This document shows, one piece after another, positions 1 to 64,000 of a stretch of 64,000 bases of DNA (its first letter is position 1; each line of letters starts with the position of its first letter). The stretch comes from Woeseiaceae bacterium (GTDB taxonomy: Bacteria; Pseudomonadota; Gammaproteobacteria; Steroidobacterales; Woeseiaceae): NCBI GenBank assembly GCA_021773075.1, contig JAJFKT010000026.1:310356-374355 (forward strand), written 5' to 3'. The notes below the pieces were generated by a model. That model did no database searches and was not told where the DNA came from. It saw only the letters and a program-made list of their open reading frames with translations. The translations under genes were made by a program, and so were the position numbers.

Positions 1-433
1 CGAAAAAGCCATTTTCACCTGGATACCGGCCCTGCATCAGGACTTTCCACCAGTCCTCATAGGGCAACATATGAACTTTCGCGCCCAGCGCCCTTATCGC
101 GTCCAATTTGTTTTGAGGGGCGTGCTGCGGCGCATACACACGAGCCGGTATGCCAAAGTGACGGGCGACCCAGGCCAATGCCGTGCCACTATTGCCGGAA
201 CTCGCGGTGAATACGCCTGGCTCCAGCTCTTCGCTCGATGCCGATTTTACAACGTTGCCCTGGCAGCGAACTTTGAATGCACCGGTTGGCTGCAGGTTTT
301 CCAGCTTGAGAAAGATCTCTGCCGGTGCATCTGCGACGTTGAGCCTGACTAAAGGGGTACGAATGGCCAAGCCCCGAATGTTGTCTCGTGCGCGTTCAAT
401 TTCATCTAGTGTGGGTGGTCGGAGTGTTTGCAT
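1..433 (-). CDS. Threonine/serine dehydratase-like PLP fold-type II enzyme (3' part outside window)
   Basis: Not in the ORF track because it runs off the edge. Reverse-strand translation from the ATG at 433: MQTLRPPTLDEIERARDNIRGLAIRTPLVRLNVADAPAEIFLKLENLQPTGAFKVRCQGNVV...TASSGNSGTALAWVARHFGIPARVYAPQHAP; 'KLENLQPTGAFKVR' and 'SSGNSGTALAW' are typical of the IlvA/serine racemase family. Confidence 0.8.
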   Translation of the reverse strand, partial: MQTLRPPTLDEIERARDNIRGLAIRTPLVRLNVADAPAEIFLKLENLQPTGAFKVRCQGNVVKSASSEELEPGVFTASSGNSGTALAWVARHFGIPARVYAPQHAPQNKLDAIRALGAKVHMLPYEDWWKVLMQGRYPGENGFF

Positions 434-474
434 GTCAATATCGGCCCCTGCCTTTGTGATTACTGCCTTTGTTA

Positions 475-1905
475 TTATTGAGTCGAACTGAGTTCTCGAG
501 ATTCCTCGCGATACGCCTCGTCACTCATGAATTCCCGGCCCCATCCGCTGAACGCGGAAAACACCATTACCAACATTAACGCCCAACAGTAAAAAGGAAA
601 TGGAATTAATGCGACGGGCGTGAATCCTTTAACGCCGCTTTGGCTAACCTGCAAAGCGACCAGCGAGTATGGGATCAGGAGTGAGACGCTATAGGGCAAA
701 AAACCAATGATGGAAGTTGAGCTGGCGTCCAACAGATTGCCGCGCCGCCACGGGGCGATTTTGAAACGATGCCCGAGGCTATGTACAAAAGGCCCCAGGA
801 TAATCATGGCAGGTGTCCCGGCCGACGTTAGTACGTTGACCAGCAAGCTTGAGCCAACGATGGAGACCTCTGCGCGAGCTGGATTTGTCGCAACACGCTC
901 GGCTTTTTCAAGCACAAACTGGAGGAAACCACCTCTTTGCAATACGCCGACCAATGCCATTAGCAACACCGCAAAAATGCCGATTCCTACCATGCTCTTA
1001 ATGCCATCAACCACCACTCCACTCACGACAAACTGAGCTGAGTCAATCGTCAGGAGATCAGTCGGCCGTAACAGGCCACAGAGCAGCGCCAGAATTGATC
1101 CACCGAAAATGCAGAAGAGAAGAGCCGACACCAGGTGATGACCTTTCAGCATCAAATACAGCAGCATCGCCGGCGCCAGCAACATCACGAGCCCCTTTGA
1201 CTGCGCCTCAATAGGCAACGAGTTAGCGGCAGTTTCCGTTGCGTCCGCGGTCAACGCGAGAAAGACGTAAAGCATGACAGTGACCGTGCCTGCGGCCACC
1301 GCGTAACGGAGTCTGGTACGAACCACCTTGGCCACGCTGGTGCCTTGTGTATAGGCGGACACGATGGTCGTGTCGGAAACGGGCGCCAGATTGTCGCCCA
1401 GATAGGCTCCGCCAATTAGCGCACCAATCATCAGGAATGGGTCAGCTCCGAGGGAAAACCCCGCTGGGAACAGTACCGGGGTGACCGCTAATAAGGTTCC
1501 GATTGAACTGCCGGTACAAAGCGACAATAGGCCCGCAACGAAGAAGGTAATCAGTGGGTACCAGGCAGGAGACAAGAGTACCTGGGCTGCGAGCCAAATC
1601 AGGCCTTCAATAACGCCGGAGGCACCGAGCAGGGCACCGAAGATCCCGCCGAGCATCCAGGCGAGAAGCATGATGGCCATCATTGGCGAGGCTACTCCGT
1701 GGATCAACGCCTCTACATACTGGTTTTTGTCCCGCGCCAACAACAGACCAACAAACAATGAAATCAAAACGACCGGCCAGAACGCTTCGGGAAGCGAATC
1801 GCCCAGAACACCGAGCCAGAGGATGCCAACAAACATCACAATAAATGGCATAAACAAGCCGAACATACCCCCATGGAACTGGAGCAACTGTTTCGGCATT
1901 TCCAA
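475..1905 (-). CDS. NhaC-family Na+/H+ antiporter-like membrane protein
   Basis: 476 aa, many hydrophobic helices, NhaC-like 'GAYLGDNLAPVSDTTIVSA' motif. Confidence 0.8.
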   Translation of the reverse strand: MEMPKQLLQFHGGMFGLFMPFIVMFVGILWLGVLGDSLPEAFWPVVLISLFVGLLLARDKNQYVEALIHGVASPMMAIMLLAWMLGGIFGALLGASGVIEGLIWLAAQVLLSPAWYPLITFFVAGLLSLCTGSSIGTLLAVTPVLFPAGFSLGADPFLMIGALIGGAYLGDNLAPVSDTTIVSAYTQGTSVAKVVRTRLRYAVAAGTVTVMLYVFLALTADATETAANSLPIEAQSKGLVMLLAPAMLLYLMLKGHHLVSALLFCIFGGSILALLCGLLRPTDLLTIDSAQFVVSGVVVDGIKSMVGIGIFAVLLMALVGVLQRGGFLQFVLEKAERVATNPARAEVSIVGSSLLVNVLTSAGTPAMIILGPFVHSLGHRFKIAPWRRGNLLDASSTSIIGFLPYSVSLLIPYSLVALQVSQSGVKGFTPVALIPFPFYCWALMLVMVFSAFSGWGREFMSDEAYREESRELSSTQ

Positions 1906-1915
1906 TTGTGTGTGC

Positions 1916-2971
1916 CTAGTAATTAATTGATGGATTATCGCCGGGATAAATCACGCCGAGTACCAGCATGCCATCCGGGTCGGTGCTCTGCAGCGAGTGC
2001 AATTGTTTCTGCGGCAGGAAAATGACATCTCCGGCGCCAACGTCGGTCTTCACGGTGTCAGTCCACATCGTTCCCCGGCCCTGAATAATAATGATCGACT
2101 CCTCGTACAGGTGTCGGTGCGGTTCGGCCTTGGATTCCGGAATATCGCCAATGAATTGCGTCGCAGCTCTGCAACCCATGCGCTTGTCGATCAGAACCTG
2201 AAAGAACCGGTCAGCCATTGACTCGGCGTTTTCCCTGTCGATAACGGCAATGCGCTGCGGGAATTCAGAATCGAAATTGTCGCGCATGTCGCTGGAGAAA
2301 TCAGGTCGGGATTCAATGGGGCAGACGTTCAGATACATTTCCAATGGCACGTCACCCTTTTGCAGGAATTGAAATGTTTCATTTGGATGTACGACGAAAC
2401 CAGTTCGTCTCTGTACATTAAATTTGCGACCGGAGATATGCAGTTCTCCGTCACCTTCGAGTATAAAACCGACGACATAGCTGCCGCCATAACTGATTAC
2501 GGGCGAACTGCCATCCTTAACGACAGCGTAGTTCTGCGATTGATACTTGGCGCCCGTGCCTTGCGATAGAAATTCGACGTGCCGGAAATTGCCTGCTTCG
2601 CCAGCCACCATTGTCGACGGATTCACGACGAAGCAACCACCATCCAGCGTCGTCGGTTTGCCGACCTCACGAACGATATTATTGATTGCGATATTTTCCG
2701 GGCTATTCGGATCGTCGCTGGGGTATTCGTCGAGCAAGTTGTTGTGTGCGCCATCGCAGAACGGAGCTGATCCGGTATGTTTGCAGCCGCAAAAGAGTAC
2801 GTCCTCGTCGGACTTGGCAACGTATCGGACCGGCATGAATTCAGTGTCGCGATGCGAGCCGTCGCAGAGCGGCTGTTTCTTGCTGCGCCCGCAGGAACAC
2901 CAGAGATAACTCTTGCCTTTTTTTACTTCAAAGAAATACGGCTTGTATTTTGGAATTTCTGGAATCGCCAC
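1916..2971 (-). CDS. Fusion protein: two CDGSH iron-sulfur motifs followed by a bicupin region
   Basis: CSCGRSKKQPLCDGSH and CGCKHTGSAPFCDGAH at the N-terminus; C-terminal cupin-like 'PHRHLYEESIIIIQGRGTMWTD...VGAGDVIFLPQKQLHSLQ'. Confidence 0.82.
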   Translation of the reverse strand: MAIPEIPKYKPYFFEVKKGKSYLWCSCGRSKKQPLCDGSHRDTEFMPVRYVAKSDEDVLFCGCKHTGSAPFCDGAHNNLLDEYPSDDPNSPENIAINNIVREVGKPTTLDGGCFVVNPSTMVAGEAGNFRHVEFLSQGTGAKYQSQNYAVVKDGSSPVISYGGSYVVGFILEGDGELHISGRKFNVQRRTGFVVHPNETFQFLQKGDVPLEMYLNVCPIESRPDFSSDMRDNFDSEFPQRIAVIDRENAESMADRFFQVLIDKRMGCRAATQFIGDIPESKAEPHRHLYEESIIIIQGRGTMWTDTVKTDVGAGDVIFLPQKQLHSLQSTDPDGMLVLGVIYPGDNPSINY

Positions 2972-3000
2972 GTGAAAACCCGTCCGCTAATGAGTGCAAC

Positions 3001-4182
3001 TTAGACCAAGAGATGTCTCTGCTTACGCAAAGCTCCAAATAAGGTATCGATGTCGTCATGATCGTTGTAGAAATGGGGCGCGATTCGCAGGTTGTTGAAT
3101 CGGCCCGAGGTCACGATGCCCTGATTTTCAAGCGCACTAACGAGGGCATTCTCATCATGGGTGCGAATCGTGATCATCGCGCCGTGCCTGCCCGGCTCGG
3201 TCGGCACTGCCAACGAATAGCCCGCGGCTTGTGCCTCATGAATAATGGCTTCCGTCAATTCCACAATTCGTGCTTCGATTGCTGGCATACCGATCCGAGC
3301 TAGAATCTTGAGTCCGGCTTCCGCGGCATAGCAATTTGGAATTGGCGGGGTACCCATCTCAAAGCGGCGGGCGTTTGGAGCGGGGTCATAACTGCTTGTA
3401 TTCATCGCGAAAATATCAGACTGGGCAAACCACCCTGTTACCGTCGGTAGCAATGTCTCGATCAGCGCCTCTCGGACGTACAAAAATCCGATGCCAGCTG
3501 TACCTATCAGGTACTTGACCATGCCGCCAACGACGAAGTCGGGTTGGTAATCGGTTACCTTAAAGTCAATGCTGCCCAGACCCTGGTAGCCGTCGACCAA
3601 CAAAAGTGCACCTTTGCGATGGGCTATCTCCGCGATGGCTGGCATATCGAGTCTGGCGCCGTTGCGAAAACAAACCTGAGTCAAGGCAACAATCAGCGTG
3701 TCGTCATCGATTGCTGCCTCGAATCGTTCTACCGGTATATAGCCGTCTTCTTCGGCAACACGTATGACCCTGGCGCCACGCTGTTCCTGCGCGTACCAGA
3801 TTTGCGCGTTGGTCGGAAACTCGAGATCGCCAATGACGACTTTGTTGCGTGTCTGGCCAAAATCCAACGCGCTCGCTATTGAGTTAATGCCGGCCGATGC
3901 TGACGCCGTGACTGCAACTTCATCTTCTTTGGCACCCAGAAATTGAGCAAGCGCTCTGCGAACACCCTCATTTTTTTCGACCCAATAATTCCAGTCGGTG
4001 CCCCTTTCCAAGCGATCATCTACGTAATGTTGTAAGGCTTGTACGACGTCTGTAGCAAGTGCCCCATAGGCGCAATTGTTGAGATAGGTCTTCTTTTCGA
4101 GCACGGGAAACATCGACCGAAAACCGGCCCAATCGGGTGATGTTGTTGTTGGAAGTGTTTGTTGCATTGTGGTCTTGATCAA
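3001..4182 (-). CDS. Class V aminotransferase (cysteine desulfurase/isopenicillin-N epimerase-like)
   Basis: 393 aa; 'LLVDGYQGLGSIDFKVTDYQPDFVVGGMVKYLIGTAGIGFLYVRE' PLP-binding region. Confidence 0.85.
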   Translation of the reverse strand: MIKTTMQQTLPTTTSPDWAGFRSMFPVLEKKTYLNNCAYGALATDVVQALQHYVDDRLERGTDWNYWVEKNEGVRRALAQFLGAKEDEVAVTASASAGINSIASALDFGQTRNKVVIGDLEFPTNAQIWYAQEQRGARVIRVAEEDGYIPVERFEAAIDDDTLIVALTQVCFRNGARLDMPAIAEIAHRKGALLLVDGYQGLGSIDFKVTDYQPDFVVGGMVKYLIGTAGIGFLYVREALIETLLPTVTGWFAQSDIFAMNTSSYDPAPNARRFEMGTPPIPNCYAAEAGLKILARIGMPAIEARIVELTEAIIHEAQAAGYSLAVPTEPGRHGAMITIRTHDENALVSALENQGIVTSGRFNNLRIAPHFYNDHDDIDTLFGALRKQRHLLV

Positions 4183-4235
4183 GTCGACAAGGTCGATTGC
4201 TCGGTCGCCTAGAGAAATTACATGAAATCGTATAT

Positions 4236-4277
4236 ATTATCAACATTGCATGAGACGTATTCAGGAGAGTTGATAAT
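4236..4277. promoter_or_regulatory. Perfect 9-bp inverted repeat (ATTATCAAC ... GTTGATAAT) bracketing the MarR-gene ribosome-binding site
   Basis: Arms 4236-4244 and 4269-4277; lies between the divergent aminotransferase and marR genes and overlaps the marR start codon. Confidence 0.45.
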
Positions 4278-4728
4278 GCCTACCAGAGGGCGAGGTGACA
4301 AATGGCTCCGTGGCTTTGTGCCATATCTTTTGTATCGAATTTCAAACCAACTCAACATGGGCATACGCAGCAAGTTGCGCAAGTCGGGAATCAATATCGC
4401 CCGATGGCGTGTACTGAGTGTTCTGCAAGCGCATGGAGAAATCAATCTCGGTCGCATCGTTGAGCTGACGGTTATGGAACAGCCATCGGTGAGCCGCATC
4501 GTTACCCAACTGGTCGAAGAAGGCCTGGTGAGACGAAAAGTCTCGAAGGCGGACTCGCGATATGTGCTGGTCCGGCTTACCGCTGCCGGCGAAAAGGCAT
4601 TCATGAATATCTATCCAACTGCGAAGGCGCATCAGGACCTGGCATTGGGTGGCTTTACAAAAACGGAAATTCGTACTCTGATCGGGTATTTGAATCGAAT
4701 ACAGGAGAACATTGAGGCCGATCAATGA
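4276..4728 (+). CDS. MarR-family transcriptional regulator
   Basis: wHTH pattern 'VMEQPSVSRIVTQLVEEGLVRRKVSKADSRYVLVRLTAAG'; ATG at 4276 preceded by AGGAGA. Confidence 0.88.
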   Translation: MPTRGRGDKWLRGFVPYLLYRISNQLNMGIRSKLRKSGINIARWRVLSVLQAHGEINLGRIVELTVMEQPSVSRIVTQLVEEGLVRRKVSKADSRYVLVRLTAAGEKAFMNIYPTAKAHQDLALGGFTKTEIRTLIGYLNRIQENIEADQ

Positions 4729-6290
4729 GGGCATGTTACGTGCTGATAGGTTTGTTGTTGAGCACAGCGGCCTGCGCAGCAGACAAACGCCCGAATATCG
4801 TATTAATCGTTTCTGACAATCAAAGCCAGAGCCTGTTGGGAACCTACGGCAATACCGAAATACTGACGCCAAACATCGACCGACTCGCGGCAGAAGGCGT
4901 GAGATTTGACCACGCCTATGCGGTCAGCGGCGTCTGCTCGCCGACCAGAGCCACCTTGCTAACCGGCTTACTGCCATCACAACACGGGGTGCATGTTGCG
5001 TTGCAGGCACAGGTTGATGTCAATGATTGGTCGGTGATCGAGGAGTATCGAAACCTTCCGCAGACATTGAAAAGCGCGGGTTATACGACCGGTCTCGTTG
5101 GCAAATACCACCTGGGGGAATATCAGGATCCGCAACTGGGGTTTGACTTCTGGGTCACATTTCCCGGTGGACATACGACGACCTTTTACGATGAAGTCGT
5201 CGTTGATAACGGCAAAACGTTTCATACCGAAAAACATCTGACTGATTATTGGACCGAGCGAGCTATCGACTTCATAAAGCAGCGCTCGGCTGACCAGCCG
5301 TTCTTTCTTTTGCTGACCTACAACGGCCCCTATATGTTGCCGCCGACAGTGACGATGAAACCGAGTAACCGTTACGCGGAATACTATGAAGCAAATCCGC
5401 CCTCGTTTCCGCAGGAGCCGGTGCACCCGTTTCTCAAGACCTGGGCGACAGGCCGGGGACCGAGCGGGTTGATGGTGCGTGAGGGCACGACCGCCTGGAC
5501 AGCGATTGGCGCGCTCAACAACAAGACGGCAATGATCAATGCCGCGGCTGAAACGGCGATGGTTGATGACGGTGTAGGAAGTATTCTGGACGTTTTGGAA
5601 GCGGAAGGTATTGGCAACGATACGCTGGTGATCTACACGTCGGATCAGGGTGCATCGTATGGCCACCATGGCCTCTGGGGTAATACGTCCTGGTCGTTTC
5701 CGTTCGCCGCGTACGAAATAAACATGCAGATTCCGTTGATTTTTAACCAGCCAGAACGAATTCCGGCAGGTGGAGCTGTTGAGCGTATGATTGGTCAGGT
5801 CGATTTGATGCCGACCCTGCTTGAATACATCGGCCTCGGTGATACTGATATTGCGAACAGCCCAGGCAAGAGCTTTGTGGCAGCACTGCATGGCGAAACT
5901 ATGGAGTGGAACGACGTTGTTTACTTCGAGTTCGTAACATCAAGGGCGATCCAGACGCCGGAATGGAAGTACATCAGTCGGTTTCCCTCGACCGACCCGA
6001 AAGAACTCTATGACCTCAGGACGGATCCGGGTGAGGCCGTAAACCTGATCGACTCCGTTGCTCATGCCGAGATTGTTGCTGTGCTTGATACACAGCTATC
6101 AGCCTATTTTGACGAGCACGCCGATCCGAAGCACGATCTTTGGCGCGGAGGAACCGCGAAAGGTCGTTTGCTCGATGAACATTATGGTCGTGACGATATC
6201 TTTCGCGATCGATTTGCAGATTGGCGAGAACCATATGTGGAAAAAGCAACACCGTTTGACCATTCATTGCTTGATAAAACATATGATTAA
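4725..6290 (+). CDS. Exported arylsulfatase-like type I sulfatase
   Basis: Signal peptide; 'RPNIVLIVSDNQSQSLLGTYGN', formylglycine motif 'CSPTRATLLTG'; ATGA overlap with marR. Confidence 0.92.
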   Translation: MRACYVLIGLLLSTAACAADKRPNIVLIVSDNQSQSLLGTYGNTEILTPNIDRLAAEGVRFDHAYAVSGVCSPTRATLLTGLLPSQHGVHVALQAQVDVNDWSVIEEYRNLPQTLKSAGYTTGLVGKYHLGEYQDPQLGFDFWVTFPGGHTTTFYDEVVVDNGKTFHTEKHLTDYWTERAIDFIKQRSADQPFFLLLTYNGPYMLPPTVTMKPSNRYAEYYEANPPSFPQEPVHPFLKTWATGRGPSGLMVREGTTAWTAIGALNNKTAMINAAAETAMVDDGVGSILDVLEAEGIGNDTLVIYTSDQGASYGHHGLWGNTSWSFPFAAYEINMQIPLIFNQPERIPAGGAVERMIGQVDLMPTLLEYIGLGDTDIANSPGKSFVAALHGETMEWNDVVYFEFVTSRAIQTPEWKYISRFPSTDPKELYDLRTDPGEAVNLIDSVAHAEIVAVLDTQLSAYFDEHADPKHDLWRGGTAKGRLLDEHYGRDDIFRDRFADWREPYVEKATPFDHSLLDKTYD

Positions 6291-6367
6291 GCATATTGTT
6301 GGTGGCAGGGTTTTATCGTAGTTGCGCATAAGCAACACAAATGAAGACTTTATTCGGAGGGGAAATC

Positions 6368-8866
6368 ATGAGGTATCGAACTACAGGTGCGACCGCACTT
6401 TCGTTGGCGACCGTACTTTTGCTGGGTTGTGTTGGTGCGGCCTTTGCACAGGACAGCGACGGCGCCGCTGCAATCGAAGAAATCGTCGTGACGTCCCGTA
6501 AGTTGGGTGCAGAAAGATTGCAGGACATTCCTGCCGCGATTAGTGCTCTGGACAGGAATGCGCTCGAAGAGGCCATGGTTGTGGATTTCGAGGACTTCGC
6601 ACGCCAGGTTCCCGGATTGACATTTCTCGATACCAGTCCCGGCGAGCGACGCTACGTTATCCGTGGTGTTCAGTCCGCAGGCCAGCAGCAGGTTGCAGTG
6701 TACTATGACGAAGTTCCGTTGCCGGGTGTGCAGAGTTCTACCTCCGACAGTGGCTCCCAAACAACGGATTTGAAACTTTACGATATGGAGCGCGTGGAAG
6801 TCCTTCGCGGTCCGCAGGGCACCGTCTTCGGCGCGAATTCTCAAGGCGGTACCGTGCGATTCATCACGGCACAACCGATTCTCGGCAAATTCGAGGGTTA
6901 CGCCAGTGCAGAGCTGTCGCGAACCACGCCTTCGGGCAGCAATAACAGCGCTATTCAAGCCGTCTTCAACGTGCCGGTTACCGAAAATTTTGCGGCCCGC
7001 GTGCTTGTTTATGATGGCGAAGATGCAGGCTACATCGATAACAATAGATGCCGCGCCACCAACCCTGCCGAAGATCCACGAGCCGCGGGAGTTCAGTTGT
7101 CCTGTTTGAGCCAGGAAGATTACAACTGGGTTGAAACAACGGGCTTTCGTACGAACCTTTTGTGGGAGGCAAGTGAAAACGCAACTTTCAAAGGGCAGTT
7201 CTGGTGGCAGGATCGACAGACAGGTGGCGATTCGCGATACCACCCGTTTGATGCTTTTAACGCGGATCCGTCGGACCCGGTCTATGCTGGGAACTCTGAT
7301 TCAGTTGCAGGCTTTGCCTTTTTCCAGGAAGGTAAATTCCAGAGCGGCGACTTTGCTCTAACACCAAAGCCTGACGAGCAAACGCTTTTCAGTTTGTCGG
7401 GTGAGTTTGGTTTGCCGTTCGCTGATTTGACGGCAACGATATCGCACTATGAGCGAGATTTTGACTTTAAGTTCGACTCGACATGGATTGTTACTTTCCT
7501 CCTTCAGGATGGCATCTCAGACGGGTTGCCTGCCTGTGATGCGGCAGGTCAAACAACACCGGAATGCCTAAGGGCAGATCTACTCTTTGCACTGACGGAT
7601 CAGAAGCAAAAACTGGAGCAGGATGCTTTCGAGTTTCGATTTAACTCGAAGGACACGGACGCAGCGATTCAATGGGTAGTCGGCGGATTTTTCCGTAATC
7701 GTGAAAGTACTTTCCAAAGCTTCGTACCGGTGATCAACACCGACGGCGTTACCTTTAGCCCGGCAGTACCGCCAACGCTGCCACCGCCAAATGCAATCGG
7801 TTCAGGCGTTCCGGGCTGCCATCCTTGTGTATTTGCTCGTACGGATAACAAGGATATTGATGAAACAGCGGTGTTTGGCGAGATTAACTGGGCAATCAGC
7901 GATTCCTTCGATCTGAATATTGGAGCACGTTGGTTCGACGTCGATCAGAGTGAGGTCGGCTTCACCAATTTCCAGTTTGCTGCCTTTGGTTCGAATCCTC
8001 CGGATCCGTCGACGCCAACAGGCGCTACACCGCCGAGCGTGAACACGCTAAGCGATAGCGAGGTACCCTGGAAAATAGCGCTTGCGTGGCACGCTTCGGA
8101 CAACACAACAGCCTATGGTGTTCGCTCAAACGGCTTTAGACTTGGTGGTACCAATAACCGCGGTATTGGCAATATCGTCATACCTGAGACCTTTGATGCC
8201 GACGAATTAACCAACTACGAATTTGGCGTCAAGACCACATTTTCGGAAAGAAGGACTGCGTTGAACGCGTCGGTATTCTTAATGGACTGGGAAAATTTGC
8301 AGGTCGCGGGAAATGATGTCACGGGTGCATTTGGATTCATCGGCAATGCAGGATCAGCCGAAATTCAGGGCATCGAAGTCGACATTAACACCTTGCTTAC
8401 TGACAACTTTCGGTTTACGGGCCAAGTTACGTACCTCAACAAGTTCGAGCTAACCGAAGATCAGGTGACGACGGACTTTCAGGCCAATGGCGTGAAGGGA
8501 GACAATATTCCCCGAATACCGGAACTGACAGCATCATTCACCGCGCAATACAGCTTTGATTTGCCAGTCGCGGATTGGGCCGGAAGCGCAAGGTTGGAGG
8601 GCAGCTTTACTGACGAGTCATTTACGACATTGAGCGCGACCGACTCTGCTCGTCGATTCCAGGATTCGTATTCGATCTTTAACGCACGTGCAAATTTTCG
8701 AAATGACGATCTGGATCTCGATCTGACAGTGTTTGTTGAGAATATTTTTGACGAGGACGGTGACGTGTTTATCGGTGGCGGTACCGGCGGCGAGCCAACC
8801 AGCAAAGTAACCAACCGCCCACAAACCGTTGGTGTTCAGATTACCAAAGGTTTCGGTCGCGACTAG
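6368..8866 (+). CDS. TonB-dependent receptor
   Basis: Signal peptide from ATG 6368 with GGAGGGG SD; TonB box-like 'IEEIVVTSRK', plug 'VEVLRGPQGTVFGANSQGGTVRFIT', C-terminal beta-barrel. Confidence 0.93.
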   Translation: MRYRTTGATALSLATVLLLGCVGAAFAQDSDGAAAIEEIVVTSRKLGAERLQDIPAAISALDRNALEEAMVVDFEDFARQVPGLTFLDTSPGERRYVIRGVQSAGQQQVAVYYDEVPLPGVQSSTSDSGSQTTDLKLYDMERVEVLRGPQGTVFGANSQGGTVRFITAQPILGKFEGYASAELSRTTPSGSNNSAIQAVFNVPVTENFAARVLVYDGEDAGYIDNNRCRATNPAEDPRAAGVQLSCLSQEDYNWVETTGFRTNLLWEASENATFKGQFWWQDRQTGGDSRYHPFDAFNADPSDPVYAGNSDSVAGFAFFQEGKFQSGDFALTPKPDEQTLFSLSGEFGLPFADLTATISHYERDFDFKFDSTWIVTFLLQDGISDGLPACDAAGQTTPECLRADLLFALTDQKQKLEQDAFEFRFNSKDTDAAIQWVVGGFFRNRESTFQSFVPVINTDGVTFSPAVPPTLPPPNAIGSGVPGCHPCVFARTDNKDIDETAVFGEINWAISDSFDLNIGARWFDVDQSEVGFTNFQFAAFGSNPPDPSTPTGATPPSVNTLSDSEVPWKIALAWHASDNTTAYGVRSNGFRLGGTNNRGIGNIVIPETFDADELTNYEFGVKTTFSERRTALNASVFLMDWENLQVAGNDVTGAFGFIGNAGSAEIQGIEVDINTLLTDNFRFTGQVTYLNKFELTEDQVTTDFQANGVKGDNIPRIPELTASFTAQYSFDLPVADWAGSARLEGSFTDESFTTLSATDSARRFQDSYSIFNARANFRNDDLDLDLTVFVENIFDEDGDVFIGGGTGGEPTSKVTNRPQTVGVQITKGFGRD

Positions 8867-8877
8867 CGACGGGCGCA

Positions 8878-8896
8878 GCTGACTGCAAGTGTCAGC
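8878..8896 (+). terminator. Hairpin just downstream of the TonB receptor stop codon (weak terminator candidate)
   Basis: GCTGAC-TGCAAGT-GTCAGC followed by CTTT; no strong U tract. Confidence 0.3.
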
Positions 8897-9047
8897 CTTT
8901 AGCTCTAGCCTTTGTTGAGGGCAACCACTACTTAGAATGCGGTGGTTGGTTGTCCTCATTAACGGCAGAAGCGGCTGCGTCAGCGTCGTGTATCAATATC
9001 AAGAGTCAGTAGTCCCCAGAAACGCAAAAATCATCAAGGGTAAAAGC

Positions 9048-10412
9048 ATGCGCCAGTATCAGTATCGGTTGGTTGTAATTGTCGCCGCACTTGCCGCCAT
9101 CACGGCGAGCTATCACGCCATTGCTGCGGACTATTACAAGTCGCCTGAGTTCTCCGTGCCCGACGGCACAACTATTATCCATGCCGGAACGCTTCTGGCG
9201 GTCCCGGGCGAGGAGCCTCGCGCGGAACAGAGCATCATTGTTCAGAATGGACGCATTGCTGAAATTCGTGATGGCTTTGCGTCGTTAGCCGATGTTGAGG
9301 GCGATGCCAACATCGTTGATTTGTCCGATCAATTCGTCATGCCCGGCTTTATCGATTTGCACGTTCACCTGACGAGCCAGGCCGGCGCAAGCCGCAAGCT
9401 CGACGCTGTAACGAACACGAACGCCGATTTGGCGATGACCGGGCAAATGTACGCGCGTCGGACGTTGCTGGCTGGTTTTACAACGGTTCGCGACCTGGGT
9501 TCCCGCGGCAATGCCATATTCGCGCTTCGTGATGCCATAAAGGACGGCAAGGTCGCTGGACCCAAGATCATCGCGGCTGGCTCAGCAATTACACCGACAG
9601 GCGGGCATGGCGATATCCATGGTTTCAGACAGGAGGTTCTCGACGTCATGCCATCAACGGGCGTTTGCGATGGCGCAGATGGGTGTCGGGCAGCGGTTCG
9701 ACGGCAGGTTAAACGCGGCGCCGACGTCATCAAGGTCACGGCAACCGGTGGAGTACTCAGCGAAACGGCGACCGGTACCGGACAGCAATTCACAGATGAA
9801 GAGCTACTTGCAATCGCAGAAACAGCACATGCCTTAGGTCGCAAGGTGACGGCGCATGCCCATGAAGCGGTCGGAATCGAAGCGGCACTGCGCGCGGGCT
9901 TCGATTCGATAGAGCATTCGATGTGGGCCGATAGAGACACAATGAAGTTGTTCTTGAAAATGGATGCCTGGATCGTGCCAACGGTTTACCCGATCACCGC
10001 AGTTGGTGACACACCGGAAAAAATGAAACAGGGTCCCTTCAAAGACATGCCGCCACCGATTATGGCGAAACTTCTGCGGCTGCAGAGTCAACCGAAAGTA
10101 ATGACGCGTTTGGCACACGACATGGGCGTCAAAATTGCGCTGGGGACGGACTCTGGAGTGTCCCCGCACGGCGAGAATGCGAACGAGTTTGTTGAGTACG
10201 TCAACGCCGGCATGACGGAAATGGAAGCGCTGATGGCGGGTACAGTCAACGCCGCCGAGGCGGCCGGATATGCCGATAGCGTGGGTTCTCTCGAAATTGG
10301 CAAGGCGGCGGATCTGGTTGCGATGCGGGCTAGCCCGCTGGATGACATCAACGCAGTACTGAGTCTGAGCTTCATAATGCGCGATGGCGTCGTCTTCAAA
10401 CAAACGCACTAG
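9048..10412 (+). CDS. Exported metal-dependent amidohydrolase (imidazolonepropionase/prolidase-like)
   Basis: Signal peptide at 'MRQYQYRLVVIVAALAAITASYHAIA'; 'MPGFIDLHVHLTSQ', 'VTAHAHEAVGIEAALRAGFDSIEH', 'GTDSG'. Confidence 0.88.
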   Translation: MRQYQYRLVVIVAALAAITASYHAIAADYYKSPEFSVPDGTTIIHAGTLLAVPGEEPRAEQSIIVQNGRIAEIRDGFASLADVEGDANIVDLSDQFVMPGFIDLHVHLTSQAGASRKLDAVTNTNADLAMTGQMYARRTLLAGFTTVRDLGSRGNAIFALRDAIKDGKVAGPKIIAAGSAITPTGGHGDIHGFRQEVLDVMPSTGVCDGADGCRAAVRRQVKRGADVIKVTATGGVLSETATGTGQQFTDEELLAIAETAHALGRKVTAHAHEAVGIEAALRAGFDSIEHSMWADRDTMKLFLKMDAWIVPTVYPITAVGDTPEKMKQGPFKDMPPPIMAKLLRLQSQPKVMTRLAHDMGVKIALGTDSGVSPHGENANEFVEYVNAGMTEMEALMAGTVNAAEAAGYADSVGSLEIGKAADLVAMRASPLDDINAVLSLSFIMRDGVVFKQTH

Positions 10413-10428
10413 CGCAGGAGATTCCAAA

Positions 10429-11787
10429 ATGAGATCAATTCGCCACCATAAGCTGGTCACAACTCTAGCCGTAATAGCCGGATTCGCAGCAGCCGTTAGC
10501 GCAAGTGCAGATTCGCTCCTGATCGAAAACGTCACTTTGATCGATGGCACAGGGCGACCGTCGGTGCCGGGCAGTTCGGTGTTGGTTGAGGGTGATCGAA
10601 TCACTCGCGTTGAACGTGGTGCGATTGAGGCGCCACGTAATACTCGACGAATCGACGGTAGTGGCAAGTTTCTAATGCCTGGAATGATGGACCTGCATAT
10701 TCATCTGACCGGTGCGGTCGAAGTAACACCCGAAGGCCTGCAAGATATTTCTAAGGATAGAACGAAAGGCATCCGTGCTTTGCATAGCTATCTGTATTCC
10801 GGTGTAACGACGGTCTACGACGCCGGCAATGTCCCCGATTACATTCTCGGACTCAGGGCCGACGAACGCAGCGGAGACATTTTAAGCCCGAGGATATTTA
10901 CTACCGGATCAATAGTGACGTATCCGGGCAGTCACGGCAGCAACGAATGGGGAACATTGGTTGATAGCTGGCCGGAGGCAATTCCCGCGCTCGATGAACA
11001 TATTGCTCGTAATCCGGATTTGCTAAAGCTCACATTCGAAGAGCGAGGGTGGGGTGCGCGGCCCATGATCCCGATTCTGCCGGTCGACTTGATGCAAACG
11101 ATCATCGAGTACTACAACGATCGCGGCATACGCACGACAGTGCATACTTCAAGTGAATACCGCGCGCGTCAGGCAATCTTCGCCGGCGTCGACACGCTCG
11201 CACACCCGATCATTCAGGGACCGGTGAGCGGCGACTTCGTGCGTCTCATGAGTGTGAAGAAAACTCCGATGGTGAGCACTTTGGCCATTGGCGAAAACTA
11301 CAGCCGTTTGGCCGAGCATCCGGAGTATCTGGATGAAGAGCTCTATCAGGCCACGCTGACAGCCGAGGAAATCGACGTTCTCAAGACAGAACGGCGAAAG
11401 GAATACCAGGAACGCAAGTGGACATGGTGGATGAAGATCATGACCACCGTTGCACAGGAAAACGTATTCAAGATTAACGACGCCGGCGGCATTCTGGTTG
11501 CAGGAACAGACCAGACCAGCGGACCGGCACTGCATCGTGAGTTGGAATTGCTGGCGGCGGCCGGCATACCGGCGGCTGATATAGTTCGCATTGCGACATT
11601 AAACGGTGCGCTGTTTTTGGGTAATGAACGAGAGCTTGGCTCCATTGAGGAAGGAAAACTCGCTGATCTTTTGCTGCTTGCCGCTGACCCGACGGTGGAT
11701 ATTAACAATGCCAAGCAAATCGTCATGGTCGTGAAGGGCGGCGTTGTGATCGATCGTGCAAAGCTGGATCTTCCTGTGAACGATTAG
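10429..11787 (+). CDS. Exported metal-dependent amidohydrolase
   Basis: Signal peptide 'MRSIRHHKLVTTLAVIAGFAAAVSASA'; 'MPGMMDLHIHLTG', 'TTVHTSSEYRARQAIFAGVDTLAH', 'AGTDQTSG'. Confidence 0.88.
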   Translation: MRSIRHHKLVTTLAVIAGFAAAVSASADSLLIENVTLIDGTGRPSVPGSSVLVEGDRITRVERGAIEAPRNTRRIDGSGKFLMPGMMDLHIHLTGAVEVTPEGLQDISKDRTKGIRALHSYLYSGVTTVYDAGNVPDYILGLRADERSGDILSPRIFTTGSIVTYPGSHGSNEWGTLVDSWPEAIPALDEHIARNPDLLKLTFEERGWGARPMIPILPVDLMQTIIEYYNDRGIRTTVHTSSEYRARQAIFAGVDTLAHPIIQGPVSGDFVRLMSVKKTPMVSTLAIGENYSRLAEHPEYLDEELYQATLTAEEIDVLKTERRKEYQERKWTWWMKIMTTVAQENVFKINDAGGILVAGTDQTSGPALHRELELLAAAGIPAADIVRIATLNGALFLGNERELGSIEEGKLADLLLLAADPTVDINNAKQIVMVVKGGVVIDRAKLDLPVND

Positions 11788-11794
11788 ATAGCCA

Positions 11795-13060
11795 CTAGCC
11801 GAGTAGCCTCAAGTAGAGGTAGTACGCGGAGAAAGACGCCATCCAGACGACGCCGGCAGCACTGAGCAGGCGCAAACCTTTGCCGGGGCGCCCTTCCGGT
11901 GGCAGCTTTGGGCTGCTCATTGAGCGATGGTTCAACCATGCAATAAACGGTGCGAACAAGAACATAATCGTGGACGCTATATCGATAACCAGTTTTAGTG
12001 ACGTTACGAACAGGTACATGATGAGCATTGAGACAATAACCAGAACAAGCAATGCAGATGAATATACGGTTTTGCTCAGTTTTTCGTCCCGTGGCGAATT
12101 TTCGTCGCGCAACATATTGAACAAGCTGACGGCGGCACGTGGATACCCATCCAGACCAGCCAATACGGTCGATATCATGACGGCAACCGCGGCAATGCCG
12201 ATCAAAGGGCCGCTCCATTCGCCCAAAGCCTGCTTGTACAGGCCGATAAGTTGGCCCGCGAAGCCCACAGCGTCTGCCTTAAACTGCAGGCCGGAATTGT
12301 GCATAACGCCAGCGCCAAGTATGACGAAGCAAAGCGCCAGCACGAAAGCGCTGACGTATCCGACATGAAAATCGAACAAGCTCTCTTTCAACGATGGCGC
12401 GTGCGCGCTACTCCTGGCCTTGGCGACGGTCCACAGCGATTGCCAGACGGATATATCCACAGATGTCGGCATCAGGCCCAGCAGCGCGACAATGAAGAAC
12501 ACGTCTTTGGGATCGAAACCGGCAGGAATGAGCGAGCCCGAAACGGCCCAGTCAACTTTCGGAATGATCAGAATAGTCGCCGTCACCGTTGCCAGGGACA
12601 GGATGATCATGAGGACCTTGACCAGGCGATCGAGCAAATCGTAACCACCAAAAATCAGGATCGCGGCGCAGCCTGCGAGTATGAACGTCGAAATGCCGAG
12701 GGTGTCCATCTGCAATCCGAACGCAACTTTTGCAAGGCCCGCCGTAAGCAAAGTGACCGCAGGGATGGCCGCAAACATTGTTCCAAGCGCTATGATCACG
12801 TAGATGCCGACGGCCCATCGGCCCTGGTCCCGATAGCCGTGCAACAAAGAGTTCCCGGTGGCCGTCGCGTATTGAGTACCGAAGCGAAACGCGGGGTATT
12901 TCGTGATAAACGTCAGCAGTATCAGCAGGACCAGCGCAAGCCCGTAGCTCGCGCCTGCGCGAGTCGATTGTACAAGATGCGATGCGCCGACCGCAGTAGC
13001 GGCATACAGAATGCCAGGGCCCAATGCATTGAAGCGTTGACTAAGCGAAGATTTCTTCAT
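11795..13060 (-). CDS. Nramp-family-like transporter
   Basis: 421 aa polytopic; N-terminal 'LGPGILYAATAVGASHLVQSTRAGASYG' resembles Nramp homologs but lacks canonical DPGN. Confidence 0.72.
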   Translation of the reverse strand: MKKSSLSQRFNALGPGILYAATAVGASHLVQSTRAGASYGLALVLLILLTFITKYPAFRFGTQYATATGNSLLHGYRDQGRWAVGIYVIIALGTMFAAIPAVTLLTAGLAKVAFGLQMDTLGISTFILAGCAAILIFGGYDLLDRLVKVLMIILSLATVTATILIIPKVDWAVSGSLIPAGFDPKDVFFIVALLGLMPTSVDISVWQSLWTVAKARSSAHAPSLKESLFDFHVGYVSAFVLALCFVILGAGVMHNSGLQFKADAVGFAGQLIGLYKQALGEWSGPLIGIAAVAVMISTVLAGLDGYPRAAVSLFNMLRDENSPRDEKLSKTVYSSALLVLVIVSMLIMYLFVTSLKLVIDIASTIMFLFAPFIAWLNHRSMSSPKLPPEGRPGKGLRLLSAAGVVWMASFSAYYLYLRLLG

Positions 13061-13109
13061 TCGACATTCTTAACCCTGTTAGATCGTTCACACACGGTAA
13101 CAGAGCAGC

Positions 13110-14543
13110 GTGGTGTCATCCAAGTACAGGTCTCCGGCGGTGAATAGTTCTCTGCAAAACCTGTCGAAAGCACTCGAAGACCTGGACGATCTTCTTGGCA
13201 GTCGCTTGAGCACCAAAAAGATCATTCGCGATCACCATTCGGGTGATGAGTCCTGGCATACGCCGCAACGACCTGATGCTGTTTGCTTCGTCAACAATGA
13301 AGAAGAAGTGTCGCGGGCACTTGCTATCTGCAATGAGCATTGTGTTCCTGTTGTTCCGTACGGGACGGGCACGGGCCTGGAGGGCGGTACCATCGCCTGC
13401 AATGGCGGTATTTGTATAGATACGTCAGGCATGGATACGATCGTTAAGGTCAATACGGAAGACATGGATTGCGTTGTGCAACCCGGTGTAACACGCAAGC
13501 AACTTGACGCCTACCTGCACAACAGCGGGCTATTTTTTCCGATTGATCCCGGTGCGGATGCGTCGTTGGGTGGCATGGCGGCGACACGTGCATCCGGGAC
13601 CAATGCAGTTCGCTACGGGACCATGCGGGAAAACGTCATTTCAATGCGTGTCGTGACGGCAGACGGCAGTATCGTTTCAACCGGCAATCGCGCGCGCAAG
13701 TCCGCCGCCGGCTACGACCTTACTCACTTGTATGTCGGGTCAGAAGGTACGCTCGGAATTATTGTGGAGCTAACCTTGCGCCTGCACGGGCTGCCAGAAG
13801 CAGTATCGTCCGCGCGCGTCTACTTTGAAGACGTCGACGGCGCTGTCAACACGGCAATTCAGACCATTCAATGTGGCATTCCTATTGCTCGTGTCGAGCT
13901 GCTCGATGCCGAACAGGTGCGCGCGATTAATCGGTACTCGAAAACCCGTTTCCCGGAAAAGGTTGCGCTGTTTTTGGAGTTTCACGGTAGCAACGCGTCC
14001 GTCAAAGAACAGGCGGAAACCGTCGGTGAGATTTGTGCGGAGTTTGGCGGATCAGATTTTGAGTGGACAGTGTACGAGGAGGAGCGTCGCGAGATGTGGG
14101 ATGCGCGACACTCGGCGGCGTACGCTGCAATGGCAGTCCGCCCAACCGCGAAGGCATACGCAACGGATGTCTGTGTACCCATTTCCAAACTGGCTGAGTG
14201 TATTCGCGAAAGCCGGGAAGATGTTGAAAATAATCTGACGATTCCGTCGTTTTGTCTTGGCCATATCGGGGATGGAAATTTCCATTATGTTTTTCTCGTT
14301 GACCCAGACTCAGAATTGGAGCTGGCACAGGTCCAACAATTGAGCGGGCGCATTGCGCAACGGGCGATTGATTTTGGGGGGACGTGCACCGGCGAACACG
14401 GAATTGGATTGGGAAAACAAAAGTACCTGGAAATCGAGTTCGGGGCGGAAGCTATTGCGTTGATGCGATTGATCAAACAGGCTATCGACCCGCGAAATAT
14501 AATGAACCCAGGCAAGCTCCTGCCGCTGGAACAGCGGCATTGA
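13110..14543 (+). CDS. FAD-binding oxidase, GlcD/D-lactate dehydrogenase family
   Basis: 'PYGTGTGLEGG', 'DPGADASLGGMAATRASGTNAVRYGTMRENV', C-terminal 'GTCTGEHGIGLGKQKYL'; start codon uncertain. Confidence 0.88.
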   Translation: MVSSKYRSPAVNSSLQNLSKALEDLDDLLGSRLSTKKIIRDHHSGDESWHTPQRPDAVCFVNNEEEVSRALAICNEHCVPVVPYGTGTGLEGGTIACNGGICIDTSGMDTIVKVNTEDMDCVVQPGVTRKQLDAYLHNSGLFFPIDPGADASLGGMAATRASGTNAVRYGTMRENVISMRVVTADGSIVSTGNRARKSAAGYDLTHLYVGSEGTLGIIVELTLRLHGLPEAVSSARVYFEDVDGAVNTAIQTIQCGIPIARVELLDAEQVRAINRYSKTRFPEKVALFLEFHGSNASVKEQAETVGEICAEFGGSDFEWTVYEEERREMWDARHSAAYAAMAVRPTAKAYATDVCVPISKLAECIRESREDVENNLTIPSFCLGHIGDGNFHYVFLVDPDSELELAQVQQLSGRIAQRAIDFGGTCTGEHGIGLGKQKYLEIEFGAEAIALMRLIKQAIDPRNIMNPGKLLPLEQRH

Positions 14544-14571
14544 CTATAGAAAAACCAATAGAGGTAGAACA

Positions 14572-15753
14572 ATGAAATGGCCCGCTAGTCGTATTCTCGA
14601 GTCGTCCCCAAAAAGTTTCGGCATGTATGAAAAGTCGATCCCACTGATGGAACAAGGTCTTGACCTGATTCATCTTGAGGTCGGGCGCCCCAAACACGAT
14701 ACACCGATAAACATCAAAGAAGCGACGAAGCGAGCTTTGGATGATGGACTTGTTCACTATGGCGACTTCGCCGGCAACTTGAATTTTCGTGAAGCACTGT
14801 CCGAAAAACTTGCTGCCGTGAACGGTATTCGGGCCAGTGTCGATGAAATTCTGGTAACCAACGGGCTCACGCATGGTGCATACGTGACTTGCCATGCGGC
14901 CGTGGATCCGGGGGATGAAGTGATCTTGTTGGAGCCTTACTATCCCCAACACATAAACAAAATTGAACTGGCTGGCGGCAAAGTGTTAACAGCGAAACTG
15001 GATCGTGCAGCAGGCTTTAGAATCGACGGCGATGCAATACGTGAGAAGCTCAGCGACAAAACGCGAATGATCGCAATGGTCAATCCGGCAAATCCGACCG
15101 GCCGCGTTTTTAGTCGTGAGGAGCTGCAGACCGTCGCTGACATTGCCATCGAGCATGACCTGTTGGTCATGTCCGATGAGGTCTATGAACAAATACTCTA
15201 CGACGGCAACGAGCACATCAGTATTGCGTCGCTGGACGGTATGCGTGAGCGAACAATTAGTCAGTTCGCTTTCACAAAAGGATACGCAATGGACGGTTGG
15301 CGCATGGGCTACATGGCCGCACCACAGGAATTCATGGCCGCGTTCCTTAAAATAAGCATGAATGATGTCGCGCACGTGAACGTCTTCATACAGGAAGGCG
15401 GATATGAAGCCATAACCGGATCGCAAGACTGTGTTCGCGAGATGGTTGCCGATGACAAACGCCAGCGGGATCTTGTCGTTGAGTCAATGAACGCCATGCA
15501 AGGCGTCTCCTGCCCCGCTCCGCAGGGTACGATCTACGCATTTCCGGATGTGTCGAGCTTCGGCTTGCCGGTCGCAACAATTGCCGACGAAATTCTCGAG
15601 CAAACCAACGTTGTCGTGGAGGCAGGGACGTTTTATGGCGCGGGCGGTGAAGGGCATTTACGAATTTGCTTTGGCGCGGAGCCGTATGAACGGCTTGACG
15701 AAGCCATGCAGCGACTGCATGCCTATTTCGCCGGCAAGGTCGCCGCGAAATGA
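14572..15753 (+). CDS. Class I/II PLP aminotransferase
   Basis: 'NPANPTGRVFSREEL', 'SDEVYEQILYDG', 'AFTKGYAMDGWRMGYM'. Confidence 0.9.
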   Translation: MKWPASRILESSPKSFGMYEKSIPLMEQGLDLIHLEVGRPKHDTPINIKEATKRALDDGLVHYGDFAGNLNFREALSEKLAAVNGIRASVDEILVTNGLTHGAYVTCHAAVDPGDEVILLEPYYPQHINKIELAGGKVLTAKLDRAAGFRIDGDAIREKLSDKTRMIAMVNPANPTGRVFSREELQTVADIAIEHDLLVMSDEVYEQILYDGNEHISIASLDGMRERTISQFAFTKGYAMDGWRMGYMAAPQEFMAAFLKISMNDVAHVNVFIQEGGYEAITGSQDCVREMVADDKRQRDLVVESMNAMQGVSCPAPQGTIYAFPDVSSFGLPVATIADEILEQTNVVVEAGTFYGAGGEGHLRICFGAEPYERLDEAMQRLHAYFAGKVAAK

Positions 15754-17129
15754 GTCAATCCAGCGCAACAAACGCGCCTGAAATATGGACTTCTCGCACG
15801 GCGTTCCTTATGGCCAGCATCGGTGGGGCGGTTGGCCTGGGTAACATCTGGCGCTTTCCCTATATCGCGGGCGAGAACGGTGGTGCCGGGTTTGTTTTGA
15901 TCTACATCGGCTTCGTGTTTCTACTGGGGCTACCAATTATGGTCGGTGAAATGATCATAGGGCGCCGCGGCAAGCAAAATGCCATAGCCAGTATCGAAGG
16001 TCTGGTGAAGCAAGAGGGAGGTTCCTCGTTCTGGCGGATTATTGGGTGGCTCAGTATCGCAATACCTTTTCTCGGACTCAGCTATTACTCTGTGGTTGCC
16101 GCCTGGTCAATGGACTACCTTGGATCTGCGGCCATAGGAGCATTTTCGGACTTCACGTCGCAGACGTCGGCGGATAACTTCACGGCGAAAATCGGAAGTA
16201 CAACGCAGCAGGTGCTGTTGCACGGCGCGTTCATTGCTTTGACCGTTGTTGCCGTTGCGCGCGGTGTCCAGGGCGGAATCGAAAAAGTGACGAGAATTGC
16301 CATGCCCGCGCTTCTGGCAATCCTGATATTTTTGGTTGCTTATAACGCAGTAACGTCTAACTTTTCAGAAGCCCTGCGTTTTCTGTTTACGCCAGACTTT
16401 TCTCAAATTGACGGAACCGTTGTCCTAATGGCACTGGGGCAGGCGTTGTTTTCGCTCGCAATTGGTGTCGGGATGATGATCACGTATAGCGCGTATATGC
16501 CTCGTGAGTTTTCCTTGCCGGAATCGGCGGCGATTATTTGTGTTGGTGACACAGTGGTGGCGTTGTTGGCGGGGCTCGCAATTTTCCCGCTGGTATTTCA
16601 GTTCGGGCTGACACCCTCTGAAGGTCCCGGATTGATTTTCGTCACGCTACCGATCGCCTTTGGTGAAATGCCAGGGGGACATGTCATCGGAACGCTTTTC
16701 TTTCTGTTGCTATTCTTCGCGGCCTATACGACAGCACTTGGAATGCTGGAACCGGTAGCCGCATGGCTGGCCAAGGCGCTTGGATTGTCGCGGCCCAAGA
16801 TCGCCACCATCGCGGGGTTGGCGGTATGGGCGTTTGGAGTTGCCTCTGTATTGTCGTTTAGCAATATGCAGGACGTGCATCCATTGGGATTCGTGCCTGG
16901 ACTCGAGACAAAGACCTTCTTTGATATTCTGGATTTTTCGGTCGCGAATATAATGCTACCCATAAACGCACTCCTTATGTCCCTGTTTGCGGGATGGGTG
17001 ATCCGGAAAGCGACTATTCACGATGAACTGTCTCTCCCGGACAATATATGGTTGACGTATTGGCGGTTTGCCGTTCGATATCTTGTACCTATTGCGATGC
17101 TCGCAATTATTTACGATTTGTGGAAATAG
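15750..17129 (+). CDS. Sodium-dependent neurotransmitter/amino-acid symporter (SNF/NSS family)
   Basis: 'FLMASIGGAVGLGNIWRFPYIAGENGGAGFVLIY' hallmark; 4-nt overlap with the preceding aminotransferase. Confidence 0.93.
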   Translation: MSQSSATNAPEIWTSRTAFLMASIGGAVGLGNIWRFPYIAGENGGAGFVLIYIGFVFLLGLPIMVGEMIIGRRGKQNAIASIEGLVKQEGGSSFWRIIGWLSIAIPFLGLSYYSVVAAWSMDYLGSAAIGAFSDFTSQTSADNFTAKIGSTTQQVLLHGAFIALTVVAVARGVQGGIEKVTRIAMPALLAILIFLVAYNAVTSNFSEALRFLFTPDFSQIDGTVVLMALGQALFSLAIGVGMMITYSAYMPREFSLPESAAIICVGDTVVALLAGLAIFPLVFQFGLTPSEGPGLIFVTLPIAFGEMPGGHVIGTLFFLLLFFAAYTTALGMLEPVAAWLAKALGLSRPKIATIAGLAVWAFGVASVLSFSNMQDVHPLGFVPGLETKTFFDILDFSVANIMLPINALLMSLFAGWVIRKATIHDELSLPDNIWLTYWRFAVRYLVPIAMLAIIYDLWK

Positions 17130-17348
17130 CGCGTTGAACCTCCTTTAGGGAGCAGGCTGTCACGGACATATTGCACTTTCGTCCAATTCATAGCGCATTG
17201 TCAGTAAAGAACCACTTTGGTACTCCGCCTACTATCTGGTAGGAAGGTGGCGAGATCCAATGGCGCTGGTCAATGCCACGAAAATCAATATGTAGCCCGT
17301 TTCGCATCTGTCTGATTCGGCGGGCCTGACGTTCCTGAGGGGGAAATC

Positions 17349-19778
17349 ATGATGACGCACACCTATCGTATTTTTTCGGTAGCAACAATTCTAATAGTTT
17401 CAGCGGTACCGATTATGTCGTCGGCGCAAGTATTGGACGAAATTACCGTAACTGCTCAGAAGCGAGAACAGGACATTCAGGATGTTGGTATCGCGATAAC
17501 GGCGTTCACTGGCGACCAGATGAACGCGTTGGGCGTCGTACGAAGTTTCGACATTGCGACGTTTTCACCCGGCGTACATATTAGTGGAAACATCGCGGGG
17601 CAAAACACACAGTTTACGATTCGTGGAGTGACACAGAACGATTTTAACGACATCGTTGAAGCGCCGAACGCTGCATACCTCGATGAGGGTTACCTCGCGG
17701 TTGCACAGGCACAAACGTTCGCGGTATTTGATATCGATCGCGTCGAAATACTCAAGGGTCCGCAGGGAACACTATTTGGCCGCAACGCGACAGGCGGTCT
17801 CATTCACTACATTTCACGCAAGCCGAGTTTTGATGAGGTTGACGGCTACGTTGATCTCACCTATGGCCTGTTTGATAGCAATGCCGATGCCACCTCGATT
17901 CGATTGCAGGGCGCTGTCGGTGGGCCGATCAGCGACAAAGTGGCCGGGCGTGTGGCTGTTTATTACAACGAGCACGATGGCTATCTGAATAACCTGTATC
18001 CGTCGCAGGCGCCGGGTGGTTTGGGTGGCGGTTCGCCTGGCCCAGGCGCAGGGGCGGATATGGGTGACGATGACACCATATCGATTCGCGCCACGTTCGA
18101 TTTCAAACTGGGGTCAGCAGAGCAAGGACTGTTTCGAGTTTCAGCTAATTACAGTGATACGGAATTTGCCACAGGCCCGTATCAATCAAAATCAACCATC
18201 GGTGTTTTGGATGCGGCTGGAAACCTGATCAATGTTATCGATACGCCGGCCAATGAGACGCGGCTAACGATTCAAGGTGCCGGGGATGGCGGCGGCGCAA
18301 TTATTGACGGCGGACAGATCGTACCTGGCGGCGGTGTTGGCCTTGGTGCTAGGCCCGTTGCTGGCGGCGATTTCTTCGGTTACATCGACCCTGACGGGGA
18401 CGACTTTGATACCAGCGGCGATTTTGCGTTTGATGATCAAGGCGGAACCGAAACCTCCGGCTTGAACGCACGCTTGGAGTGGAGTTTCGACAACGGCGTG
18501 GATCTGGTATCGATTACCGATTTCAAGGATTACGAAAAACTGGTATTTATTGACGTTGACTCAGGGCCCGGCAATCAGTTGGCCAACTACGCGGGCGTAG
18601 ACGCGACCTCGCTGACGCAGGAAATTCGTCTGAACTGGGAGAATGAAAAGTCGCGATATGTTGTTGGCTTTTATTACCTCAATATCGATACTGACTCAGA
18701 CAATGGCCTGAAGGCGCCGGAGAATAGCATCATCAATGGCCTCGATATCGGTGTCATCGCAACACTGGAGACCGACTCCTACAGTCTGTTTGGGCAGGGT
18801 GAATTCGATTTGTCGGATACGCTGACTGCCACTGTTGGCATCCGGGCAATACGCGAAGAAAAAGACTTCAGTACTGGCATCGGCATCTTCCCGTCGTTCG
18901 ATAGCTTTACGGTCAACCAGGGCGACTTTATCCCGAATATATTCGGTGCCGGTTCGCCATTCCTTGAAACCGATAGTCGGTCAGACACTTTATGGGCAGG
19001 AAAGCTGCAACTTGACTGGCGCGTAACAGAAGACTTATTACTTTACGGTGGTATTAATCGTGGTGCTAAAGCCGCCAGCTACAATGCCCCGTTATTGGGT
19101 TCGTTCCTGGGTTCTGGCGGCGCGGCAAGCCTGCCATACGAGGAGGAGATTCTTACTAATTACGAGGTCGGCTTCAAATCGACATTGCACGACGGAAAGA
19201 CGCGAATCAACGGCAGCGCGTTCTACTATGACTACGAAGATTATCAGGCATTCCTGTTCGTCGGTGTTGGTGGCGTTGTCATCAACGCGGACGCAGAAAA
19301 TGTCGGCGTGGAGCTCGAAGTTCAAACCTCGCCTGCGGATGGTTGGGATCTGTTGTTGAGCGCCGCCTGGTTCGATGCGACGGTTAAGGATGTATTGTTC
19401 AATGCAGGCTCGACGTTGCCACCGCAAGATGTCGATCCGACCTACGCTCCTGAATTCCAGATCACAGGCCTTGTGCGCTACGAATGGGAAGCGCTGAACG
19501 GCCGGATGAATATTCGCGGCGACGTTAGCTACTCCGATGAATTTTTCTACAACCTGAGAAACTTCGATGCTGACAAGTTCGATGCATACACAGTGCTCAA
19601 TCTCGGGGTGGGTTGGCTAAGCGAAAACGGTGATTGGCAATTTGACTTCAAGATAAACAATGTGACAGACGAGCGAGTCGGCATCCAGGGATTTGATCTC
19701 GCAACATTGTGTGGCTGTAACGAAGTTTCCTACCAGCCCCCAACCTGGTACGGCATTAGTTTGAAGCGCTCGTTCTAG
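17349..19778 (+). CDS. TonB-dependent receptor
   Basis: Signal peptide; 'LDEITVTAQKREQDIQDVGIAITAF', 'VEILKGPQGTLFGRNATGGLIHYIS', C-terminal aromatic residue. Confidence 0.93.
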   Translation: MMTHTYRIFSVATILIVSAVPIMSSAQVLDEITVTAQKREQDIQDVGIAITAFTGDQMNALGVVRSFDIATFSPGVHISGNIAGQNTQFTIRGVTQNDFNDIVEAPNAAYLDEGYLAVAQAQTFAVFDIDRVEILKGPQGTLFGRNATGGLIHYISRKPSFDEVDGYVDLTYGLFDSNADATSIRLQGAVGGPISDKVAGRVAVYYNEHDGYLNNLYPSQAPGGLGGGSPGPGAGADMGDDDTISIRATFDFKLGSAEQGLFRVSANYSDTEFATGPYQSKSTIGVLDAAGNLINVIDTPANETRLTIQGAGDGGGAIIDGGQIVPGGGVGLGARPVAGGDFFGYIDPDGDDFDTSGDFAFDDQGGTETSGLNARLEWSFDNGVDLVSITDFKDYEKLVFIDVDSGPGNQLANYAGVDATSLTQEIRLNWENEKSRYVVGFYYLNIDTDSDNGLKAPENSIINGLDIGVIATLETDSYSLFGQGEFDLSDTLTATVGIRAIREEKDFSTGIGIFPSFDSFTVNQGDFIPNIFGAGSPFLETDSRSDTLWAGKLQLDWRVTEDLLLYGGINRGAKAASYNAPLLGSFLGSGGAASLPYEEEILTNYEVGFKSTLHDGKTRINGSAFYYDYEDYQAFLFVGVGGVVINADAENVGVELEVQTSPADGWDLLLSAAWFDATVKDVLFNAGSTLPPQDVDPTYAPEFQITGLVRYEWEALNGRMNIRGDVSYSDEFFYNLRNFDADKFDAYTVLNLGVGWLSENGDWQFDFKINNVTDERVGIQGFDLATLCGCNEVSYQPPTWYGISLKRSF

Positions 19779-19788
19779 AACAAGGCCC

Positions 19789-20847
19789 GTGCGATCGCGT
19801 TTCCTGTTGTTGGTATTATTGCCACTGGCAGGATTCGCGTGGGGTGCCGAATTTGAGCTCAAGCTGCATCACTCGCTACCGGCAGTAGCTCCGGCACACC
19901 ATAAAATGCTCGTACCCTGGGCAGAGAAGGTTGAACAGGAGTCGGGTGGTCGCCTGTCGATCACGGTGTATCCCTCTATGCAGCTGGGAGGTCAGGCGCC
20001 CCAGCTTATCGACCAGGCGCGTGATGGTGTGGTCGACATCGTTTGGACCTTGGCCGGTTATACCCCGGGACGCTTTCCGAGGCTGGAAGCATTCGAGTTG
20101 CCGTTCCTGAATACTGATCCTATCGTCATGAATCTGGCGCTTCACGATTTCGTTGCACGTTATGAGGAAGAATTTCGCGAGTATCATTTGATCGCGGCAT
20201 TCACACATTTCGGTCAGGCACTGCACTCTCGTGAACCGGTTCGCAGGGCATCAGATTTACGCGGTATGAATATCAGAGTGCCAAGCCGTATGTGCGGTTG
20301 GATTGTCAGCGCCATGGGGGCTGTTCCGATCGGATCGCCCGTGTCAAAAATCCCTGAATTGTTATCCAAAGGTGTCGTCGATGGCGCCATGATCCCTTTT
20401 GAGGTCGTTCAGGCTGTGAAAGTCGACGAACTTGTTGATTACCACATCACTTTGGATTCCAGCCGATCCGACCGATTCAATACCCAGATTTTCCTCATCG
20501 CGATGAACCGTGATAGTTATGCGGCGTTGCCCGCGGATTTGCAGCAGGTGATCGACGACAACTCGGGACAGCAAACGGCACGCTGGCTTGGAGAGCTCTG
20601 GTCGCAGAATGAGGCACCCGGGCAACAGCTTGCTGCAGAATCCGGCGAGCTGATTGCGCTTTCTCCACAAGAAGTAGAGGTATTGCGAACCATGGTTGAA
20701 GCGCCGGTTCATGAACGCTGGTTTCGAGAGGTAGCAAAAAAGGGTCTGGATGGCCCGGCATTGCTTAGTGAGGTTCGGCAACTGATTGACGTGTGGATTA
20801 GCAGAGAATCAAAGCAGCAACAAAGTGGACAGGAGCAGCGGCAATGA
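19789..20847 (+). CDS. TRAP transporter substrate-binding protein (DctP family)
   Basis: GTG start, signal peptide; 'LKLHHSLPAVAPAHHKMLVPWAEKVEQESGGRLSITVYPSMQLGG'. Confidence 0.9.
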   Translation: MRSRFLLLVLLPLAGFAWGAEFELKLHHSLPAVAPAHHKMLVPWAEKVEQESGGRLSITVYPSMQLGGQAPQLIDQARDGVVDIVWTLAGYTPGRFPRLEAFELPFLNTDPIVMNLALHDFVARYEEEFREYHLIAAFTHFGQALHSREPVRRASDLRGMNIRVPSRMCGWIVSAMGAVPIGSPVSKIPELLSKGVVDGAMIPFEVVQAVKVDELVDYHITLDSSRSDRFNTQIFLIAMNRDSYAALPADLQQVIDDNSGQQTARWLGELWSQNEAPGQQLAAESGELIALSPQEVEVLRTMVEAPVHERWFREVAKKGLDGPALLSEVRQLIDVWISRESKQQQSGQEQRQ

Positions 20848-20866
20848 CCTGTGCTGCCTGGAGCTG

Positions 20867-21361
20867 ATGATGCATTTGTATGTAATACACAGGCGACTGG
20901 AAGCCATCGCACGCATTTTTGCATTGGTCGGTGGTGTGCTGTTGTGTCTGCTTGCGGCCCTGGTCGTAACAAGCATTGTTGGGCGAGTCGTGTTCGGACG
21001 ACCCATCGCGGGAAGTTTTGAGATTGTCGCAATGGGCGCGGCCATTAGCGTATTTCTTTGTCTGCCTTATTGTCATTGGCAACGCGGCAACGTCGTCGTC
21101 AAATTGTTTTTTTCAGATGTCGAAAAACGGCTGACACATTGGCTGGATGCGTTGGCGTCTGCCTTTTACGGGGCTATTGCTATAGCCTTTGCCTGGCGGA
21201 TGAGCGCTGGACTAGTCGATGCGATTGAATATCAGGATATTTCCGTGATTATCGGTCTGCCTCTTTGGTTCGCCTACCCGGTGGCAATTGGGTCTTTCTT
21301 ACTTCTTGCTGCGAGTTGTGCTGCGACGGCCATCGGCGGTTTTAAGGTCGACTCAGAGTGA
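20867..21361 (+). CDS. TRAP transporter small permease (DctQ)
   Basis: Short 4-TM protein between dctP- and dctM-like genes; start trimmed to ATG 20867. Confidence 0.82.
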   Translation: MMHLYVIHRRLEAIARIFALVGGVLLCLLAALVVTSIVGRVVFGRPIAGSFEIVAMGAAISVFLCLPYCHWQRGNVVVKLFFSDVEKRLTHWLDALASAFYGAIAIAFAWRMSAGLVDAIEYQDISVIIGLPLWFAYPVAIGSFLLLAASCAATAIGGFKVDSE

Positions 21362-22674
21362 GCGTGACGTATGCCCTGACCGGGCTTGCCGTGTTAACGG
21401 TGCTCCTTGTGCTTCGCTTCCCGTTAGGGCCTGCGATGTTGCTCGTGGGTATGGGGGGATATGCAACTTTATCGGGCCCGGGTCCGCTATTGGACTTTAT
21501 GAAATCCGCCGCCTATTGGCGTTTTGCATCCTATGATTTCTCGGTCATACCGATGTTCCTCTTAATGGGACAAATCGCCGCGCGGTCCAGTCTCAGCAGC
21601 TCACTGTTCGGTGCCGCAAACTCGTTTTTCGGTCATCGCAAAGGCGGCGTCGCCATGGCGGCGGTCGGAGGATGCGGTGCTTTCGGGGCAATCTGTGGCT
21701 CCTCTTTGGCGACCGCTGGCGCGATGGCCCAGGTGGCGCTACCCGAGCTCAAACGCTATCGCTATTCAGGCGCCCTTGCGACGGGTTCACTGGCTGCTGG
21801 TGGAACCCTGGGCATTTTGATTCCACCGTCAGTTGCACTGGTCGTCTATGCGGTCGCAGTGCAGGCCAATGTGGTTCGAATGTTTGAGGCGGCCCTGATT
21901 CCAGGTTTGCTGGCGATGATGACGTTTTGGGCCACCATTGCCATTTACGTTCGGCTCGTGCCCGGCGCCGGGCCAGTGGGAAAACGTGCGACCTGGCGCG
22001 AGAGACTTCGCGCGCTGGCGGCCACCTGGCCCAGCGCAACGATTTTCCTGGTCGTCGTAGGCGGAATTTACGCAGGCTTTTTTGATCCTACGGAGGCGGC
22101 GGCAGTGGGTGTTGTCGGGTCGGCCGCGGCAGCCTGGGCCAATGGCAGCCTGAATCGTCGCGTATTCAAAGAGGCACTACTTGGCGCTGCTGAAACGACC
22201 GCCATGATTTTCATTATTCTCCTGGGCGCAGAATTTCTGAATGCCTTTCTGGCGCTGTCCGGTTTTCCATCCTTCATGGCTGAACTGGCCGCTCAAAGTG
22301 GCTGGAGCCCCTATACGATCTTGCTACTCATGCTCGTTTTCTATCTGTTGCTGGGATGTTTCATGGACAGTCTGGCGATGATCTTTCTGACCGTTCCGGT
22401 GTTTTGGCCGATCGCCGCAAGTTTGGATTTTGGGCTGTCGCCGGCGGACCTGCAAATATGGTTCGGTATTATCACCCTCGTGGTCGTTGAGTTGGGATTA
22501 ATAACACCGCCAGTTGGCATGAATGTACTCATCATCAACAAGGCCGCCGGCGACGTGCCGTTGCGGGATACGTTTATGGGCACTTTGCCCTTTGTTCTTG
22601 CAGAGCTTATTCGAGTGATGTTGCTGATTATTTTTCCAGGAATAATATTATTCCTGCCCAGGTTGTTGTCATGA
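21358..22674 (+). CDS. TRAP transporter large permease (DctM)
   Basis: 'CGAFGAICGSSLATAGAMAQVALPELKRYRYSGALATGSLAAGGTLGILIPPSVALVVYA'; 4-nt overlap with dctQ. Confidence 0.92.
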   Translation: MSVTYALTGLAVLTVLLVLRFPLGPAMLLVGMGGYATLSGPGPLLDFMKSAAYWRFASYDFSVIPMFLLMGQIAARSSLSSSLFGAANSFFGHRKGGVAMAAVGGCGAFGAICGSSLATAGAMAQVALPELKRYRYSGALATGSLAAGGTLGILIPPSVALVVYAVAVQANVVRMFEAALIPGLLAMMTFWATIAIYVRLVPGAGPVGKRATWRERLRALAATWPSATIFLVVVGGIYAGFFDPTEAAAVGVVGSAAAAWANGSLNRRVFKEALLGAAETTAMIFIILLGAEFLNAFLALSGFPSFMAELAAQSGWSPYTILLLMLVFYLLLGCFMDSLAMIFLTVPVFWPIAASLDFGLSPADLQIWFGIITLVVVELGLITPPVGMNVLIINKAAGDVPLRDTFMGTLPFVLAELIRVMLLIIFPGIILFLPRLLS

Positions 22675-23447
22675 TCAGAGACAGCTATGCGCCGGATCGT
22701 GTTGAATATTTCGCTCTCATGGGTATACCTTTGGTCGAGCCGGGTGATGACCTGACAGGCCTGATCGTAGCGGCTTTGGCGTCCAACAATATGACACTGA
22801 TGGAGGGTGACATTGTGGTGGTCGCCCAGAAGGTTGTTTCCAAGGCGGAGGGTCGAATAGTTACTCTGGCCGATGTGAAGCCTTCAGAGGAAGCCAGGCT
22901 CAGGGCCGCGGAGACCGACAAGGATCCGGCCCTCGTTCAAGTCATCCTTGATGAATCCAACGAGGTTGTTCGGCAGCATCACGGTGTCGTCATCGTTGAG
23001 CATCGATTGGGCTTCGTGATGGCGAACGCGGGTGTCGATCAGTCGAATTCAAATTCCGGTGAAGTAATACTTCTTCCTGAAGATCCCGATGCATCAGCGG
23101 CCCGTTTGGCAACTTCACTGCAAGAGATCGGTGGACAGAATGTAGCTGTGATCGTCAGCGACAGTATCGGTCGTGCATGGCGCAATGGCACAGTTGGTCA
23201 TGCGCTGGGTGTTGCCGGTATGCGAGCTTTGATCGACCTGCGAGAAACGATAGATTTGTTCGAGCGACCGATGCAGGTAACGGAAGTTGCGCTTGCTGAT
23301 GAGATCGCGGCGGGCGCGTCGGCGCTAATGGGGCAGGGTGCAGAAGCCAAACCAGTTGTGATCGTTAGAGGTTTTAACCTGGTTCCCGACGATGAAGCCT
23401 CTGTGCAAACACTGCTGCGATCCAGGGATCTGGATCTATTTCGATGA
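22671..23447 (+). CDS. cofE: Coenzyme F420-0:L-glutamate ligase
   Basis: 258 aa; 'DIVVVAQKVVSKAEGRIV', 'SDSIGRAWRNGTVGHALGVAGM'; lacks the C-terminal nitroreductase domain of actinobacterial FbiB. Confidence 0.92.
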   Translation: MIRDSYAPDRVEYFALMGIPLVEPGDDLTGLIVAALASNNMTLMEGDIVVVAQKVVSKAEGRIVTLADVKPSEEARLRAAETDKDPALVQVILDESNEVVRQHHGVVIVEHRLGFVMANAGVDQSNSNSGEVILLPEDPDASAARLATSLQEIGGQNVAVIVSDSIGRAWRNGTVGHALGVAGMRALIDLRETIDLFERPMQVTEVALADEIAAGASALMGQGAEAKPVVIVRGFNLVPDDEASVQTLLRSRDLDLFR

Positions 23448-24409
23448 GCGGGCAGGTACTTGTTTTGTCCGGCGGTGTCGGTGGCGCAAAACTGGCCTTG
23501 GGTTTGTCGAAAATTCTTGAACCAGAGGAACTCCTGATCGTCGCCAACACGGGCGACGACTTCGAACACATGGGGTTTTATATTTGCCCCGACATCGACA
23601 CGTTGCTGTATACGCTTGGCGGTGTCAGCAATACGGAGACCGGCTGGGGACGAGCGGAGGAGACCTGGTCGTTCATGCAGAATCTGCAACAAAACCATCC
23701 CGAGCAGGCCTGGTTCCAACTGGGTGATAAGGATCTTGAGACGCATAGATACCGTACCGAGGTATTAGCCAGTGGCAAGACTCTTACGGAAGTCACAGCA
23801 AGTCTCGCGCGTCGTTTTCAGATCGGAGCATCAATCCTGCCCATGACTGACGACCCGATGCAGACTTTTGTTTTGGCGGAGTCGGATGCGGGAAAACAGT
23901 GGTTGCCATTCCAGGAATACTTCGTCCGGCAGCGATGCGAGCCGCGTATATGCAGTATCGAGTTTCGTGGGAGAGATAACGCGGCTTTGTCGCCGCAACT
24001 GGAAGGCGCGATTACGGGCGGTAGAATAAGGGCGGTCGTTTTGTGCCCTTCGAATCCGTATCTGAGTATTGACCCCATTCTCGCCGTACCAGGCATGAAG
24101 GAATTGTTGCGCGCCTGTAAAGCACCGGTAATCGCTGTGTCACCAGTGGTTGACGGAAAAGCGCTGAAAGGGCCGACGACCAAAATAATGCAGGAGTTGG
24201 GTCTGGTCAGCGATGTTACGACCATTGCCGAGCATTATCGCGGTATCGTCGATGGCCTTGTAATCGATGAAAAAGATAGTGGCGCACTTGAGACCGTTCA
24301 GGCGAAGGGTATTTCTGCGACCGCTACGAATACCATCATGCTCACACTGGAAGACCGTATTGCGCTGGCCCGGGACGTATTAAAATTCGCGGTCGAACTT
24401 GCTGGTTGA
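23444..24409 (+). CDS. cofD: 2-phospho-L-lactate (or analogue) transferase, F420 biosynthesis
   Basis: 'VLVLSGGVGGAKLALGL', 'NTGDDFEHMGFYICPDIDTLLYTLGG', 'FQLGDKDLETHRYRTEVL', 'VAVSPVVDGKALKGPTTKIM'. Confidence 0.93.
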   Translation: MSGQVLVLSGGVGGAKLALGLSKILEPEELLIVANTGDDFEHMGFYICPDIDTLLYTLGGVSNTETGWGRAEETWSFMQNLQQNHPEQAWFQLGDKDLETHRYRTEVLASGKTLTEVTASLARRFQIGASILPMTDDPMQTFVLAESDAGKQWLPFQEYFVRQRCEPRICSIEFRGRDNAALSPQLEGAITGGRIRAVVLCPSNPYLSIDPILAVPGMKELLRACKAPVIAVSPVVDGKALKGPTTKIMQELGLVSDVTTIAEHYRGIVDGLVIDEKDSGALETVQAKGISATATNTIMLTLEDRIALARDVLKFAVELAG

Positions 24410-24413
24410 TCAA

Positions 24414-25001
24414 ATGAGCCGGGACGAAAGGGACAAATGGGACGATCGCTACCGACAAGGTAGCTATGCAAACAGGCCACACGCGACCGCCCTGTTATCG
24501 GAGTGGTTGCCGCGCCTGCCAAAGGGCCGTGCGCTGGATGTCGGCTGCGGGGCAGGGCGAAATTCGCTCTTTCTTGCTGCAGCGGGTTACCAGGTTGATG
24601 CAGTGGATATTTCTCAGGTGGCCCTTGATCGTGCCCGGCAGACAGCCGATTCCAACGGTCTAAGCGTCGAGTGGATTCAGGCGGATCTCGATGTTGACGC
24701 GTTACCAGAGGGACCTTATGACCTGATAGTCATGGTTCGTTTTGTCAACCAGCCACTAATTTCTCAATTGCTTGATCGCCTGCGCGAGGGCGGTTACCTC
24801 GTTTGTGAGCAACATCTGATTACTCACCGCGAGGTGGTCGGCCCGCGCAACTCCGCTTATCGGCTACGATCGAATGAACTGCTCGAGATCGTGCGAGATG
24901 CCCGTGTGCTGTTTTATCACGAAGGTATCGTTGTGGACCCGGATAGCAGGCAGGCTGCACTGGCGCAGCTTGTTGCCTGTCGCGGCAAGCCGGATTTCTG
25001 A
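24414..25001 (+). CDS. Class I SAM-dependent methyltransferase
   Basis: 'GRALDVGCGAGRNSLFLAAAGYQVDAVDIS'; ATG 4 nt after the cofD stop. Confidence 0.85.
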   Translation: MSRDERDKWDDRYRQGSYANRPHATALLSEWLPRLPKGRALDVGCGAGRNSLFLAAAGYQVDAVDISQVALDRARQTADSNGLSVEWIQADLDVDALPEGPYDLIVMVRFVNQPLISQLLDRLREGGYLVCEQHLITHREVVGPRNSAYRLRSNELLEIVRDARVLFYHEGIVVDPDSRQAALAQLVACRGKPDF

Positions 25002-25002
25002 G

Positions 25003-25335
25003 CTATGACTTTGATTCGCGCTGCGATCGCTGCGCTTTGAACGCCGCGAGTTTTTCGTCAGACACCGGCAATTGATGATTCGCTTTCCACTCCGAGTAAG
25101 TGATGCCGTATACGCGTTGTTTGGCCTCATCCTCGGAAAGCGACCAGCCACGTTGTTCTGCGGCATCGAGGTACCACTCGCTCAGGCAATTGCGGCAAAA
25201 CTCGGCTAGCAACATCAAGTCGATGTTCTGCACATCGCTTCGATTCCCAAGGTGACTTAGCAGGCGCCGGAAGACCGCGGCCTCAACGGCCTCAACAACA
25301 TCTGATTCTGCACCCGCATCATCGGGCATACCCAA
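25003..25335 (-). CDS. DUF1244-family protein
   Basis: 'VFRRLLSHLGNRSDVQNIDLMLLAEFCRNCLSEWYLDAAE...VYGITYSEWKANHQ'. Confidence 0.8.
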   Translation of the reverse strand: MGMPDDAGAESDVVEAVEAAVFRRLLSHLGNRSDVQNIDLMLLAEFCRNCLSEWYLDAAEQRGWSLSEDEAKQRVYGITYSEWKANHQLPVSDEKLAAFKAQRSQRESKS

Positions 25336-25362
25336 GCTTTGGTCTGGAAGCGTCGTAAGCGT

Positions 25363-28300
25363 TTACCGTGACTCGACGGAAACAGCGTCGTCCCGATTTG
25401 GATTGGCTGCCGCAGCCATCAGAATGGTGGGCGAGTTATGACTGTCCGTTACGATAACGCCGAGTTCGTGCATTGCGTCCTGTACTGCTGCGGAGACACT
25501 GTGCAAGGGCGCGCCGCCACCTTCCCCACAACCTTTGGCACCGTTATAGCTGAACGGTGACGGTGACGAAGTGCTCGTGCATTTCAAGTCCGGCATATTC
25601 AGGGAAGTCATCGGTGCGTAGTCCGTAAACGTCGCCGTGATCATATTGCCCTCATCGTCGAATTGAAATGCCTCCTGCATAGCAGCACCGATGCCATGAC
25701 AAGCGGCGCCATGCACCTGGCCCTCGACAATCTTGGGGTTCATGGCGACACCACAATCATCGACTATGACGTAATCCAGAATTGTTGGCTGATATGTTTT
25801 GGGATCGACTTCGACTACGGATATATGAATTTGCGCCGCGTAAGTGAGCGTCAGATTGCCAAACTTCTTTCCCTTGTCAGGAAGATCGAAGGGTGGCTTA
25901 TAGACGTGCAGGACGTTCAGCGTGATGTCCCGGAACTCCTCAGGGACGCTGGCGGTATTGCAGTTGGCAAGATTCGACAGCATCCAGAAATTGATAGCGC
26001 GCTCGGGATGGCCTGTCACGCGAACTTCCGGGCCCATTTCGCCGACACCGAGCTCGAGCTCGTCCGGAGTGGCCTCGAGCGCAAAACTTGCCAGGCGCTT
26101 GAGCTCCGCCTTGAGTTTTTCCGCCGCGCCATGCGCAGCTGAAAGACCAGTGACGACAAACTGGCTGGCGATCGTGCCGGATAGTCCAGCGTAACTGTTC
26201 CACTGGCTGTCGAAACCGGATCGTACTTTCACCATGTCGGGGCCGACATTAAGATCATCGGCTATAACCTGTGAAGTGACCGTCTCATGCCCCTGGCCCT
26301 GGGGTACGGAACCCAGCATCGCGACAATGGAACCATCAAGGCCGATCTTGATACGGCAGGACTCGGTATTGCCGGAGAATACTGCGTCGGGGTTGATCAG
26401 CGTAATTTGCCCGAAATTATTTGTTCCCGAGTCGACGGTGGAGCCAATCCCGATGCCGAGCAGACGGCCTTCGGCGCGCGCGTCGGCCTGTTTCTTGCGC
26501 CAATCGTCGTAACCAATCAAGTCCTTGGCTTTTTCGAGCATATCCGGATAGTCGCCGGAATCGTATACGCAGCCGTTTGGCGTTGTGTACGGCATCTGTT
26601 CAGGGCGAATGTAATTGCGAAGGCGCATTTCATCGGCGGCGATGCCAAGTTCATGGCCACAAATATCCAAAACACGTTCCATGAACCACAGATGCTGCAA
26701 GCGTGAGTAGCCTCGGTTTGGCGTACACGGTGGTTTGTTGGAGACAACCTGTGAGAAGTCGATCTGGATGTTGCGAACCCCGTACAGGCCACAGTAAACC
26801 TGTGACCATATGGCGCAGCCCAGCGGCTCATAACGGGTAAACGCACCGCAATCGTCGAGGTGTCGTGAACGAATGCCCTTGATAACACCATTCGCATCGA
26901 GCGCGATCTCGGTATCGAGGTAGGTTCGTTCACCACCATGAAATGACGCGAGATTATCGCTGCGAGTTTCAACCCACTTGACGGCACGGCCGCCAACAGT
27001 ACGCGCGGCAACGGCGGTCAGGCCGATGTAAGGGTGAATTACCGTTTTCGTACCGAAGTTTCCGCCAATGTCGTGTGTCCGCATGCGGATTTGTTCGGTA
27101 CTCACGCCGAGATAGCCAGCGAGCATCTGTGCCGTGACGCCTGGAAGTCCGTCGTTGGAGAGGATTTCAATATCGCCTCGCCTCGACCAACTGGCAACGG
27201 TGGCTGCGGCTTCGATGGGCGTACTGGAAAAACGGTGGAAGTGCATGCGCTTGATCTTGACGACATGCGCAGCCTCGGCAAACGCCGTGTCGACATCGCC
27301 GTGGTCCCAGACATCATTGAAAATGCGGTTGCTACCCACTGCTGGGTGGATGATCGTTTCGTCCTTGAGCGAATCTTCGGACGAGACGTTCACCGGTAGC
27401 GGTTCGTACTCGACCTCAACCAGATCGGCGGCATCCTCCACCAGGCGTGCGGATTCAGCGACGATCATCACAATCGGTTCACCCTGGTGCCGCACGGTGT
27501 CGATCGCAATACCGTGGTCGACGACCAGCGCTCCGGGTTCCGTTCCCAGCTGTAGAAACGGCTGGGTTTGTTCCGCTACCTCTGCGCCGGTCATCGTGAA
27601 TACGACTCCCGGCAGTGCGTCCGCCGCGGAGGTATCGATATTCAGGATTTTCGCGTGCGCATAGGGTGAGCGTACGAATCCGATGTGCAGCATTTCGTCA
27701 TGCTGGTAGTCGTCCACGAATAGTCCGAGACCGCGTACAAGTCGCTCATCTTCTTTGCGTCGCAAATGTTGCCCGACCCAGCTGTCACGGCCGTCGTGAT
27801 CGACCTGGATGGACGTTTGAATTGGCTTGACCGGGTTTATTGCATCCCTCGCGGTCTTGCGGCTTGCTTGCCCCGATACGATCGGCATAGCCGCACCCGT
27901 CGTTTCGTGCGGCGCTTGAGTTGCGTTCTCGGTGGCAGATTGTGCTGCCGAACCGAACAGGCGAGCAAAGAATGCGGCGATCGCGCCGAACAAGCCGATT
28001 CGCGGCGGTGCTGCGGCACTCGCGGCCTGTGAGACCGCCTCGAAATGTTCTTTGCTGGCCAACGCACTGCGCAGACTGTCAATAACGCTGTTGATTTCCT
28101 TTTCAGCGTAACCTCGCATGCCGCCGCCCGCGATGGACAGAATTTTGCCATAAATCTGCGTGGTACCCGTCCAGTTGACCGTGGTCCCACCGTCGCTGGC
28201 GTCGGCGAGCTCAAACGCAACAATCATGTTATAGGCGCCGCCCATTACGTTGCCCTTACCGACGTATCGTGCCCGGGTCGGTGCGTCGCGTTCGTCGAGC

Positions 28301-28503
28301 GTCATTTCGGTCGTGGCGATGCCGTGAATCCGGCCGACACCGACCTTGACCTTTACGATCGCGGTGTTTGGATCGGACTCTTTCATGCTCATGCTGTGAA
28401 AAGTCGGCAGGACAGGCACGAATTTCTGTGGATCGGCGAGCAGTTCAAACGTATCCGCACGCGGGATGCCGACCTCGAAGTTACCGTCAAAGGACATTTC
28501 CAT
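25363..28503 (-). CDS. CoxG/SRPBCC domain fused to a xanthine dehydrogenase-family molybdopterin-binding large subunit (CoxL-like)
   Basis: 1046 aa; N-terminal 'MSFDGNFEVGIPRADTFELLADPQKFVPVLPTF', linker, then 'VGQHLRRKEDERLVRGLGLFVDDYQHDEMLHIGFVRSPYAHAKI' and Mo-hydroxylase motifs. Active-site segment reads PNRGYSR, not AYxCSFR. Confidence 0.88.
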   Translation of the reverse strand: MEMSFDGNFEVGIPRADTFELLADPQKFVPVLPTFHSMSMKESDPNTAIVKVKVGVGRIHGIATTEMTLDERDAPTRARYVGKGNVMGGAYNMIVAFELADASDGGTTVNWTGTTQIYGKILSIAGGGMRGYAEKEINSVIDSLRSALASKEHFEAVSQAASAAAPPRIGLFGAIAAFFARLFGSAAQSATENATQAPHETTGAAMPIVSGQASRKTARDAINPVKPIQTSIQVDHDGRDSWVGQHLRRKEDERLVRGLGLFVDDYQHDEMLHIGFVRSPYAHAKILNIDTSAADALPGVVFTMTGAEVAEQTQPFLQLGTEPGALVVDHGIAIDTVRHQGEPIVMIVAESARLVEDAADLVEVEYEPLPVNVSSEDSLKDETIIHPAVGSNRIFNDVWDHGDVDTAFAEAAHVVKIKRMHFHRFSSTPIEAAATVASWSRRGDIEILSNDGLPGVTAQMLAGYLGVSTEQIRMRTHDIGGNFGTKTVIHPYIGLTAVAARTVGGRAVKWVETRSDNLASFHGGERTYLDTEIALDANGVIKGIRSRHLDDCGAFTRYEPLGCAIWSQVYCGLYGVRNIQIDFSQVVSNKPPCTPNRGYSRLQHLWFMERVLDICGHELGIAADEMRLRNYIRPEQMPYTTPNGCVYDSGDYPDMLEKAKDLIGYDDWRKKQADARAEGRLLGIGIGSTVDSGTNNFGQITLINPDAVFSGNTESCRIKIGLDGSIVAMLGSVPQGQGHETVTSQVIADDLNVGPDMVKVRSGFDSQWNSYAGLSGTIASQFVVTGLSAAHGAAEKLKAELKRLASFALEATPDELELGVGEMGPEVRVTGHPERAINFWMLSNLANCNTASVPEEFRDITLNVLHVYKPPFDLPDKGKKFGNLTLTYAAQIHISVVEVDPKTYQPTILDYVIVDDCGVAMNPKIVEGQVHGAACHGIGAAMQEAFQFDDEGNMITATFTDYAPMTSLNMPDLKCTSTSSPSPFSYNGAKGCGEGGGAPLHSVSAAVQDAMHELGVIVTDSHNSPTILMAAAANPNRDDAVSVESR

Positions 28504-28506
28504 GGC

Positions 28507-28995
28507 CTACGTCTCCCGCATTTGTTTGGCAGCGGCATCGACCGCTGTGTATATATTTTGGTAACCGGTGCAACGGCACAGATTGCCCGAGATTCCCTTA
28601 CGAATCTCATCCCTCGTCGGGTTGGGATTCGCTGCCAGCAGGTCTTTTGCCGCCATTAGCATGCCCGGCGTGCAGTAACCGCACTGTAAGCCGTGGTGTT
28701 CGGAGAACGCCGTTTGCAGCGGATGAAGTTGCTCTCCCTGCTCCAGGCTTTCGACGGTTTCAACCTCGCCACCATCGGCCTGTACTGCGAGGCAGGTGCA
28801 GGACTTAACCAGCTTGCCGTTCAACATGATGGTACAGGCGCCGCAGTAGCTCGTATCGCAACCAATGTGCGTGCCGGTAAGACCGAGTTCCTCACGAATA
28901 AACTCCACCAACAAGGTTCTCGGTTCGATATCCCGCTGGTAAGTGTTGCCGTTGACGGTGATTTCCACCAGTACTGTTTGTTTGTTTTCACGCAT
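28507..28995 (-). CDS. Molybdenum hydroxylase [2Fe-2S] small subunit (CoxS-like)
   Basis: '[16 protein letters not shown]' and '[16 protein letters not shown]...[12 protein letters not shown]'. Confidence 0.93.
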
Positions 28996-29881
28996 AACGA
29001 TGTCCCCCCGTTACCGAAGCACCACGGCTGCGTGCTACGGATCGTTCTGCCGCTTCGATCACCAGTGAGCGCAACATGGCACGCTTGAATTCTTCGGAGC
29101 CGCGCGCATCAGGTGGCGGCGATGAGGATGACACAATAATATCTGCCGCCTGCGCCAACGTATCTTCGCTCATGTCGCTGTCGCGCAATACGGCTTCGGC
29201 CTCTGCCGAACGCACTGGTGTCGAGCCGGCCCCGCCGATGGCCAATCGAACTTGCACACACTTACCATCGGCCATAGTGATGAGTACGCCCGCGGTTGCT
29301 GTGGGGTAGCACGGTGCAGCACGCTTGAACGCCACATAGGCGCTGCCACTATTGGCCGGTGGCATGGGCACCTGGACCTCCGTAATAATTTCATCGGGTG
29401 CCAGGGAGGTCGTATAGGAATCGAGTATCAGGTCCTCGACCGTTACGCTGCGTTGACCACGGGCGCTGGTGCAAACTACGCTTGCGCCCAATGTTTGCAA
29501 GGCACAAGGCCAATCGCCGCTGGGGTCTGCGATACTGACGCCACCCCCAATAGTGCCCATATTACGTACCTGCTTGTCGGCAATTCCGCCGGCGCATTCC
29601 TGTAACAGGGGAATCTGCCCGGCAATGTCCGAAGCAGCGATATCGGCGTGACGTGCCAGTGCGCCTATATGCAGCGTATCGCCACGCTGCTCGATGTGCG
29701 CGAGATTTGGCAAACGGCCAATATCGATGATTTCGTCCGTATCGCCCAGCCGGAGTTTCAGCATTGGGATCAGACTTTGGCCACCTGCCAGGACGTTTGC
29801 GTCATCACGGAGCTTCGCCAGAAGTCCGAGTGCATCATCAAGCGTCGCGGGACGGTGATAGTTAAAGGGAGCTGGGTACAT
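28988..29881 (-). CDS. Molybdenum hydroxylase FAD-binding medium subunit (CoxM-like)
   Basis: '[16 protein letters not shown]', '[19 protein letters not shown]'. Confidence 0.92.
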
Positions 29882-29984
29882 GTGGAATCTCGACTGGAAA
29901 ATGTGAGCTTATTGGTGTGTTTTGTTCCATTCATACGCCTGACAAGGATAGCCCGGTCTGCATAGCTGTCTTGGACCAGAATGC

Positions 29985-30011
29985 ACCAAGCTTTGACTGA
30001 CAATGCTTGGT
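29985..30011. promoter_or_regulatory. 7-bp inverted repeat upstream of the coxMSL-like operon
   Basis: ACCAAGC (29985-29991) / GCTTGGT (30005-30011) in the ~200-bp gap before the coxM-like gene. Confidence 0.3.
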
Positions 30012-30081
30012 TGTGAAAATCATTGCGGAATCCCGTCGATGTACATTATTTTGCGTCAAATAAGCAGTGTAATACAAACAC

Positions 30082-30606
30082 CTATTCATCAAGTAACTCG
30101 ACGAGCAGGGCGCGCATTTCAACAGGGCCGGTTATCGGCCTCTGATCATTAATTTCAATCTGCAATGCTAAGGCTCGCTCACCGATTTCAGTCGCTAGTG
30201 ACTGCTGTTCCGCGGTCAGTTCTTCAAAGGTTTCCGCGCTCATCATCGCCTCGCAACATCGTGCATCGCGGCTGCTGACCGAGCGACAAGCGATTGGCCG
30301 AACGTCATAGATTGAGCAACTGCCATCCTTAAGGAACGGGCATGTCCAGCGCCTTGTTTCGGCTTGCTCGTGCGACATGCGGCTTATTTGTTCAGTCTGC
30401 TCGCGGAGCTTGAGCTCCAGTTGTGCAAATTCCTCGGCTGAAAAGTCGCGGTATGCTGCATCAAGCATCCTGATGCCATCGGCTCGATTCGTCATTACGA
30501 CTAGCTGGTGACAGCACCACGAACAACCGCGCTTACAGTCTGCGGTCTCGCCTGCGGTTTTGCGGGCAATCAGATCGTCGGCGGCGACCAGGTCGAATAG
30601 CGCCAT
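30082..30606 (-). CDS. YkgJ-family cysteine cluster protein
   Basis: 'CKRGCSWCCHQLVVMTNRADG' and 'CPFLKDGSCSIYDVRPIACR'. Confidence 0.85.
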   Translation of the reverse strand: MALFDLVAADDLIARKTAGETADCKRGCSWCCHQLVVMTNRADGIRMLDAAYRDFSAEEFAQLELKLREQTEQISRMSHEQAETRRWTCPFLKDGSCSIYDVRPIACRSVSSRDARCCEAMMSAETFEELTAEQQSLATEIGERALALQIEINDQRPITGPVEMRALLVELLDE

Positions 30607-30621
30607 CGGATTGGATGCTCC

Positions 30622-31149
30622 TCAGTCCAGCAGTTCGATCGAACCATCATACAGTCCGTCGAGCAAGGAACTCGCCAGCAAGACCGCTGCCTGTCGCTCA
30701 TCACCTTTGTGTAGCTCAATATCGAGTCTACCCTCAAGGTCCTTGACCACGGTGAACACGGCCTTGCCATTGAGTCTAAAGCTGTTACCGAGAAACGTAA
30801 CACTTTGCACTGACTGTTCTTGCCGAACCTTGGCAACGCGCGACTCGATGCGTAGAAAGAAAGACTTGAGCAGCTCGTCCAGACTCAACTGCTCCGAGTG
30901 CTTGGATGCAAGTTGCAGTTCTCCCGTGTCTCGCATTTTTCTAATGACGTCACCAATGCCGGCTTCATCGCCCTGTAACTTAAATTGCGCGCTGTAGGCG
31001 TCGTGCTTATCGTCGCCCGCAAAATCTATATGTAGATCGCACACGCGGTAGGCTTCAGTGATGCCATCCATTTGCGCCAGGGATATGCTCTGAATGCCAT
31101 GGCGGCGGAAGAATGCGGTCACCAGTTGTCGGGCGTCGGCAGCACTCAC
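30622..31149 (-). CDS. Hypothetical protein
   Basis: 175-aa ORF in gene-like spacing between gcdH-like and ykgJ-like genes; no recognised domain. Confidence 0.55.
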   Translation of the reverse strand: MSAADARQLVTAFFRRHGIQSISLAQMDGITEAYRVCDLHIDFAGDDKHDAYSAQFKLQGDEAGIGDVIRKMRDTGELQLASKHSEQLSLDELLKSFFLRIESRVAKVRQEQSVQSVTFLGNSFRLNGKAVFTVVKDLEGRLDIELHKGDERQAAVLLASSLLDGLYDGSIELLD

Positions 31150-31159
31150 TGTATTTTGT

Positions 31160-32383
31160 CTAAGCCGAAAATGCCGGGATGCCAGTCTGGGCGCGACCGA
31201 GTATCAACGCGTGAATATCGTGGGTCCCTTCGTAGGTATTGACTGTTTCCAGATTGGTCATGTGGCGAAAAACGGGATACTCATCGGAGATACCATTTCC
31301 GCCGTGCATGTCACGGGCCGTGCGAGCGATGTCGAGTGCCTTGCCGCAGGAATTTCTTTTCAGCAGGGAGATAAGCTCCGCGGAGAGTTGCCCTTGTTCT
31401 TTAAGACGACCCGCTTGCAGACAACCCTGCAAGCCAAGACCGATCTCGGTCTGCATGTCAGCCAGCTTTTTCTGAATGAGCTGGTTCGCCGCCAGCGGCC
31501 GGCCAAATTGTTTGCGATCCAAAACGTATTGCCGCGCCGCGTGCCAGCAAGCTTCTGCCGCACCCAATGCACCCCAGGCGATGCCATAGCGCGCGTTATT
31601 CAGACAGCCCATAGGGCCCTTCAGCCCTTCGACATTTGGCAGCAGATTCTCTTCCGGCACGAACACCGAGTCCATGACAATCTCGCCGGTAACCGATGCG
31701 CGCAGCGATAACTTGCCTTCGATTTTCGGCGCGCTCAATCCCTGCATTCCGTTCTCAAGGACGAACCCGCGGATTCTGCCATCATCATTTTTTGCCCAGA
31801 CGACGAAGACATCCGCAATCGGCGAATTTGAGATCCACATCTTGCTGCCACTCAATTCGTATCCGCCCTTGACCGTTCGGGCGCGGGTCTTCATGCCGCC
31901 CGGATCGGAGCCGTAATCCGGCTCGGTCAGTCCAAAGCAGCCAATGTATTCACCGCTGGCGAGCTTCGGCAAGTACTTTTCGCGCTGCGCTTCGCTGCCA
32001 TAGGCGTAAATTGGATACATGACGAGGCTGGATTGGACACTCATCATGGAACGGTAGCCTGAGTCGACGCGTTCGACCTCGCGGGCAATCAGGCCATAGC
32101 TGACATAGCCGAGGCCCGAGCAGCCGTAGCCGTCGATGGTCGGGCCCAACAGCCCCAGCTCACCCATCTCCCGAAAAATGGCCGGATCTGTTTGCTCGTT
32201 TCGGTAGGCGGCCTGGATGCGAGGCCCCAATTTCTCTTGTGCGTACTGCGCGGCGGTGTCGGCAACCAGCACCTCGTCATCCGTCAATTGCAGGTTCAAT
32301 CTGAATGGGTCGTCCCAGTGAAAGGCCGCCCATGCTGGTGGCTGCTTCGCCTCTGTCTTTACCACGGTATTCATGCAGGACAT
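31160..32383 (-). CDS. Acyl-CoA dehydrogenase, glutaryl-CoA dehydrogenase-like
   Basis: '[21 protein letters not shown]', '[43 protein letters not shown]'; start trimmed to ATG at 32383. Confidence 0.88.
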
Positions 32384-32401
32384 TATAGGGTCCTGCCGCT
32401 G

Positions 32402-32417
32402 CCAGTCATTTGACTGG
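32402..32417. promoter_or_regulatory. Near-perfect 16-bp palindrome in the divergent promoter (operator candidate)
   Basis: CCAGTCA-TT-TGACTGG between the divergent acyl-CoA dehydrogenase and MFS genes; an extra TGACTG occurs about 20 bp to the right. Confidence 0.5.
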
Positions 32418-32463
32418 TGGTACGGTATCGAATGACTGACGGCGCATTGGAAGGACAATAATT

Positions 32464-33732
32464 ATGGGAAGCGCTGCTTCTGCTCGTATTTTCTACGGCT
32501 GGTGGAACGTCGCCGCTTCTTTTGTCGGGCTGTCGCTGAGTTATGCGATGTTTACTGTTTTTGCGTTCGGCACCTTCGTTGCCCCGCTGGAGGCAGAGTT
32601 TGGCTGGAGCCGTGCACAAATCTCAATTGCCCTAACGATCACGAATATCACCATCGTGCTCTGTTCGCCGGTGGTTGGTTGGTTGGTCGATCGCGTCGGC
32701 GTCCGGCACGTTCTTATTCCGTCGGTCATCCTGATGGGACTTGCGGTTGCGTCTATGTCTCAGATTCAGGGGAACATCTGGCATTACTATGCGATATACC
32801 TGCTCATTCCTTTGCTCGGCGCTGGAACCTTGCCACTCAGTTATTCGCGCGTGGTCGTCACCTGGTTTGCACGTCGTCGTGGAATTGCCCTGGGAATCTC
32901 GCTGGCGGGTTTTGGCGTCGGCGCGTCACTGATACCACCCGTGGGGCAGTATCTGATCGGTGCTTTCGGTTGGCGGGAGGCGTATCTATTTTTCGCGGCG
33001 GCGATCTTGCTGATTAATCTGCCGCTGACAGCGCTCTTGCTACGCGAGTCGCCCGGCGATTACGGATTACTGCCAGACGGTAATCACCCCGGTCAATCCG
33101 AGGTGCCCGAACTCGCGACCGATGTTGGAATGAGCAATGCCGATGCGATGAGAACCCGGAGTTACTGGCTGATTCTCGTTTCGTTCTTACTGGTTGGGTT
33201 CGGCGTTACCAGCATACTCGCCCATCTGGTACCGATGCTGATCGGTCGCGGGATCGCGCCGACTGCGGCATCGTTGTATATGGGCTCGCTTGGCGCAGGA
33301 CTCATTGTCGGGCGGATACTTGCTGGCCATCTAATGGACCGCTACTTCGCACCGTATGTCGCGGCGACCTTTCTCATGGGTATGTGCTTCGGTATTGCGG
33401 TATTGGCATTGAATATCGGTGGCCCGTTGCTGCTCGTGGCGGCAGTTCTGATTGGTCTTGCTCTAGGTTCCGAGATCAGCGAGATAGCGTATATCATCAG
33501 TCGCTATTTCGGTTCACGTGCCTTTGGTCACATCAACGGAATCATGTTTGCTGCGTTCCAGTTAGGATCGGCGTTTGGAGCACCGGCGATGGGCATCTAT
33601 TTCGACCGGGTCGGCAACTACATAAACGCGCTTTGGGTTTTGACGGGCGTCGTTTTCGTTGCCGTAGTGCTCATTGCACGGCTGGGACCTTACCCGGATC
33701 CTGGCAGCGAGGAGCCGGCTGCTGCACTCTAA
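32464..33732 (+). CDS. MFS transporter (monocarboxylate/oxalate-formate antiporter type)
   Basis: 'FYGWWNVAASFVGLSLSYAMFTVFAFGTFVAPLEAEFGWSRAQIS'. Confidence 0.88.
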   Translation: MGSAASARIFYGWWNVAASFVGLSLSYAMFTVFAFGTFVAPLEAEFGWSRAQISIALTITNITIVLCSPVVGWLVDRVGVRHVLIPSVILMGLAVASMSQIQGNIWHYYAIYLLIPLLGAGTLPLSYSRVVVTWFARRRGIALGISLAGFGVGASLIPPVGQYLIGAFGWREAYLFFAAAILLINLPLTALLLRESPGDYGLLPDGNHPGQSEVPELATDVGMSNADAMRTRSYWLILVSFLLVGFGVTSILAHLVPMLIGRGIAPTAASLYMGSLGAGLIVGRILAGHLMDRYFAPYVAATFLMGMCFGIAVLALNIGGPLLLVAAVLIGLALGSEISEIAYIISRYFGSRAFGHINGIMFAAFQLGSAFGAPAMGIYFDRVGNYINALWVLTGVVFVAVVLIARLGPYPDPGSEEPAAAL

Positions 33733-33849
33733 GTCAATCATCAAAGAACTGGCAGGCAAGACCGGGTGTGCACAGTGGCCTAATATTATTCGGACGCGAT
33801 AGCTACAATGAATCGCCGCCGCTTGAAACCAAATGGAGAATCTCACCAG

Positions 33850-34572
33850 ATGTGGGCACTCGTACCACTGAAACGCCTCGACGATGCAAAGCAACGCCTT
33901 GCAGGCTTCCTGACACCCGGCCAACGAATTGGCTTGTCCCGGGCAATGGTGACAGACGTATTAACAAGCTTGAGCCAGACAAAGGCCCTGGCCGGCGTAG
34001 TGCTCGTCTCGCCGGACCCAAATGTCAAGGCGCTTGCCGAAAAATTTCGTTGCGATTATTTGCTTGAATCGGAGCTTGGCGTAAGCAGCTTAAACGGGGC
34101 GATCGAGGCTGCCGTTACAGAACTTGCGGCCAGGCACATTGACGACGTGTTGGTCGTTCACGGTGACCTGCCGTTGATTAGCGAGCAGGAGTTATCATCC
34201 TTGCTGCGCACCCATGAGACGGCCACCGGACCGAGGATGACGATTGTTCCGGACCGACATGGCACGGGTAGCAATTGTATTGCGGTGAGTCCTGCATCAG
34301 ATCTGAAGTTTTGTTTTGGTGAGCATAGTTTTAGACGCCACGTTCGGTCAGCCCATGCGCGGGGAATGGCGGTCAGGGTTGAGAATTTGTCCGGTGCGGC
34401 CCTTGATATCGACACGCGTGACGATTGTTGGCAATTCATGACCGGCACGCGGCGTACCGGTCACACGCAAGACTATCTGCAATCCATCGGTCTGTGTGCA
34501 CCCGTTGCGAGCGTCGTCGACAGTTGGCGAAAAGCTAAGCGGATATCTTTGTGGGCGCACCAATCTGAATGA
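33850..34572 (+). CDS. cofC: Phospho-lactate/PEP/3-phosphoglycerate guanylyltransferase, F420 biosynthesis
   Basis: 'MWALVPLKRLDDAKQRLAGFLTPGQRIGLSRAMVTDVL', 'VVHGDLPLISEQEL', 'VPDRHGTGSNCIAVSP', 'FGEHSFRRHV', 'ALDIDTRDD'. Confidence 0.9.
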   Translation: MWALVPLKRLDDAKQRLAGFLTPGQRIGLSRAMVTDVLTSLSQTKALAGVVLVSPDPNVKALAEKFRCDYLLESELGVSSLNGAIEAAVTELAARHIDDVLVVHGDLPLISEQELSSLLRTHETATGPRMTIVPDRHGTGSNCIAVSPASDLKFCFGEHSFRRHVRSAHARGMAVRVENLSGAALDIDTRDDCWQFMTGTRRTGHTQDYLQSIGLCAPVASVVDSWRKAKRISLWAHQSE

Positions 34573-34924
34573 CGCCGAGAGTCTCGCGAAGCGGCCAGCT
34601 CGTACCGATTCGTTTGCCAGCTGCGATCCGCGATGGCACCCGCTGGCCACTGGGTATGCCTGTGCAACGGCCCAGACCGTCGAAGCGCCAGTTGTGGAAC
34701 GGGCAGATGAGTTCTTCACCGTCCAAGAGGCTGCCGAGACCTTGTCCTTCCCGGATGCCGTTGGGGATGTAGTTACGCATGTGCGGGCAATAGGCATCCA
34801 TCGCGCGCAAGGTGCCGGATTGAGTTCGGAAAACCAACAGGTCGACTCCTTCATGACTAATCTCGAGCACATTGCCAGGGCGCAAGTCAGATGCTGGCAG
34901 AAGCTCTTTCCATTCGGCAGCCAT
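34535..34924 (-). CDS. Small Rieske [2Fe-2S] protein
   Basis: 129 aa with CPH...CPFH Rieske ligands ('AYCPHMRN', 'ICPFHNWRFDG'). Confidence 0.85.
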   Translation of the reverse strand: MAAEWKELLPASDLRPGNVLEISHEGVDLLVFRTQSGTLRAMDAYCPHMRNYIPNGIREGQGLGSLLDGEELICPFHNWRFDGLGRCTGIPSGQRVPSRIAAGKRIGTSWPLRETLGVIQIGAPTKISA

Positions 34925-35055
34925 CGATTCTCCGCAAAATTCGATAGATACTCCGGCGATCTCTGCTGGTCAAGGGCTTATGCGTGCAAAAGCAAGAAAA
35001 CACGAGGGCGCCGGGCTAAGGTTGTGTTGATCTACTATTCAGGTAAGGAGGTCAG

Positions 35056-36096
35056 GTGGCAGTTTCGTTCGACGTCGGCATACTCCCGAATCGCCCCGTA
35101 AGTGACTGCGTGAGTATGGCACGGCAAGCCGAGGAGCTGGGTTATGGCGGTGTCTGGATCGCTGATTCTCATTCTGTGATGCGCGATGCTTACGCTGTGC
35201 TTTCGATACTCGCGACACGAACAAAATCACTCACGCTTGCTGCAGGCGTCACTAATACGGTGACACGCCATCCCGTTGTCCTCGCCAATAGCTGGGCGAC
35301 TCTGCAAGAGTTGTCCGGGGGTAGGGCGGTCTGTGGTATTGGCGTCGGAGAAAGCGCAGTTCGTAATCTCGGGCTGCGACCGGAGAAGCTCGCCGTATTC
35401 GAAGAAAAAGTGCGCGTCATCCGTGCATTGATTCGGGGCGAGACGACCGAATACGAGGGACGGCAGGTTCATATGCGTTGGCCAGCAGCGGTCGACGTGC
35501 CTTTGATCATGGCTTGCTCAGGACCGAAATCTTTACGCCTTGCAGGGCGCATTGCCGATGGCGTGTTGTTTCAGGTGGGCTCGGATCCACGATTGGCGCA
35601 ATACGCGCTCGATAATATTCGTGCGGGCGCCGAAGAGGCCGGGCGGAATTTCGACGATCTGAAGCTCTATATGCGCGTTGCCTGCGCCGTGTCGGATGAC
35701 CGCGAGCGAGCGCGCAAAGAGGTGGAGGGGTACGCATCGGTTGCTGCGAATACGGTGTTTCGAACGGTACCCCGTGAATACTTTGACGATCAGCTGTACG
35801 ACGAGTTGGGCCGACTTATGACTGAATACGACTACGCGGAGCATGGCAGCAACACGTCCGGGCACCAACAATTCCTGACCGATAATATTCTCGACGCTAT
35901 CGCTATAGCGTGTACGCCAGAGGAAGCCGTGACTCGATTCCGCGGCCTAACTGACCTTGGGATAGACGGTTTCGTCTGGCCGGCAAACATGCCAGACCCG
36001 CATCCTTATATAGAAACGTTCGCAGAGCGGGTGATACCGCACGTCACCGGCAGTAAGCTAAATACGCACGCGCTATTGGGGAACGAAGATGACTGA
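35056..36096 (+). CDS. LLM-class (luciferase-like) oxidoreductase, probably F420-dependent
   Basis: GTG start with AAGGAGG SD; 'MARQAEELGYGGVWIADSHSVMRDAYAVLSILATRTKSLTLAAGVTNTVTRHPVVLANSWATLQELSGGRAVCGIGVGES'. Confidence 0.87.
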   Translation: MAVSFDVGILPNRPVSDCVSMARQAEELGYGGVWIADSHSVMRDAYAVLSILATRTKSLTLAAGVTNTVTRHPVVLANSWATLQELSGGRAVCGIGVGESAVRNLGLRPEKLAVFEEKVRVIRALIRGETTEYEGRQVHMRWPAAVDVPLIMACSGPKSLRLAGRIADGVLFQVGSDPRLAQYALDNIRAGAEEAGRNFDDLKLYMRVACAVSDDRERARKEVEGYASVAANTVFRTVPREYFDDQLYDELGRLMTEYDYAEHGSNTSGHQQFLTDNILDAIAIACTPEEAVTRFRGLTDLGIDGFVWPANMPDPHPYIETFAERVIPHVTGSKLNTHALLGNEDD

Positions 36097-37021
36097 CAAT
36101 GAAACTCAACCGCAACAGAGTGGCCATGAACATTGCGGTATTTTCACACTGGGTGGCGATATTCCTATTCAGGGTGCATATCGTGACATTTGTTATGAGC
36201 CACTTCGCCACAAAATCTGGACAGCCAGCGAAGGCATCTACCGCACAATTTTTCTCGAAGGCAAAAAAGGCGTTACGGCATTCGATACGTTCGGAACGCC
36301 GGGAACGGCACGTGCGTACGGCGGAGCCATACAGCGAGTATTCCCGAAGAAACCAATTCACACGATCGTTTATTCGCACGATCACCTTGATCACGTCGGT
36401 TATGCGGCGGATCTTGCACCGGACGCGGACATCATCGCCCACGACTACGCGAATCAGGTCATTAGCGCGCGTGGCTCTGACGGTCAACTGCCGGCCAGTG
36501 AAGTCTGGACCGGCGAGCGCACCGAGTACAATATCGATGGCTCGCGTTTCGAACTGATTTATCCCGGACTTACACACGGCGACGGCAATATCGCCGCGTA
36601 TTTTCCCGAAGAAAAAGTCTGCTTCATGGTCGATACAGTAGCCGACGGTGTTGGCTACACGACACTCATGGACTGGCACTTGACGCATTACGTGCCGGTC
36701 ATGAAGCGTTTCTTGAGTCTCGATTGGGATCTCTGGGTGCCTGGGCACTTCTGGCCGATCACGCGAGAGCGCTTTATCGAGATACTCGGCTACTGGGAGC
36801 GCTTGTTCGAGTTCGCACAAAATGCAATTTTAGACGGCGTCGACCCACACGACTGGGATGGCCTCAACAAATACACGGACGAGAAACTTGGGCCACTGTA
36901 TGCCGATGAATTTCGTTACTACGAGTATGCGGCCATGAATTTGTCGCGCTACATGCAGGAGTACCTCTCGGGCGGATGGGGTATCGACGGCAATCTCAAA
37001 CCCGACACGACGCCGTTGTAG
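36089..37021 (+). CDS. MBL-fold metallohydrolase
   Basis: 'VYSHDHLDHVGYAADL' HxHxDH motif; overlaps the LLM gene by 8 nt. Confidence 0.88.
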   Translation: MTDNETQPQQSGHEHCGIFTLGGDIPIQGAYRDICYEPLRHKIWTASEGIYRTIFLEGKKGVTAFDTFGTPGTARAYGGAIQRVFPKKPIHTIVYSHDHLDHVGYAADLAPDADIIAHDYANQVISARGSDGQLPASEVWTGERTEYNIDGSRFELIYPGLTHGDGNIAAYFPEEKVCFMVDTVADGVGYTTLMDWHLTHYVPVMKRFLSLDWDLWVPGHFWPITRERFIEILGYWERLFEFAQNAILDGVDPHDWDGLNKYTDEKLGPLYADEFRYYEYAAMNLSRYMQEYLSGGWGIDGNLKPDTTPL

Positions 37022-37027
37022 GAGTTA

Positions 37028-37945
37028 ATGATGAGCGAGAATCGCGGAAAATTTACACTCGAAGCGGCAGAGGCCTATCTCGCCGAAGAGCCAGATATGC
37101 AGGTTGAGAAACTTTCCAACCGTCTGTTTACAATAAGCGACGGCCAGTGTCGCACGATCTTTATTGCCGGTGAGTCGGGCGTCATCGCGTTCGATACTTT
37201 CGGTACGCCGGGCCGCGCACGTGCCTACAAGAAGGCGATTGAAGCGACGCTGCCGGGGCAAACGATCAATGCCATCGTGTACTCGCATGATCACCTGGAT
37301 CACGCGGGGTTTGCCGCCGATCTCGCCCCGGACGCCGAGATCATCGCCGACGAACTCTGCGCCAAGGTCATAAAATGTCGTGAGGCTGACGGGCAGGTAC
37401 AACCGACGCGCGTCCTGGCGGGCGAGCGAAACGAGATCAATGTTGACGGCGTCGATTTGGTCTTGCTCAATCCGGGGCCGACGCACGGTTCCGGCAACAT
37501 GGCAGCTTACTTCGCGGAAGAGGGCGTATTATTCTCGAGCGACACGATTCTCGCGAACGCAAAGTATGGCTTTATGCCCGACTATCATTTTGCGAACTTT
37601 GTGAAGTATATGCGTGGATTCCTGGAGCTTTCGTGGGACCGGTTCGTGCCGGGCCGTTACGAGATGACGAACCGCGCTGGTTTTGAGCGGGGCATTGAGT
37701 TTGTCGACGACATCATGACGGCCTGCCAACAAGCGTTCGCCAATTTCGTTCCGATCTGGTTGTACGATCCGATGAAGGGCTTCGTTGGTCAGCAGCTCGG
37801 TGAGAAATACGGCGATCTCGAGGGCTTCGATGGCCACATTGGCCAGATGTCGATTCGCATCGTGCATCACTACCTGATGGGCGGCTGGGGTCTCGAAGAC
37901 ACGCCTGAGCCAGCTGTGTTGCTCGAAGATAAGGTCAGTCTGTGA
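37028..37945 (+). CDS. MBL-fold metallohydrolase, paralogue of the preceding gene
   Basis: 'VYSHDHLDHAGFAADLAPDAEIIAD'; similar throughout to 36089-37021. Confidence 0.88.
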   Translation: MMSENRGKFTLEAAEAYLAEEPDMQVEKLSNRLFTISDGQCRTIFIAGESGVIAFDTFGTPGRARAYKKAIEATLPGQTINAIVYSHDHLDHAGFAADLAPDAEIIADELCAKVIKCREADGQVQPTRVLAGERNEINVDGVDLVLLNPGPTHGSGNMAAYFAEEGVLFSSDTILANAKYGFMPDYHFANFVKYMRGFLELSWDRFVPGRYEMTNRAGFERGIEFVDDIMTACQQAFANFVPIWLYDPMKGFVGQQLGEKYGDLEGFDGHIGQMSIRIVHHYLMGGWGLEDTPEPAVLLEDKVSL

Positions 37946-39147
37946 GCAGGTCCGCAGCATCAATTCAGGCGAGTGCTTTTCCACTTGTCTTCAAGGTTGG
38001 CGATAGTTCATCTCTGCCCGAAGCGAGCAATAATAATGGCGACCATATCGCTATTCGTACATACGCTCGGGCACTCGAGGGTATGCAAAAGGAAGCAATC
38101 GTTCACAACGGATTCACGAATTCTGCATGGCGTATGGTCTCCGACGAAGGACCCTGGCTCAACGGTACAGACTTGTCTTCATTTCCATTGGGTTTCTTTT
38201 CCGCTGGCATGGCGGCATCGCTTGCGTCCGAGATAGTTGCGTTAGCGAAGCAACGAGGCATCGCAATCCAGAACCTGCAATTGATACAGGATGCGCGATA
38301 CACGCAGGAAGGTTCTGCCCTGAAAAGGACGATGACCGGATCGGCATTGCCAATCGAGACGGAGGTGAGCATCACAAGCGACGCGTCAAATGCAGACGTT
38401 CAGGAACTTGTTCTGCACGCATTGGCGGCGTCACCGGCCGATGCGATTATGCGGACGGCGCTCCAAAATAGCTTTCGAACGACGCTGAACGGTAAGGAGA
38501 TTGGCGTTCGGAAAGTAAAAATGTCGACGACGCCCGAGGCAGATGATCCACAGGATCTATTTTCCCCAATAAGCCCCGCCGATGCGGCAAGTTTCGCCGA
38601 GGACATCATTCAAAAACAGGAAGGCTCAGATACTTCGGGCGACAAGACAGCTGCATCATCAATCGGATATGCCGTTGAGCAAAAACGTGTCGTGCAGGTT
38701 CGTGCTGTGCTTGGTCTTCGTGACGATGGCCTGAAGACGATCCAGACTCAGTGTATTCAGCCTTCTGGCGGCAGCGTCTTCAATTTTCTTAGCGATGATT
38801 CTGCGGAACTCGGCGGCCAGGGACGAGCGCCTACTGGACTCGACTATATTTCTGCCGGCGTTTCGTTTTGTTTCATGACCCAGATTGGCCGTTTTGTGAA
38901 ACAAGTGAAACAGGACCTGCAGTCTTACGCTATCGTTCAGGACAGCCGATTTAGTTTACCTGGTTCATCTGCAAAGCCGGACCGGGCGGGCACGGCGCAG
39001 CCAGTGGATACTCACGTGTTTTTGACCTCCGGCGCGGATGACGAAGCGAACCGGGTGCTGGTCGATATGGGTGAGAAAACCTGTTACTTGCACGCCTGCT
39101 ATCGCGGCATCGCCAAAACCCGGTTGCAGCTCCTAAAGCGGGACTAA
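37942..39147 (+). CDS. Double-domain OsmC-like protein
   Basis: Two OsmC-like repeats: 'PLGFFSAGMAASLASEIVALAKQRGIAIQNLQLIQDARY' and 'GLDYISAGVSFCFMTQIGRFVKQVKQDLQSYAIVQDSRF'. Confidence 0.7.
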   Translation: MSRSAASIQASAFPLVFKVGDSSSLPEASNNNGDHIAIRTYARALEGMQKEAIVHNGFTNSAWRMVSDEGPWLNGTDLSSFPLGFFSAGMAASLASEIVALAKQRGIAIQNLQLIQDARYTQEGSALKRTMTGSALPIETEVSITSDASNADVQELVLHALAASPADAIMRTALQNSFRTTLNGKEIGVRKVKMSTTPEADDPQDLFSPISPADAASFAEDIIQKQEGSDTSGDKTAASSIGYAVEQKRVVQVRAVLGLRDDGLKTIQTQCIQPSGGSVFNFLSDDSAELGGQGRAPTGLDYISAGVSFCFMTQIGRFVKQVKQDLQSYAIVQDSRFSLPGSSAKPDRAGTAQPVDTHVFLTSGADDEANRVLVDMGEKTCYLHACYRGIAKTRLQLLKRD

Positions 39148-40320
39148 TTCGGTTTCGCTGCCATCGTAGGCCACGATCGCGGTACCCGATAGCGGCTCGC
39201 CGCCGTCCGGCGTAACGCGGTAGGTCTCCTGAAAATACAGCGAGTGCGTGCGTTCGTCGTTCATGACATGTGGATGCATCGAGCACACCATATTTTCCGG
39301 CAGAATGAAGTCGAAGCCTTCTCCGATGCGTGGGAATTCGATCATTGTCATGCCTATGGAATGGCCGCAAACGTGGCCCGAGCGATATCCACGATCCACG
39401 AACGGTTTCATGCAAATGCGGTGCACCTCATCCGCCGGTCGACCGGCTTTCATGTGTTCGCGCGTCAATTCGTGAAATTCCTGCTGCGCGGCCATCATAT
39501 CCGCCGTGATGTCATCCATGCCGTTGGGCATCAGTGGACGAGAATACTCTACCCAATGACCACCTTCTCCGGAGATCTCAAGCCCGTACATCATTCCGTC
39601 GCTCGCCTGTACCGGGCGGTTTGACGGGAACACCATCTGTGGGAGTAGAGAGCCGTTCGGTCCGATTTGCACCATGTCCATCGTGTTGCGCGCACAGCCG
39701 GCAGCCGAAAATACATTCTCTGCAACGCCCATGAGTTCAGCTTCGGTCTTGCCAGGCTCGTAAGCCTTCATGACTTCCAGTACACCGCGTTTATTGATGT
39801 CCATTGAATGACGCACCGAGGCAATTTCCTCGTCAGATTTTTGCGCACGCGCATAGTCAAACGGTATGTCGAAATCGACTAATTCAAAATCTTTTGCAGC
39901 CAGAGCGGAGTAGTCGCGAACATTAATGATGTACTCATAGCCGTATATGCCAACCTTTTTCGCGCCTTTGTCTGCAAGGTAGTCGGCCATCCATTCACCA
40001 CAATGCGCGGGCAGTTCCCGGTGTTTGAGAAATGTCGCGCTGTGATCGCCGACCCAGGTTGCCTCACGCGGAAACACGGCGACCGGATCGCTGTCGGGCG
40101 TGATCACGACGTAGGCGTAGCGATGCAGAATCAGGAATCCCGCCAGATAACGAATGGCACCTTCAAAGCCTGAGTATTCACTGCCGCTGACAATCAGCGC
40201 GTCCAGACCATGTTCTTCCATTGCAGCACGAACGTTGTTGTAGCGGCGGTCAATCTCCGACTGACTCGAACGAAAGCGATTGACGTAGTCGGTGGCGACT
40301 TCCTGTTGTGCTGTACTCAT
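39133..40320 (-). CDS. M24-family metallopeptidase (Xaa-Pro aminopeptidase/creatinase fold)
   Basis: 'ALIVSGSEYSGFEGAIRYLAGF' N-terminal domain; 'GHVCGHSIGMTMIEFPRIGEG' C-terminal metal site. Confidence 0.87.
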   Translation of the reverse strand: MSTAQQEVATDYVNRFRSSQSEIDRRYNNVRAAMEEHGLDALIVSGSEYSGFEGAIRYLAGFLILHRYAYVVITPDSDPVAVFPREATWVGDHSATFLKHRELPAHCGEWMADYLADKGAKKVGIYGYEYIINVRDYSALAAKDFELVDFDIPFDYARAQKSDEEIASVRHSMDINKRGVLEVMKAYEPGKTEAELMGVAENVFSAAGCARNTMDMVQIGPNGSLLPQMVFPSNRPVQASDGMMYGLEISGEGGHWVEYSRPLMPNGMDDITADMMAAQQEFHELTREHMKAGRPADEVHRICMKPFVDRGYRSGHVCGHSIGMTMIEFPRIGEGFDFILPENMVCSMHPHVMNDERTHSLYFQETYRVTPDGGEPLSGTAIVAYDGSETELVPL

Positions 40321-41243
40321 TTTTGGTTCTCCAGGGTCCAGGAGTGCTCCAGTCCCTTGATCATGCCTGTGACAGCTTCGTTAAGTGGGCAGGGTACACC
40401 CACATCGCGACCAATGGCGGCTATCCCTGCATTCAAGGCGTCGACTTCAGTAGGGCGTTGTGCCTCGACATCTTGCAGCATGCTGGGTTTGTGATTGTAA
40501 GCAACTTCTCTGCCGTGATCGATCATCTTGTCAGGGTCGTCGTCGAGAACGATCCCTAAAGCATCCGCAACGGCGACCCCTTCTTTGGCCAGCGCAGACA
40601 TAAGCAGCCGAACGCCCGGTTGATCACATGCGACGCCATGCGGCAAACGCGTCAGTGCGCCCATGGCATTGGACGCGGAGTTGAAGATAAGTTTAGTCCA
40701 TTGCGCGCCACGTGCATCCTCCATTGCGATGACATCGAGGCCGGCACGCTTGCAGGCGTCGGCAAGTTTCGTGACTTCTTCCATGCTCGCGGGCTTGGGA
40801 GCGAACGGGCCGATCCAGGTGCTGCCGCCGGTGTCCTGGTTGCAAACACCGGGCGCTGAAATATGTCCGGCTGGAAATGTTGTGCCCGTAATAACCCGCG
40901 GCACGTATTCAGAGATAATCTCTTCGCTACCAACACCATTTTGTACCGAGCACACGGCGCCGTCGGCAAAAATAGCTGCTGTGGCTTCCATAGCCGCTCG
41001 CGTATGCAGTGTCTTGACTGCAATGATTCCCAATTCGCAAGACGGTATTTCTGCAGCGTCGCTGCGCGCATTGAGTTTGGCAACGAAGTCACTCTTGCCC
41101 GTCAGTCGCAGGCCGTTGGCATTAATGGCATCAACATGTTCTTTGTACGGGTCGTATGCCCAGACTTCCACATCATCCAGGCGGCCAAGGTGAGCGGCGA
41201 ACAAACTGCCGATTGCACCACAGCCAATAATACAGACTCTCAT
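40317..41243 (-). CDS. Ketopantoate reductase-like (PanE/ApbA family) oxidoreductase
   Basis: 'CIIGCGAIGSLFAAHLG', 'SVQNGVGSEE', 'QWTKLIFNSASNAMGALT'. Confidence 0.87.
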   Translation of the reverse strand: MRVCIIGCGAIGSLFAAHLGRLDDVEVWAYDPYKEHVDAINANGLRLTGKSDFVAKLNARSDAAEIPSCELGIIAVKTLHTRAAMEATAAIFADGAVCSVQNGVGSEEIISEYVPRVITGTTFPAGHISAPGVCNQDTGGSTWIGPFAPKPASMEEVTKLADACKRAGLDVIAMEDARGAQWTKLIFNSASNAMGALTRLPHGVACDQPGVRLLMSALAKEGVAVADALGIVLDDDPDKMIDHGREVAYNHKPSMLQDVEAQRPTEVDALNAGIAAIGRDVGVPCPLNEAVTGMIKGLEHSWTLENQK

Positions 41244-41256
41244 TTGCTACTCCCGA

Positions 41257-42216
41257 TTAGGACTTTCGCTTCCAACTCGTTTCATGGGCCTTGACGAGTC
41301 GGTACATGGTTTCGTGATAGGGCGCAGGAATGCCTGCTTTGTGAGCTTCACGTACGATTGAGCCGGTTATCCAGTCGACCTCGGTGAGGCGCCGGTTCCG
41401 CACGTCGTCAAGCATTGAGGTGATGTGGCCGTACTCGTCATCGCCACTTTGGCCATGGTTTACAGCCTGCACGTTCATTTTCCAGGGGTCGCCGGCGATG
41501 ATCACGCCGCGTGCCTCGGCAATGTGTTTACCTTCGGCCATCATGTCGAAAACCAGATGGCCCAGATCACTTATCTCATTGCGCTCGGCAAATGCTTTGA
41601 TGTGCGGCAGGTTCGTGATGGCGCCGATGCTGTTAACGGCAGAATTAAATATCAGTTTTGACCATTGATGCGGTAACAGATCTTCGTAGGCCTCAGCTTT
41701 GAGGCCGGAGCGATTGATCAACGCCTCAAGCTCCGTGACGAATTCGAATGGCGCACCATGCTCGGCCCATGGCCCCATCCATGTTGCCGTATCCAGTTCG
41801 TACTCAACGTGGGTATCGGAGTGTTTGACACCGCTCATGAATGTTACGCCGGAGATAAGAGGCCAGTCGCCGAATTGCCGCACCGCTTCCTCACAACCAA
41901 GACCATTTTGTACCAGCAGGAGTTTCGCGTTTGGAAAATGACCCTGTAAGCCTTCCGCACTCGCTGCCACAGCCGTCGCTTTGGTCGCGAGAATGATCAG
42001 GTCAACATCGCCAAGTTCGGCTGGATTCGTCGATGCGCGGACGGTCGCGTTGAGCTGCGATTTTCCACTGATTCTCAATCCGTCTTCGTTGAGCTCACGG
42101 GCATGTGATTCACGCCGTGTCAGCACTGTGGTCTCGACCAGGCTTGCAAGGTGGCCGACAAACAGACTGCCGATAGCACCCGCACCGACCACGCAAACTT
42201 TGTTGATGTTTTGCAT
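41257..42216 (-). CDS. Ketopantoate reductase-like (PanE/ApbA family) oxidoreductase, paralogue
   Basis: 'CVVGAGAIGSLFVGHLA', 'LVQNGLGCEEAV', 'QWSKLIFNSAVNSIGAIT'. Confidence 0.87.
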   Translation of the reverse strand: MQNINKVCVVGAGAIGSLFVGHLASLVETTVLTRRESHARELNEDGLRISGKSQLNATVRASTNPAELGDVDLIILATKATAVAASAEGLQGHFPNAKLLLVQNGLGCEEAVRQFGDWPLISGVTFMSGVKHSDTHVEYELDTATWMGPWAEHGAPFEFVTELEALINRSGLKAEAYEDLLPHQWSKLIFNSAVNSIGAITNLPHIKAFAERNEISDLGHLVFDMMAEGKHIAEARGVIIAGDPWKMNVQAVNHGQSGDDEYGHITSMLDDVRNRRLTEVDWITGSIVREAHKAGIPAPYHETMYRLVKAHETSWKRKS

Positions 42217-42338
42217 ATTCTTTTTTGGTGCAGGGTATCCCGTTGGCTAGCAGGAAATAGTAAACACGGCGTCTGAGAACGTCTTGCTTGACGCTGCAGA
42301 AGTGATTGATTTTCTGCGCAATTGATAAGCGGTAGTGA

Positions 42339-43310
42339 CTACTTTCTTGCTTCCACGCTGCCGAATCGCTTGCGCAACCCACTTGGCGAAATATCGAAAC
42401 GGCTCTTGAATGCGCGACTGAAATGCGCCGGGTCGTTGAAACCTCGTCGAAACGCAATTTCGCTGACTCGCATATGGCTCATGTTCGGATCGAGCAGGTC
42501 CTCTCGCGTCGCCTTAAGACGGCGTTCCCACAACCATTTGCTCACGGATATTCCAGCCTGGTGAAACAGACTGTGCAGATAGCGCATTGAAATACCGTTC
42601 GCCTGTGCGATTTTCTCAGGTGATAGCTCGGAGTCCATGAAATTATTTTCCATATACTCGAGCGTGCGCCGAAACAGTGCAGACTGTTGTCTATGCTGCT
42701 GCTCGTAGTCGTGATCGGCCTCGGAACGCAATATGGCTGCCGTCAGCTCCATAAGGCTTTCCGCGAGCGTATATTGCTCGCTCTCAATGAATGTGTCGCC
42801 CTCAGAGGCCAGAGACTTCAACATCGTGTGAACGATCGTCACCAAACCGCCCGGCGGCATTAGCCGAGCGCGGAATTTCCGGTCTTTTTGGTGTGCCAGA
42901 ATACGCTCTTTATAAATTGCATTGGGTATGTGCAATATCAGGCGCTGGCTTTGTTGCGTGTGAATAACCGTGTAGGGTTCGCCTGCCGACATGAGCGACA
43001 ATCCGCCCGGATGGTGCGTGAATTCGGTATCCCCCTGCTTTATCAGAACCGTACCTTCAATCTGAGTCGCGAGCAGGAAATCGTCGTTGGCATCCTGAGC
43101 GATGTCCCGGTTGCGGCGGTAGATGGCAATCGGATCGATGCAGATATCAAACAACTCGAGCTTGGCGAATGGCAATTCCCGACAGGTGAAATTTTGGATC
43201 GGCTGGCCGTGAACTTCGGTCGCGACCGCAACATGGGCTTTGCGAACCATTTCCTGCAGCTCAGAGTCGTTGCTCGAAATGCTATTTTCGCTGTTGCGGG
43301 AGGCTGCCAT
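42339..43310 (-). CDS. AraC-family transcriptional regulator
   Basis: 'ISMRYLHSLFHQAGISVSKWLWERRLKATREDLLDPN...VSEIAFRRGFNDPAHFSRAFKSRFDISPS'. Confidence 0.92.
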   Translation of the reverse strand: MAASRNSENSISSNDSELQEMVRKAHVAVATEVHGQPIQNFTCRELPFAKLELFDICIDPIAIYRRNRDIAQDANDDFLLATQIEGTVLIKQGDTEFTHHPGGLSLMSAGEPYTVIHTQQSQRLILHIPNAIYKERILAHQKDRKFRARLMPPGGLVTIVHTMLKSLASEGDTFIESEQYTLAESLMELTAAILRSEADHDYEQQHRQQSALFRRTLEYMENNFMDSELSPEKIAQANGISMRYLHSLFHQAGISVSKWLWERRLKATREDLLDPNMSHMRVSEIAFRRGFNDPAHFSRAFKSRFDISPSGLRKRFGSVEARK

Positions 43311-43362
43311 ATAAGGACGTTATTGCACCGTAAAGTTAAGCTGGCTCTGTGTCCTGGGGGAT

Positions 43363-43390
43363 GCGCGCACAGTCAACCAATAACACGTGC
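43363..43390. promoter_or_regulatory. Inverted repeat in the AraC/FAH divergent intergenic region
   Basis: GCGCAC (43363-43368) ... GTGCGC (43385-43390). Confidence 0.3.
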
Positions 43391-43496
43391 GCAGGCAAGA
43401 CAGCCATTGTCGGCAAGCCTACCATAATTCACGACTTATCCAGCGGGTAGCGGACCTTACTTTCAGGCTCGTGTCGCGCAAACTACAGGACCGAAT

Positions 43497-44402
43497 ATGA
43501 AGCTCGCAACATTCGAGATTAAAGCCACCGGCCAGCAAACCATTGGCGCGTTCGATGGCGAGAAATACATTGATGCGGTGGCGTCAGGTAACGGCGCCGT
43601 TCCGACTTCCCTCACCGAGGTACTCGAACAGGGCGACGCCGGAATGGATGCACTCAGGAATGCCGTCGCGAATGCCAACGGCGCGGGTTATTCAGCAGAA
43701 GAAATTGAATTGCTGCCGCCAATAACGCGCCCAGGGAAAATTATTCACACGGCTTGCAATTTCGACGCTCATCTCGATGAGCTTGCTGGTTGGCAAGCGC
43801 CGGAATGGCAGGAACACAACTGGGGTGAGTTTCATTTCGAACATCCCACAGGTTTCTTGCAGGCGGGTAACTGTGTTGGCGGCTCGGGTGCGTCGGTGTC
43901 TGCACCACCATTCACGAAGCAACTCGACTATGAGATTGAGGTTGGAATCGTCATCGGCAAGCCGGCCTATCAGGTGAAAATTGAAGACGCTCTCGACTAC
44001 GTAGCCGGACTGGCGATATTCAATGATCTGTCTGCGCGCGATATTCAAGCCCGGGAACACGCAAACAAAGTCATTTTGCTTGGGAAGAGTTTCAAGGGAT
44101 CCTGCCCGTTGGGTCCATGGCTCGTGACTCTCGACGAGCTCGAGGACCCCGATAATCTCGAAATGAAGCTGTATCTGAACGGCGAGTTACGTCAGGAATC
44201 CGGCACGAACAACATGCACTACAATGTTACGCAGCTGGTTTCATGGTGGTCGAACATGCCGCTCGAGCCAGGCGACATCATTACTTCCGGCAGTCCACCG
44301 GGTGTCATATCGGGCATGAAGGATCCGCAGTGGCTGAAGCCGGGCGACCTTCTGGAAGCGCACGTCGAAGGCCTCGGCTGCCTTGTGACACCCATCAGCT
44401 AA
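43497..44402 (+). CDS. Fumarylacetoacetate hydrolase (FAH)-family protein
   Basis: 'QLDYEIEVGIVIGKPAYQV', 'AIFNDLSARDIQ', 'GKSFKGSCPLGPWLVT', 'GDIITSGSPPGV'. Confidence 0.92.
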   Translation: MKLATFEIKATGQQTIGAFDGEKYIDAVASGNGAVPTSLTEVLEQGDAGMDALRNAVANANGAGYSAEEIELLPPITRPGKIIHTACNFDAHLDELAGWQAPEWQEHNWGEFHFEHPTGFLQAGNCVGGSGASVSAPPFTKQLDYEIEVGIVIGKPAYQVKIEDALDYVAGLAIFNDLSARDIQAREHANKVILLGKSFKGSCPLGPWLVTLDELEDPDNLEMKLYLNGELRQESGTNNMHYNVTQLVSWWSNMPLEPGDIITSGSPPGVISGMKDPQWLKPGDLLEAHVEGLGCLVTPIS

Positions 44403-44441
44403 TGCGATTGCGGCCTAATCGATAGATTGCGAGTAAAAGAA

Positions 44442-45710
44442 ATGACAACAGTAGATAAAGCTCTGGTAGATAAGGCGATTGCAGAGATCGATCGGGATCG
44501 ACTGGTGAAGCTGGTCATGGATCTTGTCGATATTCCGAGCCCCACCGGGTTCGAAGGCGACATGGCACGTGCTGTCCACGAAGTATTGGGTGAAGCGGGA
44601 TTCGATGCCACGTTGCAGCCCATTGGTGATGAAAGATACAACGCGATCGGCCGCCGGCAAGGCGAAGGTGGCGGCAAATCCTTGATGTTCAACGGCCACC
44701 TCGATACGTCTTTTGGGCCCGAGCAGGCACACCGCGGCCTGGGCTACCAGTGTAAGGGCACACTGGTCGACGATGAGTGGATTTACGGCATGGGTACTTT
44801 CAACATGAAAAGTGCCATGGCGACCTACGTCACCGCAGCAGAATCCATCCGTAAAGCAGGTATCAAGCTCGGCGGTGACATCGTCATCGCGGGCGTCGCT
44901 GGCGAGATCGAAAAAGCGCCGGTCAACGAATACGAAGGTCCGCAGTACCAGGGTTATGGTGTCGGAACTAAATTCGCGATCACTCACGGTGCCATAGCTG
45001 ACTACTGCATTCTTGGTGAACCGACCAATATGAAGCTGATTCCGCGTCACTGCGGCAGCACCTGGGTAAAGATCACAATTCCAGGACACCTGATTCACAC
45101 CGCCTGGTCGGACGTGGAAAAGAACGCGATCAACAAGTCGCGGGTCGTCCTCGATGAGATTCACCGTTGGATACCGGACTATTGCGAGCGCAATACGCTC
45201 GACGGCTTCCAGCCGCGGGTGAATGTTTCTGCTGTTGAAGCAGGCTGGAGCTGGCGCGGCGCAAGAACGCCGGACAATTGCGTGATTTTCATGGATGTGC
45301 GTACGCTTCCTGAGGACCTGCCATTGAAAGCCTACAATGATGTGCGCGCAATGGTCGCGGCGCTTGTCGACAAAAACCCGCAGCTCGCCGGGACCAAGGT
45401 GGAGACTTTCGTTACAGCACCTGGGACTTCAATTCCCGACGACCACCCTCTGATCCAGAACATCGTCAAGGCGCATGAGGAACAGCTCGGCAAGCCACCT
45501 GAATTTGATGTGGAAACCTGGATGAGTGATGCGGCACACATGAACCGTTACGGCATTCCTACCGTCAACTACGGCTCGGCCGGTCGCATTCGTGCCGGCG
45601 GTGGTGGTTTCTCCACGCATCAGGGCGAGGCAGTCCACATCGGTGACATGATCGACATCACCAAGGTATACATACAGACCTTAATGCAGATATGCGGCGT
45701 TGTTGACTGA
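44442..45710 (+). CDS. M20-family peptidase/deacylase (ArgE/DapE-like)
   Basis: 'SLMFNGHLDTSFG', 'WIYGMGTFNMKSAMATYVTAAESIRKAG', 'RHCGSTWVKITIPGHLIHTAWSD'; start chosen at ATG 44442. Confidence 0.88.
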   Translation: MTTVDKALVDKAIAEIDRDRLVKLVMDLVDIPSPTGFEGDMARAVHEVLGEAGFDATLQPIGDERYNAIGRRQGEGGGKSLMFNGHLDTSFGPEQAHRGLGYQCKGTLVDDEWIYGMGTFNMKSAMATYVTAAESIRKAGIKLGGDIVIAGVAGEIEKAPVNEYEGPQYQGYGVGTKFAITHGAIADYCILGEPTNMKLIPRHCGSTWVKITIPGHLIHTAWSDVEKNAINKSRVVLDEIHRWIPDYCERNTLDGFQPRVNVSAVEAGWSWRGARTPDNCVIFMDVRTLPEDLPLKAYNDVRAMVAALVDKNPQLAGTKVETFVTAPGTSIPDDHPLIQNIVKAHEEQLGKPPEFDVETWMSDAAHMNRYGIPTVNYGSAGRIRAGGGGFSTHQGEAVHIGDMIDITKVYIQTLMQICGVVD

Positions 45711-48039
45711 AGCGGATTCACTAACGCTGGCTCGCTGCGATGATCTGCCAGCGCTGCTGAGTACTGCGCGCCAGCTTCGTGAGCAGGCTCACCCGACGAT
45801 TTTAAGCTACTCGCCGAAAGTGTTTATTCCGCTGACGCAGCTTTGTCGCGACGTTTGCCACTACTGTACCTTCGCCAAGACGCCAAAGAATCTGGAGCGA
45901 CCATTTTTGCTGCCAGAGCAGGTGCTGGAGATCGCGCGTAGCGCGGTTGCCGCGGGATGCCACGAGGCCTTGTTTACGCTCGGTGACAAGCCGGAGTTGC
46001 GTTACCAGGCAGCACGGAAGGCTTTGAAATCCCTGGGCCATGACTCGACTCTCTCCTATCTTCAGGCCATGGCTGATCTGGTATGGCGCGAGACCGGCCT
46101 GCTGCCGCATGTTAATCCCGGTGTGATGGATCGTGACGAGATTGCCAAATTGCGCCCCGTTGCCGTGTCGATGGGACTCATGCTCGAAAGCTCGTCCTTG
46201 CGCTTGATGGAAAAGGGCGGTCCACACTATGGATCGCCGGACAAGCATCCCGATGTTCGCCTTGCCACCATCGCCGCGGCGGGTATTGAAAAGGTGCCGC
46301 TAACGTCGGGGATACTTATCGGTATTGGTGAGACGCGCGCGGAGCGCGTCGAGTCCTTGCTGGCGCTGCGCGATTTGCATACTACCTACGGACATATTCA
46401 GGAAATCATAGTCCAGAACTTCCGGCGCAAAGCGGGCACGATCATGGCAAACGCGCCCGAACCCGATATTGCGGAGCTGCAATGGACAATCGCGATCGCA
46501 AGAATTCTGTTTGGCCCCGACATGAATATTCAGGCGCCACCGAACCTTTCATCGGAGCACCTGGGCGAAATTATTGATGCTGGTATTAATGACTGGGGCG
46601 GGATTTCCCAGCTAACCCCGGACCACGTCAATCCAGAGGCGCCCTGGCCCGAAGTCGAACGTCTGGCCGGCATTTGTGCCGAGTACGGCAAAACGCTAGT
46701 ACCGCGTTTGCCCCTGTATCCCGAATACGTGGACAAGCGCGACGAATGGGTCGACCCGCAGTTGCACACGGCACTCGTACGACGAGCGGACGCGTCGGGG
46801 TTCGCACGTGATTGTGAGTGGTCACCGGGTATTGGTGCAGCGGTGCCTGCGGCAGCGAGCGTAGCAGTTACGGATTATTCACACTTGCCGACACGAATTT
46901 CGGCCGTTTCCACGTTGCTGCAAAAAGCACAGGCAGGGAAGGCGCTGAACGAAAGTGACGTATCAACGCTGTTCGCAGCACGCGGCAGCGATTACCAACA
47001 TGTCGTTCGCGCTGCGAACGAATTGCGTCAGGAGCTTTGTGGCGACACCGTTAGCTACGCTGTCAATCGCAATATAAATTACACAAATATCTGCTCCTAT
47101 CACTGCAAGTTTTGCGCATTTTCAAAGGGCAGCAGCAGTAAAAGCCTGCGAGGTCCGGGCTACAACATGCCGGTAGAGGAAGTTGTTGAGCGCGGCCTGG
47201 AGGCCTGGCAGTGCGGCGCGACCGAGGTCTGTTTGCAGGGCGGCATTCACCCCTCGTATACGGGACAGACTTACCTCGACATCACAAGCGCTATTAAGGA
47301 AGCCATTCCCGGGATTCATATACACGCATTCTCGGCGCTCGAGATTTCGCAGGGAGCAAAGACGCTCGACATTACGGTCGAAGCGTTTTTAAAGGATTTG
47401 AAAGCGGCCGGTCTTGGTTCACTACCGGGTACGGCAGCCGAAATTCTCGACGATGAGGTGCGACGCGTTCTTTGTGCAGACAAACTGAATACTCAAGAGT
47501 GGTTGCAGGTCATCGCTATGGCACATCGCGTTGGATTGCCGACGACGTCAACGATCATGTTCGGGCACATGGACCGGCCAGAGCACTGGAGTCGTCACCT
47601 CTTGCATCTGCGCGAGCTGCAGCTCGAGACCGGTGGCATCACTGAGTTCGTGCCACTGCCGTTTGTTCATATGCAGGCACCCATCTACCGTCGCGGTCAG
47701 GCGCGCAAGGGCCCGACATTTCGTGAGGTGGTACTGATGCACGCAGTTGCTCGCCTGGTATTTCACCGACATATTCCGAACATCCAGGCATCGTGGGCCA
47801 AGCTTGGCGAAGGTGGCTTACGGGTGTTGCTGGATGCAGGCGTGAATGATCTGGGTGGAACCTTAATGAATGAGAGCATCAGTCGTGCGGCAGGTGCGAC
47901 CCATGGTCAGGAAATGACCGCAGAACGTCTGCAAGCTGTCATAGCCGATGCCGGGCGTAACGCGCGGCAACGCACTACCTTGTACCAGGATGTCGACAAC
48001 TTTGCCGGGCGCCACCGAGCGAATCCGGGCAAATCTTAG
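45700..48039 (+). CDS. fbiC: Fused FO synthase (CofG + CofH; bifunctional radical SAM)
   Basis: Two radical-SAM CxxxCxxC motifs: 'CRDVCHYCTFAKTP' and 'CSYHCKFCAFSKG'; CofG- and CofH-specific context; TTG start overlapping the M20 gene by 11 nt. Confidence 0.93.
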   Translation: MLTEADSLTLARCDDLPALLSTARQLREQAHPTILSYSPKVFIPLTQLCRDVCHYCTFAKTPKNLERPFLLPEQVLEIARSAVAAGCHEALFTLGDKPELRYQAARKALKSLGHDSTLSYLQAMADLVWRETGLLPHVNPGVMDRDEIAKLRPVAVSMGLMLESSSLRLMEKGGPHYGSPDKHPDVRLATIAAAGIEKVPLTSGILIGIGETRAERVESLLALRDLHTTYGHIQEIIVQNFRRKAGTIMANAPEPDIAELQWTIAIARILFGPDMNIQAPPNLSSEHLGEIIDAGINDWGGISQLTPDHVNPEAPWPEVERLAGICAEYGKTLVPRLPLYPEYVDKRDEWVDPQLHTALVRRADASGFARDCEWSPGIGAAVPAAASVAVTDYSHLPTRISAVSTLLQKAQAGKALNESDVSTLFAARGSDYQHVVRAANELRQELCGDTVSYAVNRNINYTNICSYHCKFCAFSKGSSSKSLRGPGYNMPVEEVVERGLEAWQCGATEVCLQGGIHPSYTGQTYLDITSAIKEAIPGIHIHAFSALEISQGAKTLDITVEAFLKDLKAAGLGSLPGTAAEILDDEVRRVLCADKLNTQEWLQVIAMAHRVGLPTTSTIMFGHMDRPEHWSRHLLHLRELQLETGGITEFVPLPFVHMQAPIYRRGQARKGPTFREVVLMHAVARLVFHRHIPNIQASWAKLGEGGLRVLLDAGVNDLGGTLMNESISRAAGATHGQEMTAERLQAVIADAGRNARQRTTLYQDVDNFAGRHRANPGKS

Positions 48040-48077
48040 CGTCGATCGGATAGAATCTCCCACAAGCGGGAGCAACA

Positions 48078-48947
48078 ATGAAACTACCTCAAGAGCGTTT
48101 TGAATATTCGGCCATCAGTCAGCGCCCACGCTGGCAGCTGCCGGACGGCAAACGAATCGCGGTTTATACGGTCGTCAACATCGAAGAGTGGGACATTGAA
48201 AAACCCGTTGCCCGCGAATACGTTTCGTCTCCAGCAGGGGTCACTACAGTGCCCAATGTGCCCAACTGGGCGTGGCACGAGTACGGTATGCGTGTGGGAA
48301 TCTGGCGCGTGCTGGAATGTCTGGGCGAGCGTGGCTTGCGCGCGAGCGCGGCAATCAACGCCCGCGTGTGCGAGGGGCCGGCCGAGCCGGTTGCTCGGGC
48401 AATGCTCGATGCCGGTTGGGAATTCATGGGACATGGCTTCCATCAGGCCGCACTCCATACGGTTCCGGATCAGATAAAAAATATCCGCGATTCGTTCGCG
48501 GTGTTATCAGACTATACGGGTAAAGCGCCCAAAGGCTGGCTCGGTCCCGGCCTCCATGAGACGCTGGATACACTCGACTATCTGGCTGACGCAGGCTTCA
48601 AATTCGTCACCGACTGGCCGATGGATGAGCAGCCCGTGAGCATGCAAACGAGCTCCGGGCCGATTGTGGCGATGCCCTACACGTTGGAGCTGAGTGACCT
48701 GCCGATGATGGTTGTGCACCAGCACGAGTCTCGTGTCTGGATGGAACGTGCAATCGATCAGTTCGACCGCTTGTACGAGGACGGTGCGGATCAGCCAAGA
48801 GTCATGTCAATGAGCATCCATCCCTACATCATGGGCGCGCCACACCGCATCAAGTATCTCGAAGCGGCATACGATCATATGCTCAAGCACGATGACGTCT
48901 GGTTCGCGACGGCCGAAGAAATCTACGACTGGTACACAGGCACGTAG
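48078..48947 (+). CDS. Polysaccharide deacetylase/PuuE-like NodB-fold protein
   Basis: 'WEFMGHGFHQ', 'GWLGPGLHETLDTLDYLADAGFKFVTDWPMDEQP', 'SIHPYIMGAPHRIKYLEAAYDHM'. Confidence 0.86.
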   Translation: MKLPQERFEYSAISQRPRWQLPDGKRIAVYTVVNIEEWDIEKPVAREYVSSPAGVTTVPNVPNWAWHEYGMRVGIWRVLECLGERGLRASAAINARVCEGPAEPVARAMLDAGWEFMGHGFHQAALHTVPDQIKNIRDSFAVLSDYTGKAPKGWLGPGLHETLDTLDYLADAGFKFVTDWPMDEQPVSMQTSSGPIVAMPYTLELSDLPMMVVHQHESRVWMERAIDQFDRLYEDGADQPRVMSMSIHPYIMGAPHRIKYLEAAYDHMLKHDDVWFATAEEIYDWYTGT

Positions 48948-48967
48948 GAGCTGCGCTGCAACTAAAC

Positions 48968-49600
48968 CTACGCGGGCTTCCTTGCGTGGATCGTTTTGAC
49001 CACATCGAGAAACAGGTTGTCGACCTCGAGCACGTCGAAACCGGCTGACCTCACGTTGGCTACGGTCATCCGATCCATATCCGGTCCGATCTTGCTCGTG
49101 ATGGTTGTCATCAGATGCATCATGAGTTTGAAAGGGTAATAATGGCTACCGGTGTGTTCAAACATGAACATGTCGCCGCCCGGACGAAGCACGCGCTTGA
49201 GTGATCGCAATCCGTCGACCGGTTCCGGAACCGAGCAGAACGTACACGATGTGAAAATTTGATCGAATGAGTCATCGTCGAACGTCATTTCGTGGACGTC
49301 CATAACCTCCGCCTGCAGGTCTCCCGGGTAGTTTGCAACCCGCGCCGCCGCGACTTCGAGCATCTTTGGACTAATATCGATGGCGGTAATAGTCTGGTTT
49401 GGCGGAAAGGTCGCAATGTCCAGACCGGTACCGAGTGCGAGAAAAAGTACGCGGCCTTCCATGTTCGAAAACAGGGAGCGCTTGAAGGGCTCCCAGCGTT
49501 TCTCCGCACCGGCGCCGGCCATAAGGTCAAATAATGGTGCCGCTTTATCCCACTTGTTCTGAGTCGCGATATCAGTCATGCGACTCACCTGAGGCGTCAA
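48968..49600 (-). CDS. Class I SAM-dependent methyltransferase (UbiE/PmtA-like)
   Basis: 'LFLALGTGLDIATFPPNQTITAIDISPKMLEVAAARV', 'DDSFDQIFTSCTFCSVPEPVDGLRSLKRVLRPGG'. Confidence 0.87.
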   Translation of the reverse strand: MTPQVSRMTDIATQNKWDKAAPLFDLMAGAGAEKRWEPFKRSLFSNMEGRVLFLALGTGLDIATFPPNQTITAIDISPKMLEVAAARVANYPGDLQAEVMDVHEMTFDDDSFDQIFTSCTFCSVPEPVDGLRSLKRVLRPGGDMFMFEHTGSHYYPFKLMMHLMTTITSKIGPDMDRMTVANVRSAGFDVLEVDNLFLDVVKTIHARKPA

Positions 49601-49970
49601 TAGTCGTCTTGCCGCGCACCGAGTTATTGACTATCCAGACAGCAACGATGGTCACGAAGCCGCAGACTGCGCCGATTAGTGCCGCCGTTGTGCCAGAGAG
49701 CGGAGTCATTGCCGCCCACATGCCGACAACCATGCCGCTGACCATACCGGTCAGCATGACCGGGACCATTACTTCCATCGCGCCGAACAGGGGGCCGATC
49801 AGCAATGAGAGGAAACCTGCAATCAGCATGCCGAGTAGCATCAATACCAACATCGCGACATTCATATTCCAGCTCGTGCTCACCATGAACCCTGCCAGCG
49901 AGCCAATCAGGGCTCCAACAAAAGTGTTGGCCGCGATATCGCCAAGAACGAAGTAGAGTCTGTGATCCAT
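49572..49970 (-). CDS. Small multi-pass membrane protein
   Basis: 132 aa, glycine-rich hydrophobic helices; overlaps the methyltransferase start by 29 nt. Confidence 0.6.
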   Translation of the reverse strand: MDHRLYFVLGDIAANTFVGALIGSLAGFMVSTSWNMNVAMLVLMLLGMLIAGFLSLLIGPLFGAMEVMVPVMLTGMVSGMVVGMWAAMTPLSGTTAALIGAVCGFVTIVAVWIVNNSVRGKTTIDASGESHD

Positions 49971-50020
49971 AATATGCGCGTTACTCTATCATTAGTTTGT
50001 TATTCGGATACCCAGGCCCA

Positions 50021-50581
50021 CTAATCTTCCTGGTTCTTTTCCAGTACGTCCGCCAGACCCCCATAGCCGAGGGTTGGCAGCACGCTCTCACCGGTTTGCC
50101 GCGCTTGCTCCGACGTTACGTCTACGCCAACACCGTCGACGAAACGGTTAAAGTAGTTTGCAATCGCGCAGACACTGACTGCATCAAGCAAAGCCTGCTC
50201 GTCCCAACCGGCGGCGTAAATTAATTTTGCGTCTGCATCGACCATTTTGTGCGGTGTAAGCGTCAGTTTCTTTACGTATCCCAGCACCGGTTTGAGGTTT
50301 TTACTGACTGACGCAGAGCTAATGTCCTGGATCAATTCATCAAATACTACTTCATCAATACCGAATGCTGCGGCAACCGGTTTGTGCGATTCATAACAAT
50401 AACTGCAATTGTTTTGTGCTGAGGCGAACGCAAAAATCATCTCGCGTTCGGCCACGCTAAACGGCGAGTCGCCACGCATGATGTCGTCGATGAGGCGGAG
50501 CATCAGTATGGAGCGCTCGGGATAGCGCTTGAATACGTCCGGTAGGTCCGTCGTGCCCGGGCTGGAGAGAAGATAAGACAC
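50021..50581 (-). CDS. Carboxymuconolactone decarboxylase/AhpD-like (peroxidase-related) protein
   Basis: 'FAFASAQNNCSYCYESHKPVAAAFGIDE' CxxCxxxH motif; GTG start coupled (TAGTG) to the upstream gene. Confidence 0.86.
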   Translation of the reverse strand: MSYLLSSPGTTDLPDVFKRYPERSILMLRLIDDIMRGDSPFSVAEREMIFAFASAQNNCSYCYESHKPVAAAFGIDEVVFDELIQDISSASVSKNLKPVLGYVKKLTLTPHKMVDADAKLIYAAGWDEQALLDAVSVCAIANYFNRFVDGVGVDVTSEQARQTGESVLPTLGYGGLADVLEKNQED

Positions 50582-51813
50582 TATGCGCGGTTAACGTCTG
50601 TGTCTTCGAAGAAATTTGCCCAGATAAACCAGAATATCCCGCTTTTGAGCGTTTCTACGCGTTCGAGCATCTGGCCGTCTCCAATGTCACCGGCAACATT
50701 CACCGCCGGTACCGGCTCGCCTGTCTCGTTATAAAATGCCGCCAAGGAGTCGTATTGTTCGTCGTAAGCAATGACGATGGGGCGACTGCCGATGGTCGTG
50801 TTGACGATGTTGCCGCTCCCCATCACAAATTCCTTTGTGTAGGCAACATAGTCATCGCCGACGTTCAGGCCGTAAACGAGTGTCTTTCGTGGCAAGCGCT
50901 CATCGAATTCGTCGATCGTCGGAAATGCCGGGTCATCGCCGACCCACTGCAGGCTGACGCCGTTGTACATCATGACGTGCCGCGTCAGGCGATCCCACGC
51001 AGCGGCGAGCGGGTTTTGGCCGAAGCCGGCAATTTCATTGACGAAGACTTTGCCATCCGGATACAGTTTTTCAAAACTTGCCAGGGGCATACGTACGGTG
51101 GGCCATTCCTTCATCTTGCCTTTTTCAGGCGCGCCTTCCATCGTGCCCCAGATCTGCTGAATGGGCTCACCGCTATTGCGGTCCCACAGAACGAGGTTGT
51201 TCTCGAGTTGTGTCATCACGCTCAGTTCCACCGGCTGGCCATCGATAACCGGGCTGTACGCAATGCCCATATTCGTTAATCCGCAGTAGGTCATGATGAC
51301 CTCTTCGTCGTCGATCGAACCGCCAGTGGCGACATGTGGCTGCAGGATAAAGTAGTCACTGTAGGCGATGGCGCCATCATCCGTTTCCAGAACGATGACG
51401 CTGATGTCATCGACCGACGCGTAGCGTTGCCAGCCGAAACGTGCCCAGTCGAAGGTGCGCTCGAAATAGGGCCGGGCTTCGTTCACCGGGACGAATTGTG
51501 CAGTGTGTTGCTGCGAACGAAACATAAGGTGCGGGTTAATGTAACCGCTGTAGCCGAGAAACAAGGCCACGACCGTAACTGAGACCAACATCCATTTACG
51601 ACCGATTTCCCGGCTGCCGAGCCAAAGAACCCAGGCACCGGCCAAGGAAACGAACCCTAAGATGGCAAGGATGTGCCGGTTGTACCAGACCGACATCGTG
51701 AACTCGCGGCTCGATTGTACGAGCCACTGGCTGATGTCCGCCAAGTCCTTGAAGATAATAAAATTCAGGATTAACGTCGTCGCTAAAAATACCCAAAAGA
51801 CGAGTCTCTTCAT
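50581..51813 (-). CDS. DUF3179-domain membrane-anchored protein
   Basis: N-terminal TM helices; 'VIMTYCGLTNMGIAYSPVIDGQPVELSV...LVLWDRNSGEPIQQIWG'. Confidence 0.8.
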   Translation of the reverse strand: MKRLVFWVFLATTLILNFIIFKDLADISQWLVQSSREFTMSVWYNRHILAILGFVSLAGAWVLWLGSREIGRKWMLVSVTVVALFLGYSGYINPHLMFRSQQHTAQFVPVNEARPYFERTFDWARFGWQRYASVDDISVIVLETDDGAIAYSDYFILQPHVATGGSIDDEEVIMTYCGLTNMGIAYSPVIDGQPVELSVMTQLENNLVLWDRNSGEPIQQIWGTMEGAPEKGKMKEWPTVRMPLASFEKLYPDGKVFVNEIAGFGQNPLAAAWDRLTRHVMMYNGVSLQWVGDDPAFPTIDEFDERLPRKTLVYGLNVGDDYVAYTKEFVMGSGNIVNTTIGSRPIVIAYDEQYDSLAAFYNETGEPVPAVNVAGDIGDGQMLERVETLKSGIFWFIWANFFEDTDVNRA

Positions 51814-51883
51814 CCCAAGCCCCTACGTGTTAAACGCACCAGCCAGGCTCATCCAATGAGCCGGCTGGCGGTCTGACTCTCTC

Positions 51884-53206
51884 TCACCGACCTTTCTTAC
51901 GCATTTGCTGCACGTTGAATATGTTTGCCGGGTTTTCGCCTGAATTGATCAGGCTCTTGAATTGCAGCGTTGTACAATGGGCGGCCTGCTCATCAAAAAA
52001 CACCGCGCAGTCGTCGATCGCGACCCCAGTGCCCTTGTTGCGCACGAGGCCCCCCTTCGCGTCCGAATGTACCTTGCAGATCGGGAACCACTTCCATGGG
52101 TCACCTTTCTTGTCGTAAATATAGACCAGGCCCAGAGTACCGGTCTGTGCATCCTGATAGGCAACGCGCCTGCTAAGCGGATGGTTAGGGTCTTTCGGGG
52201 TTCCGTTGATGATATGTACTTTGCGCAATTGCCAGGTGACCAATGGGAAGCAGTTACCCTGGCCGCCCATCTTGATGAATTGAAATCCGTCCGGATCATT
52301 CGCGGGCTCCGTATCCAATGTCTGTTGCGTCCGGTCATTGTAGTAGGGCAGAAGAACATTCTTGGTCTCGACGTAATCCCAGTTGTAGTCGGAAACTCGA
52401 CCATTGTAGCCTTCGAAATCTTCAATCATCGCATCCGAGCCGAGGAACGCGTCGGTGATCTGGCCGCTCGCAAGGCGGCGTACGCGGCGTTGAAAACCGA
52501 GATAGAGCCAGGCGTCGTCACGCTTCAGGTCGTCTTCGTAACGCTGAATCAGCAACTGCGTGTTGCCCAGGTCAAACGGTTCCAGCACCGTGCCGTAAAC
52601 CGAGCGGAAGATTTGTCCCGGGTTGGGTTCAATCGCCGGCTTCGGATCGAACATTACGCGGTGTTGCCAGTTTAGGAAGTGCCACTCGAATTTTATTCGT
52701 CGTTCCACATTGCCTTTGTTGAGACCCCTGAACGTCCACCAGAACGGATGAATGGTTTCGCTGTCTCCGGCATTGATACTGCGTTGAAAATTCCAGATTA
52801 GCTTGGTTCCCGCCTGTGCATCGCTGCTGTCCGGTTCCTGCGGGAACGGTCGACCGGCTTGAAAGTTCTGCAGAATTCCCTCCGCCGACAGAGTGTTGCT
52901 GTGGGCATTATCGCGGGTAGCCTGCACGTAGTTGTCGTGCAGAGGCATCGAGGTCGTTTCGGCCGTCTGAACCTCGTACCATCCCTTTTTCACGTAGCGG
53001 AATGTGAAATCATCCATGATGTCCTGGTACTGGTCGACGTTTGAGGCGTTGATAACAACCCCCGGCGAATATCCGTCGTAGCTCGGCGTCCAGTCTTTGT
53101 AGGGAAAGAAAGACTCCTGAACGACATCCTCAGAAATCTGCGCGTGGCTGCTAATCGTAAACGCCATCACGATGATGGCTGCGATACGTCCTGGATAGTG
53201 TTTCAT
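51884..53206 (-). CDS. DUF1329-family exported protein
   Basis: Signal peptide; DUF1329-like 'NYVQATRDNAHSNTLSAEGILQNFQAGRPFPQEP', 'LLIQRYEDDLKRDDAWLYLGFQRRVRRLASGQITDAFLGSD'. Confidence 0.8.
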   Translation of the reverse strand: MKHYPGRIAAIIVMAFTISSHAQISEDVVQESFFPYKDWTPSYDGYSPGVVINASNVDQYQDIMDDFTFRYVKKGWYEVQTAETTSMPLHDNYVQATRDNAHSNTLSAEGILQNFQAGRPFPQEPDSSDAQAGTKLIWNFQRSINAGDSETIHPFWWTFRGLNKGNVERRIKFEWHFLNWQHRVMFDPKPAIEPNPGQIFRSVYGTVLEPFDLGNTQLLIQRYEDDLKRDDAWLYLGFQRRVRRLASGQITDAFLGSDAMIEDFEGYNGRVSDYNWDYVETKNVLLPYYNDRTQQTLDTEPANDPDGFQFIKMGGQGNCFPLVTWQLRKVHIINGTPKDPNHPLSRRVAYQDAQTGTLGLVYIYDKKGDPWKWFPICKVHSDAKGGLVRNKGTGVAIDDCAVFFDEQAAHCTTLQFKSLINSGENPANIFNVQQMRKKGR

Positions 53207-53222
53207 GGCGAAAATCCTCTAC

Positions 53223-55235
53223 TTAGAATTGATAACGAATCGTTAGCTGAAATTCGTCCTCGTTAATGGCGGTGCCTATTGGACCGGAGCGGAAACGACC
53301 TAAAGGCTCAAAGCCCTGGACGCCGGTACTGCTAAGAGTTCCTGGCGCTAGTGGATTGCCCGGAAACGGATTGGCGCCGCGATTGTCGTCAGCTGCGATC
53401 GCGCCATCGCCGGTCTTGAAATTGAGGTTGGCAATAACGCGCCAGTTGTTACTGATTTTCCAGTCAAGGCCGGGCCCCCACGTCGTGGATCCTGCTTCAG
53501 TGTCGTGGGCGATGACGAGCTGCGGCGTCAGGCGATCATTGCGGTATCCGCCCTGGATCAGCAACGTGAAAAAGAGGTTATCCTCCCAATGCTGAAAACC
53601 AATCGGGTTCAATGTTGGTATGCCAATTGAGTTTACGTTGAACTCCTGATGGTCGAGGATATGCTCCCCAAATACCTGCGCCGAAATAAGAAAAGCCCTG
53701 CGTTTGTTCAGGAACGGAATGAACGTCGGCCGGTCCAGGCCAATCACCCACCGAAATACGTCAGACTGAGATGATAAGTTCGGCACACTGGTGTCTGGAA
53801 ATTCCTCATCCTCGGTCAATGCCACCTCGACACGCACAGCCGTTTTTATCGGATCGACGTAGAAGTCCGCGGAACCGCCGTACATCAACAACCTCGGGAA
53901 TACGACGTCGAAGGCGATGTTGTAGGGAAAGAACTGATCCTCGACCTGGGGTGTGAACGGATCATCCGCTGCAGGGCCACCGCGCAACACGGGAAACTGC
54001 GAATAGTAGGAAAGTATGTTCAGCGAAAAGCCTACGCCTTTGAAGACACCCTCAACTCTTGCTCCAATTTCCACGTCGCCCCAGTCTCTGGTTTCCGCAC
54101 GACGGATACCTATTGAGTGGGTCGGGAAGTCGACCGTGATTCCGGTGGCTGGAAAATTTCCGACCGTGCAACCGTTCTCCCAGCAGTTATTCAATGCGCG
54201 AAACAGATTGCCGGCCCCGAGTATCGCGTACGGTTCACCGCCCTGGCCGAGATCGTGTGGACGTGGCTTTTCGAATTTATACAGAAGTTGAAAGTTGATG
54301 TCCTCAAACAAATTCGTAGCGCCAAAGCGATACTCTGCATTGAAGATTCCCATAGGAATGCGGCTGTCTTCAAACTCGTCATAGAGATTGTTGCGGGAAA
54401 AGTCGATTGGATTCACCACGTCCAGAACGCGGAATAAATCGGTGCGCCCCCAGACGACTTGCTGACGGCCAACACGGAAATTCAATTCATCGCCATTGTC
54501 GAAACCGATCGTGGCATCGAGATACAGCTCACGCAGCCAATCGAGCCGGTCATTGAAATCAGCGAATTTCAGTTCGTTTTCACTGTAGTCCATGTAGTCG
54601 CGTAGACCGCAGCCGCGGCTATCGACATCGCATGGCCTGACGGGGGTCGCCAATTGAATGCCACCGTCGCCGTAGTCATAAACGTCCCCCGCCGCGAACC
54701 TCAGTCCGTCGTTCGGGTTCGTGGGGCCGAACAAGCTGCCTCCCGGCACGCCGGGCAGCGGAATGGCGCCGGTACCGCCGAGCGGAGCCGGGACAATGGG
54801 TGGCGGCGGGAATACACCTGCGTAATTCGGATTGGTCGAGACTGGAAAAGGAACGCCCAGCATCGCTGCCAGTGCAGGGTTGCCGGGAGCCGAAAATGAC
54901 AGCGGGCCGCCCGCAGTTGCTCCGAATCTGTCGTTTATTTCGTAAACGCCATCGTAGCTACCGCGGAGCGTCGTTTGCAACGACACATCCGAAAAGAGTC
55001 CGCTGGATTTGAACGCTTTGGATATCTCCAGTTGCGCCGTGGTTCGATTCTTGGTCCAACCAACGTCATCCCGATAGTAATTGGCGGCATCGACGAAGCC
55101 ATTGTACGTAGCAGGATCAGCCCACGTTGGCGAGCTCCAGAAGCTCGCGATCAAAGCCATAACTACCAGTGGCAGGATTCTCAGTCCTCCGGCCGTCGTA
55201 TGGAACCACTTTCTAAGTGTATTCATCATTCCCAC
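53223..55235 (-). CDS. DUF1302-family outer-membrane beta-barrel protein
   Basis: Signal peptide, 'NFRVGRQQVVWGRTDLFRVLDVVNPIDFSRNNLYDEFEDSRIP', C-terminal 'QLTIRYQF'. Confidence 0.85.
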   Translation of the reverse strand: MGMMNTLRKWFHTTAGGLRILPLVVMALIASFWSSPTWADPATYNGFVDAANYYRDDVGWTKNRTTAQLEISKAFKSSGLFSDVSLQTTLRGSYDGVYEINDRFGATAGGPLSFSAPGNPALAAMLGVPFPVSTNPNYAGVFPPPPIVPAPLGGTGAIPLPGVPGGSLFGPTNPNDGLRFAAGDVYDYGDGGIQLATPVRPCDVDSRGCGLRDYMDYSENELKFADFNDRLDWLRELYLDATIGFDNGDELNFRVGRQQVVWGRTDLFRVLDVVNPIDFSRNNLYDEFEDSRIPMGIFNAEYRFGATNLFEDINFQLLYKFEKPRPHDLGQGGEPYAILGAGNLFRALNNCWENGCTVGNFPATGITVDFPTHSIGIRRAETRDWGDVEIGARVEGVFKGVGFSLNILSYYSQFPVLRGGPAADDPFTPQVEDQFFPYNIAFDVVFPRLLMYGGSADFYVDPIKTAVRVEVALTEDEEFPDTSVPNLSSQSDVFRWVIGLDRPTFIPFLNKRRAFLISAQVFGEHILDHQEFNVNSIGIPTLNPIGFQHWEDNLFFTLLIQGGYRNDRLTPQLVIAHDTEAGSTTWGPGLDWKISNNWRVIANLNFKTGDGAIAADDNRGANPFPGNPLAPGTLSSTGVQGFEPLGRFRSGPIGTAINEDEFQLTIRYQF

Positions 55236-55291
55236 CCTTTTTTGCTATTGCCTCTAAGCAATAATCCGAATTGGCCTAACATGAGCGCGTG

Positions 55292-57670
55292 TCACACCAT
55301 TGCCGAGCCGGCCAGGGATTCTGATTCCACCCTGGCCTGCATAATGAAACTTGGTTTGAATTTGAGAATCCATGCGGGCACCAGGAGCATTGCTGCCAAC
55401 GCGTTGAGAATCAGCATCACGATCAGCAGCAATGCAGCATCGGCCTGAAAGCGCAAATCCGATACGAACACCCACATGATGACGCCGCCGATCAATGTTG
55501 TTGCCGTAAAACCTATCGCGACACCGGTGGTGCTGATGGCACGGTTGACCGCTTCGCGAATGTCTCCAAGACGCTCCATTTCTGTGCGGATGCGATCCAT
55601 GATGTAGATCGAGTAGTCGATGCCCACGCCAATACCCACCGCGATAATGGGTACCGTATTGACGTTGATGCCGATCGCCATGATGCCCATGTAGGCATAG
55701 GTCAGCGTCGTGGCAAACGACATTGCCAACATCATCAACCAGCCGGCATGCAGCGACCAATAGAACGCCGTAACGATCGTCAGGATCAATACGAGCACAA
55801 GCGGGATCACGAGCAAGTTCGTTTCGTATGCCGCTTCATTAATTGCTGCTGTAACGCCGATAAGTCCACCGGCGAGCTTCACATCAAGGCCTTCCACTGC
55901 AGCGGCGTCGGAATCAATCCATTCTTTGGCCATATGAATGGCCCGGCGGATCGTTTCACCTTGATGATCTTTGTAATAGAACACGAGGTTTGCGATTTTT
56001 TCCTTCGGATCGAGATACTCCAGCAGCGCGCCAGGAACCGGGCTGGACATCATGTACATGAACAAAAGCCCACCGGCCATCCGCGAATCTTCAGGTTCAA
56101 CCATCCAGCGGGGATCGTCGTAGTGCGTCATGCGATTCATCGCATAGACCAAATCGGGCAAGCCCTTCGCACCGCCCAAATCCGGATCGCTTAACATGTG
56201 GGCTTCGAAATCGGCCAAAGCCTTGATGACCTCAGGTCGTTTCAATCCACCTTCTTCCGCGGTCTCGGCGACAACATAGAGTTCTTCAGAACCCGGGAAA
56301 GCGTCGTTAATCGCTTTGGACGATACGTTGTAGTCGTGATCGAGATAGAGTAATGGCGAGCCAGGTTCGGACTCGCCGATCTGTACCCAGGACGCAAAAT
56401 ACGCACCTACGATGTAGCACAGCGCGGCGATGGAAAGAATTGCTGTGCTACCTCTGGGGCCCGTAAGGTTCACTGCCAAACCGGACAGTGTCCGACGCAA
56501 CACATCGTGCCTGATATCAGTCTTGCGAGGCCGCGGCAGAATTTCGAGCATGACCGGAATCGCGATCAAAACTGTGACGACAACGCAGACGGCCCATAGC
56601 GACGCGTATATCGCCAGCTTGTCATTTATCGGTACTGAGCCAAGCGAGATCAACATCAGGCCAATGGCGTCGGAGATTACACCCAGGCTGCCGGGTCTGA
56701 ACAGATTCTCAAATGCCGTGCGGGCGGCCCGTCGGTGATCCGGATCTTCCGCAAGTTCATAATAGAATCGTTCGACCAACTGTATGCCATGCGACATGGC
56801 GCGGGCGGAAATTAGAAACGGAATAACCAGCATCAAAGGATCGAGGTCATAGCCGAGCAGCGACAAAATGCCAAGACCCCAAATGCTGGTCAGCACAAGC
56901 CCGAACAGCGGTAGCAAAATACCGTAGGCCTTGCGAAAGTAAACAATCAGCAATGCCAGCATGATCAGAATTGTGAACAGGAAAATCTGCACGATCTGAT
57001 CGACGTATGAAGATACCCAGCCGACAAGGACCGGGTTGCCGGTCGCGTGAATTTTAATGCCCGGCGCCGACTCGCGTTCACGTATTTCCTGCAACTGCAC
57101 GAATACGGTTTCGTAATCGAGCGCACCTTCATTCAGCGTGCCGCGGATCAGCGCTGACTTAAGATCCGGGGAAACCATCAGGCCGTAAACACGAGGATTG
57201 GCCGCTACCTCGTCGGCCATTGTTTTCAAGTCCGCGTCTACGTACTCACCCTTCGATGGATCAAAATGTGGAGCGGATCGGACCGTGCCTTCCGGGCTGA
57301 GCCAGACTTTTCGGGTGGTACGGTGCGTAACGCTCGCGACCATGTTGTGGTTGATGCCCGCCAGCGAGTCGACGCCGAGGGTCAAGCGGTGTATGCGTTG
57401 CAGACGGTCGTTGGTGAAAATAGTACCGTCGTCGACTTCAACGGAAAGAACGATGTTGTTCGCGCCACCAAATGTATCCCTGATGCTGTTGTGCAGCTGG
57501 ATGTAAGGGTGTTGTTGGGGTAACAGGTCCGCGAAGTCAGAGACGATTTTTACGCCGGGTATTTGCAATGCAAAAAATACGGTTACGACGAGAATCGCGA
57601 GCAGCGTCAAGCGCGGGGCGGCAAAGATGACCTTGTCAATTTTATGTATATGTGCGGCAAATTTGTTCAA
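55292..57670 (-). CDS. MMPL/RND-family transporter
   Basis: 792 aa, two blocks of TM helices; 'VPIIAVGIGVGIDYSIYIMDRIRTEMERLGDIREAVNRAISTTGVAIGFTATTLIGG'. Confidence 0.92.
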   Translation of the reverse strand: MNKFAAHIHKIDKVIFAAPRLTLLAILVVTVFFALQIPGVKIVSDFADLLPQQHPYIQLHNSIRDTFGGANNIVLSVEVDDGTIFTNDRLQRIHRLTLGVDSLAGINHNMVASVTHRTTRKVWLSPEGTVRSAPHFDPSKGEYVDADLKTMADEVAANPRVYGLMVSPDLKSALIRGTLNEGALDYETVFVQLQEIRERESAPGIKIHATGNPVLVGWVSSYVDQIVQIFLFTILIMLALLIVYFRKAYGILLPLFGLVLTSIWGLGILSLLGYDLDPLMLVIPFLISARAMSHGIQLVERFYYELAEDPDHRRAARTAFENLFRPGSLGVISDAIGLMLISLGSVPINDKLAIYASLWAVCVVVTVLIAIPVMLEILPRPRKTDIRHDVLRRTLSGLAVNLTGPRGSTAILSIAALCYIVGAYFASWVQIGESEPGSPLLYLDHDYNVSSKAINDAFPGSEELYVVAETAEEGGLKRPEVIKALADFEAHMLSDPDLGGAKGLPDLVYAMNRMTHYDDPRWMVEPEDSRMAGGLLFMYMMSSPVPGALLEYLDPKEKIANLVFYYKDHQGETIRRAIHMAKEWIDSDAAAVEGLDVKLAGGLIGVTAAINEAAYETNLLVIPLVLVLILTIVTAFYWSLHAGWLMMLAMSFATTLTYAYMGIMAIGINVNTVPIIAVGIGVGIDYSIYIMDRIRTEMERLGDIREAVNRAISTTGVAIGFTATTLIGGVIMWVFVSDLRFQADAALLLIVMLILNALAAMLLVPAWILKFKPSFIMQARVESESLAGSAMV

Positions 57671-57697
57671 ACGAGTTTCATCCTCTGGCGCGAGCGT

Positions 57698-58672
57698 CTA
57701 GGAATCAGTCGGTATTACGAAAAGCGCGCCCGCACCACCGGCGACCAGCAAGTGCGTGTCGCCAACCGGCACCGCACCTCGCAGGTAAAAGCGGATCGGC
57801 GCCTGATGATCAACCGCAGACCAACTGTTTTTTCCGGGATTCCTACTGTTCACGAGTGACTGAAGCACTGTGCCATTGCCACCGACAACATAGAGTTTGC
57901 TGCCGTTTTTTGTAATGCTGTATAACGGCGCGCTGGTGCCGCTGTCTTGCAACTGCCACGACGCGCCACCGTCGGTGGTAATCATTATCGTACCTGCAAG
58001 GCCAACGACCCAACCGACGTGCTGATCTGCAAAAAAGGCATCCTGCGGGTAGAAGTCATCGGGCAGTGGTTGCAGTTGCTCCCAGGTCTGTCCGCCATCG
58101 ATACTCTTCGCGACAACACCAAATTCCCCGGTCAGAAACGCAGTGTCGTCATCGATAAACTGAATCGACGTAAAATGGAGGTCCTCATCCAGTGACGACT
58201 CGGTCCACGTTACGCCACGGTCAGTGCTGTGAAGAATGCTGCTGAAGCTACCGACAACCCAAAGATTCCCCCGCGGATCACAGCTCAGCGTTTGCACTGT
58301 TTCAATTGTCTCAATCGGCTGGCTATGCCATGCCTTTCCCTCGGCATCGCTGAACCAGAGCATCTTCGCGTAGTCGAGTGCGACAAACGATTCGTCCGGA
58401 CAAGTAGTAAGAGCCATCAGAAACGGCTTGCCGTCGAGCACCTGGCGTTCCCAATTCTCGCCGCGGTCAGTGGAGGTAATGACTGCGCCTCCACTGCCGA
58501 CAGCAACGAGAGTGTGCTGCAGTGCGGCGGCGGCCTGCAACAGATCGGCGCGCTGAGTTGGTTTGGCGTTTTGACTATTGACGCGATCGAGAACGAGCGG
58601 GGCTTCGCAACCAATCAGGCAGATCATAAGCATCACGCTCAAATAGCGCGCATGCTTTTCTATCTTGCCCAT
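57698..58672 (-). CDS. YCF48-like (BNR/photosystem assembly-type) beta-propeller lipoprotein
   Basis: Lipobox-like 'LMICLIGCEAPLV'; repeats 'STDRGENWERQVL', 'STDRGVTWTESSL', 'SIDGGQTWEQLQPL', 'TTDGGASWQLQDSG'. Confidence 0.85.
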   Translation of the reverse strand: MGKIEKHARYLSVMLMICLIGCEAPLVLDRVNSQNAKPTQRADLLQAAAALQHTLVAVGSGGAVITSTDRGENWERQVLDGKPFLMALTTCPDESFVALDYAKMLWFSDAEGKAWHSQPIETIETVQTLSCDPRGNLWVVGSFSSILHSTDRGVTWTESSLDEDLHFTSIQFIDDDTAFLTGEFGVVAKSIDGGQTWEQLQPLPDDFYPQDAFFADQHVGWVVGLAGTIMITTDGGASWQLQDSGTSAPLYSITKNGSKLYVVGGNGTVLQSLVNSRNPGKNSWSAVDHQAPIRFYLRGAVPVGDTHLLVAGGAGALFVIPTDS

Positions 58673-58792
58673 TGTTGTCCCCCAGGATCAATCGTGTCTC
58701 CAGTATCGAAACTCTGAGCACGAAAAGAAACCGGTTTTGCCCTTAGTCGCCGTAAACAGGCGGTGACCGGATAAATGGGGCACTTATTGAAT

Positions 58793-58819
58793 AAACGCTA
58801 TAAATACAGGCGTTTTTTT
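58793..58819 (-). terminator. Hairpin at the 3' end of the AraC gene
   Basis: AAACGC-TATAAATACAG-GCGTTT with adjacent T7/A7 run; one arm abuts the AraC stop codon. Confidence 0.35.
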
Positions 58820-59831
58820 AGTGCTTTAGAGTTTCCGAGGGGGATTCACCGAAGTGCTGTCGGTATTCCACGGCGAAGCGACCGAGTTGGCGAAAACCGA
58901 TGTCCATTGCAATGCGCGTCACGCAATCTGATGGGTCGGCGGCCTTCAGCGCCTTGTTCACAGCGGCAAGACGGGTTGCTTTCAGGAACTTCATTGGTGA
59001 TACGCCCCTGAATGTTCGAAAACCCTTGTAGAGGGTTCGGGCACTGACGCCACTGACACGTACGAGGTGATCAATTGAGACTTCTTCACGGCAGTGAGCG
59101 ACCATATACTCCTCTGCCCGCTTTACATGCCGAGGTGCAATGTTCGGAAGCTTGTTGCGGAGTTCTTCGCTGAAGTTATGCGGTTGGACGTGCAGCAGAG
59201 TGTTGACCAGTAGCTGTTCCAGTTGCCGAATCATCACTTCGGAGTTTGGCAGCATTCTCAGCATTGGCACTTCTTCCGCCACAAACCTGACAGTATTCCA
59301 CCACGCCTTTCCAGCATCAGAATGCATGTCCAATGCCAGTTTGAAAATGATGGGATTTGATAACGGCCTTTCCAGGAGATTGCTGAGGCAACGTTCGGTT
59401 AACCCGCGGTCGAGTTTGACTTGCGTCTTCCAACAGTCAGCATTCCAGATCAGTTTGACCGATTCAGTCGGATTGAGAACGGAGCTGCGTGCCGTGTTTG
59501 TGATCATATGCTGCTTGCCGCAACAGACGTCACCGCTACCTTGTATGGGTGTTTGTATGAGGAAAAAATCTTCGAGTTCACCTGGGTTAACGACCATGTC
59601 GGAGCCGTAACCAAGGCAATTGAGCGAAGAACTGGCCAGTGGAATATGATAGAACCACGTGTCCAATTGTCTGTCGTAGCGTTTGTAGTCGAGTTTGTGT
59701 GGACGGTAGATACCCGCAACTTTTTCTCGTGCCTCGTCGAGGTCACGAGTATGAAACAACAGCCGTTGCTGGAACGTTTGGCCGGGCAAGGCTGGTGTTC
59801 GTCTGCTGCGCGTATCTATTGCTTGTTGCAT
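58818..59831 (-). CDS. AraC-family transcriptional regulator
   Basis: 'EVSIDHLVRVSGVSARTLYKGFRTFRGVSPMKFLKATRLAAVNKALKAADPSDCVTRIAMDIGFRQLGRFAVEYRQHFGESPSETL'. Confidence 0.93.
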   Translation of the reverse strand: MQQAIDTRSRRTPALPGQTFQQRLLFHTRDLDEAREKVAGIYRPHKLDYKRYDRQLDTWFYHIPLASSSLNCLGYGSDMVVNPGELEDFFLIQTPIQGSGDVCCGKQHMITNTARSSVLNPTESVKLIWNADCWKTQVKLDRGLTERCLSNLLERPLSNPIIFKLALDMHSDAGKAWWNTVRFVAEEVPMLRMLPNSEVMIRQLEQLLVNTLLHVQPHNFSEELRNKLPNIAPRHVKRAEEYMVAHCREEVSIDHLVRVSGVSARTLYKGFRTFRGVSPMKFLKATRLAAVNKALKAADPSDCVTRIAMDIGFRQLGRFAVEYRQHFGESPSETLKH

Positions 59832-60057
59832 CCAGGAATCCCCGCGCGATTTGTCGCATTAATTATCATGCGCCGCAATCTTAAGTCTCTTTTTATTATT
59901 GGACCCTTTGCTTTGGGTCGCGGTGTGCACTATGAGACTCGAGAGTCTATCGTAACAGCGGTCATTCGACTAAAGTTGTCTGTAAACGCGTAAACTCTTG
60001 ACTGGAATTGCATTAACGAATTGCGAATACGAACCATTATCGATACTGTCGCAAATG

Positions 60058-60975
60058 ATGTCCTTTACCAGCATAGAAGAAGTGATCGACGGTTTCGCCG
60101 GACAGGGCTATCTGATGGATCGGTCCCTGGCCACAACTGTGTTCCTGTCAGCGGCTATCAGTAAGCCGCTGTTTCTGGAAGGGGAGCCAGGAGTCGGAAA
60201 GACCGAACTCGCAAAAGTCATGGCGGCCGTACTCGGTGCCGAAATGATACGCTTGCAATGCTATGAAGGCCTTGATGCCAACAGCGCACTCTACGAATGG
60301 AATTACCCAAAGCAAATGCTGGAGATCCGCCTTGAGGAAGCTCGAGGCGTCGACAAAGATCGAATCGGCGAAAACATTTTCTCAGATGCGTTTCTGCTTG
60401 AGCGGCCGTTATTGAAGGCCATTCAGGCGCCGCCGTCCAAACGCGTCGTGCTGCTGATCGACGAAGTCGATCGGTCGGACGAAGAGTTTGAGGCGTTCTT
60501 GTTGGAAGTGTTGTCTGATTTTCAAATCAGTATTCCGGAAATCGGCACACTAAAGGCGAGTCAGCCACCGCTGGTTGTCCTGACGTCGAATCGTACCCGC
60601 GATCTTCACGAAGCGCTTAAGCGACGTTGCCTCTACCACTGGATTGACTATCCGGATTTCGATAAGGAAGTGGGGATAGTCATGGCGCGGGTGCCAGGTA
60701 TCGAGGCCAGGCTGGCTGAGCAAATCTGCCATTTCATGCAATGGATTCGTGCTCAGGATTTGTTCAAACTCCCAGGTGTTGCTGAAACCGTCGACTGGGC
60801 ACATGCGCTGCTTTCCCTTGGCACTAAAGAGATCGACAAGGATACCGTCGAAACGACTTTAGGCTGCATCCTCAAATACAAAGGCGATATTGACGCAATG
60901 CAGAAGCTGGACGTCTCGGCGGTACTGGCCAATGGCGGAGATGCAGGTGGAAAACCACTGGCCTTCCCGGCTTAG
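60058..60975 (+). CDS. MoxR-family AAA+ ATPase (CoxD-like)
   Basis: Walker A 'GEPGVGKTELAKVMA', Walker B 'RVVLLIDEVDRSDEEFEAFLLEVLSDFQISIPEIG'; start trimmed to ATG 60058. Confidence 0.92.
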   Translation: MSFTSIEEVIDGFAGQGYLMDRSLATTVFLSAAISKPLFLEGEPGVGKTELAKVMAAVLGAEMIRLQCYEGLDANSALYEWNYPKQMLEIRLEEARGVDKDRIGENIFSDAFLLERPLLKAIQAPPSKRVVLLIDEVDRSDEEFEAFLLEVLSDFQISIPEIGTLKASQPPLVVLTSNRTRDLHEALKRRCLYHWIDYPDFDKEVGIVMARVPGIEARLAEQICHFMQWIRAQDLFKLPGVAETVDWAHALLSLGTKEIDKDTVETTLGCILKYKGDIDAMQKLDVSAVLANGGDAGGKPLAFPA

Positions 60976-62137
60976 GGGCCCTAACACCGAATCAACGCTA
61001 CTTGGCCACGTAGTCGGCTTCGGCCGCCGATTGCGTGCGGCCGGGATAGCCGTCGATCCGGCCAGTATGATCGACTTGTGCAAGGCACTCGATCACATTG
61101 AAATTGGCGTTCGGGCGGACCTTAGAGCTGCGGCTCGGGCGACGCTGCTTAGTAATCGAGATGATCTGGAGAATTTCGAAAAGCTCTTTGCAGAGTACTG
61201 GGACCGAAAACCCGAAACCGAGTTGGCGTCGGGACCCTCGCCCGACTACCGGGAACTCGACGATTCGCAACCGCGGCAGCAGTCGGCCTCCGAGTCGTTG
61301 CAACAGCAAAAATTGTTGCTTGTCGACGAGGCGCAAACTGACTCGACACAGCCCGTTGATGGTGAGGCAATCGCTTACAGCAAACAGGATGTCTTGCGTC
61401 ACAAAGACTTCGGACAAATGAACGAGGATGAAATTGCCAGCGCGCGCACGCTCATTGCCCGTTTTGTAAGAATACTCGCGAACCGGCCAGGGCATCGTTT
61501 TCGGCCGGCGCGGCGTGGACGATCGGTGGATTTTCGTAAGAGTTTTCGTCAAAACCTAAGTCACGGCTTCGCTGCGCTCGAGCTAAAGTACAAGAAACGC
61601 CGCGTCAAAAAACTCAAAGTCATTGTGCTTTGCGATGTTAGCGGCTCTATGGCTCAGTATTCGAGCTTTCTACTCGAATTCGTATTCGCAATTCGAGAAA
61701 GATTACCGACGACTGAAGCGGCCATATTCGCAACTCACATGTCGTCTATTAGCGATTCGCTGCATGCCGGGACGATCGCAAATGCGCTGCGCAACGTGTC
61801 CAGAGTCGCCGGTGGCTGGGGCGGAGGCACGGATATCGGCGGATCGCTGGCGGAATTTAACGACCATTATGCGCGGTCGATGCTTCGATCGAAGGCGATT
61901 GTTGTCATTCTTAGTGATGGCTGGGATCGCGGCGACGCGGCACGCATGCAAAGAGAGGTTACTCGGCTGCGACGCCGTGCACATAAACTCATCTGGCTGA
62001 ACCCCCTGCTCGGTGGCAGTGACTATCAGCCGCTATGTCGCGGAATGCAAACCGCGCTGCCGCACGTTGATCACTTTCTGCCGGCGCATAACCTGGCAAG
62101 CCTGGCGAACGTTGTGGACGTACTGCGGAAAACGTAA
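60932..62137 (+). CDS. VWA-domain protein, CoxE-like
   Basis: 'KLKVIVLCDVSGSMAQYSSFLLEFVFAIRERLPTTEAAIFATHM' (DxSxS MIDAS), 'GGGTDIGGSLAEFN'; start inferred. Confidence 0.87.
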   Translation: MAEMQVENHWPSRLRGPNTESTLLGHVVGFGRRLRAAGIAVDPASMIDLCKALDHIEIGVRADLRAAARATLLSNRDDLENFEKLFAEYWDRKPETELASGPSPDYRELDDSQPRQQSASESLQQQKLLLVDEAQTDSTQPVDGEAIAYSKQDVLRHKDFGQMNEDEIASARTLIARFVRILANRPGHRFRPARRGRSVDFRKSFRQNLSHGFAALELKYKKRRVKKLKVIVLCDVSGSMAQYSSFLLEFVFAIRERLPTTEAAIFATHMSSISDSLHAGTIANALRNVSRVAGGWGGGTDIGGSLAEFNDHYARSMLRSKAIVVILSDGWDRGDAARMQREVTRLRRRAHKLIWLNPLLGGSDYQPLCRGMQTALPHVDHFLPAHNLASLANVVDVLRKT

Positions 62138-62139
62138 AG

Positions 62140-64000
62140 CTACAAAGTTCCGAGGGCTCGCAGGATTTTCTCCGGTGTAATGGGCAAATCTTTTATTCGA
62201 ACGCCAATTGCGTTGTAGACCGCAGCGCCAATCGCTGCCGCGGGCACCGTCACGCATTGCTCTGAGAGACTCTTGGCACCGAACGGTCCTGATGGTTCGT
62301 TGGTCTCGATAAAGATACTCTCGATTTGCCGCGGCATTTCCACAGCCGTAGGCATTTTGTAGTCAAGGAAATCGCTTGTAAGACAAGCCCCGGTATCCTC
62401 GTCGAATACGAGGTCTTCCATCAACGCATAGCCGATGCCCTGTTGTATGCCGCCCTCAACCTGGCCCTCAGCCGCATTCGGGTGTATCAGCCTACCGAGG
62501 TCGTGCGCATATACACAGCGCAGCACGTCAACTTTGCCGGTTTCAGTGTCGACCTCAACCTCGACGAACAACGCTGTAGCGGGTGTTGGGTTTTCCGGTG
62601 GCGCAAGGCTCGATGTTCCAATGATCGTACCTTTGTGTTGCGGCGGCGATGAGGGCGCCGGACCTTCCTCGGTAACCACTATGAAGGGTGACTCGGCAAC
62701 CTTGACAATATCGCCAACAGGCATAGACGTATCTGGCGAGCCTTTGACCGACACTATTCCGTTAGCGACCTCGAGGTCATCCGGATTCGCCTCCATCATG
62801 TCGGCGGCGATTTCCAGGAGCCGCTTTTTCGCTTCGGCGGCCGCGGCTGTCACGGCAAGTCCAGACGAATATGTACCGCGGCTGGCATGCGTCGGCGCAT
62901 CGAATGGCACAGTATCGGTATCTGCATAGGACATACGTACGCTGTTCGCTTCGAGGCCAAGTTCTGCGGCCACCATCTGACATAGAACCGTGTTTTGTCC
63001 CGAGCCCAAATCCACGGTTCCCGACGCAAGATCGGCCGTTCCATCGACGTTGAGTTTAACAATCGCGCCAGTGTGCTCAAGAATGTCTGGGAAGCCCATG
63101 CAACCGCTGACCCAAATGCCCTGGGTACCGATTCCAATGCCACGTTTCTTGATACCGGTTCCGCTACCGGCAGGCTTTCGGTCGCTCCAGCCGATGCGCT
63201 CGGCACCCTTGTCCATCGCCTCTTCGTATCCGTAGCTATTGAGTGACCAGGCCGGATTGAACGGATGCGGGTCGCCTTTCTGATAGGCATTCTTACGCCG
63301 GAACTCAATGGGATCGAGCTTGAGCTCTTCGCATATTTCGTCAATTTGCGATTCCACCGCGAAACAACCCTGCGGACAGCCGTAGCCGCGAAAGCCGCCG
63401 CCGATCATGTTGTTGGTGTAAACCGTGAAGCCTTCCCACCTTTTATTTTCGCACTTGTACGGAAACGTAACACCGAAGAGACCGTGCACTACAATAACCT
63501 CGGCACCATGAGTTGCATGCGCGCCTGTATCGAGAATGCTCTTTGCCTCGCGCGCAGTAATAGTGCCGTCACTCTTTACGCCGGTCTTCAGATAAACCTT
63601 GATCGGGTGACGCGCGGTCGTGATGAAATCCTCATAGCGGCTTTGCTCAATTCGTACTGGCCGGCCGGTTCTCTCGCTTAAGATCGCGGCGATTGGCTCG
63701 ATATAACCGAGGTCCAACTTGCCGCCAAAACCGCCGCCTATGTAAGGTGGCTTAATGACCGTAATGCGACTTTCCGGAATTTCCAGTGCATACGCCAGCT
63801 TCTCGCGCAGGCCGAAAATGTGCTGCATGGAGCATTGCACCGTAAAATGTCCCTGTTTGTCGCAATCCACCAGGCAAACCCTGGGCTCCATGTAACAGGT
63901 ATGCACGCGTTGGGTCTGATATACCCCCTCGAAAATGTGGTCGGCTTCTGCGAACCCGGCTTCCACGTCGCCGAACTCGAAAACGGGATTCTTGGCAACA
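62140..64000 (-). CDS. Xanthine dehydrogenase-family molybdopterin-binding large subunit (5' end outside window)
   Basis: Frame stays open upstream of the listed ATG ('VAKNPVFEFGDVEAGFAEADHIFEGVYQTQRVHTCYMEPRVCLV'); 'PYIGGGFGGKLDLGYIEPIAAILSERTGRPVRI', 'GGGFRGYGCPQGCFAVESQIDEICEEL'. Confidence 0.9.
   Translation of the reverse strand, partial: VAKNPVFEFGDVEAGFAEADHIFEGVYQTQRVHTCYMEPRVCLVDCDKQGHFTVQCSMQHIFGLREKLAYALEIPESRITVIKPPYIGGGFGGKLDLGYIEPIAAILSERTGRPVRIEQSRYEDFITTARHPIKVYLKTGVKSDGTITAREAKSILDTGAHATHGAEVIVVHGLFGVTFPYKCENKRWEGFTVYTNNMIGGGFRGYGCPQGCFAVESQIDEICEELKLDPIEFRRKNAYQKGDPHPFNPAWSLNSYGYEEAMDKGAERIGWSDRKPAGSGTGIKKRGIGIGTQGIWVSGCMGFPDILEHTGAIVKLNVDGTADLASGTVDLGSGQNTVLCQMVAAELGLEANSVRMSYADTDTVPFDAPTHASRGTYSSGLAVTAAAAEAKKRLLEIAADMMEANPDDLEVANGIVSVKGSPDTSMPVGDIVKVAESPFIVVTEEGPAPSSPPQHKGTIIGTSSLAPPENPTPATALFVEVEVDTETGKVDVLRCVYAHDLGRLIHPNAAEGQVEGGIQQGIGYALMEDLVFDEDTGACLTSDFLDYKMPTAVEMPRQIESIFIETNEPSGPFGAKSLSEQCVTVPAAAIGAAVYNAIGVRIKDLPITPEKILRALGTL

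What the first reader, a model, noticed from the sequence alone, without database searches (positions are those of the whole stretch)
22671..48039. Apparently complete F420 cofactor biosynthesis set dispersed through a catabolic island
Seen in sequence: cofE (22671), cofD (23444), cofC (33850) and a fused CofG-CofH FO synthase (45700) lie within about 25 kb but in three separate transcription units, each beside transport or catabolic genes. Established knowledge: these four activities (FO synthase, guanylyltransferase, transferase, gamma-glutamyl ligase) make F420, which is best known from Actinobacteria and methanogens and only patchily present in Proteobacteria. Inference: the host makes F420 (or a variant) mainly for a dedicated pathway encoded here.
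Basis: partly seen in the sequence, partly recalled or inferred. Interest (0 to 1): 0.85.

Follow-up and report, generated by a model that had tools for sequence, protein, structure and literature searches.

The report
F420 cofactor genes wired into catabolism
A gammaproteobacterium carries all the genes to make the rare redox cofactor F420 inside one conserved degradation island that also holds the genome's only recognisable F420-using enzymes, which suggests that it makes the cofactor to break down one still-unidentified compound.

Summary
CofE (22671), CofD (23444), CofC (33808, or ATG 33850) and fused CofGH (45700) are intact, pass curated cut-offs and keep the catalytic residues I could check. 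Genome-wide searches show one CofC, one CofD and one CofG gene. There are only two luciferase-like (LLM) genes: LLM1 at 35056, and LLM2 4 kb past the window end, followed by an F420:NADPH reductase (Fno). No F420-type PPOX or Ddn enzyme was found. CofD occurs in 5 of 101 sampled family members. Of the 80 best CofGH relatives, most loci that also hold other cof genes have the compact order Fno-E-D-C-GH. In four distant gammaproteobacteria CofGH instead lies inside an operon LLM2-FAH-M20-CofGH-PuuE-HMGL-KPR-KPR-M24 whose enzymes are 58-79% identical to those here; an alphaproteobacterium has part of it. In UBA4486 nearly the whole island is one block. Each of the five carriers has a single CofG gene, the one in this operon, and a CofC. 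The M20 protein resembles 5-nitroanthranilate aminohydrolase, not DapE. Most likely function: an F420H2-dependent reductive route for an electron-poor (hetero)aromatic acid. Substrate unknown; CofC predicts ordinary F420, not 3PG-F420.

The parts
22671..23447 (+). CofE, F420-0:gamma-glutamyl ligase; single domain, no FbiB-type C-terminal nitroreductase domain; last part of a TRAP-transporter gene run
   Evidence: TIGR01916 282 bits, 258 aa; aligned end to end with 2phn
23444..24409 (+). CofD/FbiA, LPPG (or EPPG):FO transferase
   Evidence: TIGR01819 298 bits; 6uvx and 3c3d
24399..25001 (+). SAM-dependent methyltransferase downstream of cofD, role unknown
   Evidence: Pfam Methyltransf_25
25363..28503 (-). 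CoxG-CoxL1 fusion: SRPBCC domain plus Mo-hydroxylase large subunit; no CO-dehydrogenase AxRCSFR motif
   Evidence: 53% in L039, 56% in UBA4486
28507..28995 (-). CoxS1, 2Fe-2S subunit
   Evidence: 70% in L039, 67% in UBA4486
28988..29881 (-). CoxM1, FAD subunit
   Evidence: 51-52% in L039 and UBA4486
32464..33732 (+). MFS transporter of the monocarboxylate/oxalate type, directly upstream of cofC
   Evidence: 57-61% in L039 and L013
33808..34572 (+). CofC/FbiD guanylyltransferase (likely start ATG 33850); Gly171 at the 3PG-diagnostic site
   Evidence: TIGR03552 149 bits
35056..36096 (+). LLM1, F420-type luciferase-like oxidoreductase, Mer-like
   Evidence: one of only two PF00296 genes in the genome
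36089..37021 (+). MBL1, metallo-beta-lactamase-fold hydrolase
   Evidence: 73% in the L039 genome
37028..37945 (+). MBL2, metallo-beta-lactamase-fold hydrolase
   Evidence: 65% in L039
39133..40320 (-). M24 pita-bread protein with an altered metal site, creatinase/ectoine-hydrolase-like
   Evidence: 73-79% in four carriers
40317..41243 (-). KPR1, ketopantoate-reductase family
   Evidence: 69-74% in four carriers
41257..42216 (-). KPR2, ketopantoate-reductase family
   Evidence: 69-72% in four carriers
42339..43310 (-). AraC-type regulator
   Evidence: 46-47% in L013 and L039, next to LLM2
43497..44402 (+). FAH-family hydrolase or decarboxylase
   Evidence: PF01557 206 bits; 58-61% in four carriers
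44427..45710 (+). M20 hydrolase related to 5-nitroanthranilate aminohydrolase NaaA
   Evidence: 5k8m 191 bits against 57 for DapE; Asn at the bridging-metal Asp site
45700..48039 (+). CofGH (FbiC), FO synthase, the only CofG gene in the genome
   Evidence: PRK09234 1110 bits
48078..48947 (+). PuuE-like polysaccharide-deacetylase-fold hydrolase
   Evidence: 69-74% in three carriers, replaced by a cyclase-type protein in UBA4486
62140..64000 (-). CoxL2, second Mo-hydroxylase large subunit, cut by the window end. Beyond the window (contig minus 310355): CoxS2, CoxM2, CoxG2, HMGL 66714-67913, LLM2 67964-69061, Fno 69058-69732
   Evidence: CoxL2 70% in UBA4486

Best explanation
The region is a self-contained F420-dependent catabolic island. 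CofGH makes FO; CofC, CofD and CofE turn it into ordinary F420 (2-phospholactate or PEP route). Fno, downstream of LLM2, reduces F420 with NADPH. LLM2, probably with LLM1, uses F420H2 to put a hydride on an electron-poor ring or conjugated C=C/C=N bond. I propose that the substrate is an electron-poor (hetero)aromatic acid: two xanthine-dehydrogenase-type Mo-hydroxylases hydroxylate the ring, LLM2 reduces it, the NaaA-like M20 protein and the PuuE- or M24-type hydrolases remove an amino group and open the ring, and FAH, the two ketopantoate-reductase-type dehydrogenases and the isopropylmalate-synthase-like HMGL carry the chain into central metabolism. Shown here: gene content, residue conservation, single-copy status, conserved synteny, Mer-like fold of LLM2. 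Inferred: F420 production, F420 use by LLM2. Speculative: reaction order and substrate class.
For: Complete single-copy pathway with key residues. Only two LLM genes, both here; Fno directly after LLM2, overlapping by 4 bases. PF01243 finds only PdxH and two proteins that match an FMN-dependent PPOX model weakly. Conserved operon in five other genomes; sole CofG of each is in it, and all have CofC. Whole island contiguous in UBA4486; cofE/D/C 20 kb away in the L039 genome. Alphaproteobacterium OFTM306: CofD-CofC-CofGH-LLM2-FAH-M20 on one short contig. Window CofGH groups with the four gammaproteobacterial carriers, SH-aLRT 98. LLM2 model (pLDDT 82): best eight PDB matches all F420-dependent Mer, E 1e-21 to 1e-23 against 1e-16 for FMN luciferase; keeps the Gly-Ile/Val pair under F420 (PMC11094777). 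M20 is NaaA-like.
Against: No biochemical evidence of F420 or of any reaction. The proposed enzymes belong to broad families, so the substrate class rests mainly on the M20-NaaA resemblance and the two Mo-hydroxylases. LLM1 is not conserved with the operon. LLM proteins can use FMN, and cofactor choice cannot be settled by sequence. Three carriers (G101, G103, G104) have 8-12 LLM matches, so F420 is not exclusive to the island there. Same-genus genomes G039 and G047 have CofD and CofC but no close LLM2, so F420 can have other uses in this genus. No dehydro-F420 reductase was sought. CofC/D/E here are not specially close to the carriers' copies. The PF04075 negative had a silent control.
Confidence: 0.68

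Rival explanations
1. F420 is a general-purpose cofactor in this host and the cof genes lie in a gene-rich catabolic region by chance.
For: Same-genus genomes G039 and G047 hold CofD and CofC without a close LLM2. Most other loci holding CofGH show a stand-alone Fno-E-D-C-GH operon.
Against: Only two LLM genes genome-wide, both here; no F420-type PPOX; conserved synteny of CofGH with the catabolic genes in five other genomes, which hold a single CofG gene each.
Confidence: 0.12
2. The island makes a secondary metabolite rather than degrading a compound.
For: F420-dependent LLM proteins act in antibiotic biosynthesis (PMC8498797).
Against: No polyketide or peptide synthetase seen among the ORFs read; TRAP and MFS uptake-type transporters, two Mo-hydroxylases, FAH, M20 and MBL hydrolases and AraC regulators are typical of catabolism.
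Confidence: 0.08
3. LLM1 and LLM2 use FMN and the F420 genes are unrelated to them.
For: The LLM superfamily is mixed; curated Mer cut-off not reached.
Against: All best sequence and fold matches are F420-dependent Mer; the Gly-Val/Ile pair is kept; LLM2 sits next to Fno here and in one operon with CofGH elsewhere.
Confidence: 0.07
4. LLM2 and LLM1 are true Mer enzymes in H4MPT-linked C1 metabolism.
For: Mer is the nearest characterised family.
Against: LLM2 scores 164 bits against a Mer cut-off of 349. Catalytic Glu6 (activity falls to 0.4% in Glu6Gln, PMC11094777) corresponds to Leu in LLM2 and Gly in LLM1 by my reading of the alignments. No C1 gene in the island. H4MPT genes elsewhere in the genome were not searched.
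Confidence: 0.03

Closest known systems
F420H2-dependent picrate/2,4-dinitrophenol degradation (npd genes of Rhodococcus and Nocardioides)
   Same: Fno (NpdG type) plus an LLM-type hydride transferase attack an electron-poor aromatic compound (PMC8498797)
   Different: Here the LLM is closest to Mer; the operon contains FO synthase itself, two Mo-hydroxylases and NaaA-, PuuE-, KPR- and M24-type enzymes; Gram-negative host; no nitro substrate shown
Compact proteobacterial F420 operon Fno-CofE-CofD-CofC-CofGH
   Same: Same enzymes
   Different: Here the genes are split over the island, with CofE/D behind a TRAP transporter, CofC behind an MFS gene and CofGH inside the catabolic operon
5-Nitroanthranilate degradation (NaaA, Bradyrhizobium JS329)
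   Same: M20 protein resembles NaaA, keeps Asn at the bridging-metal Asp position and the Arg altered in 5k8p; an FAH-type hydrolase is nearby
   Different: About 190 bits over 403 residues, not an orthologue; no 5-nitrosalicylate dioxygenase recognised near it; F420 is not part of the known pathway (PMC10306065)
Reductive nicotinate degradation (Eubacterium barkeri), from own knowledge
   Same: Logic of Mo-hydroxylation, ring reduction, amide hydrolysis and a hydroxymethyl-acid dehydrogenase
   Different: Different enzyme families; ring reduction there does not use F420; analogy only, not tested

Membership tests
F420 biosynthesis pathway (CofGH/C/D/E) | All four enzymes over curated equivalog cut-offs | tested here: met
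F420 biosynthesis pathway (CofGH/C/D/E) | Two CxxxCxxC radical-SAM motifs in CofGH; Mg- and substrate-binding residues of CofC | tested here: met
F420 biosynthesis pathway (CofGH/C/D/E) | Dehydro-F420 reductase (FbiB C-terminal domain) if the PEP route is used | not tested
   CofE is single-domain; no genome search for a separate reductase was made
F420 biosynthesis pathway (CofGH/C/D/E) | Deazaflavin product in cells | not testable with these tools
   needs LC-MS or fluorescence
3PG-F420 producers (Mycetohabitans type) | Ser/Thr at the position of CofC Ser162 | tested here: not met
   Gly171 in the window and Gly in all carriers (PMC8764529)
Mer (methylene-H4MPT reductase) | Score over the Mer equivalog cut-off | tested here: not met
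   164 bits against 349
Mer (methylene-H4MPT reductase) | Catalytic Glu6 | tested here: not met
   LLM1 Gly by the alignment; LLM2 Leu read by eye from the N-terminal register
[quoted passage not shown]
   PMC11094777
NaaA-type aminohydrolase | Asn in place of the bridging-metal Asp of M20 deacylases, and the Arg altered in 5k8p | tested here: met
   FNMKS at residue 125 and Arg280, conserved in carriers where covered
NaaA-type aminohydrolase | Hydrolytic deamination of an aromatic amine | not testable with these tools
   enzyme assay needed
Form I CO dehydrogenase (for CoxL1) | AxRCSFR active-site motif | tested here: not met
   motif absent; RGYSR in its place
npd picrate pathway | Fno plus LLM hydride transferase pair | tested here: met
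   LLM2 and Fno adjacent
npd picrate pathway | Orthology to NpdC/NpdI and nitroaromatic substrate | not tested
   no reference sequence at hand

The most novel reading that the evidence does not exclude
A new aerobic, reductive degradation pathway in Proteobacteria in which the organism keeps F420 essentially for one pathway: Mo-hydroxylation, F420H2 hydride transfer by a Mer-like LLM, then NaaA-like metal-dependent hydrolysis and ring opening of an electron-poor (hetero)aromatic acid, with the sole FO synthase gene locked inside the catabolic operon.
Probability: 0.4. Interest if true: 0.8.

Novelty: new variant of a known kind. Interest (0 to 1): 0.63.

Why it matters
A 2021 review states that no F420-dependent reductase or F420-reducing dehydrogenase had been studied experimentally in bacteria outside Actinobacteria (PMC8498797). 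Many gammaproteobacterial F420 producers searched here have tens of LLM genes, so the role is hard to trace. This host has two LLM genes, one Fno and a fixed set of co-conserved enzymes, and UBA4486 carries nearly the same set in one block. That reduces the question of what F420 does in Proteobacteria to a small set of testable enzymes, and may reveal a new way to degrade electron-poor ring compounds.

Tried and rejected
3PG-F420: rejected from Gly171 in CofC. CO dehydrogenase role of the Cox genes: CoxL1 lacks the form I motif and CoxL2 is XdhA-like. H4MPT/Mer role: disfavoured by score and loss of Glu6. DapE/ArgE annotation of the M20 protein: NaaA fits far better. Structure of the M24 protein: model unusable (pLDDT 45), so its fold was not searched. 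Plasmid relatives of M24 and LLM2: nothing over 60% identity. 16S placement of the host: the only long SSU match lies on small contig C32 and is 77-83% identical to reference alpha- and gammaproteobacteria, so it may be contamination; RpoB was used instead. A first RpoB tree was spoiled by wrong-strand translations and rebuilt; it still has odd long branches for the alpha and beta rows, so pairwise identities were preferred. Literature for NaaA and enamidase was mostly not held. The PF04075 search had a silent control and is weak evidence of absence. A pairwise-identity script stopped after LLM2.
Full report
OBSERVATION. The four reported genes are real. CofE 22671-23447, CofD 23444-24409, CofC 33808-34572 (probable start ATG 33850) and fused CofGH 45700-48039 each exceed the curated equivalog cut-offs. 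Key residues are kept: both CxxxCxxC motifs of CofGH and the substrate and Mg ligands of CofC. CofE and CofD align along their length with solved structures. CofE is the single-domain form. The genes are spread over three gene groups: TRAP transporter-CofE-CofD-methyltransferase; MFS-CofC; FAH-M20-CofGH-PuuE.

HOST. The genome is a 4.09 Mb draft in 37 contigs (95.8% complete, 6.96% contamination) and the window lies on a 921 kb contig. RpoB is 91.5% identical to a same-genus genome, 71-76% to Gammaproteobacteria, 67% to Cupriavidus and about 59% to Alphaproteobacteria, so the host is gammaproteobacterial. The RpoB gene lies on another contig (C21), so this places the assembly rather than contig C19 itself. 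The habitat was not determined. In 101 genomes of the host family CofD occurs in five, so F420 is rare and patchy there.

F420 ENZYMES IN THE WHOLE GENOME. One CofC, one CofD and one CofG gene pass the cut-off. PF00296 (LLM) finds exactly two genes: LLM1 at window 35056, and LLM2 at contig 378358, 4 kb beyond the window end. Fno passes its cut-off once, directly behind LLM2 with a 4-base overlap. PF01243 finds PdxH and two proteins that match an FMN-dependent PPOX model weakly. PF04075 finds nothing, but its control was silent. By comparison other F420-producing gammaproteobacterial genomes gave up to 62 LLM matches.

COMPARATIVE EVIDENCE. The 80 best CofGH relatives in the genome collection were fetched and all island proteins searched against them. 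Of 48 loci longer than 20 kb, 30 hold C, D and E, and 25 of these hold Fno too, in the order Fno-E-D-C-GH in the four examples inspected. Five loci are different: L008 (OY282354.1), L013 (Thiotrichaceae UBA4486), L037 and L039 (gammaproteobacterial MAGs) and, in part, L084 (alphaproteobacterial MAG OFTM306). In L039 the order is CoxGL-CoxS-CoxM, AraC, LLM2-FAH-M20-CofGH-PuuE-HMGL-KPR2-KPR1-M24, MFS, MBL2, MBL1. L008 and L013 have the same core with small changes: a molybdopterin oxidoreductase inserted in L008, and a cyclase-like protein in place of PuuE in L013. L037 is truncated by its contig. Identities to the window or downstream proteins are 69-79% for most core enzymes in the gammaproteobacterial carriers and 58-61% for FAH. 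In L084 LLM2, FAH and M20 are 55-62% identical.

The window holds the same set rearranged: CoxM-S-GL 25363-29881, MFS 32464, MBL1/2 36089-37945, M24-KPR1-KPR2-AraC 39133-43310, FAH-M20-CofGH-PuuE 43497-48947, then CoxL2 (62140) and, outside the window, CoxS2/M2, HMGL, LLM2 and Fno. In UBA4486 the flanking DNA adds CoxL2/S2/M2 (70/62/43%), CoxM1/S1/GL1 (52/67/56%), CofC, CofD, CofE, Fno and MFS directly beside the operon, and an RND and a YCF48-type gene on its other side. In the L039 genome CofE, CofD and CofC lie 20 kb upstream. All five genomes have CofC and exactly one CofG gene, the one in the operon. A search of 399 genomes of the phylum with LLM2 at E<=1e-80 found it only in this host, so the system is rare. 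In the CofGH tree the window groups with the four gammaproteobacterial carriers and three others (L025, L040, L041) at SH-aLRT 98; L084 groups with other Alphaproteobacteria, so the link between CofGH and LLM2-FAH-M20 may have formed or spread more than once.

MECHANISM. LLM2: the model (pLDDT 82; built on the L013 sequence, 78% identical to that of this host) matches F420-dependent Mer best, by about seven orders of magnitude in E-value over FMN-dependent luciferases. The Gly-Ile (LLM2) or Gly-Val (LLM1) pair that lies under the deazaflavin is kept (PMC11094777), while Mer's catalytic Glu6 corresponds to Leu or Gly by my reading of the alignments, so these are F420-type but not Mer. M20: the nearest solved relative is 5-nitroanthranilate aminohydrolase (191 bits; DapE 57 bits). 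It shares Asn at the place of the bridging-metal Asp and the Arg altered in 5k8p. PuuE is related to allantoinase, HMGL to homocitrate/isopropylmalate synthases. M24 lacks the usual prolidase metal-ligand pattern by inspection. Together with two xanthine-dehydrogenase-type hydroxylases this fits degradation of an electron-poor (hetero)aromatic acid in which F420H2 supplies the hydride. That substrate class is a hypothesis. The F420 form: Gly171 at the site where Ser/Thr marks 3-PG use (PMC8764529) argues for the 2-PL/PEP route.

COMPARISON WITH THE KNOWN. The working principle resembles the npd picrate pathway (Fno plus LLM hydride transferase; PMC8498797), but it is not shown to be a member: orthology to NpdC/NpdI and a nitro substrate were not tested. 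It differs in holding the FO synthase gene within the catabolic operon and in its enzyme set. I found no description of this operon in the papers searched, but the search was narrow.

LIMITS. All evidence is sequence-based. Transcription units, cofactor production, cofactor choice of LLM1 and LLM2 and the substrate are untested. The same-genus genomes G039 and G047 have cof genes without a close LLM2, so F420 has other uses in the genus, and three carriers have other LLM genes.

Noticed in passing
L005 (contig C19:370356-390000), 2140-15620: Directly beyond the window: second Mo-hydroxylase set, CoxG-like SRPBCC, HMGL, LLM2, Fno, then a DMSO-reductase-family enzyme with FeS and membrane subunits. 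UBA4486 has a similar FeS subunit (41%) near its island.
   Followed up: partly
window 59998-62137: MoxR-type AAA+ ATPase and vWA protein (CoxD/CoxE-like) beside CoxL2, as is usual for maturation of Mo-hydroxylases.
   Followed up: no
window 34535-34924, minus strand: Small Rieske-type 2Fe-2S protein between cofC and LLM1, on the opposite strand and missed in the length-filtered ORF list; no NCBIfam match.
   Followed up: no
L084 (JAJFFI010000037.1) 1-7602: Alphaproteobacterial MAG in which CofD-CofC-CofGH run straight into LLM2, a KPR-like gene, FAH and M20.
   Followed up: partly
L040 6937-12391: A MAG labelled Legionellaceae carries a complete Fno-CofE-CofD-CofC-CofGH operon, and its genome gave no LLM match to LLM2.
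   Followed up: no
G039:C22:293241-293931 (L093, L094): A same-genus genome has a second, broken CofD copy with an internal stop besides an intact one.
   Followed up: no
G000:C32 (L111): The only long 16S match in the draft genome is on a small contig and only 83% identical to the gammaproteobacterial references, possibly part of the 7% contamination.
   Followed up: partly
window 4222-17129: Sulfatase, a TonB-dependent receptor (6341; another at 17349), two imidazolone-type amidohydrolases, a FAD-linked oxidase and an aminotransferase upstream of the TRAP-CofE run; relation to the F420 island unknown.
   Followed up: no
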